From Coptis chinensis (lineage: Eukaryota > Streptophyta > Magnoliopsida > Ranunculales > Ranunculaceae), in assembly GCA_015680905.1 (NCBI GenBank), contig CM027377.1:19430501-19494500 (forward strand): a stretch of DNA of 64,000 nt. Reading direction: 5' to 3'. The notes below the pieces were generated by a model. That model saw only the letters and a program-made list of their open reading frames with translations. It was not told the DNA's origin and ran no database searches. This document shows, in pieces, positions 1 to 64,000 of this stretch (position 1 is its first letter; every line of letters begins with the position of its first letter). A program made the position numbers and the translations under genes.

Positions 1-838
1 GGCCTATGACATCAGAATCGCAGTAATATAGAAAATTAGAAGACTTCTGGAAATTTGATTCACATTTTCTAGACAACATGATTGCTTCCACATGGAAGTT
101 TCAGAATACTACAACTGAGGGAGTATGACAATCTCATAAGTCATAATATAGAGTGGTCATTCAGAAATTTCTTACACCATAAATGTGATCTTGAAGCTAA
201 ACGTGCTCATAGACGGCCTGTGACTCATGAAGATTTGTAAACCAACTTTTTTTAGAAGGTCAACTAGGTTCATCCTCTGTAAGGGGATAAATAGTTTGGG
301 ACATACACCTAGGTACCTCAAGATCTAACTAAGCAAGCAAGCAGTACATGTGGCACACATAAAACCTCAAGTATTTTCTCTCATGTCCAGAGAAGAGAAA
401 AGTGGTTTACAATTTACTTAGCCTATTCAGTTTCTGACCACTTAGGGTGCTTAGAATCCATATATTTATGTTTACATAATTTTCATGGAGAACTGTCCAC
501 AACTTTTTCATTTCTGATCTGATTTTTGATTGCATACTTTTGCCAGATTTCTCACTACTCATGTGAATGTCCATTCTCATGCATAGACATGGATCATTAT
601 AGCCCGCATTCACAGGGACCAGAAAGAAATTAATTTGTGAATGAATTTTTTTGAGTGCTTTGTCACAAGACGTCAGCTTATTCTAATTCGGCGTATGTCA
701 TAATAATGTCAAGCGTGTGAATTATTTTGTTTCGCATAAACTTAGAGAATATAACATACTTGTCCTCTACTACCTTTGTACAATCTAATTTGGATACTGA
801 ATAAAAATATATTTTTGTTTACAGCTAGAAAATTCTGA
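1..838. other. No gene recognised; probable intron/3' side of the amylase gene
   Basis: The amylase gene on the minus strand points into this stretch, so its later exons are expected here or beyond the left edge. I found no catalytic-domain exon. A minus-strand run near 500-565 reading SSEKSGKSMQSKIRSEMKKL loosely resembles the linker between the starch-binding modules and the catalytic domain of AMY3, but the match is too weak to call an exon. Confidence 0.4.
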
Positions 839-1345
839 GGCTAAGTCCAATGGTTTGGTGAACCACAATAGAATAGTGTATAGGGTTAGTGGGTTAGCGT
901 TTAAAGACCCAATGGTTTTCTCCAATGGCGTACAAAAAAAAACAAAAAAAACCCACAATCACAACTCCTTAGCCGCCTTTGACAATGGCGTACACAAAAA
1001 AATAATAAAAAAAATTCACAACTCCCTAGCTGCCACTCCCAAAGGCGTATGGGAAATAATTTTTTCTTTCCTTCCCATTTTGCCTTTTCTCTTTATTGTA
1101 CAAATACAAAATAATAGGGATACAAAGGTAATTCACCAAAACTAAAGATTTTGAAAATAAATTTGGTCAAACAAATTTTCTAGCCGCCGTTCATACTGGC
1201 GTGCAGACCATACGCTATATCGTTAAAACTGGCGGTACAGATAGGTAAACTTATACCGATAGCGTTGGCGGGTTAGCGTTTTGACGCACCATTGGATCAC
1301 AATTTCCGTCATATTTGGTGTTTTGCCACACCATTGGACTTAGCC
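839..1345. mobile_element. Tourist-like MITE, copy 1
   Basis: A 507-bp non-coding element bounded by inverted repeats: GGCTAAGTCCAATGGT on the left and ACCATTGGACTTAGCC on the right. It is flanked by a 3-bp direct repeat TGA (836-838 and 1346-1348). Three-base target duplications and GGC...GCC ends fit the PIF/Harbinger (Tourist) class, although TGA is not the classical TTA/TAA target. A second copy of the family lies at 5507 in the opposite orientation. It sits just downstream of amylase exon 6, in an intron or a following exon. Confidence 0.75.
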
Positions 1346-1449
1346 TGAGAGTCCAGCACATCCAGTGGTATATCTGTCCTTTGATATAAGTTATCTGGAA
1401 ATGTATATGGAAAAATAAATGATAAATTAAAATAAATAAAGCCTCAAAC

Positions 1450-4136
1450 CTTTAACAAAGTCTGCAGAGCACTTTTCTTAAAAGTTCTGGTTTCTGGTGG
1501 ATGTGGGGTAGCTGGAATCTCCCATTTTCTATCATTATTTCTGCACACACCCCAGTGAACAACAACATCTCCAGGTAGATCAGTTTCCATATGAACGAAA
1601 CTTTTGTTTCTCTCGGGGCTCCTTTTGACAGAAACAGTTAAAACATTTTGAGCACATACTTCTTTCACGATGGGGCATTCTTCATAAAACCCTTCCAACC
1701 GTTTCATAGGTTTCTTTGTGTCTGCGGAATTACCACTGTTCCCTTGATCTTTACGACCAGAACCTTCTGTTTTTTGAAGGACAGTGGATATTTGGTCAAA
1801 AGCACCTGCAATGCAAGAAAATGCAACTAAATGAAGTTTTTTTCAAACTTCAGAAACAGTTCATGACCTTAAATGACATCATCCTTGTGACAAAACTTAT
1901 TTGGTTGTTTAACAAATGGTATGAGACACATGGAATAGAAGTAAGGGCAGTATTATTTCTATCTACGTGAATGAAAGTATTTTATAATTTTATCTATTCC
2001 ATATATTCAATACATACATCCTCATTCTAAGATTTCGAAAAGTTGATTAACTTGGATGTCCCCTACTTCAAATTCATAAAATTGTACTTCAAACCATCAA
2101 TGCAAGCTATAGTCTGAGACAGGAATATAGCTTGAAGAGGTCTTAGTCATGGAACTCTAGAATATCCAAGAGATGGGCCTCGCAAGATATTGTTGAGGTC
2201 GAACATAGACAAGCAATTAAAAAAAATATAACATTGTAGCGTGATGGAGACAAATAATATACCCAGAAAATGTGAATTATTTAGCTTCTTTTTTTTTTTT
2301 TGCTAGGTTGTTATTTAGCTCTAAATTTAATGTAAAAGAAAGTCCAGGAAAGGTGCATTATATTGTTCTAAGCTTGATGTGCAATCACTTGAGTAAATTG
2401 GGTGGGCAATGAGATCTTCGCTTAACGTATTCGACAGTAACAACAAACTGGATAATCTTATAAAGACAGTTAATCATCCATATTATTAAGAATTGGATGT
2501 AGGGCCAAAAGAAAACATGTTCACAATAGTTGCACTAAGAAGTAAAATAGAAACAGGAAATGTTTTGGTTAGAGAATCAAATTAGTGAGCGACTAAAAAA
2601 AAATATTATCTTAACAATGTCCAGAGAGAAAACTCAAACCCTTAAACATGGGAAAATGAAAATCCAATACTACATAAATATATATAACTAAATACGTTAC
2701 GGAACTATAGAGAATATGATGTATGAATACCACGTTCTAGCATTTGGGGATAATGAAGCCTTGGTTCAGATTAAGGAGTCCACTAGACAGTTGAAAGTCC
2801 ACTAGAAATCTAAACAAACAACTGGACATTGACGGAAAGACTCTGGTTCACCACTAGTGGGGCATTAAATTCTTTCTTCTTAAGATTTCATTTGTGGTGA
2901 TTGTGTTGCTAATTTTCCATGTATTGGTACAACGACTCATCCTAGCTTTTTGTTTTAATTCACATAATTCTATTTCATTGATCAAAGTAAAACAAAAGGT
3001 AAAAAAATTTAATAACCTGGCCATATACTGAAGCCCTTTTTTGCACCTACAATGTTGGTATCTTCATGAACGTAGTCCAGAAGAGGCACTTTGAAGTCTC
3101 TTCCCTTATGCTGACACCAAATTCCAGTTTCCTCGTCCTATAACACCAGAAATAATAATAATAATAACAATAATAGAATAAAATAAAATAAGCTTCAAGA
3201 GTTCACAACTCCCCAGATATACGCTACTAAGCAAGAAGAGAATAACCTTAAGGACAAAATTAATAGCTGCAATATTACAATCACGTCGAATATCAATCTG
3301 CACTTCCTGTAATTTCTTTCCTTCCACAGTTGACGATGTCTCCTTTAAGAGTGTCTCTATTGCATAGTCCTTCAAAAACTCCAAACCACAATTCACATAA
3401 ACCAAACACAAAAAAACTTCAAACTAAAGATCATTATATAGTATAGACTATAGATACCTTTATAGCAATGGAACCAGGTGGTCTCATTTCAGGAGGAGGT
3501 TGATCCCACTCACTGCTAAATTAAAAAAAAAAAACCAATACTCAGAAAAACCAACATTGTCACTAACCACTATAACTATCAAATGCTGTCATTCTCATCC
3601 AAATGGTAAAATAACTAGTAAAAAAGGGATCAAACCTCCCGCGATCATCAACGAAATTAACACCCCAATGCAAAATCCATTTTCCAGGAAGATCACAACC
3701 AACAATAAGTTTCCAAATCACATCACGTTTCCCTGGATCTAATCTCACATATATCTTCCCTTCCACCTATCCAAACCAATAAAAACACCATATTAAAAAA
3801 ATTACCCAGACTCAAAAAAAAAAAAAAAAAAAAAAAAAAACATACCTTTTGAACACGTTCCAATGGAAAAGTTTTCTTAAAAGTGAGTAAATCACTTTGA
3901 GAAGTATCAACTAAAGTAGTTTCAGTTGAACTAGTAGCTTTAACTCCATGTACTTTAACTGGTTGTTTATAATTATTATAACTACAAAAACAGAAACTTC
4001 TTCCACTATTGAATAAAAGGCTATTTGAACAAGTGTAGTAGTTTAAACGAGATGGGTTTGTTTTCTTTGTTTGAAAAGAATGAAACTTTGGGTAATTGTG
4101 AATAAATGGTTCTACTACTCTAATCAATGTTGCCAT
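1450..4136 (-). CDS. AMY3: Chloroplast alpha-amylase 3-like, 5' half (partial)
   Basis: Minus-strand exons 3846-4136, 3636-3766, 3458-3512, 3247-3369, 3017-3137 and 1450-1805. All have GT-AG borders and the phases sum to 359 codons. The start is the ATG at 4136, giving MATLIRVVEP; an upstream in-frame ATG encodes a serine run from a (TTC)n tract and is less likely. A serine-rich N-terminus fits a plastid transit peptide. Two CBM45-type starch-binding modules follow: KWILHWGVNF, SEWDQPPPEMRPPGSIAIK and QHKGRDFKVPL in the first, then FYEECPIV, ETDLPGDVVVHWGVC and KWEIPATPHPPET in the second. This matches plant AMY3, which hydrolyses starch in the chloroplast stroma. The catalytic barrel is not in the window; it should lie off the left edge, or the gene is broken after exon 6. 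Confidence 0.88.
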
Positions 4137-4260
4137 TTTTTTTATTTTATTTTTTTCTCTCTGTAATGAGAGAGTGGAAAATGAAGAAGAAGAAGAAGAA
4201 GAAGAAGAATATGAGAATGTACCTACTATTTTTCTATTTCCTTTCATGATCCTGTATAAC
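4137..4260 (-). promoter_or_regulatory. Amylase 5' UTR with (TTC)n tract
   Basis: Upstream of the amylase ATG, the minus strand holds a pyrimidine-rich leader with about nine TTC triplets (4180-4208). Such CT-rich leaders are common in plant 5' UTRs. No confident TATA box was seen. Confidence 0.4.
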
Positions 4261-5503
4261 CCGGTTGAGGATTAAGTTTCTACAGACGCTATCGTATATT
4301 GTTAAAAATGTATTGGGATACGCACTACGCAAGTATTGGTACATCTCGATGCGTTATGGAGGAGTAAGCTTTTCTTTTTAATAATTCCTTAAAAAGTGGA
4401 AAAAGGATTGGTTGATTGTGGGGAGAGGAAAGGGAGTGTTTTTGTCGAGTTTCCACTTTCCAGACAAATGGGTGGCGTATATTCAGCTGCCTCCTATTTT
4501 ATTGGTTACTTTATTAGTTTATTGTGTCGACATTTTCCAAGTTTTTTGCTACTTTATGTATGTGTGCAAAATTGCCAACAACTGTGCGATCTTAAGATTA
4601 AGAATGTATTAGAGGATGTTAAGCCCCATAACTGACATAATGCATATCATTTGTAGATGTTGTAACTTGTAAATGTACACCATTCTTAGAAGTGATACAA
4701 CGGAGGAGAATGGCAGGAAGTCAGCAGCCACAACAAAGGAATAGACATTTTCTAACTTGTTCGGCTATTCTTGATTCTTGAATACGACTCGCAGGGAACA
4801 AATAATTGGGGGACCTGTGTCCTGTGAAACAACAGTACTACACCACGTGTTATCTAACAGGACCGATAATGAGTTCACGGTGAGTTGCACAAAGTTTCAT
4901 GACATCAATCTCTATTCAGATGTAACATGTAATAAGTACTAAAATATCATAGTGCTAAAACTGATGGAAAACAATCTAGTTTAGTCTCTAGAGGCACCAT
5001 TAAACTCGAAACAATGAACAGTACCTTGAATGGTAAACTTAATAAGAAACTAGAGACACCGAAGGACACAAAAGATGAAGAAACTTTGCAACTAAAAGCC
5101 TATGTACATGTCTGTACAAAAATTATGAGGTTGAAAATTTTCAGTGGAGGCACCGAGTAGTGGGTAGGACCAGCAAAAGAGAGACACAATTGAGCATTTC
5201 ATATGTTACAATTCTTCTCTGACCATTTTAACTGATGATTTCTGTTGGTGCGGTTGGGTGGTCATTAGCCTCGACATCTAATGAGTGGAAAAGACTTGTG
5301 CTCTACCTACGAGCAATTGTAAGTGCCATTGCATTGCTTTGCTTTGCTCATGGCAATAATTCCTTGAACGTGTCTTCGGAACTTTGTGTGAACAACTGAA
5401 CTCCCTACAGAGACTGGTTTTATTGATTTTGATAAAATTCTGCGATCCTCTATGTTAGTCATTAGTATGAACATTTGTGTGGCATGCCTTTGAAGGCATG
5501 CCC
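4261..5503. other. Intergenic stretch, no gene seen
   Basis: Short ORFs occur on both strands but none has a recognisable domain, splice structure or codon bias. A compact palindrome of two GGCATGCC units separated by six bases lies at 5481-5502, immediately left of the MITE target site. Confidence 0.5.
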
Positions 5504-5506
5504 TAA

Positions 5507-6470
5507 GGCTAAGTCCAATGGTACTACAAAACACTAAATATGACGGAAATTGTGATTTAATGGTGAGTCAAAACACTAACCTACCAACACTATTGGTATA
5601 AGTTTAGAGCATCTCTAGGTTGTGGTAGTATATTTTTCAAATTTGAAAAAAATTTGAGAATCTGATCGTAAATTTCGACCAACTCTAGATGGCCGCAAAT
5701 TTTATTAGCAAAAAATAACCCACACGGCATTACTACTGTTGTGCGACAGTAGTAATGTCGCATGTACAATTCCAAAACAATCCACGCAACATTAGGAGTG
5801 ACGCGCAACAATTCCAAAAGTTTTAAAAAAAAAAAACCCACACGATAGTAGTAGTGGCGTACGACAGTACCACTGGTGTGTGGTGCTGGTCAAAGTAAAA
5901 AAAAAATTTGGGGCGACATTTGCAATGACGTGCGACATTACCAATGTTGCTCCGCATCTGCATCCGCATCCAAATTTGCCAAATTTGCAAACAAGAATGT
6001 GACGAACAGGTGATACGACCGAATTTGAAGCCACCTAGAGCTGGAATTCCGGGAAATTCTGAAATATTTCTTCAAATTTGAAGATTTTGATAGGTTATAC
6101 TACCACCTAGAAATGCTCTTACCTATTTATACTACGCTAGGAACAACGAATAGAAAATTTGTTTGACCAAATTTCTTTTCAAAATCTTTAGTTTTGGTAA
6201 ATTACCTTTGTATCCCTATTATTTTGTATTTGTACACTAAAAAGAAATGGCAAAATGGGAAGGAAAGAAAAAAAAAATTCTCATACACATTTGGGAGTGG
6301 AGGCTAGGAGTTTTTTTTACCATTATCAAAGACAGCTAGGGAGTTTTTTTTTACACCATTATTGTTTTCTTTGTATGCCATTAGAGAAAATCATTGGGTC
6401 TTCAAACGCTATACCTTATACACTATTCATTCTATTGTGGTTTGGTGCCATGGTGCCCCCATTGTCATAA
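5507..6470. mobile_element. Tourist-like MITE, copy 2 (reverse orientation, with nested MITE)
   Basis: It begins GGCTAAGTCCAATGGT after a TAA (5504-5506) and runs through sequence that is the reverse complement of the MITE at 839, for example CGTTAGCGTTTTGAC-like and CCAAACCACAATAGAAT-like segments. The right end near 6470 is eroded. A second MITE (5607-6118) is inserted in it, which accounts for the extra length. Its position between the amylase and HIR genes is intergenic. Confidence 0.7.
5607..6118. mobile_element. Nested Tourist-like MITE with TTA target duplication
   Basis: A 512-bp element with inverted ends GAGCATCTCTAGG and CCTAGAAATGCTC, continuing inward as GGTAGTAT / ATACTACC. It is flanked by TTA at 5604-5606 and 6119-6121. 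Comparison with the MITE at 839, which reads through this point without interruption, shows that TTA was duplicated on insertion. TTA targets and this GAGCATC-type end are characteristic of PIF/Harbinger MITEs. Confidence 0.85.
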
Positions 6471-6473
6471 TAA

Positions 6474-7531
6474 GATATAGCAATATAAACCTGAATCACA
6501 AGCTTGCCATTCGTAATAATTAATAAGGGACGGATTTTAGGGACATATTTTATCAAGTAAACAAACTCAAAATCGTTAGGGCATTTATAAGTTTTGGATT
6601 AGACTATTTTTTTTTTTTAGATATGATCTCTTAACTATTCTATCAAACAGTTCATTTTTACTATTTTTTATATTATATTTAGTAAATTTAAATTTTTTTT
6701 TTTTTTTTTTAATTATTTGTGACAATGTTTAAAATAGTTAGAGTGTTTCTACAAAGAACTCACACTTTGAGTTTGCCACACTGACGTCAAGTGATTTTCA
6801 GTACTTCTTTGACCAATACACACGCATTGCCTGATGTTCAAAAGAAATTCGGTTGATATATATAGAATTTTGGAAATAGTTATGAGATTATATCTAATAT
6901 CGTAATGATTTTGAATATGTTTACAATTTTAGATAAAATATGTCCCCATTAATAAACAACTAGTCAGTAAAAAACAAACCAGAGGCTTTGGCGAGCTAGC
7001 TGTCAGAACTCAGAACCAACCAATTTCTGCCGCTTTTTTAGCTACTAAAACACCCAATAAAAAACAACACGTGTCGACGCAGCTAATTGAGAGCTGGCTG
7101 AGCCGTACTTTCTACTTTTGAATTTTTATTTGTTTATTTTTTGTAGCCCCACCTGCAATCATAAATAGTAATATATAAGACAACAATTGTGATGCAATCA
7201 TCAGGTTCGGTTCCGTTTCCTATTGGTTTCTGCAAGTTGACAAAATAATACTCACAAGTCACAAACAAGCTACAGCTTTCCACTTTTATATGCACTAATT
7301 TGTCTTGGCAAAAAAATATACACCAATATGCCCTTCTGAAATTCATTTCCAGAAGAAACACTACTTAACCAAGTATGAAGGCAATATATCTACTTACACA
7401 ATCACTTCATCCAAGTCTCGAGTAAGTTTGACTACTATATTTAACGAAATATAGACTTCACAAAAGTTAACGGTGAAGCACCAACCATATGCAGATCACA
7501 GCCAACTCCAAAATGACTCAGAAGTCACTCT
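6474..7531. other. Intergenic region and HIR 3' flank
   Basis: AT-rich DNA with long T tracts (6608-6620, 6693-6710). The last few hundred bases before 7531 are the minus-strand 3' UTR and downstream flank of the HIR gene. No other gene was seen. Confidence 0.5.
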
Positions 7532-10500
7532 TTATGTGGACTGGGCCTGAAGGAGACCCTCTCGTATCTGTGAAGCAATATCTTTCACAGCACCAGGCCC
7601 ATGAGGAATGAAAACTGATGATGCTTTTGAAGAGGCCCCTATTTCTTTCATTGTGTCGAAGTACTGGGTTATCAAAACCATGTCCATGACATCCTTGGCT
7701 GATGTTCCAGGCACATTTGAAGAGAATGCAAGAACACTGTCTCTCAGCCCATCTACTATAGCCTGACGCTGCCTAGCAATTCCCATCCCAGCAAGGTATT
7801 TTGATTCGGCATCTCCTTCAGCTCGCTTGATCTGAAGTATCTTCTCTGCTTCAGCCTTCTCACTTGCTGCGACCCTCATCCTGGCAGCTGTTATGAGAAG
7901 AAGAACAATATATACATCATTCCATATTGCACAGGATGCAATACACATTTTGCAGTAAAATTGGTTGGGACTTATATCTGCTAGCTGTTATAGGTTGTCA
8001 AATAGTAAAACTAAATTGGAAACAACAGTAGGAAGTTTTTTTTTCTTAGTCTAACTTCACGAACCTCGTACAATTAACAAAAATCAACTTTTTAACAAAG
8101 CCATCAACTTATTGAGTAAAGCCGCTAACCTGCATTAATCTCATTCATTGCTCTTTTCACATGCTCATCAGGTTCAATATCCACGATAAGAGTTTGAACT
8201 ATTTCATATCCGTAATGCGACATTGCCTGTAACACCAAAATAAATAAGAAAATAATCTAGATTTGAGTAGAGGGATTTCCCTGAGTCTGGAGATGTCATA
8301 TACTATAAAGGACTCACCTTTTCAAGTTCATCTTCTACAGCTTTTGCAATATCGTTTTTTTGCTCAAAAGTGGCATCCAGGCCCAGCTTAGGCACACTTG
8401 CCCGGATGACTGAACACAAGAAAGTGAAGAAACCACATTATGTTTTTAAGGACACTAAATAAGTAAAAATGTTCGAATTAAGATAAAAACTCTGTTGTCT
8501 CAATTTGTAGAGAAAAAAGGTATTTTTTTCTCTTCTGGTGTGAAGGGCGCGACCTGCGCTCTACTTATGCCTAGACAAGGCGCGACCCGCGCTCATGGTC
8601 CAGTAACTTTCTCACGACCAAGGCGCGACCTGCGCTCCACCGTTTTTCAGCACGAATTTTGACTTTTTCGGAAGTTTTCTGAAATAGTATAAATATAGGT
8701 TTTTTCTGTAGAAACCTAACCTAACCAAAAAATAGAAAGAAAGAGATTGTAAGAGAGAAATTCTTAGTGAGTTGAGTGTTCATTCTTTGTGAGTGAATTG
8801 AGAGCTCTTGTAATCTGTTATTCCGGACATCTAGTAAAGCTTGGATTTCGCCAGTGTCGATGTAGGCAAATTGCCGAACCACAATATCCTTGTCTTGTGG
8901 TTGGTTCTCTTTTGCATTATTATCTTTACTTTATATGCTTGTTAAATTGTTAATGAGAAACGTTGAGATAATACTTGGCGGGTGTTGAAGTCTTGTCTAG
9001 TGAGAAGGATCGATCTTTGTGTAAGATTGATCTATTTGTTGTAGGTAACGTTGTTCCGCAGTTATTTATTTACAACACAATTCCTTCTTTCTATGTCTAC
9101 CCCACCAAATAATAATAATAATAAAGTCATTTATTAGCATGGCAGACCAATATCGAAAATCCAAACCAGAATTAGGAATAAGCAACAATTAAATTGCAAT
9201 CCCAAGAATTCACAGCTCAAACTTGGTTGAGTATAAACCATCAGAAGCCTCAATTTTTAAGATTATATCATGAATGTAATCTAAATAAACTCGGCAATTA
9301 AATGTAGAATCTTCTAAACACGGATGCATCATTCATATAAACAAGTACGCATTGGATACCTCAATACTGAATACAAATCGGTAAAGTCAAGTTAATAGAC
9401 TGATAAAACAAAGTCAAGAGGCTATTTAGAATGTTGATCCTCCATTTAGCTGATGGATAGCTTCAGACAGTCAAATGGGAAAATAGTTTAGACAACCAAC
9501 ACCAGACATCTGGAATGGAACTTTTTATGATGATCAGTACTGCCTAAAATCAAGGTAACTGTGCAATTTTACAAATATCCAGATCTAATGTTTCATAAAA
9601 CAAGTAACCTTGGATATTACTGGTCAAAGTCTATGACTTCTTTTTCCAGTAACTAGCACGATTTCTGGATATAGATTTATGTGACCGTGTATTTGTGTGT
9701 GAGTGCATGCGTGTTTACATACATGGATTTGTATGCTATGTATGTCAAAGAACATAATACCTCCCTCCCACCAAATTTTATCTTAAGTTTTAAGTAGTGT
9801 TGAAATGTATACCATCAAAAACATAGGCTTGAATCTGAGCTCTAGTATTGCTGAGCTTATAGTAAGCATCACCCGCTTTGTCAGCCAAGGCACGGTACTG
9901 AATGGATGCAACAACAGTGACAAAAACATTATCCTGAAAGCATATCATTGATCAGTAAATCCCTTATCGAAAGATTCAGCATTCAAGAAAAAAAGTATTA
10001 CTCATGTTGACAACAATAATCCAAGATAATCAATCACATATAGTCCAATCATTTAATGCACATAAAGAGATTCCTAGAACTGAGGAATTTCCAACACACT
10101 CAGGGAGATGAAACAACTAACTCAGTATTCAAGTTGACAAGAATCAATATGCATAACGAAATTACTTTTTTAGTTTTGTCTATTTAATACTTTCAATTAC
10201 AATGTAGTGTACAAATGGTGTTCAATTATCTGGATGTGCCCTTTTATTTTCCCCCTTAGATGTCTCGAAAGGACTGCATAATTGCACAGCGCACAATTTA
10301 AAAGAACAATTGTGTGCACTGCAATATTTAGATATGATCCCTATATGACAGACGCCATTTTCCATACCTATTCACCTTTTCAGAGAAGCTACATTTTCTT
10401 TTAGTATAATATAGAATTATAGATACACATGCGTAATGTCCTAACACTTGAATTTCAACAACCACAGAATAACATGGTAAAAGTAACGAAATTTCAAACC

Positions 10501-10688
10501 TTAGTTTTTGTTTCACAACGAACATCAAGTTGTTGTACCCGCAGTGAAAGAGTGCCAGCTATCTGCTTCCCAAAACACCAAGGCAAGAAGTGACAACCAG
10601 GCTCAAGAACTTCTTCATACTTCCCAAAACCTTCCTTGATTGCCACAGTTGACTGATCCACTTGATAGAAACCGAGTAAATTCCCCAT
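7532..10688 (-). CDS. HIR1: Hypersensitive-induced reaction (HIR/prohibitin-domain) protein
   Basis: Five minus-strand coding exons: 10500-10688, 9813-9933, 8318-8409, 8130-8226 and 7532-7887. All have GT-AG borders and total 855 nt, so 284 aa plus stop, the usual length for plant HIR proteins. The protein starts [20 protein letters not shown]; Gly2 can be N-myristoylated in this family. A central SPFH/prohibitin domain includes [17 protein letters not shown] and [21 protein letters not shown], followed by the alanine/glutamate-rich helix [22 protein letters not shown]. It ends [23 protein letters not shown] proteins form oligomers in plasma-membrane microdomains and associate with immune receptors and hypersensitive cell death. 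No disruption is seen, so it is probably functional. Intron 2 carries a solo LTR. The number within the HIR family is uncertain. Confidence 0.95.
8506..9077. mobile_element. Solo LTR in HIR intron 2
   Basis: A 572-bp insert starting TGTAGAG and ending ACAACA, flanked by identical 5-bp direct repeats CAATT (8501-8505 and 9078-9082). TG...CA ends and a 5-bp duplication are diagnostic of LTR retrotransposon integration. A TATA-like AGTATAAATATAGG near 8686 suits an LTR promoter. No internal region is present, so it is a solo LTR left by recombination. It holds GC-rich direct repeats of the GGCGCGACC(T/C)GCGCTC type at about 8546-8635. Family not resolved; Copia-like by size. Confidence 0.85.
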
Positions 10689-10694
10689 TTCTCA

Positions 10695-11229
10695 CTGCAA
10701 TGACAACAAAATACATACTAAGAGGAAAACTTTAAAACAACTTGATACAGTTGATAACAAATTAACTGGAACAGTAACCCAAGCTATCGTTATAAACAAA
10801 ATAAAGATTTACGCACATAGACAATAGTGCCCAAAGAACTAATTGTAAATATGAGGTGCAGTATCTTTCCAACATAGAGGTAGATCAATATTCAACCAAC
10901 AATCAACACTTGAATTAAACTAATAAACAAATAATATGAAATGACAAAATTTCTATAACAAGAAACATTTAATATATTCGTCCAGCTCATATAAATCAAC
11001 AAAACAATTCAGATCTATTTCACAACAAAACAAAGAAACAGCTCTAAACACACAACAAAATTCGATAACACATCAGATACCTTTCATACACAAAACTCTT
11101 CATAATCAGACAATAACAAGAAATGTGAAAAGACAAAAATACTTACAACAGACGGCGATAGAAAAAATCGAGAGAGGAGAGTGAGAAGAAATGTTTGAAA
11201 AGTTCTTCTGGGCTGTATTTATATTTATA
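10695..11229 (-). promoter_or_regulatory. HIR 5'-UTR intron, leader exon and TATA box
   Basis: Upstream of the HIR ATG the minus strand has an acceptor TTGCAG ending at 10695 and a strong donor GTAAGT at 11146, defining a 452-bp intron in the 5' UTR. The leader exon lies above 11147. TATAAATA (11222-11229 on the complement) is a good TATA box, predicting initiation near 11195. 5'-UTR introns are often expression-enhancing in plants. Confidence 0.7.
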
Positions 11230-12578
11230 GAGACAGTGGTGGGGCCCAATGATAAGTATGAAATTTATAAAACGCGGTTTTTCTATAAACGGTTATTATG
11301 ACTAGACTTTTGGGTACGCTCGATGAGCGTGAAATTTACTGTGAACTACTTGTTCATACGTATAAAAATTGTTATATATAATCATCTACTATACAATTTT
11401 GCTATTTTGCATGTAAACATATGTAAAGGAGAGAAAATATAAAGGTTGAATCATGCATAGACAGTATAATTCATAATTGCATAAATGATAGCTCAATTTG
11501 ATTAAAAGCTCGGCTGAAATATACAATCACTCCAATAGACTAATGCGTAGATGAAAGCTCAATTAAACCAAAAAGTTTAAATATAAATAATCGGAACCCG
11601 AACCCAATCACGTTTATAAAATTAAACTAATCCCAAAATTCCAATTCAAGATATAAATGTTCACAAATGTAAATATATTGAATTCGTGGTGTAAAATAAT
11701 GTAAATTTCAAATTTTAGAATATATCAAAATTTCATCCAAAATTTCAATCTAGATATTGAGATGTGACTGTGAAAGAGATGTGAGATATGGAAGAGAAAA
11801 AATAAAGAGAGATAGAAAGAGATATGAGATACAAAATATTGAGGAGAAGATTAGATGAGATATTAATTTATTAAGAGAGATAGAAAAAAAAATATTTAAG
11901 ATATTGAAGAGAAAAAGAAAATAGAAAAAGAGATGAGATATTAAGGAGAGAAAAAGATGAGATACAGTAAATACGTTTGTACCCATCCTTTACCTAATTT
12001 ATTAGGTTATTTTGTTTATATATTAATAAAATAATTAAAAAACACCAGGGGCAGTTTCGGTATAGAAATTATCTGACTTGTGAATTTGTTTTTAGTAGGG
12101 GTATCTAATGTTCGTTTTAACCCTTCACACTATCAGTTATTACATATTTTTGCTTTGGCAATAACTGAAATAAATGAAAATAGTTAGAGGTAAAATTGGA
12201 AAACAAAAATCCAGTGGACCCAAAATCTACTGTTACTCGAAGAGTTCTCTTTACAGAGTAAAGATTTACGAATCTTCCGCGATTGCTTTCATTTGTTTTG
12301 GGATCCAATTCCCTAGCTGAAATATCAGTGATATATTCCGATATATTAGAAAGTCATGGGTCAATGACTAGATATGGATGGTTTTGGAGTTGCTACGTGG
12401 GATGTTTGTGGATGACCTTTACTGAAAAACAAGTTTGAACTAGCCATTTGGCCCGGCCTATGGCCGGACTTGCTACATGGATAGCTAATGACTCAAAAGC
12501 TTAAAGTCCATTTGAATAAATAATATATGTATATTGATAGCTAATAATTCACTACATACTTTGTTTGAATGGTTTATG
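11230..12578. other. HIR upstream region and low-complexity DNA
   Basis: The promoter region of the HIR gene passes into AT-rich DNA. From about 11755 to 11985 there is a purine-rich degenerate repeat of GAGATA/AGAGA units, probably an old microsatellite. No gene is recognised. Confidence 0.55.
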
Positions 12579-12765
12579 TTTTTTTTTTTTTTTTTTTAAG
12601 AGATTGCAATCAAAATACTATACACACTGCAACATAATATCCGTTAAAACCAATTTAATATACTACTCAAATTATAGACAATAGTACAGGACCTTGGTGG
12701 ATTTGAACCACCATCTCTTGGGATGTATTTCACATTCAAGTGCTCTTCCATTGAGCTAAACATCC
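12579..12765 (-). mobile_element. tRNA-derived SINE with poly(A) tail
   Basis: On the minus strand a tRNA-like head starts at 12765 with an A-box (TTTAGCTCAATGG) and a B-box GGTTCAAATCC about 60 bases on. A tRNA-unrelated body follows, then a run of about 19 A (T at 12579-12597 on the plus strand). This head-body-tail order is that of a plant SINE transcribed by RNA polymerase III. The acceptor stem pairs imperfectly and the anticodon arm is too long for a working tRNA. Confidence 0.7.
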
Positions 12766-12769
12766 ACTT

Positions 12770-13911
12770 TAAAATGCCAATCTGCAACATAACCAAAGTT
12801 AAAAAGGAAATAGACAATGAATATTTAGAAAGGAAATTAAATAGTTATTGATCGGGACCGTACATTCACTACTCTTGGAGAAAAGACATGTTACCAAGAG
12901 CCCCTATATTCGAATTTCGATTCTAGCTAACACCTTACCCGTGAAGCACTAAATAAAACAACTAATTAAAATAGTGAACTTGCTAGTCAACCTACGCACC
13001 TAAGCACATTACGCCCGTGTGTTGTATATTACCTAACAAAATGGTTAAAAGATTTATATCACTCTGCCACTTTAATTTGGAGCAAAATTGATGATACCTT
13101 CTCTTCTATTTTTTTTTATCCGTCTCATCAATTAATCTTAATAAGGTCATGAGACCTTCCCTCACTTTTAGGAGTTGTTTTCCCTTTCAAGAAATTATCG
13201 AATCATTTCTATAAAAGTTGGTCCTTCTATTTGCATGTGTCTTGTGAAGTGTTTCAGGACCCCCACTCCCCACCCATCTCCCTTTGTCCAACCTCGTCCT
13301 CGAGGCAAAGACTTAACATTCTAATTTCGTTTATGAGTTCCATCCATATGACAAAAGACATGGACTGGGATGCCACGGTCTCCATAAACAAATAGAAATT
13401 CTCTAAAAGAAGCATCCTTGTGCCGATCGTTTGCATCCCCATAATGGCCCCACGCCAACGATTTAACATCGAAAAAAGTGAACAATCCTCGGATCTCTGG
13501 AGAGGTACTTTCAAGTGAAGGAACATCTTCTACCGATCCGAAGTACTCGGGTATTGTCTAATGAGTTTAGCCCGACGTACACTTTTATGAAATAAATGAA
13601 ATAGAATTACATATATGACCAACCGATAACAACCTGAATTTCTACTTACAAAGCATTTCAATTAACAAAATAAGAACAACCTCAAGTTTTTTATCTGTCC
13701 TGAGGGATATTGTGAAAGCAAAGAATGTGTTTTTTTTTTATGGGCAGCACCAATGTGTTTCTACTCTCTAAACTTCTCTCTCTCCTTTTCGGATGCATGT
13801 ACCGCAACAATTATTCACCAAGAATAAAAATATTTTGCATTCACACATTTAGCCTATGAGCATGGATTCATTAACAAAGGTCGCCACTGTTAAAATAAAA
13901 GTACAAACTAC
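12770..13911. other. Intergenic, no confident gene
   Basis: A 90-codon minus-strand ORF at 13254-13526 contains CSLFSMLNRWRGAIMGMQT and could be a decayed coding fragment, but no family is recognised. The rest is AT-rich. Confidence 0.4.
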
Positions 13912-14316
13912 CTGTAACAAATAAATAAAGAACACGTCACAAAATTGTTGGAATGCATCCAGAATAAACATTAGCTTAGTCGAAAGCGGATTGAATTTCT
14001 CTTCAGCAAGAATAAGTTGGCTTGCTTTATTGACTATTTCGGCCAATGGATGACAGACGAATGCTAAAGCATTCAAGTATGATGGGAAAGAAGACCTCGC
14101 CTGCTCACTTTTGCAACTTCTAGAACACTTGTGGAAATAAGTTTCCAAACGATGAAGCACGCCATCTAAGTATAGCAGATCCACACTACCGGTTGAAAGT
14201 TGGAGCAGTGAATTAGTAACCGAACTTTCAGATTTGTTACATTTCGGATGAAAATTTGTCTCCATAAAACACATGCCAACTGCATAAAGCTTGAATTTAA
14301 TCAACAGTACCAAAAC
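13912..14316 (-). CDS. Exon of an unrecognised gene
   Basis: A 405-nt open segment on the minus strand with an acceptor (CGACAG before 14316) and donor (CAG|GTAGTT after 13912) giving 135 codons. It is rich in Leu/Phe and Cys and includes DLLYLDGVLHRLETYF, YLNALAFVCHPLAEI and TKLMFILDAFQQFCDVFF, which look helical, like a repeat scaffold. I do not recognise the family. A further possible exon of the same strand lies at 15080-15205. Whether the gene is alive is unclear. Confidence 0.4.
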
Positions 14317-15079
14317 CTGTCGATAGTTTTGACAGATTAGATTCACAATAATTATCCACCTATAGAAACAAAATGAAGAATCTAATCGTTTCCTAAGATG
14401 GGATCGAGCACTAAAAAAAATCAACCTTTTACTATTCACCCAAAATCCTAATCGCATATGATTTTCACCCAACGGTTGGAAATACTGTTTGCATTTTGAA
14501 AGGGGAGGTAATCACAACGGTACACCACCCTCCAGTCTATAAACGTCAAATATGGTTGCAATTACGGACTCACATTGCATGCATATACATAAAGAAGATA
14601 AAACATTCAGATATCGGGATCATTTACCTTACTAAAATCACTTGCTATTTTGTGAAGATCGCTACCAACATCTTTACAATAATCTATGCTTGCAAATCGA
14701 CACCTTCTTAGACAATAATCTACAATATCAACTCATTCATTTACACCGCCTCTTCCACCCCAACCTGAAAAATTGTAAGAAAATGTTATGCTTCATGTTC
14801 TGCATCCATAAAACGGTTCAAACTTTGCACACTTCAAGAGATAGAGTAGTTAAATAAAATGCCAGGTTACCTCGCAGTCATTTCTAATAAAGTCCATCAA
14901 ACACTTCAACATATCAACAATAAGTAAATATTTACTTGACCATTGAGAGCTCGAGAGTATAACAAATATTTCTCGCAATCCGCACATTACAAATTCCAAA
15001 CATAAGACCTAACTAAATGCACGTGTTAATAGAGAGAAAACATAAATACGCATAATAAAAAAGAAAGACCATTTTCTTA

Positions 15080-15268
15080 CCAAATCTGCCGTGGATTGAA
15101 TCATCGTCATCTTGCGAGGTTGTCCCGAAAGAGACTTAGGCTCTATTTACGAGCAACGTTGGGATCACACATCTCTTCCGTGAGTTCTATCAATATCTCA
15201 ATCCTTAAAAAAAAAAAATATATAGGTGTACTTGAAGAATAATCCAATCTACAAATCAAGTACAAACC
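15080..15268 (-). pseudogene. Exon copy 1 of a duplicated segment (TEEMCDPNVA)
   Basis: On the minus strand this reads ...ILIELTEEMCDPNVAR, then an in-frame TAG, then ...RDNLARW, ending at a plausible donor GTAAGA near 15080. A T-rich intron end precedes it. The same segment with its flanking intron (about 150 bp) recurs at 16985-17136. The family is not recognised; it may belong to the same gene as the exon at 13912. Confidence 0.4.
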
Positions 15269-16984
15269 GTAAGCATCAATCTTAACAAATTGAATTTAAA
15301 AGGGTACTAAAGTACATTAACTAAGTAAATGACACCTGGACACAACAAAAAATGGGTAGTTTTCTTTAGATGGATGCTAGTTACGCTTTTGTATCGAGTT
15401 CTATGAGGGGCGTTTTCATTTCATTGGGGAGTTATTCTTGAGTGGGTGCTCGGACTTTTTACTTCTAAAATTTGGTGCTCGGACTTCAAAAATAATAACA
15501 GTTTAGTGTGTTTTTAATTGGTGAAGGTAGCTTCCTTCTTTTTCCTCCCATCTTGTGGGTCATGGGAGAGGTAAAAGTAGGAGCAAAGAAATCGTATTGG
15601 TTTTGAATCCCTCCTGTCTTTGCGTGTTCTTCAACCGATCTTTGGAACTTGAAGCATTCTTTCGAACTCTGCGACTGGATATTCTTTCCTCTGGATGGAT
15701 GTTTGAGGCATGCTAATTTCATAAGAAAGAGAAGGGGTAGAAGATAAATGAGATAGAAGAAAGAGAGAGTGATAGATAAATGTTGCAGAGTATTGGGGTG
15801 GGGTAACATGGGTAGAAATCTTCCTTGTGACTATTCCAAAATCCGAATTATATGGCCCTTTCATAGCTTTGTAGCCCTCGTTCACTCTGAGACTAAATTT
15901 TGGCCGTTACTACATTTAGGGTGAGGGAGTAATACACATGAATAACGAGAAAAGTTCTGTTTGATTTCTCTTTACTTGCTTTCGGGAGCTACCATTTTAA
16001 CCTTTACAATTTAATTGGAGTGGAAGATTTTGTCTTGTGTTTTTGCTTTCGGTGTTTTTGGTTTCGGACTATATCCGGAAGTGTCGGACTCACGTATACT
16101 GAGAACCAAGTTTTTTTTTTCCGAAAAATGAGATTAAGAAGTCGTGCCAAAGTTAACATGGGAAACCGCACTCGTGAAGTCTACCAATAATTCTAGCACA
16201 TCAATATACTTGGCATATTTATTATTCAAGAATTGTGTAATTACTTGATTAGCAAGTAAAAGGTTTAAATGTTGTTCTAACTTTCTAAGTTTTCTTGATA
16301 AGAGGTACAGGGAGAAGCAAGCAAGCAAGCAATAGGAGGATGGATAGGGATAATGAGCAAATGCCACCAAAAGGTTTTGGCACGTATATATACTAGATCC
16401 CGAGTGGGAAAGAAAAATTTCACAACCGGTATGCAATCGATCAGTAGCAAGGCTTCCTCTAAACAGGGAAAGAAGCCGCCACTCCAGGTTTTCCGGTGCC
16501 TTACGGTCTTAGGCCCACGGATTTCTTGTTTGGGACATGGAACCTGCGTCGATGTTTCGGTATGTAAATAAAAATCTGTTTGTGCTTGTAAAAAGTAAAA
16601 TGAGTTCTCGACATGACATCATATTGAAGTTATGTGTGTGAACTGCTCAACGAGCGAAGAAGCCAAGTAACCTAGAAAAAACTTCGAATGGGATGTTTGT
16701 GCATTATAATGCAAATAATATGCCCGTGTGGTCCCTTGATAAACTTCATTGTAAGGCTATAATTTCATGTATTAACTGGTTAAAGTTTTCTTCTATCTAT
16801 CTATTATGTGGACAATGTGTGCTTGTGCGTTCGCTGATCATATCCTACTACCTAACTCCTATCTTACGTGAAATATGTTCAAAACCTCACTCACACCCAC
16901 ACCTCTTGAATCAATAAAAACAAAACAAAAAAGAGAGAAAATGGCCCTTTCCCTCGGTTGAAGTGGGACACTACAAACGTAAAG
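15269..16984. other. No gene recognised between duplicated exons
   Basis: Mixed AT-rich DNA with short ORFs on both strands, none with a domain I recognise. The stretch separates two copies of the TEEMCDPNVA exon, so it may be part of a segmental duplication or an insertion within one gene. Confidence 0.4.
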
Positions 16985-17136
16985 CGTGAGGTTGTCCCGA
17001 AGAGACTTAGGCTCTATTTCTCGAGCAACGTTGGGATCACACATCTCTTCCGTGAGTTCTATCAATATCTCAATCCCAGAAAAAAAAAATATATAGGTGT
17101 ACTTGAAGAATAATCCAATCTACAAATCAAGTACAT
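16985..17136 (-). pseudogene. Exon copy 2 of the duplicated segment
   Basis: A near-identical direct repeat of 15112-15268, including the T-rich intron end. Here the reading frame stays open through TEEMCDPNVAREIEPKSL and RDNLT. The sequence diverges after RDNL, so only the exon 5' part and preceding intron are shared. Best read as a partial gene duplication. Confidence 0.5.
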
Positions 17137-17139
17137 CAA

Positions 17140-17822
17140 ATAGTTCAAGTGAATTGCTCTTTGAAAGCACGGGGCCTTCCGATGAAACCTCGGGTTTGTA
17201 TATATATTAACTCCCTGTGCAAGCACAATCAAACATTTACCACATGTATGCATCGAGGCCATTATTAAGGCAATAACACGGACTCACAAAACGCCAAAAC
17301 TGCTATAACTATGATGACGTTTAGTCAAATAGTAGACATACTCTTCGATCTTCACCATGGGCAAACCGATCCTAGGTAGAGTAAGAGCATTCACATTGCA
17401 AGCATTCATTCCCTTGTGCAATGCAATCAAACACATCCTAAATTATGAAAACCGGACAAACACACAATTATTTAACGGTGTAAAACTTGTCAAAAGAGTG
17501 AAACTCCACGGTAGTAGTTGAACGGACATGGGTGAGAAAACGGTTCTTGTTTTTAGCTTAGCCTAGTGCAAGGTCTTTAAGATACATTACGTTAGCACTC
17601 CTTATACCTCTTCTTGATTGCACATTGGTCCCGCTTTTGGCAAGAAATACCACTAACCAAAGTTTGCCTACAATAACCGCGAATTTGGTTTTATAGAGTG
17701 TGAAAATTTAGAATATAAACATGAAATGTCAACAAACACAGTGGCCACTAATATCTAGTTGCATAACAATAGAATGTCTAGTGCAAAATTAGTACATGTA
17801 TATAAAGTTTGAAAAGAAGCAC
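17140..17822. other. No gene recognised
   Basis: AT-rich DNA between the duplicated exon and the CIP7-like fragment; no domain or repeat was seen. Confidence 0.4.
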
Positions 17823-18041
17823 CTAGGATCGTCCATAGGAGGATAGGGTGGCTGGAAAAATGGTCCAATTCTGGATAGTTTTGATAGTAAGGCATGGCAT
17901 GCATTGGATGCGGTTGGAAGATGGGAGGCACTCCGTGTGGATGAATAGGCCACCGAGGGTACATAGGATCTTTGATATTGTCCTTGGAAATACTCCTCGG
18001 CTGCACAGGGGGTATTTGTGTATCCAGTGGAGGCCTTTTCT
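17823..18041 (-). pseudogene. COP1-interacting protein 7-like exon fragment
   Basis: A minus-strand segment between an acceptor (TTCCAG) and a donor (CCTAG|GTGC). It encodes a Pro/Tyr/Met-rich stretch: SKDNIKDPMYPRWPIHPHG, MHAMPYYQNYPE, then in a shifted frame GPFFQPPYPPMDDPR. This 'MPYYQNYP...FFQPPYPPMEDPR' pattern is, as I recall it, found in plant CIP7-like proteins. A single frameshift lies between YPE and GPFF, and no other exon of the gene is recognised, so it is a stranded fragment. Family assignment is from memory and moderately sure. Confidence 0.5.
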
Positions 18042-18049
18042 CTGGAAAA

Positions 18050-18950
18050 GTTTAAATAATACATTGCTTATTTCATTTGATCGATATCCAAAGAAGACGC
18101 CGAGAATTTTTTTATAAAAAGCATGTTAAAGAACCACTTTAGTTCTTTTTTGTGGGATCTGAATGTGCTAAAAAGTACGAGAATTCTTCTAACAGTGTTT
18201 ATTCACTTACACTCCTGTACATTGAAATTGGAAACAACCTCAAACCAAATGAAAAACTTTCTCGGAAGGATGGTTGGTTTGCTATCCCCAAAATTTCAAA
18301 CGCCGTTTGATAGTAGGAGATTTATTTCGTGTTAAATATCTTAAGCCAAAGGGAAAATGGAAAAATGTAAATGATGTTTTTTGACTGCCCCATCTACAAT
18401 GAAAATCATACCTGCATTCGACTCATGCCATAATTCCCAGATTCATTCCCTTCTTTGCCTCAATAGAAATCACAGTCTTAGGGAGCAATCATAGAAGAGA
18501 CGCCGAAGGATCCGACATTGTTTCAAATTGAATCAATTTCAAGCCACCGGCGGTTCATGCTTTTCCTTCCATAGTCTGCACAAACTTTATGCACATCCCT
18601 GTTGCAACACATAGATGGAATCATTGGTAGCTTAATGTATTTTTAAAATATACACTACGCTTCGGGCATTCTTTACCCATACAATCCGAAACTACTCGTG
18701 ATTTTTCCTTTTCCGTGGCATCAGCTGCTTCTGTGTTTTCCACAACTTCTCTTGGCCATAATCATCAATCTGATTAAATGAAGCCAATTTGTTACAATAA
18801 CAAAACAATAAATATACTAAGAGCATCCCACCATTGAGAATTGAACCAAGTGAATTTCAAACTTACTGGAACACCGTAATGTTTAGTCAAGACCTCTTCC
18901 AGAACTTCCAAGCACCCCAAATGAGTTGCTCTCATCTATTGAGTAACTAT
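18050..18950. other. No gene recognised
   Basis: No further exon of the CIP7-like gene and no other domain could be identified on either strand. Confidence 0.4.
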
Positions 18951-19114
18951 TGAGAGAGTTTGAATTAATGTTTCTAGTGTTTCTGGACTTGAAGATGAAG
19001 GTGGTGGAAAGGCGTCATCCTTTCAGAGGAGGATATTCTGAGAAAGGCGTCATCTTGAGAGAGTTTGAATTAATGTTTCTAGTGTTTCTGGACTTGAAGA
19101 TGAAGGTGGTGGAG
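18951..19114 (+). repeat. 105-bp tandem duplication
   Basis: A block beginning TGAGAGAGTTTGAATTAATG at 18951 recurs at 19056 with the same following 40 bases (to GAAGGTGGTGGA). The spacer carries two copies of AAAGGCGTCAT. The duplication keeps an open frame (FELMFLVFLDLKMKVVE twice; 105 is divisible by 3), but the peptide is not recognised. Confidence 0.8.
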
Positions 19115-19958
19115 ATATCTCTTCCCTGTTCAACTACGTTTTGTGGTTATCTTCAAATGCAGAAATCTTTTCATCTTCTTCTTCTTCTTCTCTAATGGTT
19201 CTTCTTCTTCGTCGAAATTTATAGACTTTATATTGATGAAGATCAAGGACACTCCAAGACTGATTTCTTCGTCGAGTAACTACTTGAAAGTTGCATTCTT
19301 CTCCAAGAAATTATTGTCTGTTCTTCAGAGTTCAATTATTTTGGAAGAAGAATAAGAGAGAGAGTTTGAAAGTATAGAAATAGGTTTTTAACTATTTTGG
19401 GCTACGAACAATTGAAAAAGGGCGTAGAATTCATTTTTTTTTAGATAAAATCTGATGTGTCAGTGTGAGAGAAAAAAGGGGGGCTGACGTGGGTCACTGG
19501 GAGCATTCTCAACTACTGAGTATTAATGGTCTTTGATGTGACATATAGGACTTTGTCAAAGTTTTAATATTATTATCCAAGTAAAAAAAAATAAAAAATC
19601 TTCGTGAAGATTTTAGTTAAACTTATTCAAAACCCCTTAACTATGTCTATTTGGTGGCAAGGCAACAATATAATGTCTATTTGAAAGCTAAATTAGGGAT
19701 GTAGCACAAACCACTCAGCCCCATAGCTTCTTATTCTGATAGTTATCATTGTACCCTCTTAGACAATTGTGAGGTTAATCGGTTAAGATGTGTTTTTAGT
19801 TTAAATATGATGTTATCAATAGCTTATATTTAAGAAACATATATTAAAACTTACCACAAAGATTCGCTGATTTGGAATTCTTTAAATCCATAAAGTTTCG
19901 ACTCTCTCTCTTTGAGAGGATATGGAGTTATGAAATTAGAGAGAATCTTCCACTTTTG
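19115..19958. other. No gene recognised; CTT-rich tract
   Basis: A TTC/TCT-rich tract (19170-19215) and AT-rich DNA; no coding signal I can support. Confidence 0.4.
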
Positions 19959-19966
19959 GTTTTGGA

Positions 19967-20403
19967 TATGGCTGGAAATGGTGCGGGTTTTGACCCGAAT
20001 CTGACCCGATCCAAATCTATTTCAACGGGTTTGGACCTTAATAATGAATGAGTCCGAATAAGAAATGGTTCGGATATGGATTATCTATTTTTAATTCGGG
20101 TTCAAATATGGTTCTACTCTAAACGGTTCGGATCCTCCTAGATCCAAATCCAAAATAAGAATTCATGTGTTTTACTTTTGCACGTATTGTGTTATTATCA
20201 AAACGTTGGGTGATTGAGACCTTGTGGTTTGCAATTCGGGTCGAGTCGGATCTGATTATACCATTTAAAGAAATGGTTCGAATATGGTATGACATTTTGG
20301 ATCCATTCGGGTCATGAATCCGGATCTGGTTTTGTCTTGAAAAAATGGATCTGGGCATAGATATAGTCTGATCCGACCCAAACCCGCTCCATTTCCAGCC
20401 CTA
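19967..20403. mobile_element. hAT-type MITE
   Basis: A 437-bp element with inverted ends TATGGCTGGAAATGG and CCATTTCCAGCCCTA, flanked by perfect 8-bp direct repeats GTTTTGGA (19959-19966 and 20404-20411). Eight-base duplications and a TAGGG-like end are typical of hAT transposons. The interior is full of GACCCGA/TCGGGTC and GGATCC-like words, so it could fold back. No transposase is encoded. Confidence 0.88.
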
Positions 20404-20411
20404 GTTTTGGA

Positions 20412-20909
20412 TAGTAGAGTTGAATGCGAGTGAAAAGAAAAGCAAAGAATTTATTAAGGTTTAATAAGGAAGTTGGTTGGGATCGTAGTCGTACACTTGG
20501 CACTCTTTGTGAACTGGAAAGGGAGTATATGTTGTTGAGCTCTAATTTTGACAAGGGGTATGGCTCGTAGGATTGTGAAATCCAAAATATCCTACGCCAC
20601 TTCATCTCTGGCGCATAATGAAAATAAATAATGATATCATTCTGAGCCACTTAATGAATGACCATTTCTTTTTCTACGCCACTTAAACATGCCTAATTGA
20701 GCCAATCGATATCAATTGGGCGTACAATGTACTCTCTATTCCTCAATAATACTTCGTATATATATAGAGAGCAATTTACGGATAGAGAGTAGAAACCTCC
20801 GACACATATAACCATTGACTCCATTTTTATGGAGATAGGGAGTCATTGGACTCAACCTTAGGCATGTAAATTTCAAAAGAGAAGTGTCCTCTGAATATCA
20901 CATCACTAC
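20412..20909. other. No gene recognised
   Basis: Short non-coding stretch between the hAT MITE and the LTR remnant. Confidence 0.4.
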
Positions 20910-21395
20910 TGTGAGGGACTAATACCCACATCCTATAGATATTATACACGTGTTCAGCACAAGCGAAGCCACCAACCGATCTCCACCACATACTCCTACA
21001 GGTCGCTTCACAGCACCCCGTACTTGCAGATCGCTCCATAGCAACTCAAACCAAGAACACGAGATCGTCCTACTAGTTCAATGGCTACAACGATCTCCAA
21101 AAGATCCACACTTGCTCGTGCCATAACAGATAGTAATGTATGCCACAGTTGTCTCCATCAAGACCAGAGCTCCAGGCGCGCACTTCATTACTCCACCACA
21201 ACTCACCATCATGGCTCATTAAATGACCTCAAGTCCTGAACTTGACCTGGCACGGGAGAGAAGGAAGCGCGGACATCTTGCCTATATAAAGAGAAGAGGA
21301 ACTACGTCTGACTTGATTTAGGTGGCACCTAAGAACTTGATATGTAAGCAGCTTGCATCTGTTGCGAACTTAGTCAACACCAAATGCAATAATTC
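20910..21395 (+). mobile_element. Diverged LTR remnant related to the LTR at 36588
   Basis: It begins TGTGAGGGACTAAT, matching the start of the LTR at 36588, and stays alignable: an ACACGTGT motif, a TATATAAA box near 21283, GAACTACGTC, then GATATGTAAGCAGCTTGC and GCGAACTTAGTC. Similarity fades by 21395. It is an old, broken LTR copy with no internal region seen beside it. Confidence 0.65.
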
Positions 21396-23517
21396 ACATT
21401 TCCATCCCCAATCAAGACCTGTAAAGCTTAGACCAAATCGAGCATTTACAATCACCTCATAAAGAGAACCATATATAAACCATAAGGATAGGGAACTAAT
21501 TAAGGAATAACTGAATAACCAAACATGCTTTTGCTTTAATTTAAAAATATGGAGTGAAACAACCCAATATATAGAGATATAAACAAACAATGAGAAATAT
21601 CCTAAAGTGGTGATATATATTACACACGAACAATTGCATCTCACTATATAGATAGGAATGAAGAACGCCATTAGATGTGTTAGACATAGATAAACAAAGG
21701 ACGGAAGGAATTAATATAAGTGGAAGTCTAAAACTTAATTAATGTAATCTTCATGAAAGCGGATTCATCGTCCACCATTTAGGTAGAGAGTTTATACCAT
21801 CATGGTTCTAAAACATGTAAAAGAGTAATAAGAAGTCACCATTGAAGTTTAAACCGAATCTTACATTGATTGTCAAAAAAAAAATTATTAGATACTCTCG
21901 TCTCTCTATCTCTTCTTCCAATATCATGATATATTGTACATGTTAGGGCATCACCAATGCAGAGCTTTAAAACCCAGGGCCACGTCAGTTTTTGGAGGGC
22001 GATAAAGAGTAGCGAAAACTCTATCTTAATGGTTGTTCTTAAATATAATTTTCAAGTATCTGTCTTTTCATCAAACCGTGAAAATGGTCATGTTCTTCAT
22101 TGTTTGAGATCTTCCTCTCTCTCTCTAGCCTAAGGGTAGGTGATAATATGCCTAAGTTATCTTCTGCTTTGGTTGTTATATTTTGACATTCTACGAATGT
22201 CATTTTGTGTTTTGTATTATCTTTGTTAAGATCATATCATTTCTCGAATTATGACACTATTTATATATCTATATTTCAACTTAAGCCATAATAATGCATT
22301 TTGTTGTTTGAGGTAGCATCTCCTTCTTTCTCTATATGTGTTTTACATATGTATATTGCTTACGTTCATGTAGCATAATATTTTATGTCTTCTGCCTCAT
22401 GCTATTAGTTGAGACTAAGCTTTTCACAAGCCAAACCTCTTTTTAAAAATATTTTATTTTGGTGCAAGTGAGTGCATTGTTGATCATTCTTTCTGTGCAC
22501 CTGTCATTAATCCCTTTAGATGTAGATGCTTCTGTAGATTGATCGTTTTTATTGGCTTCTACAATCAGTTTAATTGTGGATGATTTGATGATTCTTTATT
22601 ATATATGTATCGACGTGTTACATTCCATTATTTTGATTTAGAATTATTGGAAAAATTATACTGCAATTTCTCTTATCCTTTTTATATTATAGATATGAAT
22701 GGTATTTGGGGGGTTTTTGTGCAACCCAATAGGCAGTAGCATCGTTTTTTTCCCATACGTCTTCTATTCATTTATGTTATATCTATCCTTACAATAGGAT
22801 TCATGGATAAAGGGAAACGACCAATGGACCCAGACGTGCTACAACTGAAAGACAAAGAAATCAGAGTCAAGCAAGAAATCGAGCATATGGATAAGTTCTT
22901 TCGATCCAAATGGCACAACTTTTACAGTTCGTACTCTTCCGCCTCCTACTGACGCTAGATCACATCAACTTAACAGAATGACAACAACAACATCCCAATA
23001 CCGCATGACTTTGCAAACAATTGAAAGAGCTATGACACTTCAAATTGTTCCCATGGTGGAGAGATGCTAGTGCAATTCTCTTTGGAAATGTCAGAACATT
23101 TGCCTCGAGTCCTCGACTAGGCCCATGTGAAACGATTCTAAGGAGGTGAATTCCCATAAAACTTCATGACGCACTGTGGACCATAAACGATTTTAATTTT
23201 GCATAAAACTGGGGTAAAAACACTGATTCCAGTCTTTATTAGCCTAAAACCCATTGACTTTTTGAATTACGGCTAAAGCCCACCCATTTTTTTAGTTGTG
23301 AATTAAAAGTTTCCGCATGTTAAAATTGCAGAATAAGGTCATTGACCCAATTAGATCATCTCCTTTAGTTTCTTTTAATACCAAATTTACCCTTTTCTTC
23401 TCTATTTAGTTCTTATTGTAGCTTGTCTTCGAAAAATCGCTCTTTTATTGAGTTTGAGATCGTGATATATGATTTCTTCAATTGAAAATGTTTGAGTAAC
23501 ATAAATTTGCTATCCAT
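21396..23517. other. Mostly unrecognised, with a short ORF at 22803
   Basis: AT-rich DNA. A 49-codon plus-strand ORF at 22803-22952 (MDKGKRPMDPDVLQLKDKE, charged and probably helical) could be a transposon-protein remnant. No supported family. GGGCATCACCAATGC near 21953 looks like a MITE end but no partner was found. Confidence 0.35.
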
Positions 23518-24500
23518 GGATAATGGAGAAAGGAATCATTGGTGGCTTGGCAAGAAAAAGGTTAGATTTTTATTATGTTGGGTTTTTGATTTAATGTGTA
23601 AATGAGAATTGGTGTTCTTCATTTTTGAGTTTTAAGCTTGGTTTTGTTAAGGTATAGTGTACGTTTGACTTTGTTAAGCTTCAAATACTTAAAGAAATGA
23701 AATTTTTCTTGTTTGTTATGGTGTAAAACAGATGTCGATAGAAATGTCAAAGATGCAAGAACTCTTATTACAACACAAGATCAATTAGAGATGGTTACAA
23801 TACTTAATCTTTTTGATGCATCACTTGCACTTTCACCTAGATATGAAGTAGCATTGGAACTCAATTCTAGAACACTTCTTTCGATTTAAGGAAGTGGCTA
23901 ATATGCTCTAGGAATACATTCTTAGCTTTAAAATGATGTATGATAAAGAATTGACTACTTCTTTAGACAATAGTAGTTAACAAGAGATTTCGAGAGAAAG
24001 AGTGAAGCTTCTTTCTGAAAAAATTTCATCAACCAATTCATCTGATAGACAATCTTCACTCAAGATCAAATGCTTTTATGTTTCTAATATGAAGAAAAAG
24101 TTATGGCTGTGTTTTGTAAACAATATGATAAAGAAGGTCAATGGGGGTAAATTATTCATCTCAATTTATTTAGCAATTGTGGTTTATGTGGATTGATTTG
24201 GAGGATTATTGGAATAAATGGTATCTCACTATCCTTATGCAATTAATGCAGATATTTGGTATTGGGTGAAGCTTGTTGCTATCTTGGATTAATAGAAGAC
24301 ACAATGGTTCTCCTACAAACAGCAAACCGCTACAATTCGAAGATAAATCATATGATGTTATGAGGATATATTTATCTTGTCTAATATCATTTTGTACAAT
24401 GACATGAATAACACCACGTTGCCTCCCTCCGAGGCTGCATCAGATTTCAAAGGGGTATTATGCCGAGACATTGCTTGTATTTGTGATTCTTCTGAGCATT
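23518..24500 (+). pseudogene. Decayed TPR-domain protein gene
   Basis: Plus-strand remains of a plant TPR/DnaJ-like protein. First exon MDNGERNHWWLGKK (23518-23560) with a donor, then after an intron NVKDARTLITTQDQ and LNLFDASLALSPRYEVALEL, then in other frames SRERVKLLSEKISS, YLVLGEACCYLGLIEDTMVLLQ and finally a C-terminal-type piece GVLCRDIACICD. Several stops and frameshifts break it, for example the stop after NSRTLLSI, and most of the middle and C-terminal half is absent. The retained intron argues against a retrocopy. The family is recognised from its conserved order; I give no gene symbol. Confidence 0.65.
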
Positions 24501-24509
24501 AGACTGTGC

Positions 24510-24539
24510 GTTGTTGTTGTTGTTGTTGTTTTTTTTTTA
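24510..24539 (+). repeat. (GTT)n microsatellite with poly(T)
   Basis: About eight GTT triplets followed by a run of T, immediately upstream of a tRNA-like sequence. Confidence 0.8.
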
Positions 24540-24560
24540 GACAAATCGTAGTTTTACGAA

Positions 24561-24631
24561 GGATCCATAAGCTAAAAATGGAAGAGCACTCATTAAATGA
24601 GAGAGTGATGGTTCGAGTCCATCTAGATCCA
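24561..24631 (+). other. tRNA-like sequence (SINE head or tRNA pseudogene)
   Basis: GGATCCA at the 5' end and TAGATCC at the 3' end pair as an acceptor stem with one mismatch. GATGG-TTCGAGT-CCATC forms a perfect T-arm with a good B-box. The D-arm is weak and the anticodon arm (CTCATTAAATGAG) cannot form a normal seven-base loop, so it is not a working tRNA. Two related sequences lie at 12700 and 31284 on the minus strand. Confidence 0.5.
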
Positions 24632-24954
24632 ATTCTAACACCTTTTGGTGTAAAAAGGAATAAAACCCCCATTTGATGGTAGTATTTGCATAAGATGCCT
24701 CTTTGCATAGATGATCGATAACATTTGTATATGTATTATATTAGATTTTGTCTTAGGTTAAAGACATGTTTTAGATTTGTTTTTCGCACAAACAGTTTTT
24801 GCATTGCGCAAGTAAGTTAAAAAAACCAATGGTTTTGTGATGGTAAATTATACCTTTTTACCATATATAGATGGCATAGGTTTTACGTTTCACAACAACT
24901 CATATCTAAAGCATGAGACTTTCTTCAATGAACACTGACTTGGTAGTAATAGAC

Positions 24955-25135
24955 AACGTAATATTCATGTTACAGTAGAGTTGACAATGTAACATCCATG
25001 TTGCAGTACGTGGGAGTTGACAGTGGTTGTTGCAGTAGTAATAGACAGTGCAACATTCTTGTTGCAGTAGAGTTGCCAGTGCAACGTCGATGTTGTAGTG
25101 GGAGTTCACAGTGCAACATCAATATTGCAGTGAGA
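24955..25135. repeat. Minisatellite of CAAC...GTTG units, copy A
   Basis: Repeated units such as GTGCAACATCCATGTTGCAGT spaced by AGAGTTGACA-like linkers; each unit is itself nearly palindromic (CAACAT..ATGTTG). The same minisatellite occurs at 31500-31825, so the two arrays flank the 25354-31231 element. Confidence 0.75.
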
Positions 25136-25309
25136 TATTATACAAGAACCATGCATGAGACTTATCTTTTCAGGACCCACCTCTTTGAGAGAACACTTCT
25201 CTATATTTGGATTGATATTCTAACAATATATAAATTTCACCAAACACAAAAATAGTTAATTTGACATTTAGCATCAGGTGAACACCTACCTAATAAACGA
25301 TATTACAAA

Positions 25310-25311
<2 letters not shown>

Positions 25312-25353
<42 letters not shown>
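25312..25353. repeat. (TA)n tract at left end of the TIR element
   Basis: An uninterrupted TA run abutting the inverted repeat at 25354; a matching TA run abuts the other end at 31232. Confidence 0.9.
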
Positions 25354-25357
<4 letters not shown>

Positions 25358-25805
25358 TTGTCTAGGGTGCCACTCTTATAGTGCCACCCTTATCTAACAC
25401 TTCTCCTGCACCGTCAGATCTCAAGATGAGATCATCAGATCTAATTATGATAAAAATGCGAAATTTCAAATTATTTCGGAAACCTAAAAACAAAAAAATG
25501 CGAAATTTTTGATTATCTCTCATGGTCTTCTTCTCCACTCTAGAAATTTTCGAATCTACAAAAACTGAACCATCTCCAGAAATTCAACCCCTATTCAAGT
25601 GTCGATGAAGAAGGATTCAAACAGGTACGGTTTCTCTCTCGATCTATTTTTTCTCTATCTCTCTCTTGAATTTCGAAGCCTTTTAAATTAAAACATCTCT
25701 CTAAATTAATTATTTATTTATTTCACACAAATTCCACTCCCATTACTTATTTCTATTCAGAATTTTAAGTTCCAAATCTTGTTTACAGGCCTACTTGATT
25801 AGATA

Positions 25806-26711
25806 ATGAGCGAAGGCAGGCGGATGACATATGAAGAACTGTGCAATGTTGTTCTTCCGGTATGTGTATGTTCTTCACTTCTGCTAAGAACTCAATTTAC
25901 TCTGTTTTACATTTTATATACTAATTTTCCAATATTTCGCTGTTGTAGCACTGGAATAACTTGAGAAAACACAATGGAGAGCGTTATGCATATTCAAGTC
26001 ATTCGCAAGCTGTTCTTGATTGTTTGCGAAACAGAAATGAATAGGCTCAGCTGGTTGATCGTGGTCCCAAGGTATACAAACGAAAATCAATGTGAAACTT
26101 TCTATTTCTTTGGTGTTCAATGAAAAGTTATTTCTTTCGAAAGATATGGCCTGCAGTCAATAGTAATAGAATAGTGGTATTCCTAGTAGACAATTAACTA
26201 TTAGAGCATAAACAATTGACTTCCCGATCAATTAAAAGCAAGAGGCCAACAAGTAACACCGAGATATTTATATATCCTAATATGTTATGGTACAAGTTCT
26301 TTCTAAGCATGAAAATCCGTTAGAAAAATTGTTGAATGGTGTACTGTATTTTTCAGACGAATGGTGGAAGGAAGAAACGCATAAAGCTAACTCCGAGTCA
26401 CCTCTAGTTGAAACAGAGGAGATTGAATATGCCAAGGGAGAACCACAAAGGAGCTAGAAAGTAAAATTGTTGGGTCACCATTGAGAAGACTTCCCTAAAG
26501 GCAAGAGGAAAGCTTGAAAGCAATCGATTGGCACCGCAAGGAAAAGGAGTAAGAGAGGCCGGAAGGGGCTTAAAAGCAAATGCTGTTACGGATGATGATC
26601 TGGAGTCATTTTCCCATTCAAGTGACAATGATATCTTCAGTGAGGACAGTCAGGGTGCTAGTACACGTCCGCGTGGCAGCGGAAGCTTCTAGTAGTTCAG
26701 ATGAAGCAGGA
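25806..26711 (+). pseudogene. Captured gene fragment 1 (spliced, C-terminal end present)
   Basis: Three exons with clean borders. MSEGRRMTYEELCNVVLP ends at a GTATGT donor (about 25861). HWNNLRKHNGERYAYSSHSQ..VLDCLRNRNE runs to a GTATAC donor (about 25950-26071). TNGGRKKRIKL begins near 26358. The last exon carries the acidic run DDDLESFSHSSDND and, in another frame, a tail SSSSDEAGSK before a stop. An in-frame TAG follows RNRNE, where TGG is likely ancestral, and later frameshifts are present. It looks like a plant nuclear protein with a basic patch and an acidic/serine C-terminus, but I cannot name it. Retained introns show capture at the DNA level. Confidence 0.6.
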
Positions 26712-27710
26712 TCCAAGTAGGTTTTTGATAAGCAGGGTGCTAGTACACTCAATCGGAATGTTAATATTTAAGTTGTTGTTGGTCTGTCTTCTCTTAGCGG
26801 TTTTGTGTATTATCAAGTGGCTGGTTAAGGTGTTATTGGCTTAAGTTGCTTTGGATGTCGTGTGGCGTTGTCGATGATGAGTTATCCTAAGTTGCTTTGG
26901 ATGTAGCTTCACAATAATTGCTTTGGATTACAGTTATGTGCAAAATTTACGCTTATGTTTTTTCAGTAGGAAGGTCTTCTTGCATTGGTACAATGGCGAA
27001 GGAATGAATGAGATGGAATTTATCGAGGCTGAAGTATCAACAATATCAAGATGCGATTGTTGAAGAAGAAGTAGATTATGAAGACGATCGCTTAAAGTTT
27101 TTCATGAAAAATTGTGCTCAAATTCCAATTGTGCTTGATTATAAATAAGGTTGATGAGTGAAGTTTTTCATGTATTTGTCTTGTGGTCGTACTTATTTAT
27201 ACTCAGGAGTGAGAAATAGAAATTTCATATATTATGAATTTCATGTATCAACTGTGTGCCTTTCAGTATAAAACTATAAGCGGTACCGAACTATAAGTGG
27301 CTTATTTAGTTATTTTCACTCTTTTGGCTTGTCTTGGTATTTGTGAGGCAACTCAAATTTTCTCGGGCAAAGTTGTGAGGCAAAAGGAATCAAAGAGTGT
27401 ATAAATTGGTTCTAGCTATTGCTATCGCACCTTGAATCCTACCCTCGCTATTAATTACACTCCCTTCCACAAGACTTGGCATCCCCTGGGAATAAATCGT
27501 TCAACATGATCAGAAAACAAAGTTCTCTTAACTATTTTAACTAACAAAATGCAAATAACAATCATAGCTAAGTCAAATATTTTGCAAAATGGAAGAAACC
27601 GAAAAACTAATTGACCTTGGGGATAACTTATTTTCCCTTGAATGGATTCCAATAATTTGATTGCTCAATGTATGTTACAAAACTATCAAACACCTTCAAC
27701 AATCAAATGT
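26712..27710. other. Interior of the TIR element, no gene seen
   Basis: The words GCAGGGTGCTAGTACAC occur at 26650 and again near 26735, a small local duplication. Otherwise non-coding. Confidence 0.4.
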
Positions 27711-28370
27711 GTCTGTTTGGACTTTGTCCCAAACGGTGTGGCCATGCCGTTTGGCCTTAGTACCAAACGGTGTGGCCATGCAGTTTGGGACTAAGTCCAA
27801 ACGGCGGTGTATGCCGCTTGGCCTTAGTACCAAACGGTGTGGCCATGCAGTTTGGGACTAAGTCCAACGGTGTGGCCATGCCGCTTTGGGACAAAGTCCA
27901 AACAGACACGCCATTTTTTGCAAGTTCAAATCCAAACGATATATGGCCACACCGTTTGGACTTAGTCCCAAACGGCATGGCCACACCGTTTGGTACTAAG
28001 GCCAAACGGTGTGGCCATGCGTTTTGGGACTAAGTCCAAACGGGTGTGGCCATGCCGTTTGGGACAAAAAATCAAACAGAACCGCCGCCATTTTTTGCAA
28101 GTTCAAAGTCCAAACGGCATGGCCACACCGTTTGGCCTTAGTCGCAAAACGGTTTGGCCATGCCGCTTTGGACTTTGAACTTGCAAAAATGGCGTCGTTT
28201 GTTTGACTTTGTCCCAAACGACATAGCCACACCGCTTGGACTTAGTCCCAACGGCATACCACACCGCTTGGCCTTAGTACCAAACGGTGTGGCCATGCCG
28301 TTTGGGACTAAGTCCAAACGGTGTGGCCATATCGTTTGGGATTAAGTCCAAACGGTGTGGGCGGAAAGGA
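27711..28370. repeat. Cluster of palindromic minisatellite units (CCAAACGG...CCGTTTGG)
   Basis: About 650 bp built almost only from the words GGACTTAGTCC (palindromic), CAAACGG, TGTGGCCATG and CCGTTTGG, in both orientations. Units of roughly 35-45 bp can each fold as CCAAACGG-loop-CCGTTTGG hairpins. All six frames give repetitive peptides of the PNGVAMPFGTKSKR type, a by-product of the repeat rather than a protein. GC content is visibly higher than the surroundings. Confidence 0.85.
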
Positions 28371-28956
28371 CCAACGGGTAAAGAAAACTGAAGGGGAAGT
28401 GAAGAAATTGTACAATTTGTGAATATCCAAGATAAATATTGTCAACTAAGTTGGTCTCAAACGAAGTGTGCATATGGATTGTAAAAAATACGTGTTTTCA
28501 ACAGTCGAACTTGGCAAAATGCAATTTTTGAGCATGGTTTCTCTCATCTCAGTATCTCTCGAGTTTCAATCAAACGAAACATATAAAATGGCAGTTCCCC
28601 CACGGAACTATATTCCTACAAATCGAACACATCCTAAGATTATTCAATTCTGGACTTGGCGCTCAATGGGCATTCATGTACATCCTTCAAATTTTTATTA
28701 CACGCACTATTTGGTAGTTGCGAAGTGTACACTGGAATCACAATCCTCTCAGGAACGTAAGTGGCCATCAATGACATTATATCAGCTCGTCGGCAGTGCA
28801 GTTCAATTTGTATTTGCTTGGCTTAATGCGAACCGAAGAGCTTTAAGTTGACTAAATTTAAGTTAAGAATTATGGTTAGCTACTATATCACAATAGACAA
28901 ATGTCATGTTAAAATCACCATTACATCCCAAAATGCGCAGTCCGTTTCAATATGCT
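28371..28956 (+). other. Unrecognised 127-codon ORF and flank
   Basis: A plus-strand ORF (28468-28851) reads MHMDCKKYVFSTVELGKM and further on RNYIPTNRTHPKIIQFWTWR. It could be a third captured gene piece, but no family is recognised and no splice structure is evident. Confidence 0.25.
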
Positions 28957-29067
28957 CGGAGACAGAATGCTCCAATAGAATACATAATATGTCCGGAGAC
29001 AGAATGCTTCAATAGAATACATAGTATGCCCGGGGATAGAATGCTTCAATAGAGTACATAAACAACT
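28957..29067 (+). repeat. Three tandem copies of a 37-bp unit
   Basis: Units beginning CGGAGACAGAATGC at 28957, 28994 and 29031 (the third starts CGGGGATAG), spaced exactly 37 bp, each containing CAATAGA(A/G)TACAT. Confidence 0.85.
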
Positions 29068-29154
29068 GCGTCCTCAAATCCAAACCAATTTATTTTTCAA
29101 AGCTGAACAAAGGTAGGTACAAATCTCCAACAAATGCACCCTAGTTACATTGAT

Positions 29155-30316
29155 TTAGTCAGCTGCCTGAAAAGCTCTTGCAAAGACCTCAGGGGGTTGG
29201 CCGCCACTGAGCTTGTTTTTTCCATTGATCTGTCAGAAGAATCGTCTTAGTAAGGCAAAAAAAAAATCCATAATATCAACAGAAGGAAAATTTTCTTTTA
29301 CTTCTTAGTGAGAATAATGATGAGATGGAGCACATACCACATAGTATGGAACGCACTATGTGGTCGGAGTACTTCTCAAGTTCAAATAAACCTTCGGATA
29401 ACCACCAAGAAGAATGTCAGTTTTAAAAAGAAAATAATAAGTGTAAATATAAGAAAAAACCTATTTGTTTATGGAGAATAGACCTCTTGGACTCCCTTAT
29501 TAGGGTCATCAAGAAACTCCGCTGTTCCTTCTATTCCAACCTTTTTAGCGGCTTACAAGAAACTCCCTGCATCAGTTACAAAGAGTCACACTGTTAATAT
29601 TTCTAAAATAAAAACTGCAAACCATTGTCGGGCTATGATCACAGAATGAGCACTTGTCTCCTATATACTTCCCCTGGGTGAAATAGCCGAGGTGCAACTC
29701 CTCCACAAGAGCATTTTGCTTATCGTAACCCTGATGCCCTGCAAATGTTATGAGTCTGTGGTTATCTAAAGTGTTTCCCCTACATATTTAAGCATATCGG
29801 TCAATGTTAATTTAGCAACAGTTTCTTGATTCATCTATTTGTAACGATTGGAATTAAAGTTTGATTCAAGCTTACGTGAGCCCATCCACATCGTAGTCAA
29901 GACCATGACCACGGAACACCTACATGATTCAAAACCTCATTAACACCAAATGCATTGGACCAAAGAAACACACAGTATATATAGATAAAAAGAACGGAAG
30001 AAAAACCTTAGCCATTCGAGCTTTTATTCTTTCAGATTGAGGTCCAAATTTCTCCCTGTAATGAACTTTCTTAACAACACCTTCTTTTGGAGCTGAAGGA
30101 TTCAGGAAATAAGGGTGCCACCTGACCTGTAAAATATAGTCTCGTTATCTGTAGAAATGTAATTAACCTGTAAAATATAGTCTAGTTATCCATTGAAATG
30201 TAACTAAGTAAAATAGCAAAGATTACAACAATGAGATCGGCAAAGTGAAGGGAAGGAAACCTCAAAATCAAACTGATCATTTGATGAGGCTATAGCCTTG
30301 TCTAGATTCTGCCACT
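29155..30316 (-). pseudogene. Captured fragment 2: DsbA/FrnE-like protein without its N-terminus
   Basis: Minus-strand exons, reading right to left. About 30262-30316: WQNLDKAIASSNDQFDFE. About 30007-30125: RWHPYFLNPSAPKEGV...FGPQSERIKARMAK. About 29883-29930: VFRGHGLDYDVDGL. About 29672-29755: QNALVEELHLGYFTQGKYIGD. 29485-29566: EFLV, a small frameshift, then KKVGIEGTAEFLDDPNKGVQ. 29155-29229: INGKNKLSGGQPPEVFARAF, then stop. The order and motifs match plant DsbA-like thioredoxin-domain (2-hydroxychromene-2-carboxylate isomerase-like) proteins. The first exon with the expected Cys-Pro-Trp-Cys redox motif is absent, so no active oxidoreductase could be made. Confidence 0.75.
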
Positions 30317-30329
30317 GCTAGTAAGCTAA

Positions 30330-31034
30330 TGAACAAAGAGGACTTTATCAGCAGCATAAGGCACTACACAAGTGTGAAGGAGGTCGCAAAGGACATGTAC
30401 CAAGGGAGAAAGAATATATCAGTTACTGACTAAATAGTTAACTGGACGCTTTGGCTAAAATCGGATTGAGTGTTCAAATTTATACATTAAAGGAAATTAA
30501 ATGAATGAAATGCGAAACTAAATTATGGTTCACAACTTTACATATTCATCATGATACAACATAAAAATAGAAGGAATTGAACCCTTAATGTGGACTTTGA
30601 ACTTGCAAAAAATATGGCGTGTCCCTCGTTCAACATATTGATAAGTAGAAAACTAGTAGCATTTGCAGTGGATTGCAGAACACCAAGCACTATGTGAAAC
30701 TGAAATATTAGATCTAAACAACCCATAAACTACTAAGATTAGATCAGATCAAAGCATGATTATCATAAAAATGAAACAAACAATAATAATAAATCTTATG
30801 AAAATAAAAGAGTGAAAGAGATTTATTCTATGTAAAAACGTTAGCATGCACCATGATTTTGGGTTATTTGATTTTAGGTTTCGATTTTTGAAGAGGCAAA
30901 TTTGTGAATCAAACTCGAAATCAATTAAGTGAATCAATTTGTGGGTTTCGAAATTTTGGGTTTGATTTTGGATTATGAATGATAGCTATTGTTGATTTTG
31001 GGTTTCGATTTTTGAAGATTTTCTGTAGTGAGAG

Positions 31035-31066
<32 letters not shown>

Positions 31067-31130
31067 AGGCATTGGTTTTGCTGGAGATTGAGAAACGAAA
31101 TTTGGGAGAGACACTATAATTACCATTATA
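30330..31130. other. Right interior of the TIR element
   Basis: AT-rich DNA with a GA-rich microsatellite (31033-31067, AGAGAG). The words GATTTTGGGTTTCGATTTTTG occur in partial copies near 30870 and 30995. No gene is seen. Confidence 0.45.
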
Positions 31131-31230
31131 CCCTTTATTTCAATTAGATTTGATGATCTCGAAAACAGATCGGATCCCACGACCAGTGTGAGATAAGAGT
31201 GTCACTATAAGAGTGACACTCTTTAAAACC

Positions 31231-31231
<1 letters not shown>

Positions 31232-31282
<51 letters not shown>
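31232..31282. repeat. (TA)n tract at right end of the TIR element
   Basis: TA dinucleotide run mirroring the one at 25312-25353. Confidence 0.9.
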
Positions 31283-31283
<1 letters not shown>

Positions 31284-31285
<2 letters not shown>

Positions 31286-31359
31286 AATCTTGGTGGATTT
31301 GAACCACCATCCTTTTGAGATTCTTCTCCCAAACACTACCTTTTTGAGCTAAAGATCCA
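31284..31359 (-). other. tRNA-like sequence (SINE head)
   Basis: On the minus strand GGATCTTTAGCTCAA begins a tRNA-like head with B-box GGTTCAAATCC inside a GGTGG/CCACC T-arm, close to the SINE head at 12765. It runs directly into the TA tract rather than a SINE body. Confidence 0.5.
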
Positions 31360-31499
31360 TTCTTTTTATGTTAACTTCATCAAGACAATACTTAGAGTAC
31401 ATTTGAATCAAAAGTAATAAGAGCACTTTCTATTGTGTATAACCATTAAGTTCTTTAACATTCGTATATGAGTACATGTAATCTCAATTATTTGATGTC

Positions 31500-31825
31500 A
31501 ATGTAACAGTGCAACATCCATGCATGTTGCAGTAGATGTGACAATACAACATCTATGTTGCTGTTGTAATTGACAATGCAATATTCATGTTGCAGTAGAG
31601 GTGACAATGCATGCAACATTCATGTTGCAGTGAGAGTTGACAGTGATTGTTGATGTAGTAGTAATAGACAGTGCAATATTTATGTTGCTTGCCAATGCAA
31701 CATCCATATTGTAGTGGGAGTTGATAGTGGTTGTTGGAATAGTAATTGACTGTGCTACATCCATGTTGTAGTGGTAATTGATAGTGCAACATCCATGTTG
31801 CATATTGCAGTGGGAGTTGACAGTT
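31500..31825. repeat. Minisatellite of CAAC...GTTG units, copy B
   Basis: Same unit type as at 24955: GTGCAACATCCATGTTGCAGT-like words joined by GAGTTGACA or GGTAATTGA linkers, about eight to ten units. Confidence 0.75.
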
Positions 31826-31829
31826 GAAA

Positions 31830-32646
31830 ACATGTAAAATCAAACAACAAGCATCAACAATTAAGTTTCATGTTCATCTGAGCAAGAAGCAAGTTCATTC
31901 AACCAAAACACAAAATAAAACTGAAATTAAACATATATATAAAGATTTTAAATTTAGTTTCTCACCTTTGTAGTAATTAGTTGTCTTTTATTTCAAGTAG
32001 ATCTTGGTTTTTATTGCACAAAATCGGCAGAATCATCATTAATTTTGAATTTTGAATTTTCATGTTGCATTTTTCAGTTCAATTTGGGAGAACTAGGGTT
32101 TGTTTTTTTGTTTGTTTTCGATCTATTTAGATTTATGTTTGGGGAAGAGGGAGTGAAAGACAAATTTGTAATATTACTAAAAAATTAACCGGATGGGCTT
32201 TTGACATAATTATAAAAGTCTATGTCTTTTATCCATAATTAATATAGAACCACGGGCTTCAGGCCCAATCTCTGTTAATTTTGTTGGGATACAAAAATGT
32301 CATTAGTTAGGCCAGACAGGGCAATAAGACCTACCATAAACATGTTGGAACTTGGAAGTCGAAAAAAACCCAGCACTAGATCATCTAATGTGGTCCAACT
32401 TGGGTGAAATCTTTAGAGGGAAATTCTGAGTGTTTAAATCACAGAAATGGATTAATGCACATTGATTCCTGTTACTTATGATTATTCCAAAAGTCATTGA
32501 AAAATGCATATATTTCCTGTTTTTCCACTTGAACAGAATCATCTAGAATCCAGATAATAAAGGAATCAAAATAAAACGTAATTAGAATTTAGTATTATCG
32601 AACAAAAGTGACTGTGTGGGCAGTGTGGATCCTGGACCTCTTCTAT
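31830..32646. other. Intergenic, no gene seen; F-box gene 3' flank at right
   Basis: AT-rich DNA. The last part is the downstream flank of the minus-strand F-box gene. Confidence 0.45.
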
Positions 32647-33693
32647 TCATTTTTGCTGTTTACCCAGATTGAATCCAGGTGCAGTGCAAGTGTTCACATG
32701 TATTCGTCCAATCTTGACGTGAACGATTGCTCCCAAAACAACGGTAGGCGTTTGCTGATAATGAATAGAACACGCTCTCCTTTCCATGCATGGAACCTTG
32801 GGAAATATATCCTGTTCTCTGCCCCTTTCAACTTTGCAGGTAATAGACGAAGTGTGAGTAAGAAAAAGCACTTTGTCACCCAAACTATCCAATGTAATCC
32901 ATTTCATCTTCAATCGATCCAACTTATAAATCCAAATAGGAATACCGCGAAAACCCACAAAAACTGATAATATCTCACCATCATACTCCACGATGAAACT
33001 CTGAATGGACCTTCGCATGGCTGAATGCATTGAAGACGGAAAAGCTTTTGGTACTTGGAGGACACTGCGTTGACATTCCTCTTCTGAATCCTTTAGATTG
33101 AAAACAGCCAAGTTTCCTTCTATGCCCAGACAATAGAAAACACCATCACAGAAAACTGGGTTGCAAGGAGAAACTGAGAACTCAGATGGTAGATCGTAAA
33201 CATATTCACGCCAAGTATCTTCACCTTTACTATAGAGCGACAAAAACCTACCCGCAAACCCACATATTACACAATCTGAGGAAGTTGGAGGAGCAGAGAA
33301 GGAGATTCCCCTAAAACGGTTGAAGTCTTCAACATCAGGAACTGTGATTGTCTCCATAGTGAATGGATTGAAAAAGAAAATGTGAGTAGCTCGTGACATT
33401 AACAGCCATCCATATTTCGCAATGTGGATGACTGCACCTGCTAATTCAGGGATGTCGCTGATGTAGGTATCACCGTATATAGGGTGATGAAATGTGCATA
33501 CACCCTTGTTGTCATATGGGAAGGACATCAGCCACGGTAAGTGTTGAGATTCAGGTTTAGAATGCATAAGAAGATGATTTGATCGTATAGGTGGGATCAT
33601 TGACATCCAGAGTTTGCAAGAAAGGCGAAAACGAATCCAATCATCTAAGAAAAGGGATGATAAGATAATGTCTAAGAGCTCCGAAGGAATGCC
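32647..33693 (-). pseudogene. F-box/DUF295 protein, 5' end cut by a LINE
   Basis: On the minus strand the open frame starts directly after the poly(A) of a LINE and reads the F-box GIPSELLDIILSSLFLDDWIRFRLSCKLW. It continues about 319 codons from an internal ATG at 33606 through a DUF295 beta-propeller-like region (AKYGWLLMSRATHIFFFNPF, CNPVFCDGVFYCLGIEGNLAVF, PIWIYKLDRLKMKWITLDSLGDKVLFL). F-box proteins of this kind are substrate receptors of SCF ubiquitin ligases. The body is open, but the true start codon and promoter are separated or lost. Translation from the internal ATG would lack the F-box. Confidence 0.8.
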
Positions 33694-35625
33694 TTTTTTT
33701 TTTGCTAAAAGGTAATTGTGTATATAGCAAAAAGAAAAAGATACAGTTATATCAGGTGAGAGACTCTGATAGCCCCTCCAACATTACAACGATTTAAGCA
33801 ATAAATCTATAGTAGTAGGTGAAGTGTTGGTTCTCCATACTATGTAGGAAATCTGGTCTGTGAGGCCACCATTGTTGCTGCCCATTTGCTAATGTTGCTC
33901 CTCTTTTGGCACATTTATCTGCTCCGAAATTCACTTCTCTCCATGTACTAGTGAGAATGATGTTTGCTTTGGTCTTGAGTCTATTCCATTCTCGCTTTGC
34001 ATCTCCAATGTACCTTGCTTTTCCGAAGGCTTGAATTGCAGACTTTCGAGTTTGATTCTACCACAATTCGATCCCACCACAACTCGATAGCCTTCTTAAC
34101 ACCTTCAACAATTGCAACTGTTTCACCACATAGTTGGTTGTAATCCCGAGACCTCCTATGAGTGTTCCTATCACTTGGCCTCGTGTGAATTCCGAGAGTC
34201 ACTCCCGGCCGAGATCCCCCGGATTTCCCCTAGCACAACCATCCGTGTTCACCTTTAGAAAACCTTTATGGAGGAAGAGACCAATAACATTCCATAATCC
34301 TAGGTGCTCTTCTCGAGTTTATTTTGTAGGCCCGTGAGTGTGCAAAGTGGCAAGTTCTTGAGATGTGTTGTCCATAGTTCCAGCTGATTGCATGTAGGCT
34401 TCTAGAATTGCTTTTCTGATCTGTGCTCTTACATAGCTGTCCTTGACCTGCACTTCATCGTATAGTCTCTTGTTTCTTGATTTCCAAATGTGTACTAGGC
34501 ACGTGATGGATGCTGTAGACCATATATCTCTTGTTAGCGGGCTTCTCTTCTTGCAAGCATTGAGAACATCATTCCTTGAGTGAATAGTTCTTTGAATATA
34601 GAAGCTCTGTTTGAGATACTCCCAATGTTTCTGTGCAAAACTACAATCAAAGAGTATATGTTCTTGAGTCTCTTCATATTGCTTGCACATGCAACAAATG
34701 GACGCCAAGCTGAATTTCCTTGCCTTTAGCTTATCATCAGTGTGCATCACTCCTCGAAAAACTTTCCATCCAATTCCTTGAACACTAGGGTGAAGCACAG
34801 ACTTCCATAAGAATGAATACCGGTTCACTTTTGTTTCTTTCTTCCGGGTAGCTTCATATGCAGTAGAGACTGAAAATAGCCCATCTGTGGCTGGCATCCA
34901 GATTCGGGTATCCTCTTGTGTAGAATCAGGTTGTTGTAGTAAGTTCAAGTTCACTCCCACCCTGTTCGGAATTTCTGTGAACTCTGCGGTGAATTCCCAG
35001 TGATCATTTTTGATACATTCACTCAACTTGGAGCTGCATTGCCTCCAGAAACCGTTGTGCATAGGGATTAAATCACAGAGAGCATCTAAACCTGTCCAAC
35101 TGTCTTTCCAGATGCTGATGTTTTGCCTGTGCCAATGGTCCAACTAGTATGCGTCTTGGCTTCCTCGAGTGCCCACTTCATGCCAGACCAAATGGATGAT
35201 TTCTTGTACTTTGTCCATTCACCATTTCGTCCCCCATATTTCCCTCTCATAAAGCATGCCCAGTCACTGTTGTCATTTACCATACACCAAGCCATTTTTA
35301 GTAGCATCGAGAGATTTATATCTTTGAGTCTCCTTACTCCTAATCCACCTTCTTCTTTCGGCTTGCATGTCTTTTCCCAATTTAGTGTCATAAACTTCTG
35401 TTCTGAGGGGTTGCCACTCCAAATAAAATTTCTGATGATCTTTTCACACTCCTTGATTGTAGCAGTTGGCCATTTATAGATTGCCATATTATAAATAGGT
35501 ATGTTATTCAACACATACTTTGCCAACACCACTCTAACTTGAAAAGATAACAATCTTTGGGTTCCTCCACCTTTGCCACCTAACCATACAAACGATAGGT
35601 TAAAATTTTCTAGTTCATTGGCTTC
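33694..35625 (-). mobile_element. 5'-truncated L1-type LINE
   Basis: Minus-strand C-terminal part of a plant L1 reverse-transcriptase polyprotein: LNNIPIYNMAIYKWP, FIWSGNPSEQKFMTLNWEKTC and GGLGVRRLKDINLSMLLKMAW near 35553-35200. It is followed by the zinc-binding RT-associated domain (LWKSVLHPSVQGIGWKVFRG, CCMCKQYEETQEHILFDC) and an RNase H-like tail. It ends in CTATATACACAATTACC, a typical plant L1 3' end, and a 10-base poly(A) (T at 33694-33703). Frame changes between segments and lack of the endonuclease and main RT core show 5' truncation and decay. Length is about 1.9 kb. No clear target duplication was found. Confidence 0.85.
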
Positions 35626-35937
35626 ATAAAGCTCCTATCATTTTAAATGAAATAATTAGTATGGATCTTACGAGGCGTGGTGGAAGAGGCTGTCGCCTGT
35701 CAGCAACTAAAACCTTGTTTTCTTGTTTTTTTATTTTTATTTTTTTTATGCCTTCAGGACTTTCTCTCACTCTACTTCACTCTATGCGCACAGTTATTAT
35801 TTCGTTAGACCCATTTTACAATCAGATTACAGTGGGATCACACAATACTCTTCAACTGGAATCATCTTCCACGCAACCATCTTAAATAACCCAATAAAAA
35901 ATTAAACGAATTAACCGGTATGAAATATAAGATCTAG
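35626..35937. other. Short stretch between LINE and second F-box remnant
   Basis: No feature is supported. The missing 5' end of the first F-box gene would be expected here if the LINE simply interrupted it, but I could not find it. Confidence 0.4.
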
Positions 35938-36520
35938 CTAATATAATGTAAAGTAAAATAAACTGACTGAGGAGGGGAGAATCACCTGTATGTTGCAGTT
36001 TGGGACAACCCAAAATGGCGTGTGCCAGTGAGGAAATTTCTTTGGACAAGGTAACGGAACTGTTGTGGTTCCATCTTCCAAGTCATATCTATCAACGCTG
36101 GTACATCCTTGACGTTGCACATATATGCAATTTCCTTTTAATCCAAAGTCAGTTGCACGGGCTGATGTGGACCTTCCGCCCAAGAAGAAGATCCGGTCGT
36201 CTATGCTTTCAACCTTCACCCATGCCATTTTAGATAAATCCAATTTAAAAACATCGAATCTCTGAGTTACATTGAGCAACAATCCAAATTTAATTAGTTT
36301 AAATTACATTAAAGATCTCTCCACAAGACTCCACCAAGTGCCAAAAACAATTCCAGGCTAGTACCGCAGAAACCTCAGGGTCCTTGATCTCATACATTTT
36401 AAAAGATAACGTATCACGAACATCAAGGATGGCCATCTTTCCTGAAAATAAGAGATGTGAGGGAGTAATATTCACGAACATCAAGGATGGCCATCTAGTT
36501 TTCTTTCCGTCCATTCAACA
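35938..36520 (-). pseudogene. Second F-box/DUF295 gene remnant
   Basis: Two minus-strand frames carry DUF295 C-terminal motifs. GKMAILDVRDTLSFKMYEIKD lies at about 36299-36440. RFDVFKLDLSKMAWVKVESI and IFFLGGRSTSARATDFGLKG lie at 35938-36282, ending FPHWHTPFWVVP. The two parts are in different frames and no F-box is present, so it is broken. A local 24-bp duplication (36415-36438 and 36473-36496) disturbs the upstream part. It is probably a tandem paralogue of the gene at 32647. Confidence 0.7.
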
Positions 36521-36587
36521 TCACCAATCTGACAAAAGATACACGACATATTCACACTGGTAAGAAGCATTACAATAGAGTCGGGGT

Positions 36588-37161
36588 TGTGAGGGAGTAA
36601 TATTCACATCTAATGAATATTAGACACGTGTCCAGCATAAACAGAAATACCATACCGACCTCATGTCAACGTCCTCAAAGCTCGCTTCATAAGCAGCTCA
36701 CCTCATATAGGTGGTCTATTTCAGCTCGCTCCAGGATAACATAGGTCGAACAGACGATCTCACGCAGAACGCCTCGACTTATGATATCATCTCTTATCCA
36801 TATGCAATCATTACCAAAGGTGTACTTTCACAAACCACTGCCGCAAGCTATTAACCACTGGCGCAAGCTACTAACCACAGCTACTTATCCCCATCATTAC
36901 AGAATTCCTACCAAAGCCAACCTAACACTCATCCTTGATCTCAACCATACATCTGTACATGTCAGCACATGTGTCTCACAGGTCTTCATACTCAACGACT
37001 ATAAATACCACCTACATGAACTACGTCAGACCTGATTTTTCTCTCCCCCAGAATCAAGAGAAGATACGTAGGCAGCTCACTACTTAGCGAACTCGGTCTA
37101 ACCCAAATCCAATCCCCTTCTTCTTCCACCTGTATATGTAAGGGAAAAACACCCCTTTACA
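36588..37161 (+). mobile_element. LTR of a Ty3/Gypsy-type element
   Basis: It begins TGTGAGGGAG and ends CCCCTTTACA (TGT...ACA ends). An ACACGTGT motif and a TATAAATA box near 37001 resemble an LTR promoter. The sequence just after it, TTGGCACCGTCTGTGG, is the primer-site region seen after many plant Gypsy LTRs. Related LTR remains lie at 20910-21395. Confidence 0.75.
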
Positions 37162-37934
37162 TTGGCACCGTCTGTGGTCTCGATTTCTTGAGAAGCCATC
37201 TAACAAATCCAAACTCCAGAAACCAAAAGTCTCAAGCCCACGAAGCATGACAAGCCTCGAAGCTCAAGTCCAGAGTTTAGTCGGTCACCTAGGCACAATG
37301 AACGGGCACATTACCCTACTCCAGCGGGAAAAGTCTCCAAGTTAACAATTTTTTGTTCTAATTTCTTTTGGATATTAGTTCGATCTAGTGCAGGTCAATC
37401 AAGCTCCGATGCACGCTGGGGGCTAGCCACAACCATCTCCGGACTGGGGCTCATTGTTGCCATCCAAACAAGTTCAATTCTGTTATTATGATCCATGCAT
37501 CTCCAAAATTACTACTGTTAGGTCGTACTAACTCTTTGGTGTTAGCTCGCATTTTGTACAGGTTCTTCAAGCTCCAAACTAGGGGCTAGCCACAGCCATC
37601 TCCGAACTGGGGCTAGTCATTGTCATCTCAATAGGCTCAATTCAGTTATTATGCTCTATGCATATATAGAATTACTACTCTCACATTTTGTACATCTCGC
37701 ATTTTGTACAGGTTCTTCAACCTCCAAACTAGGGGATAGCCACAACCATCTCCGAACTGGGGTTAGTCAATGAAGTTCCAAAACTGGGGCTAACTATAGT
37801 CACGCCAATTCAAGGCTAGCTATTGATGACGATCTCCAAAGCAGGATGCCCACAGACTCACTCGGGTCACAACACCCAGCTAAATATAATGCTCACTTGA
37901 GCTCGAACGCTACATAGTGTCACCACTTTTCTCC

Positions 37935-38040
37935 CGTTGACGAGACCCCAGAGGTCGTCTCAGCTCTTGTTGGCAAGACCCCAGAGGTCGCCTCCGCTCT
38001 TGTTGTCAAGACCCCAGAGGTCGCACCAACTCCTGTTGCC
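37935..38040 (+). repeat. 36-bp peptide-coding repeat (TPEVxSALVxK)
   Basis: Three units spaced about 36 bp, each reading GACCCCAGAGGTCG and encoding TPEV(V/A)(S/P)(A/T)(L/P)V.K, in an open plus-strand frame that continues KISIPPVKKQSPETSS. It lies inside the LTR element. Confidence 0.7.
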
Positions 38041-38190
38041 AAGATCTCCATTCCTCCGGTCAAGAAACAATCACCTGAGACCAGCTCCGTTGAGGTCGCT
38101 TTATCTTCTACATCAATTCACAATGAGGAAACCACTCACAGCTTGGTCTCTACAGAACAAAACACTCTTAGGAGTTCAAACATGCTCAAG

Positions 38191-39067
38191 CACATAATGC
38201 TCTCTTGAGCTTACATGCTCCATAGTCTCTCTGAGTCTTGCTAGTCAAGGACCTATACTTCTAGGATTGACTCAGCAAGAACGCTCTCAGTGAGCAATAC
38301 AATTTCATAAGCTAACACGCTCTCCGCGAGCAGAACGCTCTCTTGAGCTTACAGGCTCCACAGCCTCTCCGAGTCTTGCTAGTCAAGAACCTATACTTCT
38401 AGGATTGACTCAGCAAGAACGCTCCCAGTGAGCAATACACTTTCATAAGCTAACACGCTCTCCGCGAGCAGAATGCTCTCTTGAGCTTACATGCTCCACA
38501 GCCTCTCCGAGTCTCGCTCGTCGAGGACCTACACTTCTAGGATCGACTCAGCAAGAACGCTCTCAGTGAGCAATACACTTTCATAAGCTAACACGCTCTC
38601 TGCGAGCAGAACGCTCTCTTGAGCTTACATGCTCTATAGCCTCTCCGAGTCTTGCTAGTCAAGGACCTATACTTCTAGGATTGACTCAGCAAGAATGCTT
38701 TCAGTGAGCAATACGCTTTCATAAGCTAACACGCTCTCCGCGAGCAGAACACTCTCTTGAGCTTACAGGCTCCATAGCCTCTCTGAGTCTCGCTCGTCGA
38801 GGATCTACACTTCTAGGATCGACTCAGCGAGAATGCTCTTAGTGAGCAATACGCTTTAATAAGCTAACACGCTCTCCGCGAGCAGAACGCTCTCTTGAGC
38901 TTACAGGCTCCACAGCCTCTCCGAGTCTCGCTCGTTGAGGACCTACACTTTTAGGATCGACTCAGCGTGAACGCTCTTAGTGAGCAATACGTTTTCATAA
39001 GCTAACAAGCTCTCCGCGAGCAGAACGCTCTCTTGAGCTTACAGGCTCCATAGCCTCTCTGAGTCTC
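38191..39067 (+). repeat. 138-bp tandem array, about 6.4 copies
   Basis: The word TCTCTTGAGC recurs at 38201, 38339, 38477, 38615, 38753, 38891 and 39029, exactly 138 bp apart each time. Each unit also has CTTCTAGGAT(T/C)GACTCAGC, AGTGAGCAATAC and CATAAGCTAACA. Copies differ by scattered point changes only, with no length drift. Confidence 0.95.
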
Positions 39068-39238
39068 TGTCACGCCCCGAGACCCAACACACATCCCGAG
39101 GACGAGGAGTGAATCTCGAGGCCGACACCATCCCAATTCTAACGAAATTTCGGCGGAGTTTCCTTTGTTTAATCGACGTTTCGTATACAAAAAAACCTAT
39201 AATAACCTGGAAATTCACAAAATTCCACCTTCCAACAA

Positions 39239-39434
<196 letters not shown>

Positions 39435-41153
39435 CAAAATGTTAAGTGTAACTATTACTCCAATATATCGAGTATTACATCAAAATGAACTGGCTCTCTA
39501 TATATACAACAAAAAAAGAGCTATACCCTCTCCTATACAACCAAAGGAGCTAATACTCTCTATAAACAACAAAAGGAACTAATTTCACCCTATACCACAA
39601 AATACTTGACCCTATCCTTCGTGAAGCATAAGGAAATCCGCCCAAATCCCCATAACCATCATCACTAGGGTTAGGGAATGCCTCCTCCGCAATTGGTTCG
39701 GCTGAAATGTTAATGTAGGATGAGCAAAACAACTATGCCCAGTAGAAACGCACATAACCAATAAATAGTCTACTTATAGAAAACATTTAAAACATGCAGA
39801 GTTTCCATAATAATATCCAAATATCGTGACTATATAATACATCACTAACTAGTAGAAATCATTTCGACATGCTTCGTTAATATTCAAAATATAGTTTTCA
39901 CAATCATCATACAACTATTGTGGCCGCTGCCTATTAGAATGGTGAGGGTACGATTGGTACTCAGCCCCAGTCACAGGCATATCTCGGTTCAGTACTTTCT
40001 AGTGTGAAACATGCACCATTGTTTTCCTGATTTTACCGGCAGGGAGCTGAAATGCCGTTGTTGTATTCGTACACACAAAATCCCCAAAGCTTTTAGGGCT
40101 CAGGTGGGTCCTGTGACCACGACCCCCATACGGGCTGTCACCTAACTTACGGTGGTCAACCTTTCGACGACTGCAGACTGCTCAGGATCCTGACACACAT
40201 CCAGGAGTGGACTAAACTCTCACTCCTCGCGTCTAAATCTCATCGAGGTAACATGTAACCTCACACAAGCTAAGCACCATACAACGTGACACGTACAAGC
40301 ATGGTTATCTAGAAAAGTAGAAAGGGAATTCCCGGACTACATCCAGTGATGCATCCCTTTAAAGGTGGCCCACCACCTCGAAAGGTGTATACCCCCGTTA
40401 GAATCCTAGAGCTAACCGTCTCCTAAATCGACAACAGTTCATTCTTTATAGGAATTCACAATTCCTTTTCTAAATCCCCTCGTGATAAGCATAGTACCGG
40501 TCATTTATTTATATATATATTCATTATATATATATAATGAATTATATATATTGCTCAAAAGGAATATATATAATTCAAATACTGTTTTGTTTCCTTTTTA
40601 TTAAGCAAGAGTAAAATATTATGAATGGACAGTAATGCCGTGGGTTGAGGGCATTACTGTCCATTCATAATGTCCAAAGGGTACTGTAAAAGCAGTTTTA
40701 TACCTATCTTCAGGGGCAATTTGGACTTGCCAGTAACCTGACTTAAGGTCAAACTTTGAGAAGATGATCGCTGTGGATAAACGATCTAATAAATCCTTTT
40801 TATTAGGAATAGGATATCTAATCCATTGTAAAGCAAGATAAGAGGTTTAAAATTAATAACCAAATCACGGGAACACCTCTTTCTTTTTCAAATTTGCTTT
40901 ATTGACATAAAAAGTCGTACAACTCCAAGGAGATTTACTTGGAGTAATCAACTTCTTATCCGTAAGACTCGGATCTCTCATGCGCATAAAGTCAAATATT
41001 CTGATTTCATTTGACTAGGTCTAGCCTTAGTGGGAATAAACTGCTCATTAAAGCTAGATTCATAGGGTAAAGAAACCATATCTTTGCTTTCTTTCCCAAA
41101 AAGCATTGGGAATATCACTTCTGCACTTCATAATAAATTGATTTTTAATTTGT

Positions 41154-42650
41154 TCAATTTTTTTTCCTCAAACTCCCCGACCGTTGAGTCTTTTGTTGTA
41201 ATTTTAAAGAAGTTATTTCTTCTTTGAGAAAGTTTAATTGACTTTCTTTGGCTACTAGATTTGTATTAATCATAGCAACCTGCTTTTGAACTGGAGGAGT
41301 TATGAACTCAAAGATAACTCTATTTTTATCAATAGTTGCATGAATACCTATATTAGTGATACTAGTAATAGGCATGATAGAGTTAAGGAAAGGATTTCCT
41401 AGAATAGTATGCTGAGACATATCTTTCACCAGAAGAAAGGTAGTAGATAAACAATGTCCTTCTTTGCACATGAATACATCTGTTAATTTGTATGCAACCT
41501 GCATAGGTGCTCCACTAGCAGTAGAAAGATTTTGAGTAGATTTCTCAAAATATTTAGTAGGAACTAAACCTTCTTGAATACAATTCAGATCTGCTCCACT
41601 GTCAATAAGGGCAACATGATTAGTGAGAGTATATTCTCCTTTAATAACTAAATTAACATGGACATTCCATCTTTGGAATGTAATGTTATTAGTCTTAGTA
41701 TAATTCTGAATATCAAAATTGTCCACCATATTCTTATTGGTCTTTAAGGCTTTTATATCCATTTTAAGGTTATTGACCTCATACTGTAGATCCTGAATAC
41801 TAGTGGTATGAGAATTTCCTTTATATAAAGTATTAGGAAGTCTCATATGATTATAAGAACCAAGGTTCTGTAAGGTCATAAAGTTTTGAAGATAATGAAG
41901 ATCATAAATCTTTTCCTGTGGATTAATCTTAAATTTTCTTATCTTCAAAAGATTACCATAGTCTTGTGGTCTAGTAGAACACTGACTAGTCTTATGACCA
42001 TTATGATCACACTTTATACAAAAACGAAGAGCTTTGGCTTTAGGCCTAAGTTTCTTCCAATGCTGCTTCTCTCTAAGACTTTTTGGTTTTTTATAAGTCT
42101 TAGAATTATTGATTTTAGTAACTAGTATGTTACTATCCTTCTTTTTTATTGGAGGAGGAACAGTCACCATATCCATGTTCACCTTAGAATGTTTTGTTTC
42201 ACATTCTATTACTCCAATATAATTATTAGTAGGAGTAAAATTACATTTTGTAATAGTAATATCCTCCTTGATAACAGGTGGAATAACAATCCTTTCCTGT
42301 TCTTGCATTAGCTCTCTATTAGGTAAATTATTTTCCTTTTTAATTAAGGTATTTTCCTTAGGTAAATCTATTTTTACCTCGGCCATAAGCCTAGCCTCTT
42401 GTTTGGCTTTAAGAAAATCACTGATATCTTTTCTCAGAGTTGCACGCTCAACTCTGCCATTCAGAATTTTATGATTCTGATACTCTAAGCAAAACCATTT
42501 TGTCAGAGGAGTACAATTCCTCTGATGATAATCATAATAATCATCATAAGGTCTAAGCATAGGCTTTAATTGCTCAGGAGTAAAATATTTACTCAACTCT
42601 TCATATTTTAATTTATAAAATTGATAAGTTTCATAAGGTGTATAATCCAT
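41154..42650 (-). pseudogene. Component A zinc-knuckle/protease region (fossil)
   Basis: A long open stretch starting MDYTPYETYQFYKLKYEEL. It holds a CCHC knuckle CIKCDHNGHKTSQC and the retropepsin-type motif DSGADLNC in a protease-like context (VALIDSGADLNCIQEG, TILGNPFLNS). Caulimoviridae use this protease to cut the polyprotein. No coat-protein core is recognised in this component. Confidence 0.8.
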
Positions 42651-43054
42651 CTATAAAACAAAATCCATCTCTGACGCTGTGGGAGATTCCCTAGCTTGCT
42701 GTGTATAAATACCATGTGGTATTTGTTGATTAGAGATACGGATCTCTTCTACAGATTGATTGTACTGTGTTGTAGATTCAGTTTCTGAAACTGAATGCCT
42801 AGAAGATTGTGGTATAGATATCTTGTAAGAGGACCTCAAAGACAAACTTCTTCCAACAAAAGGTTTCTTAAAGTTCAATATAACTTCACCTTCTGTTGTT
42901 TGGACTATCTGGTCTAAATCATTATTAATGATTGGCTGTGGTTGAACAAATGTTTACGCAAAATCCATGATTCTCGAAATTGAATCTCACTCCAAGGAAT
43001 CATCCCGGTGTTGCTACACTAGAAGTTAAAAGATTTGTGTCTATTAACACAGTT

Positions 43055-43675
43055 TTACCGTGTAGTTTTATGCCGTACATTAGGTGTTAAAGTCCGTAAC
43101 ACCTTTGTAGTGAATTCTCGTAAGTAATTCCTATCACTTCGCATCCGGTAAAAGTTATAACCTTTAGCCTTGAATTTGTAATGATACTGAGAATCATAAA
43201 GATTTCTATCCGATAAAGCTAAACTTAAATTAGGATAGACATCAAAATAGACTGGTCCATGACAAAGACTAGTCTCTACTGCTCCCATAAGGGACGGTAA
43301 ATAGTCGAGACACCTAGCATCTCTAAGTGTTGCTTGAATACAAGCATTCATACCCAAAAGGGTCAATGGTCTGAAAGCAACCTGTATTAGGCCTATGTGA
43401 ATAAATTTATAATTTTTCACATGGTGATATAAATCACTAGGACTTAAAAGATTTAAATTATTACTCATGGAATTTAAACTAATAGTTTGTTCCATAGTTT
43501 TTACTGCAATTTTACTGGTCAATTTTTCAATCCAGTTTCCATATCTATATATGGTTTTGGGATCCATATTAGGGATCGTCCATTTATTCATTTTGTCCTG
43601 TGTGTCGAGATCATACTCGATTAATTCTGTGTTCTTAATTGAACTCAGATCATCATTATTTGATGATTGTGCCAT
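43055..43675 (-). pseudogene. Movement protein region, block A1 (fossil)
   Basis: Starts MAQSSNNDDLSSIKNTELIE and contains IHIGLIQVAFRPLTLLGMN and DARCLDYLPSLMGAVETSL, typical of the 30K-superfamily movement proteins that let plant viruses pass plasmodesmata. The same region recurs in the blocks at 51838-52524, 57699-58355 and 62640-63175. Confidence 0.75.
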
Positions 43676-44279
43676 GGGGGTTGAGGTGTTAGTGCAAAAC
43701 AGGTAGAGTATAATGAATTATAACTATACTAAACAGTATAAAAACTATTCTTGATGTAATCATTGACACATCGTCTTCTTCTCCAAATATTATAAACAGT
43801 ATAATCAAAATCAAGTCTTTAGTGCTTATATTAAGTAAAACCACGTCTGTCAACGCTTTACGGGGAGCAAACGGCCTAAACGCATTTCTTGCTAAACGGC
43901 ACAGCATATACCCTACGCGACTTTGGTGACGTCCCAGAGTTACCAATATAAACGTAAAGAAACAATAATGACCTCTTGCTAAGCAAATAGTCTTATTTCA
44001 ACAAGAATAAAATTAAGTAATCTTAACTTCATCTCTAATAAGATACTATTCATAATAATGGGAAAGAAGAGTCAACAGTATTTTAGGATCCAGGCGGACA
44101 TTCTTGTGGTCGGAAAACCGAGCCTTTAAGCAAGTAGTCCTAAAGAGTAACCCTCACACCTTTTTCCTTAATCATACTTATATTTCTTACTTACATCTTT
44201 TCTTAGGAAATCATACAATTAAATATAATTGTAAAACATTTCCTCACCGTTATGCACTAACCTCAAGTTAAGCTGCCAT

Positions 44280-44292
44280 GGCTCTGATACCA
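44280..44292 (-). promoter_or_regulatory. tRNA-Met primer-binding site, block A1
   Basis: The complement reads TGGTATCAGAGCC, matching the 3' end of plant initiator tRNA-Met, the minus-strand primer of Caulimoviridae. Confidence 0.9.
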
Positions 44293-44334
44293 AAATAAAA
44301 GAAAAAGAATGCTCCCTCAGAATTTCAGAATATT

Positions 44335-45180
44335 ATGAATAAGATTTGCAATCCTTATTCGGATTTTGCTATAGTCTATATTGATGATATTCTAATTTAT
44401 TCTAAATCTCTAGAACAACATATTAAGCATTTAAAAATATTTAAAGAGCTTATTAAACGAAATGGTTTAGTAGTATCGGCCCCAAAGATGAAGTTGTTTC
44501 AAACAACGGTGCGTTTTCTTGGGCATAATATTACTGAAGGAACAATTAGTCCTATAGACAGAAGTATTGAGTTTGCTTCTAAATTTCCTGATGAAATTTT
44601 AGATACAACTCAATTACAAAGATTTCTTGGTAGTCTGAATTATTTGGCAGACTATTATGAAAATCTTTCACAGGATACCTCTATTCTATACTCCGTTAAC
44701 AAAGGTTCCAACCTCTTGAGTACGACTCATACTAAGGCGGTACAGAAAATTAAGCTTAAGGCAAAACAATTACCTTGCCTATCTTTGCCTAATTTTAATT
44801 GGTTAAAAATTGTGGAAACAGATGCTTCTAACTTTGGTTATGGTGGCATCTTAAAACAGAAGAACCCTATCTCTGGTAGAGAAGAATTAATCCGTTTTAC
44901 TTCTGGAACTTGGAAGAAAGCACAAATTAATTATTCTACTATTAAACAAGAAATTCTGTCCTTGGTAAAGTGTATTCATAAATTCCAGGATGATTTATTG
45001 AATCAAAAATTCTTGGTACGTATTGATTGTAGTGCTGCTAAATAGGTATTACAGAAAGATATCAAGAATATTGCTTCTAAACAGATTTTTGCAGGATGGC
45101 AAGCGGATCTTTCTGCCTTCGATTTTGACATTGAATATATCAAAGGTAATTCTAATTCTTTGCCAGATTTTCTAACTAGA
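44335..45180 (+). pseudogene. Reverse transcriptase/RNase H region, block A2 (fossil)
   Basis: Contains the RT active-site motif YIDDILIYS, the connection motif RFLGSLNYLADYY and an RNase H start VETDASNFGYGGIL. These motifs are of the caulimovirid type, and the tRNA-Met primer site agrees with that. Confidence 0.88.
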
Positions 45181-45197
45181 GAATTCTTGCAGGGATC

Positions 45198-46364
45198 ATG
45201 AGCACCTCTCAGAGAGGCAAAGGTCGTGGTTATACCACAAGAGGCCGTGGAAAAAGCAAAGGAAAATATAATTTCCTTGACAATAAGGAGCAATTTCCTC
45301 CGTTATCACAGCAAAAAGGAAAGTCAATGAAAGAGGCTGTCCTTACTCCTCTGACTCCTTATGTCCCTAATAAAAGGGCAGATCAAACAGTCATTTATCT
45401 TCAACCAGGAGATGAGCAGTGGATGCCTGATCCTTGGGAAATTCAAAGAAGATATTTTGACACACAGCAGTATCCTGTTGTTGACGGCAAACATAGATAT
45501 ATCTATGAAGAAATTTTAGCTTCGGCTACCTCCAGTATGGATATTCACCATACGTTACAGCATCCTGATTCAGAATATAGTCCGATCTCTTACAGCAAAG
45601 CCATCTTTAAGAGAATTATCTCTTACAATGAGTGGGGTTTGGACCCCAACAAGTGTCGAAAATTGGGTTCGACAAATATCCTATATAACTACTGGGACTA
45701 TATCTCAGCTTTTACTAATGTGTTTTTCTATCAGAATTCTCACAGGAAACACTCATGGTTTATCAAGCTATGCCCACAGTCCATCAAGACTGACTATCCT
45801 TATTGGATCTTTCAGTGGTGGGAGTATTTTGGTCCAGAATTGGATATTCTCCCGGAGAATCTTTTAGATATTTTTCTAAATTGGACTGACAATCATCCTC
45901 AGCTGAAAGGCAATGATAAGATGCCAAGAGGATTATCATCCTTGACCTTTTTTACCATATATGGTATTCCTAGGATATTCAAGTGGGATTTTAGTTGTGA
46001 ATATAATCACCTTAAAATTCCAGTCCTGAAAAGAAAATTCTATTCAAGATGGTGGATTTCTTTTCCAACAGATGAAGCCATCATCAGCATTGAGAATGAT
46101 TTGAAATCATTCATTGAACAGACTCCCAGAATTAATCCTACAGCAGATGTGGATACAGGGAATCCTTTCGATATGATGAAGAATCTTATCAAATTTCAGA
46201 ATCCCAGTTTCTCTGATAGCCAAATCAATGAGTTATGCATGGAGAAGCTTAAAAATCATTTTGTAAATTCCTTTAAGTTACCGTTTTGGAATCCTGTGGT
46301 ACTAAGGAAATTTCATCCTCGAAAAATGCAATGCTATCTTCTCAACATGATGATGTTTCCATGA
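45198..46364 (+). pseudogene. Component A ORF2 (fossil), unknown function
   Basis: Begins MSTSQRGKGRGYTTRGRGK, a basic Gly/Arg-rich N-terminus, then a Trp/Tyr-rich body with WWEYFGPELDIL. It follows RNase H immediately, the position of the second ORF in florendoviruses, whose function is unknown. A second copy is at 53360-54453. Confidence 0.7.
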
Positions 46365-46941
46365 CATCAATTAATAGTCGGGGAAGAAACCAACCAATTT
46401 GCTTAGCTTAGCGGAGAAGGTCACCCCCGAAGAATTGGGTGACAATTTTGATATTACTGAAGCAATAACCCGCTTATATCCAAGCTCTTCCAAGACTCGG
46501 AAAGAACCTATGGACATATGGGCTAAATTTAAAGAAGCCCTTAAGGCAAAACAGAATCCAAGACTACTTCCTTTAAAAAGTAAGGAAGTTCAGTTTACAC
46601 ACTCAAGAATTTTCAGAATACCAAAGATAATAATAATTATCTTTTCAAAGATAATGGCGGATACTATGGCCCAAATTAAGGACCGTAAATAAAATCAGCA
46701 TACTACTTACAACCAGATTCTTATTACTTTATCCAAGAAGGACCCATGAAAGGGACATTTCACCTTTTTCTTTCCTTTAAAGTCAAAAGGTAATGGAATA
46801 AAGTATTAAAAGGATTCTTATCCTTTGAAGACAAAGTAAAAGACAAGTATGCCTTGTCAAAGGCCCACCGACATTTGCACTATTGAAGCACACGTGAGCC
46901 ACTTCTCGCGGACTCCAAATTATATTTTGAGTTCCGACTAG

Positions 46942-46948
46942 TATAAAA
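46942..46948 (+). promoter_or_regulatory. Pregenomic RNA TATA box, block A2
   Basis: TATAAAA in CTAGTATAAAAGG, with a G-box-like CACGTG about 50 bases upstream (46889). A matching box occurs at 59197-59203 (minus) and 62625-62631 (plus). Confidence 0.7.
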
Positions 46949-47153
46949 GGGATACCTCACCCTTGTTGAGGGCATCTAATATTTTACCTTTCAATTTTCT
47001 TTCTAGTTTGCTAAGAGTGCTCTCTCTATCTCCCCTTGTAATATACATTTCCATCCATATAAATAAAAGTTCAGTTTAATCAAGTGTTCTTGCTGCTGAC
47101 TGATCTTCTTCCGCATTAATCAGGTGTTTTACCTGATCTCTTTTTCTTTTATT

Positions 47154-47166
47154 TGGTATCAGAGCC
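47154..47166 (+). promoter_or_regulatory. tRNA-Met primer-binding site, block A2
   Basis: TGGTATCAGAGCC in plus orientation. The sequence then switches at a short shared word to the minus-strand block B1. Confidence 0.9.
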
Positions 47167-47169
47167 AAA

Positions 47170-48483
47170 GAGCTAATCCTGCTGAATTGCTCAAAGAATT
47201 TGGTTTTATTAGAATTGTCCAAGGATTCTGTAAGGATTAAAATCTATCGATTCGCATTTAAAAGTAAACTTTGGATACTTTTTGTAATTGAATTAGATCG
47301 ATAATCCATTTAATCTGATGAAGACCAATAGCACGGATTTCGGCCATTTCTCTGATCCTGTCTTCTGCTGTAATTATATGAAACTTCTCCTTAGATTCCG
47401 AAAGAGAAATGACTCTTGATATGTCATCAAAAGGTCTCTGTTTATGGATTCGCACCAAAAATACTGCAGGATAAGTTTCATCTTCTCAGATATTCGTGAC
47501 AAGTCGTAATAAATTCACGATAAAATAGTTCCACGCCATTTTATCATAGTATTTTCTATGGCCCTGGACCAACGGTGAAGGCGGGAATGTTCTGTCATTA
47601 GTTCCCTGGCTTCCAAAGATACTTCTGTGCTGATGGTTATGGATTTAATAAATCCCATCTCTAGTAATTCATCAATTAAAAACATATCTTCAGGACCAAA
47701 ATATTGCCAAAATGTGGAAGGAAGGAAGATATGAAGACTAGGATGTATACTGTGAGTGCCTTCAGTAATATGGGCAATACCTTTTATAATCAAAGGGCAA
47801 GAACCCAAAACTATTGAATTCCAATTATTAATCCATTTCTGAAAATGTGAAGGAGGAAGATTTTGGATTAATTCAGTAAAAAGGTCTTTGGAAGGGAAAT
47901 TTTGGCTTTATTCCGTAAATATTCAAAAAGTCTTTGGAGAGAATACTCCAAGCCACACAATCAAGGGATCTTTTGAACTATTGGTTTTATCAACCCGAGA
48001 CCAAGGCTTGATTGAGTTACTCGTTAAGCTTGCTAAAATATTTAGCGATGATTTTAAGAATCGGATAAGATCTTTTTATTATCTTTGATCAAATGTATTG
48101 ATAACATTGTCCAAAATGGACTTCTGAAAGCTGTGAAGCTTTTGATGTGTAAAGAACTTATGTCGGTTATCATAGACATAAGGTAACTCTAGATCATCAA
48201 ATCGTACTTTTCTTTTACCAGTACTTTTAGACTCTCTAGAAAAATTATGCGAAGAACTCGCATAAGTGCTGAAAGGTTCAGACTCCAAGGTTTTACCCTT
48301 GTTGATGCTGTTAGAAATACTAACAGACTCCTGGGAATGATCCCAGTTAAGGAGGCCTAAATTGTCCTCAAGAATGTTGATAATCTCAACATTAGCAGTA
48401 TCCTGAAAGGATTCAGAGTCCTTTGATGGTTGCTCTGTGTGCTTTCCATATAATGGATTCTCCAATGAACCAAATTGGAGCAT
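47170..48483 (-). pseudogene. Component B ORF2, block B1 (fossil)
   Basis: Begins MLQFGSLENPLYGKHTEQPS and includes STFWQYFGPEDMFLIDELL. Function unknown. The copy at 60871-62370 is the most open version in the window. Confidence 0.7.
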
Positions 48484-48841
48484 GCTGGATTATGTAAAAA
48501 GACATTCAATTATGCCTTAGATGTACAGGATATAATCCTGGAGAAATATTCTCTGAATAATGAAGAGTATATTATTTCCAAAATATTTGGATACTCATAA
48601 AGCCTTTGTTTGTGAATTATATTTCACAATCTTGGATCTTCCCGTTACGCAAAAAGAAGAAGAGATAAATTCAAGACCAACGGATGATCCTCAAAGTTAG
48701 TGTAAATACCATAATTGTCAATTTTATTTATAGGCATAATGGTATTTAAGAAAGGGGTTCCCAAAGATAATTTCTTTGGTAAGGTCTTTAATTAATAGAA
48801 AAGATAGAGGTATATTAACCTCATTCTTATTAATATTAACC

Positions 48842-50495
48842 TTAGTAAGTCGATCTTTGAATAGCAATTTTACTACCACTAGCACTGGTCATAGTTTGAG
48901 TAGTAGTTTCAAAATATTTTGGTGGAATTAATCCTTCTTGGATGCAATTCATATCTGCACCACTATCGACTAAAGCAATATAATTATCCAGAATATACTC
49001 TCTGTCAATAATCAAGGTTATAAAAATATTCCATTTCCTAGAAAGTATAGAGGAAGTGAAACTGCAGTGTTGGAAGTTACTGTCTTCCTTGAAATAGTGT
49101 TTCTCTATTTGAAACACTCTTTGCTTTAAATGAAGAATCTCTTTGTTGAGATTCTGGATTTTATCATTGAGATTTTGGGTGATTAGAGATTTTGAGGAAC
49201 TAGGTTTATTCTTTCCTAGGCGATCAAAAACCTCTTTAAGATTATATCCTTCTGTAGGATCAACAATGTTGTCCTTAACTGTTTTAAAGCAAGTTTTAAT
49301 TAACTTTAGCTTAGTGTCAGGTTCAGTAATAGAGTCGATAAGCTCTAAGACAGACTGTTGTTCTGAGGTCAGAACATTAATAGCTAACCCATTCATCTGT
49401 AAAATAGCTCTCATGCTATCACATTTAGATTGCAACATGTTACACTGACATGGTGCTTCATTTTCTAAAGAACTAGAGTAAGGATCTTCAGATTCATTAT
49501 CAGATTCAGAAGAACTAGTATTAAGTAAGATTTTACTTAATTGTAATTTAAGATCTTCATTAATCTCTAGATTATTGATTTTCTGTTTAGTATAGCACTG
49601 GTTGGCATAATGACCAATTTTTCCACATTTTAAACAAGTAATATTACTTTTATTGTGTGGATCCTTATAAAAATCTTTATTAGGTTTCCAATTTTTGTTG
49701 AAACTCCTTTTATGTTTTCGAGAATATATTCTCTTACTGTTTTTCTGGGGTTTTCTGGAAGAAATTTTCTTCTTTCTTTGAGAAGGAATATCATAAGCAA
49801 ATTGCTCACAAAATTCTCCTAACTCTTGTTTACCAGAAAGATTCTGTTTTTTAAGCTGATGCTGTAGCTTAAGATCATTGCATAGACTAAGACCTTCTTG
49901 AATGACCTGACTAATGAGACTCCCATAAGTATGAGACTCATAAGAAATATTAGATCCTCCATTAAGATCTCTGAGCTTTTTCCTAACCTTTTCTGCAAAG
50001 ACGTTAGGGAGACCATCAATAAATTTAGATTTCCAATGCTCACTATTAGCATCATGTAATTGTAGAACTTTGGCTAGGAAGACATCCTTATACCACCTAA
50101 AATGAGATAGAGTAGGACATCTAAGATTTTGCAGCATCTCTCTATTCTTTTCAGATTTACAAACCTTCTGGTCCAATAAAATGATGGACAATGGTTAGGC
50201 ATAGAGTGTAGACTGCGTCAGAAATAGATATATTCTGATTAGCTTCGGAACTAAACTCCACTTTGGTAGAGTTATAGATTTCATCTCTTTGCTCATGAGT
50301 GAGAACATTATCCCACCAACCTTTAAGAATACCTACAAATCCATGGGAAATAAACCTGCAGACATCTGCATCTGTATTTCCATGGGCTTTGCAAACACTC
50401 GCATACATGAGCATCTCCTGGAAAGCGTGATAAATCTGATAGTCAGATTTAGCATCAATATTCCAAGTGTAAATAGTCTTAGCTTGATAAGACAC
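48842..50495 (-). pseudogene. Coat protein, zinc knuckle and protease of component B (fossil)
   Basis: Gag-like coat protein motifs FISHGFVGILKGWWDNVL and HWKSKFIDGLPNVFAEKVRK, a lysine/arginine-rich stretch, the CCHC knuckle CLKCGKIGHYANQC, then the protease motif DSGADMNCIQEG. This coat-protein segment occurs only in the B blocks of this window. Confidence 0.8.
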
Positions 50496-50614
50496 TTGGT
50501 CATTAAAATAGGCTTCTTCATAAAGAATATCTTGAGGAGTGGGTCTAGGATAATAATTCTGGCTTGTGACCTATATGACTCACTTTCTCATGATTCGTTC
50601 ATAAGTTATTTTAT

Positions 50615-52524
50615 TCAGATTAGAGAAGCGAAATTTGCTTCAATATCCAAAATTTCATTTGGATTAATATCATCTTCAGAGTTAGATTCTTGAGAAAGAA
50701 TATTAAGATTTAATTTGCTTAATTGGGTGTATAATTTCTCAATAAAATCATTTTTTGATGAAGACTGATCCAGTTTGAAATTGGGAATATCCACAGGAGG
50801 CTGAATAGATGGTCTAATATGACCAAAAGAACTGTTTTGTTTTAAAGAAATATTCTTTAAAGGTTGTTTATCCTTATTAGGATCAATCCTAGGGGTATGT
50901 TTAAGGATATTTTCAGTATTATTCTCAATTATGATTAATTGAGATCCAATAGTTTGTAAACACAAATTTGTATAATTATTCTGTTTACAAATTTTATTAA
51001 TATCCTCCATCCGCACAGATTTGTGGGCTTCTTCTTGGGTGGGCTTGATATAAGCCGCAGTCTCCAGACTATCTTTCAGTTTCAAAGGTGTTGTTGGAGG
51101 ATGAATAGCTGTCATCTCCTTTTCATCAGTAGTAGTCCATTTTTTCTGATGAAATTCTAACACACCAATATAATTATGCACCATAGTAAAATTACATTCA
51201 GTAGTGATCTCCTCCTTTGCAATAGGTGGAATAATAATCCTTTCCTGTTCTTGAATTTCCTTTTTAATTAAGGTATTTTCTTTAGGTAAATCTATTTTTA
51301 CCTCGGCAATAAGCCTAGCCTCTTGTTTGGCTATAAGATAATCACTGATATCTTTTCTCAGAGTTGCACGTTCAACTCTGCCATTCAGAATTTTATGATT
51401 CTGATACTCTAAGCAAAACCATTTTGTCAGAGGAGTACAATTCCTCTGATGATAATCATAATAATCATCATAAGGTCTAAGCATAGGTTTCAATTCTGTA
51501 GGAGTAAAATATTTACTCAACTCTTCATATTTTAATTTATAAAATTGATAAGTTTCATAAGGTGTATAATCCATCTATAAAACAAAATCCATTTCTGACG
51601 CTGTGGGGGATTCCCTAGCTTGCTGTGTATAAATACCATGTGGTATTTGCTGATTAGAGATACGGATCTCTTCTACAGATTGATTGTACTGTGTTGTAGA
51701 TTCAGTTTCTGAAACTGAATGCCTAGAAGATTGTGGTATAGAGATCTTGTAAGATGACCTCAAAGACAAACTTCTACCAACAAAAGGTTTCTTAAAGTTC
51801 AATATAACTTCACCTTCATTGTTTGGACTATCCGGGTCTAAATCATTATTAATGATTGGTCGTGGTTGAACAAATAAGCTTCGCAAATCCATGATTCTCG
51901 AAATTGAATCTCACTCCAAGGAATCATCCCGGGTGTTGCTACACTAGAAGTTAAAAGATTTGTGTCTATTAACACAGTCTTACCTCGGTGTAGTTTTATG
52001 CCGCATACATTAGGTGTTAAAGTCTGTAACACCTTGTAGTGAATTCTCGTAAGTAATTCCTATCACTTCAGATCCGTAAAAGTTATAACCTTTAGCCCTA
52101 ATTTGTAATGATACTGAGAATCATAAAGATTTCTATCCGATAAAGCTAAATTTAAATTAGGATAGACATCAAAATAGACCGGTCCATGACAAAGACTAGT
52201 CTCTCTACTGCTCCCATAAGGGATGGTAAATAGTCGAGACACCTAGCATCTCCGAAAGTGTTGCTTGAATACAAGCATTCATACCCAAAAGGGTCAATGG
52301 TCCGAAAAGCAACCTCAGATTAGGCCTATGTGAATAAATTTATAATTTTTCACATGGTGATATAAATCACGAGGACTTAAAAGATTTAAATTGTTACTCA
52401 TGGAATTTAAACTAATAGTTTGTTCCATAGTTTTTACCGCAATTTTACTGGTCAATTTTTCAATCCAGTTACCATATCTATATATGGTTTTGGGATCCAT
52501 ATTAGGGATCGTCCATTTATTCAT
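50615..52524 (-). pseudogene. Movement protein and shared 5' region of component B (fossil)
   Basis: The movement-protein part (51838-52524, continuing to 51575) and the following MDYTPYETYQFYKLKYEEL region match component A almost exactly for about the first 100 codons. They diverge after the NYIGVLE(F/C) stretch. The shared 5' third is strong evidence that A and B belong to one virus. Confidence 0.75.
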
Positions 52525-53211
52525 TTTGTCCTGTGTGTCGAGATCATACTCGATTAATTACGTGTTCTTAATTGAACTCGGATCATCATTATTTGATGAT
52601 TGTGCCATGGGGGTTGAGGTGTTAGTGCAAAACAGGTAGAGTATAATGAATTATAACTATACTAAACAGTATAAAAACTATTCTTGATGTAATCATTGAC
52701 ACATCGTCTTCTTCTCCAAATATTATAAATAGTATAATCAAAATCAAGTCTTTAGTGCTTATATTAAGTAAAACCACGCCCCTCAAACGCTTTTACGGGA
52801 GCAAACGGCCTAAACGCATTTCTTGCTAAACGGCACAAATATATACCCTACGACTTTGGTGACGCCCCGAGTTACCAATATAAACGTAAAGAAACAATAA
52901 TGACCTCTTGCTAAGCAAATAGTCTTATTTCAACAAGAATAAAATTAAGTAATCTTAACTTCATCTCTAATAAGATACTATTCATAATAATGGGAAAGAA
53001 GAGTCAATAGTATTTTAGGATCCAGGCGGACATTCTTGTGGTCGGAAAACCGAGCCTTTAAGCAAGTAGTCCTAAAGAGTAACCCTCACACCTTTTTCCT
53101 TAATCATACTTATATCTCTTACTTACATCTTTTCTTAGGAAATCATACAATTAAATATAATTGTAAAACATTTCCTCACCGTTATGCACTAACCTCAAGT
53201 TAAGCTGCCAT

Positions 53212-53224
53212 GGCTCTGATACCA
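53212..53224 (-). promoter_or_regulatory. tRNA-Met primer-binding site, block B1
   Basis: The complement reads TGGTATCAGAGCC, at the junction between the end of block A3 and the leader of block B1. Confidence 0.9.
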
Positions 53225-53359
53225 AATAAAAGGAAAAGAGATCAGGTAAAACACCGACAATCGCGAAAGAAGATCGATCGCCAGCAAAGAACACTTGATT
53301 AAACTGAACTTTTATTTATATGGATGGAAGTGTATGTTACAAGGGGAGATAGAGAGCAT

Positions 53360-54453
53360 GATTCCAAAACTGGTAACTTAAAGGAATTTACAAAATGATT
53401 TTTAAGCTTCTCCATGCATAACTCATTGATTTGGCTATCAGAGAAACTGGGATTCTGAAATTTGATAAGATTCTTCATCATATCGAAAAGGATTCCCTCA
53501 GATCCACATCTTTGTAGGATTAATTCGAGTTCGCTCAATGAATGATTTCAAATCATTCTCAATGCTGATGATGACTTCATCTGTTGGAAAAGAAATCCAC
53601 CATCTTGAATAGAATTTTCTTTTCAGGACTGGAATTTTAAGGTGATTATATTCACAACTAAAATCCCACTTGAATATCCAAGGAATACCATATATGGTAA
53701 AAAAGGTCAAGGATGATAATCCTCTTGGCATCTTATCATTGCCTTCAAACCGGGATGATTGTGAGTCCATTTTAGAAAAATATCTAAAACATTCTCCGGA
53801 GAATATCCAATTCCACCAAAATACTCCCACCACTGAAAAGATCCAATAAGGATAGTCGGTCTTGATGGATGTGGGGCATAGCTTGATAAACCATGAGTGT
53901 TTCCTGTGAGAATTCTGATAGAAAAACACATTAGTAAAAGCTGAGATATAGTCCCAGTAGTTATATAGGATATTTGTCGAACCCAATTTTCGACACTTGT
54001 TGGGGTCCAAACCCCACTCATTGTAAGAGATAATTCTCTTAAAGATGGCTTTGCTGTAAGAGATCGGACTATATTCCGAATCAGGATGCTGTAACGTATG
54101 GTGAATATCCATACTGGAGGTAGCCGAAGCTAAAATTTCTTCATAGATATATCTATGTTTGCCGTCAACAACAACGATATCTTCTGTGTGTCAAAAATAT
54201 CTTCTTTGAATTTCCCAAGGATCGCATCCACCGCCATCTCCTCGGGTTGAAGATAAATGATCGCTTGATCCGCCCTTTTATTAGGGACATAAGGAGTCAG
54301 AGGAGCAAGGACAGCCTCTTTCATTGACTTTCCTTTTTGCTGTGATAACGGAGGAAATTGCTCCTTATTGTCAAGGAAATTATATTTTCCTTTGCTTTTT
54401 CCACGGCCTCTTGTGGTATAACCACGACCTTTGCCTCTCTGAGAGGTGCTCAT
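53360..54453 (-). pseudogene. Component A ORF2, block A3 (fossil)
   Basis: Second copy of the ORF2 at 45198, beginning with the same MSTSQRGKGRGYTTRGRGK. Broken. Confidence 0.7.
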
Positions 54454-54499
54454 GATCCCTGCAAGAATTCTCTAGTTAGAAAATCTAGTCAAAGAATTA

Positions 54500-55466
54500 G
54501 AATTACCTTTGATATATTCAATGTCAAAATCGAAGGCAGAAAGATCCGCTTGCCATCCCGCAAAAAAATCGTTTAGAAGCAATATTCTTGATATCTTTCT
54601 CAGAATACCGTTTAGCAAAGACTACAATCAATACGCACCAAGAATTTTTGATTCAGTAAATCATCCTGGAATTTATGAATACACTTTACCAAGGACAGAA
54701 TTTCTTGTTTAATAGTTGAATAATTAATTTGTGCTTTCTTCCAAGTTCCAGAAGTAAAACGGATTAATTCTTCTCTACCAGAGATAGGGTTCTTCTGTTT
54801 TAAGATGCCACCATAACCAAGGTTAGAAGCATCTGTTTCCACAATTTTTAACCAATTAAAATTAGGCAAAGATAGGCAAGGTAATTGTTTTGCCTTAAGC
54901 TTAATTTTCTGTACCGCCTTAGTATGAGCTGTACTCCAAGAGGTTGGAACCTTTGTTAATATGGAGTATAGAATAGAGGTATCCTGTGAAAGATTTTTAT
55001 AATAGTCTGCCAAATAATTCAGACTACCAAGAAATCTTTGTAATTGAGTTGTATCTAAAATTTCATCAGGAAATTTAGAAGCAAACTCAATACTTCTGTT
55101 TATAGGACTAATTGTTCCTTCAGTAATATTATGCCCAAGAAAACGCACCGTTGTTTGAAACAACTTCATCTTTGGGGCCGATACTACTAAACCATTTCGT
55201 TTAATAAGCTCTTTAAATATTTTTAAATGCTTAATATGCTGTTCTAGAGATTTAGAATAAATTAGAATATCATCAATATAGACTATAGCAAAATCCGAAT
55301 AAGGATTGCAAATCTTATTCATAATATTCTGAAATTCTGAGGGAGCATTCTTTAAGCCAAAGGGCATTACTGTCCATTCATAATGTCCAAAGGGTACTGT
55401 AAAAGCAGTTTTATACCTGTCTTCAGGGGCAATTTGGACTTGCCCAAGAACTCCACTTAAGGTCAA
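54500..55466 (-). pseudogene. Reverse transcriptase/RNase H, block A3 (fossil)
   Basis: Motifs VPFGHYEWTVMPFGLKNAPS, YIDDILIYS, RFLGSLNYLADYY and VETDASNLGYGG in order, as in block A2. Confidence 0.88.
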
Positions 55467-55666
55467 ACTTTGAGAAGATGATCGTGTGGATAAACGATCT
55501 AATAAATCCTTTTATTAGGAATAGGATATCTAATCCATTGTAAAGGCAATATTAAGAGGTTTAAAATTAATAACCAAATTGGGAACACCTCTTTTTTTTT
55601 CAGTTTTGCCTTATTGACATAAAAGTCAGATAACTCCAAGGAGATTTACTTGGAGTAATCAACTTC

Positions 55667-57330
55667 TTATCCGTAAGACTCGGATCTCATGCCGCATAAA
55701 GTCAAATATTCTGATTTCATTTGACTAGGTCTAGCCTTAGTGGGAATAAACCTGTTCATTAAAGCTAGATTCATAGGTAAAGAAACCATATGTTTGCTTT
55801 CTTTCCCAAAAGCATTGGGAATATCACTACGACTTTCAAGTAATAAATTGATTTTTAATTTGTTCAATTTTTTTTTTCAAAACTCCCCGACCGCTGAAGT
55901 CTTTGCTGTAATTTTAAAGAAGTTATTTCTTCTTTGAGAAAGTTTAATTGACTTTCTTTGGCTACTAGATTTGTATTAATCATAGCAACCTGCTTTTGAA
56001 CTGGAGGAGTTATGAACTCAAAGATAACTCTATTTTTATCAATAGTTGCATGAATACCTATATTAGTGATACTAGTAATAGGCATGATAGAGTTAAGGAA
56101 AGGATTTCCTAGAATAGTATGCTGAGACATATCTTTCACCAGAAGAAAGGTAGTAGATAAACAATGTCCTTCTTTGCAGATGAATACATCCATAATTTGT
56201 ATGCAACCTGCATAGGTGCTCCACTAGCAGTAGAAAGATTTTGAGTAGATTTCTCAAAATATTTAGTAGGAACTAAACCTTCTTGAATACAATTCAGATC
56301 TGCTCCACTGTCAATAAGGGTAACATGATTAGTGAGAGTATATTCTCCTTTAATAACTAAATTAACATGGACATTCCATCTTTGGAATGTAATGTTATTA
56401 GTCTTAGTATAATTCTGAATATCAAAATTGTCCACCATATTCTTATTGGTCTTTAAGGCTTTTATATCCATTTTAAGGTTATTGACCTCATCTTGTAGAT
56501 CCCTAATACTAGTGGTATGAGAATTTCCTTTATATAAAGTATTAGGAAGTCTCATATGATTATAAGAACCAAGGTTCGTAAAGGTCATAAAGTTTTGAAG
56601 ATAATGAAGATTATAAATCTTTTCCCCGTGGATTAATCTTAAATTTTCTTATCTTCAAAAGATTACTATAGTCTTGTGGTCCGGTAGAACACTCACTAGT
56701 CTTATGACCATTATGATCACACTTAATAAAAAGCGAAGAGCTTTGGCTTTAGGCCCAAGTCTCTTCCAATACTTGCTTTTTCTCTAAGACTTTTTGGTTT
56801 TTATAAGTCTTAGAATCATTGATTGTTTGTAACTAGTAGGTTACTATCCTTTTCTTTTATTGAGACCTAATACCCATATTCTTATTTACCTTAGAATGTT
56901 TTGTTTCACATTCTAGTACTCCAATATAATTATTAGTAGGACATTTTTTTATAGTAATATCCTTCTTGACAACAGGTGGAATAACAATCCTTTCCTGTTC
57001 TTGAATTACCTCTTTATTAGGTAACTTATTTTCCTTTTTAATTAAGGTATTTTCCTTAGGTAAATCTATTTTTACCTCGGCAATAAGCCTAGCCTCTTGT
57101 TTGCCTCTAAGATAATCACTGATATCTTTTCTCAGAGTTGCACGTTCAACTCTGCCATTCAGAATTTTATGATTCTGATACTCTAAGCAAAACCATTTTG
57201 TCAGAGGAGTACAATTCCTCTGATGATAATCATAATAATCATCATAAGGTCTAAGCATAGGTTTCAATTATGTAGGAGTAAAATATTTACTCAACTCTTC
57301 ATATTTTAATTTATAAAATTGATAAGTTTC
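55667..57330 (-). pseudogene. Zinc-knuckle/protease region, block A3 (fossil)
   Basis: Counterpart of 41154-42650, with the protease motif DSGADLNCIQEG and TILGNPFLNS. Broken. Confidence 0.75.
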
Positions 57331-57348
57331 ATAAGGTGTATAATCCAT

Positions 57349-58355
57349 CTATAAAACAAAATCCATTTCTGACGCTGTGGGAGATTCCCTAGCTTGCTGT
57401 GTATAAATACCATGTGGTATTTGTTGATTAGAGATACGGATCTCTTCTACAGATTGATTGTACTGTGTTGTAGATTCAGTTTCTGAAACTGAATGCCTAG
57501 AAGATTGTGGTATAGAGATCTTGTAAGAGGACCTCAAAGACAAACTTCTTCCAACAAAAGGTTTCTTAAAGTTCAATATAACTTCACCTTCTGTTGTTTG
57601 GACTATCTGGTCAAAATCATTATTAATGATTGGCTGTGGTTGAACAAATAAGTTTTACGCAAATCCATGATTCTGAAATTGAATCTCACTCCAAGGAATC
57701 ATCCCGGTGTTGCTACACTAGAAGTTAAAAGATTTGTGTCTATTAACACAGCCTTTACCAGTGTAGTTTTATGCCGTACATTAGGTGTTAAAGTCTGTAA
57801 CACCTTGTAGTGAATTCTGTAAGTAATTCCTATCACTTCAGATCCAGGTAAAAAGTTATAACCTTTAGCCTGAATTTGTAATGATACAGACTCATAAAGA
57901 TTTCTATCCGATAAAGCTAAACTTAAATTAGGATAGACATCAAAATAGACTGGTCCATGATAAAGACTAGTCTCTACTGCTCCCATAAGGGACGGTAAAT
58001 AGTCGAGACACCTAGCATCTCTAAGTGTTGCTTGAATACAAGCATTCATACCCAAAAGGGTCAATGGTCTGAAAGCAACCTGTATTAGGCCTATGTGAAT
58101 AAATTTATAATTTTTCACATGGTGATATAAATCACGAGGACTTAAAAGATTTAAATTATTACTCATGGAATTTAAACTAATAGTTTGTTCCATAGTTTTT
58201 ACTGCAATTTTACTGGTCAATTTTTCAATCCAGTTTCCATATCTATATATGGTTTTGGGATCCATATTAGGGATCGTCCATTTATTCATTTTGTCCCGTG
58301 TGTCGAGATCATACTTTCGATTAATTCGTGTTCTTAATTGAACTCGGATCATCAT
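57349..58355 (-). pseudogene. Movement protein region, block A3 (fossil)
   Basis: Counterpart of 43055-43675 plus its downstream part (NFKKPFVGRSLSLRSSYKIS, shared with the B block). Broken. Confidence 0.75.
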
Positions 58356-58977
58356 TATTTGATGATTGTGACATGGGGGTTGAGGTGTTAGTGCAAAACA
58401 GGTAGAGTATAATGAATTATAACTATACTAAAAAATTATAAAACTATTCTTTATGTAATCATTGACACATCGTCTTCTTCTCCAAATATTATAAACAATA
58501 TAATCAAAATCAAGTCTTTAGTGCTTATATTAAGTAAAACCACGCCTCATCAACGCTTTTCACGGGAGCAAACGCCTAAACGCATTTCTTGCTAAACGGC
58601 GACAAGATATACCCTACGACTTTGGTGGCGTCCCAGAGTTACCAATATAAACGTAAAGAAACAATAATGACCTCTTGCTAAGCAAATAGTCTTATTTCAA
58701 CAAGAATAAAATTAAGTAATCTTAACTTCATCTATAATAAGATACTATTCATAATAATGGGAAAGAAGAGTCAACAAGATTTTAGGATCCAAAGGACATT
58801 CTTGTGGTCGGAAAACCGAGCCTTTAAGCAAGTAGTCCTAAAGAGTAACCCTCACACCTTTTTCCTTAATCATACTTATATCTCTTACTTACATCTTTTC
58901 TTAGGAAATCATACAATTAAATATAATTGTAAAACATTTCCTCACCGTTATGCACTAACCTCAAGTTAAGCTGCCAT

Positions 58978-58990
58978 GGCTCTGATACCA
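58978..58990 (-). promoter_or_regulatory. tRNA-Met primer-binding site, block A3
   Basis: The complement reads TGGTATCAGAGCC. Immediately upstream on the minus strand is the 3' end of a B component, showing head-to-tail joining of B to A. Confidence 0.9.
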
Positions 58991-60160
58991 AATATTAGGA
59001 AAAGAGATCAGGTAAAACACCTGATTAATGCGGAAGAAGATCAGTCAGCAGCAAGAACACTTGATTAAACTGAACTTTTATTTATATGGATGGAAGTGTA
59101 TATTACAAGGGGAGATAGAGAGAGCACTCTTAGCAAACTAGAAAGAAAATTGAAAGGTAAAATATTGGATCCCCTCAACAAGGGTGAGGTATCCCTTTTA
59201 TACTAGTCGGAACTCAAAATATAATTTGGAGTCCGCGCAGGAAGTGGCTACGTGTGCTTCAATAATTGCAGTCGACAGGGCCACCTTGACAAAGCATACT
59301 TGTCTTTTACTTCTGTCTTCAAAGGATAAGAATCCTTTTGATACTTTATTCCACTACCTTTTCACTTTAAAGAAAAGAAAAAGGTGAAATGTCCCTTTCA
59401 TGGGTCCTTCTTGGATAAAGTAATAAGAATACATCTGCTGATTCTATTTCTGGTCCTTAATTTGGGCCATAGTGTCTGCCATTATGCTGAGTGCGTAGAT
59501 TCTCAGCAACTTGGATGAGGATGTCATTATCCACATCTTCTAGTTCTGACTCAGAGGAAAGGTTCCCAAGATGTTTAAGATACTCATAAGGTCCTTCTTC
59601 ATCTATTAATTTGAGGATCTCCATAGCTGTTGGACTAAGAGCCAAAGAGCTAATCCTGCTGAATTGCTCAAAGAATTTGGTTTTATTAGAATTGTCCAAG
59701 GATTCTGTAAGGATTATAAATCTATCAGATTCAGACAGAAAAGTAAACTTTGGATACTTTTGTGCTGAATTAGATCTGATAAACCATTTAATCTGATGAA
59801 GACCAATAGCACGGATTTCGGCCATTTCTCTGATCCTGTCTTCTGCTGTAATTATATGAAATTTCTCCTTAGATTCCGAAAGAGAAATAACTCTTGATAT
59901 GTCATCAAAAGGTCTCTGTTTATGGATTCGGACCAAAAATACTGCAGGATAAGTTTCATCTTCTGTATATTCAGGACAAGCTGTAATAAATTCACAGTAA
60001 ACAGTTCCACGCCATTTTATCATAGTATTTTCTATGGCCTGAACCAACGGTGAAGGCAGGAATGTTCTGTCATTAGTTCCTTCTTCCAAAGATACTTCTG
60101 TACTGATGGTTATGGATTTAATAAATCCCATCTCTAGTAATTCATCAATTAAACCTAGTT
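58991..60160 (-). mobile_element. Florendovirus-like block B2 (component B, 3' end)
   Basis: Minus-strand 3' part of component B: the end of ORF2 (59457-60160, ELEDVDNDILIQVAENLRTQ), the 3' non-coding region with the TATA box (59197-59203) and the poly(A) signal region, running into the primer site of block A3. Broken. Confidence 0.82.
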
Positions 60161-62636
60161 CCTCAAAGTCTCTAGTCACCCAAAATCTCAATGATAAAAT
60201 CCAGAATCTCAACAAAGAGATTCTTCATTTAAAGCAAAGAGTGTTTCAAATAGAGAAACACTATTTCAAGGAAGACAGTAACTTCCAACACTGCAGTTTC
60301 ACTTCCTCTATACTTTCTAGGAAATGGAATATTTTTATAACCTTGATTATTGACAGAGAGTATATTCTGGATAATTATATTGCTTTAGTCGATAGTGGTG
60401 CAGATATGAATTGCATCCAAGAAGGATTAATTCCACCAAAATATTTTGAAACTACTACTCAAACTATGACCGGTGCTAGTGGTAGTAAAATTGCTATTCA
60501 AAGATCGGCTTACTAAGGTTAATATTAATAAGAATGAGGTTAATATACCTCTATCTTTTCTATTAATTAAAGACCTTACCCAAAGAAATTATACTGAACC
60601 CCTTTCTAAATACCATTATGCCTATAAATAAAATTGACAATTATGGTATTTACACTAACTTTGAGGATCATCCGTTGGTCTTCGAATTTATCTCTTCTTC
60701 TTTGCAGAACAGGAAGATCCAAGATTGTGAAATATAATTCACAAACAAAGGCTTTATGAGTATCCAAATATTTTGGAAATAATATACTCTTCATTATTCG
60801 GAGAATATTTCTCCGTGATTATATCCCGTACATCTAAGGCATAATTGAATGTCTTTTTACGAATCCAAAGATGCTCCAATTTGGTTCATTGGAGAATCCA
60901 TTATATGGAAAGCACACAGAGCAACCATCAAAGGACTCTGAATCCTTTCAGGATACTGCTAATGTTGAGATTATCAACATTCTTGAGGACAATTTAGGCC
61001 TCCTTAACTGGGATCATTCCCAGGAGTCTGTTAGTATTTCTAACAGCATCAACAAGGGTAAAACCTTGGAGTCTGAACCTTTCAGCACTTATGCGAGTTC
61101 TTCGCATAATTTTTCTAGAGAGTCTAAAAGTACTGGTAAAAGAAAAGTACGATTTGATGATCTAGAGTTACCTTATGTCTATGATAACCGACATAAGTTC
61201 TTTACACATCAAAAGCTTCACAGCTTTCAGAAGTCCATTTTGGACAATGTTATCAATACATTTGATCAGCATAATAAAAAAGATCTTATCCAGATTCTTA
61301 AAATCACTGCTAAATATTTTAGCAAGCTTAACCAGAACTCAATCAAGCCTTGGTCTCAGGTTGATAAAACCAATAGTTCAAAAAGATCCCTTGATTGTGT
61401 GGCTTGGAGTATTCTCTCCAAAGACTTTTCAGAATATTTCTGGAATAAAGCCAAAATTTCCCTTCCAGCACCTTTACCTGAATTAATCCAAAATCTTCCT
61501 CCTTCACATTTTCAGAAATGGATTAATAATTGGAATTCAATAGTTTTGGGTTCTTGCCCTTTGATTATAAAAGGTATTGCCCATATTACTGAAGGCACTC
61601 ACAGTATACATCCTAGTCTTCATATCTTCCTTCCTCCCACATTTTGGCAATATTTTGGTCCTGAAGATATGTTTTTAATTGATGAATTACTAGAGATGGG
61701 ATTTATTAAATCCATAACCATCAGCACAGAAGTATCTTTGGAAGCAGGAACTAATGACAGAACATTCCTGCATTCACCGTTGGTCCAGGCCATAGAAAAT
61801 ACTATGATAAAATGGCGTGGAACTATTTACTGTGAATTTATTACAGCTTGTCCTGAATATACAGAAGATGAAACTTATCCTGCAGTATTTTTGGTCCGAA
61901 TCCATAAACAGAGACCTTTTGATGACATATCAAGAGTCATTTCTCTTTCGGAATCTAAGGAGAAGTTTCATATAATTACAGCAGAAGACAGGATCAGAGA
62001 AATGGCCGAAATCCGTGCTATTGGTCTTCATCAGATTAAATGGATTATCAGATCTAATTCAGTACAAAAGTATCCAAAGTTTACTTTTCTGTCTGAATTT
62101 GATAGATTTTTAATCCTTACAGAATCCTTGGACAATTCTAATAAAACCAAATTCTTTGAGCAATTCAGCAGGATTAGCTCTTTGGCTCTTAGTCCAACAG
62201 CTATGGAGATCCTCAAATTAATAGATGAAGAAGGACCTTATGAGTATCTTAAACATCTTGGGAACCTTTCCTCTGAGTCAGAACTAGAAGATGTGGATAA
62301 TGACATCCTGATCCAAGTTGCTGAGAATCTACGCACTCAGCATAATGGCAGACACTATGGCCCAAATTAAGGACCAGAAATAGAATCAGCAGCTGTATTC
62401 ATTTTACTTTATCCAAGAAGGACCCATGAAAGGGACATTTCACCTTTTTCTTTTCTTTAAAGTCAAAAGGTAATGGAATAAAGTATCAAAAGGATTCTTA
62501 TCCTTTGAAGACAGAAGAAAAAGACAAGTATGCTTTGTCAAGGTGGCCCAGTCGACTGCAACTATTGAAGCACACGTTGCCACTTCCTGTGCGGACTCCA
62601 AATTATATTTTGAGTTCCGACTAGTATAAAAGGTAT
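60150..62636 (+). mobile_element. Florendovirus-like block B3 (component B, 3' half)
   Basis: Plus-strand fossil abutting block B2 in the opposite orientation: protease region (to 60516, DSGADMNC), ORF2 and the 3' non-coding region to just past the TATA box. Broken, about three breaks. Confidence 0.82.
60871..62370 (+). pseudogene. Component B ORF2, block B3 (fossil)
   Basis: A 499-codon open stretch starting MLQFGSLENPLYGKHTEQPS and ending LRTQHNGRHYGPN. It has an acidic/serine N-terminus, a basic patch STGKRKVRFDDLELPY, a Trp-rich centre with FWQYFGPEDMFL and an acidic C-terminus. No family beyond the virus itself is recognised. The centre resembles WWEYFGPELDIL of component A ORF2. Confidence 0.72.
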
Positions 62637-64000
62637 TAATCGAGTATGATCTCGACACACAGGACAAAATGAATAAATGGACGATCCCTAATATGGATCC
62701 CAAAACCATATATAAATATGGAAACTGGATTGAAAAATTGACCGATGAAAATTGCGGTAAAAAACTATGGAACAAACTATTAGTTTAAATTCCATGAGTA
62801 ATAATTTAAATCTTTTAAGTCCTAGTGATTTATATCACCATGTGAAAAATTATAAATTTATTCACATAGGCCTAATCTGAGGTTGCTTTTCGCACCATTG
62901 ACCCTTTTGGGTATGAATGCTTGTATTCAAGCAACACTTAGAGATGCTAGGTGTCTCGACTATTTACCGTCCCTTATGGGAGCAAGCGTAGAGACTAGTC
63001 TTTGTCATGGACCAGTCTATTTTGATGTCTATCCTAATTTAAGTTTAGCTTTATCGGATAGAAATCTTTATGATTCTCAGATCATTACAAATTCAAAGCT
63101 AAAGGTTATAACTTTTTACCTAGATCCAAGTGATAGGAATTACTTACGAATTCACTACAAGGTGTTACGGAGACTTTAACACCTAATGTAAAACATAAAA
63201 CTACACCACCAAGACTGTGTTAATAGACACAAATCTTTTAACTTCTAGTGTAGCAACCCGGGATGATTCCTTGGATTGAGATTCAATTTCGAAATCATGG
63301 ATTTGCAAAAAAAGCTTTGTTCAACCACCCAATCATTAATAATGATTTAGACCCGGATAGTCCAAACAAATGTAAGGTGAAGTTATATTGAACTTTAAGA
63401 AACCTTTTGTTGGAAGAAGTTTGTCTTTGAGGTCCTCTTACAAGATCTCTATACCACAATCTTCTAGGCATTGGGGTTTGGCTGAATCTACAACACAAGA
63501 CAATCAATCTCGTAGAAGAGATCCAGATCTCTAATCAACAAATACCACATGGTATTTATACCGCGACAAGCTAGGAATCTCCCACAGCGTCAGAGATGGA
63601 TTTTGTTTTATAGATGGATTATACACCTTATGAAACTTATCAATTTTATAAATTAAAATATGAAGAGTTGAGTAAATATTTTACTCCTACAGAATTAAAG
63701 CCTATGCTTAGACCTTATGATGATTATTATGATTATCATCAGAGGAATTGTACTCCTCTGACAAAATGGTTTTGCTTAGAGTATCAGAATCATAAAATTC
63801 TTAATGGCAGAGTTGAGCGTGCAACTCTGAGAAAAGATATCAGTGATTTTCTTAAAGCCAAACAAGAGGCTAGGCTTATGGCCGAGGTAAAAATAGATTT
63901 ACCTAAGGAAAATACCTTAATTAAAAAGGAAAATAATTTACCTAATAGAGAGGTAATGCAAGAACAGGAAAGGATTGTTATTCCACCTGTTATCAAGGAG
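62637..64000 (+). mobile_element. Florendovirus-like block A4 (5' part, runs off the right edge)
   Basis: Plus-strand movement-protein region (62640-63175 and on), followed by the MDYTPYETYQFYKLKYEEL region (63612-64000), still open at the window edge. The NLPNREVMQEQERIVIPPV stretch matches component A rather than B. Broken, several breaks. It is joined to block B3 within the promoter region. Confidence 0.78.

What the first reader, a model, noticed from the sequence alone, without database searches (positions are those of the whole stretch)
40619..64000. Both components of a two-part florendovirus-like genome in one locus
Two genome types share the leader, primer site, movement protein, about 100 codons after it, and the 3' non-coding end. 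They differ in the middle. Type A has zinc knuckle, protease, RT and RNase H but no coat protein recognised. Type B has coat protein, zinc knuckle and protease but no RT recognised. Each has its own ORF2. Neither type alone carries a full gene set. A bipartite organisation has been reported for some florendoviruses; finding both halves interleaved in one integration is unusual.
Basis: partly seen in the sequence, partly recalled or inferred. Interest (0 to 1): 0.9.

Follow-up and report, generated by a model that had tools for sequence, protein, structure and literature searches.

The report
Two-part plant pararetrovirus fossils in Coptis
In a plant genome that is very likely Coptis chinensis, old virus copies occur as two separate molecules, one with the copying enzyme but no coat protein found and the other with the coat protein but no copying enzyme found, which likely depended on each other like the two-part florendoviruses already reported from grapevine and rice.

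Summary
From 40619 to the window end, and some 20 kb beyond, lie rearranged copies of two pararetrovirus molecules. A: leader, tRNA-Met site, movement protein, protease, RT, RNase H, own ORF2, no coat protein. B: same leader and movement protein, then coat protein, zinc knuckle, protease, a different ORF2, no RT. The split recurs in the host assembly (very likely Coptis chinensis): 0 of 100 scored coat-protein rows have an RT within 4 kb downstream. A 26-base tag in the shared part leads to RT in 23 of 60 units, to coat protein in 26, to neither in 11, to both in none. 26 of 121 loci hold both types. Across 5 A and 2 B copies the shared region has no fixed difference in 1890 columns, while the proteases are synonymously saturated: the components likely exchanged that region. 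This matches bipartite florendoviruses published from Vitis, Oryza and Sorghum, compound insertions included: a new member of a known kind, in a plant order for which my paper searches found no report. Florendovirus membership by RT tree was not tested. Mutual complementation is inferred; an exogenous one-piece helper is not excluded.

The parts
40510..40580 (.). TA-rich host flank at the left border
   Evidence: read
40618..40671 (.). fold-back (short inverted repeat of RT sequence) at the left border
   Evidence: self-match of 54 bases, 85%
40648..44308 (-). component A, 5' part: tRNA-Met site 44292-44281, leader, MP ORF 43717-43055, ORF1b (zinc knuckle, protease) 42650-41154, start of RT
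44304..47167 (+). component A, 3' part: RT/RNase H 44304-45045, ORF2A 45180-46364, 3' non-coding end from about 46651 up to the tRNA-Met site 47154-47165
47153..53356 (-). component B: 3' end piece 53356-53228, tRNA-Met site 53224-53213, leader, MP 52650-51988, shared ORF1b start 51574-51274, B-specific link 51240-50615, DUF7746 50570-50200, coat protein 50194-49660, zinc knuckle and protease 49640-48842, ORF2B 48516-47153
53357..58990 (-). component A: leader, MP 58416-57755, shared ORF1b start 57348-57048, zinc knuckle/protease 56941-55910, RT/RNase H 55511-54612, ORF2A 54471-53357 (its end and most of the 3' non-coding part missing at the join to B)
58991..60153 (-). component B 3' end: ORF2B part 60153-59497 and 3' non-coding end 59476-58997, running into the tRNA-Met site 58990-58979 of the next A copy (B to A head-to-tail join)
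60150..62636 (+). component B 3' half: protease 60150-60516, ORF2B 60838-62370, 3' non-coding end
62635..64000 (+). component A without leader: MP from 62635, shared ORF1b from 63614, A-type sequence at the window edge; continues outside the window (L039)
41512..41647 (-). protease core shared by A and B at only 74% (matches B at 49011-48876)

Best explanation
The locus holds interleaved copies of two complementary pararetrovirus genome components, A (protease, reverse transcriptase and RNase H, no coat protein found) and B (coat protein and protease, no reverse transcriptase found), which likely replicated together as a two-part florendovirus-like virus. Shown: the domain split, its constancy among the scored genome copies, the common leader, tRNA-Met site, MP and 3' end, and the recurrent A-B head-to-tail joins. 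Inferred: A would supply RT/RNase H for both molecules, B would supply the coat protein for both; both RNAs would be copied from the same tRNA-Met site. The common region of about 2.6 kb around the origin was likely kept alike by recombination or template switching between the two, while protease, zinc-knuckle region and ORF2 diverged. Head-to-tail A-B joins would arise by recombination in that common region before or during capture by chromosomal break repair, and later rearrangement would have inverted pieces of the array.
For: Domains. Genome-wide: 0 of 100 coat-protein rows with RT within 4 kb downstream, 0 of 97 RT rows with ORF2B within 1.5 kb downstream, 58 of 100 coat-protein rows with ORF2B within 1.5 kb downstream; in 39 of 60 B places examined the protease-ORF2B gap is 306-453 bases, median 328, too short for an RT. 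30 of 30 RT loci have ORF2A, 29 the A protease, 0 a coat core. 60 tagged units: 23 A, 26 B, 11 neither, 0 both. 121 loci: 46 A only, 49 B only, 26 both; 45 A-B pairs under 20 kb against 0.32 expected, pairs of one array counted each. Head-to-tail joins recur: RT downstream of the coat protein on the same strand at 5767, 5844 and 5845, or RT start to coat end 6651-7449 seven times; seams read in the window, L040 and L042. Shared region, 5 A and 2 B copies: A-B identity 93.7-96.1%, A-A 92.5-96.7%, 0 fixed differences in 1890 columns, 37 shared polymorphisms, against protease dN 0.49-0.51 with dS not computable, read as saturated. Both stop variants before ORF1b occur in both types: TAG/TAA 20/3 in A, 20/6 in B.
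Against: No virion, transcript or replication evidence. An exogenous one-piece helper that never integrated cannot be excluded. Genome counts are lower bounds: 131 of 17326 (RT), 94 of 895 (coat) and 84 of 338 (ORF2B) first-look candidates were scored. 11 of 60 tagged units lead to neither domain, and 13 of 60 B places had no scored ORF2B within 15 kb. Array order depends on the assembly. ORF2A and ORF2B share only a short WxYFGPE-type motif (hhalign probability 0.5%), unlike the homology reported in Vitis. No RNase H remnant was found in B by tblastn with the A protein, whereas Vitis B keeps the C-terminal part.
Confidence: 0.8

Rival explanations
1. A and B are defective derivatives of an ordinary one-piece virus that supplied the missing functions and is not held in this genome; they were passengers, not a two-part genome.
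For: Both types look like deletion forms of the standard order; one-piece arrangements exist in other plants (Camellia gene model P0053: zinc knuckle, protease, RT, RNase H in one protein). Chen et al. 2017 (PMC5491270, passages) propose such a commensal case in rice.
Against: No one-piece copy among the 97 RT and 100 coat-protein rows scored, and the RT rows fall from 49% to 31-36% identity, so no clear second caulimovirid RT was scored. Protease divergence with dS not computable (read as saturated) but dN about 0.5 suggests long separate upkeep of both.
Confidence: 0.13
2. The split is a product of rearrangement after integration, or of misassembly, at this locus.
For: The array is heavily rearranged: inversions, a fold-back at the left border, deleted joins.
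Against: The two organisations recur across 121 loci on several chromosomes with fixed spacings; a Coptis gene model (P0001) joins coat protein to ORF2B without RT.
Confidence: 0.03
3. A and B come from two different florendovirus-like species that merged into a partnership by one acquiring the other's leader-MP region, rather than from one ancestor that split.
For: The A and B proteases score no better against each other (90.9 bits) than against proteins of other plants or unnamed sources (A against P0004 91.3, B against P0003 89.7); A and B were one side of a branch in 0 of 200 bootstrap trees; the ORF2 proteins share only a short motif.
Against: AU test does not reject one clade (p 0.327); only about 100 alignable residues, and long branches meet in the tree. 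Weak A-B similarity goes on past the shared region (29% over 201 aa, E 7e-12; part of it is the fading edge of that region), as expected from a common ancestral ORF.
Confidence: 0.2

Closest known systems
Bipartite florendoviruses VvinBV and VvinDV (Vitis), OsatBV (Oryza), SbicV (Sorghum), Geering et al. 2014, PMC4241990 (passages read)
   Same: Component A lacks the coat protein, component B lacks RT; high identity in intergenic region (>90%) and MP (>87%); own ORF2 on A and an ORF2-like end on B; compound A/B insertions (Vitis, Oryza); TA-rich flanks.
   Different: Other host order (Ranunculales); no RNase H remnant found in B; ORF2B nearly unrecognisable against ORF2A; a stop codon directly before the ATG of the second polyprotein ORF in both types.
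ePVCVL/ePVCVL2 partnership in grasses, Chen et al. 2017, PMC5491270 (passages read)
   Same: Two complementary non-autonomous pararetroviruses whose intergenic regions (and neighbouring regions) are homogenised by recombination.
   Different: Here the common stretch takes in the MP and about 100 codons of the next ORF; no fixed A/B difference in 1890 columns (5 A, 2 B copies).
Bipartite florendovirus-type elements of sugar beet (cited in review PMC10377300, passages; original paper not seen)
   Same: Reported as bipartite florendoviruses in a eudicot.
   Different: Not compared; no sequence was on hand.
Glycine max virus, Geering et al. 2014
   Same: ORF1 divided after the MP domain.
   Different: Not listed among the bipartite ones.

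Membership tests
Bipartite florendovirus (components A and B) | A carries RT and RNase H but no coat protein | tested here: met
   30 of 30 RT loci (one in the window) without coat core or DUF7746 within 1.5 kb; tag-to-RT distance 1.8-2.2 kb in 23 units
Bipartite florendovirus (components A and B) | B carries coat protein and protease but no RT | tested here: met
   0 of 100 coat rows with RT within 4 kb downstream; gap to ORF2B 306-453 bases in 39 of 60
Bipartite florendovirus (components A and B) | intergenic region and MP nearly identical between A and B | tested here: met
   A-B 93.7-96.1% over leader, MP and ORF1b start, 10 pairs
Bipartite florendovirus (components A and B) | B ends in a domain homologous to ORF2 of A | tested here: inconclusive
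   only a 17-residue motif, hhalign probability 0.5%
Bipartite florendovirus (components A and B) | B keeps the C-terminal part of RNase H (Vitis) | tested here: not met
   no hit of the A RT/RNase H protein in B; described for Vitis, the grass forms being said to have the same overall structure
Genus Florendovirus (proposed) | place in the AP-RT-RH1 tree next to Petuvirus | not tested
   no named reference RT sequences were at hand
Genus Florendovirus (proposed) | ORF2 of a kind specific to florendoviruses | tested here: inconclusive
   ORF2A has 12 homologues, 5 of them named and all 5 from plant genomes, no Pfam family, no fold match; none is labelled florendovirus
Genus Florendovirus (proposed) | MP, CP, AP, RT, RH1 in that order in one ORF1 | tested here: not met
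   the set is spread over A and B and ORF1 is divided; the published bipartite members do not carry the full set on one molecule either
Caulimoviridae | RT/RNase H, 30K MP, caulimovirus-type coat domain, tRNA-Met primer site | tested here: met
   (the tRNA-Met site motif is recalled)

The most novel reading that the evidence does not exclude
The Coptis virus was an obligate two-segment retroelement virus made by merging two different florendovirus-like species: they pooled one leader-MP-3'-end region through constant exchange, each lost what the other supplied, and no one-piece form was left in the host's fossil record. Segmentation in pararetroviruses would then arise by partnership, not by splitting one genome.
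Probability: 0.2. Interest if true: 0.75.

Novelty: new member of a known kind. Interest (0 to 1): 0.5.

Why it matters
Geering et al. call a divided genome unique among viral retroelements, and the published cases I saw come from few plants. This adds a case in Ranunculales with many copies of both components, which gives clear statistics: no one-piece copy among the scored rows, near-equal numbers of A and B (81 and 93 merged places, lower bounds), recurrent A-B joins, and a sharply bounded common region. It makes the question whether pararetrovirus segmentation starts by splitting or by partnership testable in one genome. For the specialist it is a confirmation in a new host more than a surprise.

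Tried and rejected
Tried without result: viral contigs for the A RT (no relative); fold search for ORF2A (model mean pLDDT 70.7, pTM 0.62; no PDB or BFVD match at E 0.001 or better); model of ORF2B (mean pLDDT 32, not used); profile comparison ORF2A against ORF2B (motif only); protease tree for splitting against merging (61 rows: 4 window, 57 of 212 database proteins, the rest without a match of 85 columns or more; inconclusive); reading frames between MP and ORF1b in 7 copies (all 7 have the stop before the ATG, the rest is too decayed). Rejected: local artefact; an RT hidden in the B gap; chance clustering of A and B. One search used a hand-picked part of the rows and left out by oversight two coat rows reaching residue 405; one search repeats the key counts, though not the gap measure, on all 97, 100 and 88 rows. 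One search used hand-picked RT and coat rows; with all rows gives the same 23/26/11/0.
Full report
What is there. The stretch from 40619 to the end of the window consists of pieces of two related pararetrovirus molecules, on both strands. Read in sense direction, type A runs: tRNA-Met-type site, leader, MP, a further stretch of about 100 codons, a stop, ORF1b (shared for about 100 codons, then A-specific zinc knuckle and protease), RT and RNase H, ORF2A, 3' non-coding end. Type B runs the same up to about codon 100 of ORF1b, then a B-specific link, DUF7746, caulimovirus-type coat domain, zinc knuckle, protease, about 330 bases (they hold the last part of the protease in another frame), ORF2B, and the common 3' end. 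The A zinc knuckle was read by eye only, and the B zinc knuckle lies just under Pfam's cut-off.

Order in the window. Minus strand A 5' part (44308-40648), joined head-on to plus strand A 3' part (44304-47167), which ends at the tRNA-Met site. The two A parts meet within RT sequence, as if one A copy had its 5' half turned round (inference). Then minus strand B (53356-47153), minus strand A (58990-53357), minus strand B 3' end (60153-58991), plus strand B 3' half (60150-62636), plus strand A without leader (62635-64000). The B 3' end runs without break into the tRNA-Met site of the next A copy; the A to B join at 53356/53357 lacks the end of ORF2A and most of the 3' non-coding part. The left border carries a fold-back and a TA-rich flank. 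Outside the window A continues (L039) and meets, tail to tail, what looks like one B copy with 6.5 kb between its protease and ORF2B, preceded by an A copy joined to it through a complete 3' end and leader (L040).

Host. The window lies at G000:C1:19430501-19494500 of a 935.6 Mb assembly. Contig C6 has 100,393,100 bases, the same length as the contig of the best protein match, P0001 of Coptis chinensis (95% identity over 32% of the B query). P0001 joins coat protein to ORF2B without RT, as a gene model. The host is therefore very likely Coptis chinensis.

Genome-wide test. RT of A: 132 rows, 97 at 49% identity or more, the other 35 at 31-36% and of the general RT kind, set aside. Coat-zinc-protease protein of B: 100 rows, 64-100%. 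ORF2B: 88 rows. Merged, 81 RT and 93 coat places form 121 loci: 46 A only, 49 B only, 26 both; 45 pairs closer than 20 kb on either strand against 0.32 expected at random, pairs of one array being counted each. On all rows, 0 of 100 coat rows have an RT within 4 kb downstream on the same strand, 58 of 100 have ORF2B within 1.5 kb, and 0 of 97 RT rows have ORF2B within 1.5 kb. In the 30 RT loci fetched (the 30 best of the 97 rows; L009 lies in the window, L010 is the continuation of its last A copy), 30 have ORF2A, 29 the A protease, none a coat core, DUF7746 or ORF2B within 1.5 kb of the RT. Of 60 B places examined, 39 have a protease-ORF2B gap of 306-453 bases, 8 a longer one, and 13 had no scored ORF2B within 15 kb. 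A pattern across the stop-ATG junction matches 63 places with up to 2 mismatches (reversed control 0); 3 identical ones with another flank and no stop were set aside as unrelated without looking at their surroundings. Of the remaining 60, 23 lead to RT at about 1.8-2.2 kb, 26 to coat protein at about 1.4-1.8 kb, 11 to neither (the rearranged first A copy of the window is one), none to both. Counts are lower bounds because only the best candidates are scored.

The common region. Over leader, MP and ORF1b start, 5 A copies (one partial) and 2 B copies show A-A 92.5-96.7%, B-B 95.2%, A-B 93.7-96.1%, no fixed A/B difference in 1890 columns and 37 polymorphisms shared by both types; the tree, weakly resolved, does not separate A from B. 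Identity then drops from about 96% to about 50% within 300 columns. In the protease dN is 0.49-0.51 and dS is not computable (read as saturation), against dN 0.026 and dS 0.080 in the ORF1b start (first A copy against the B copy). The codon before the ORF1b ATG is a stop in 59 of the 60 places, 48 TAG and 11 TAA, one CAG; both stop variants occur in A (20 and 3) and in B (20 and 6). The simplest reading is steady exchange of this region between the two molecules, with the rest diverging. The pattern search favours well-kept copies.

How it likely works. Shown: complementary gene sets and common signals. Inferred: A would provide RT/RNase H, B the coat protein, each to both molecules, with both copied from the same primer site. 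Head-to-tail arrangements recur on several chromosomes: RT downstream of the coat protein at 5767, 5844 and 5845, or RT start to coat end 6651-7449 seven times (two of these seven in this array), with a few same-strand pairs nearer (4162, 4829) or further away. Recombination in the common region would give such joins. Capture by break repair is what Geering et al. suggest for florendoviruses.

Known. Geering et al. 2014 (PMC4241990, passages) describe components A and B with this split in Vitis, Oryza and Sorghum and compound insertions in Vitis and Oryza. Chen et al. 2017 (PMC5491270, passages) describe homogenised intergenic regions between such partners. A review (PMC10377300, passages) adds sugar beet. 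Searches for Coptis with pararetrovirus (none) and with caulimovir (two papers: in one, PMC12451643, one search found the word Coptis nowhere in the main text; the other was seen in the listing only), and for Ranunculales with endogenous and caulimovir (none), found no earlier report; the listings showed none by title. PMC9719215, PMC13308828, PMC9794742 and PMC5766536 were searched for words and read in passages only. I file it as a new member of a known kind, florendovirus-like, with genus membership untested.

Open. Whether A and B arose by splitting or by merging is unresolved: the proteases are as far from each other as from those of other collected proteins, 0 of 200 bootstrap trees join them, but the AU test allows it (p 0.327). 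ORF2A has relatives in other plants; ORF2B matched none beyond Coptis among the 212 proteins collected, and ORF2B itself was not used in a search of the large protein database.

Noticed in passing
window 42651-42653 and 51575-51577; 60 places genome-wide: A stop codon (TAG, or TAA in some copies) stands directly before the ATG of ORF1b in 59 of 60 matched places, in both types; it may be a real division of ORF1 with reinitiation or readthrough.
   Followed up: partly
G000:C6:63643087-63687351 and C1:19682796-19717686: Further large mixed arrays (order of scored places BBABBBA and ABBBB), the second about 170 kb from this locus.
   Followed up: partly
L039:6206 to L040:2730: About 6.5 kb lie between ORF2B and the protease of what looks like one B copy right of the window, probably an inserted element; not identified.
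   Followed up: no
window 38199-39067: Tandem array of a 138-base unit, 6.3 copies, close to the left border of the viral array, in a stretch of higher G+C.
   Followed up: no
P0115: A protein named by its source as a Chryseobacterium MAG product looks like a plant pararetrovirus protease, probably a contaminant contig.
   Followed up: no
window 27715-28360: Imperfect palindromic tandem repeats (unit about 33-34 bases).
   Followed up: no
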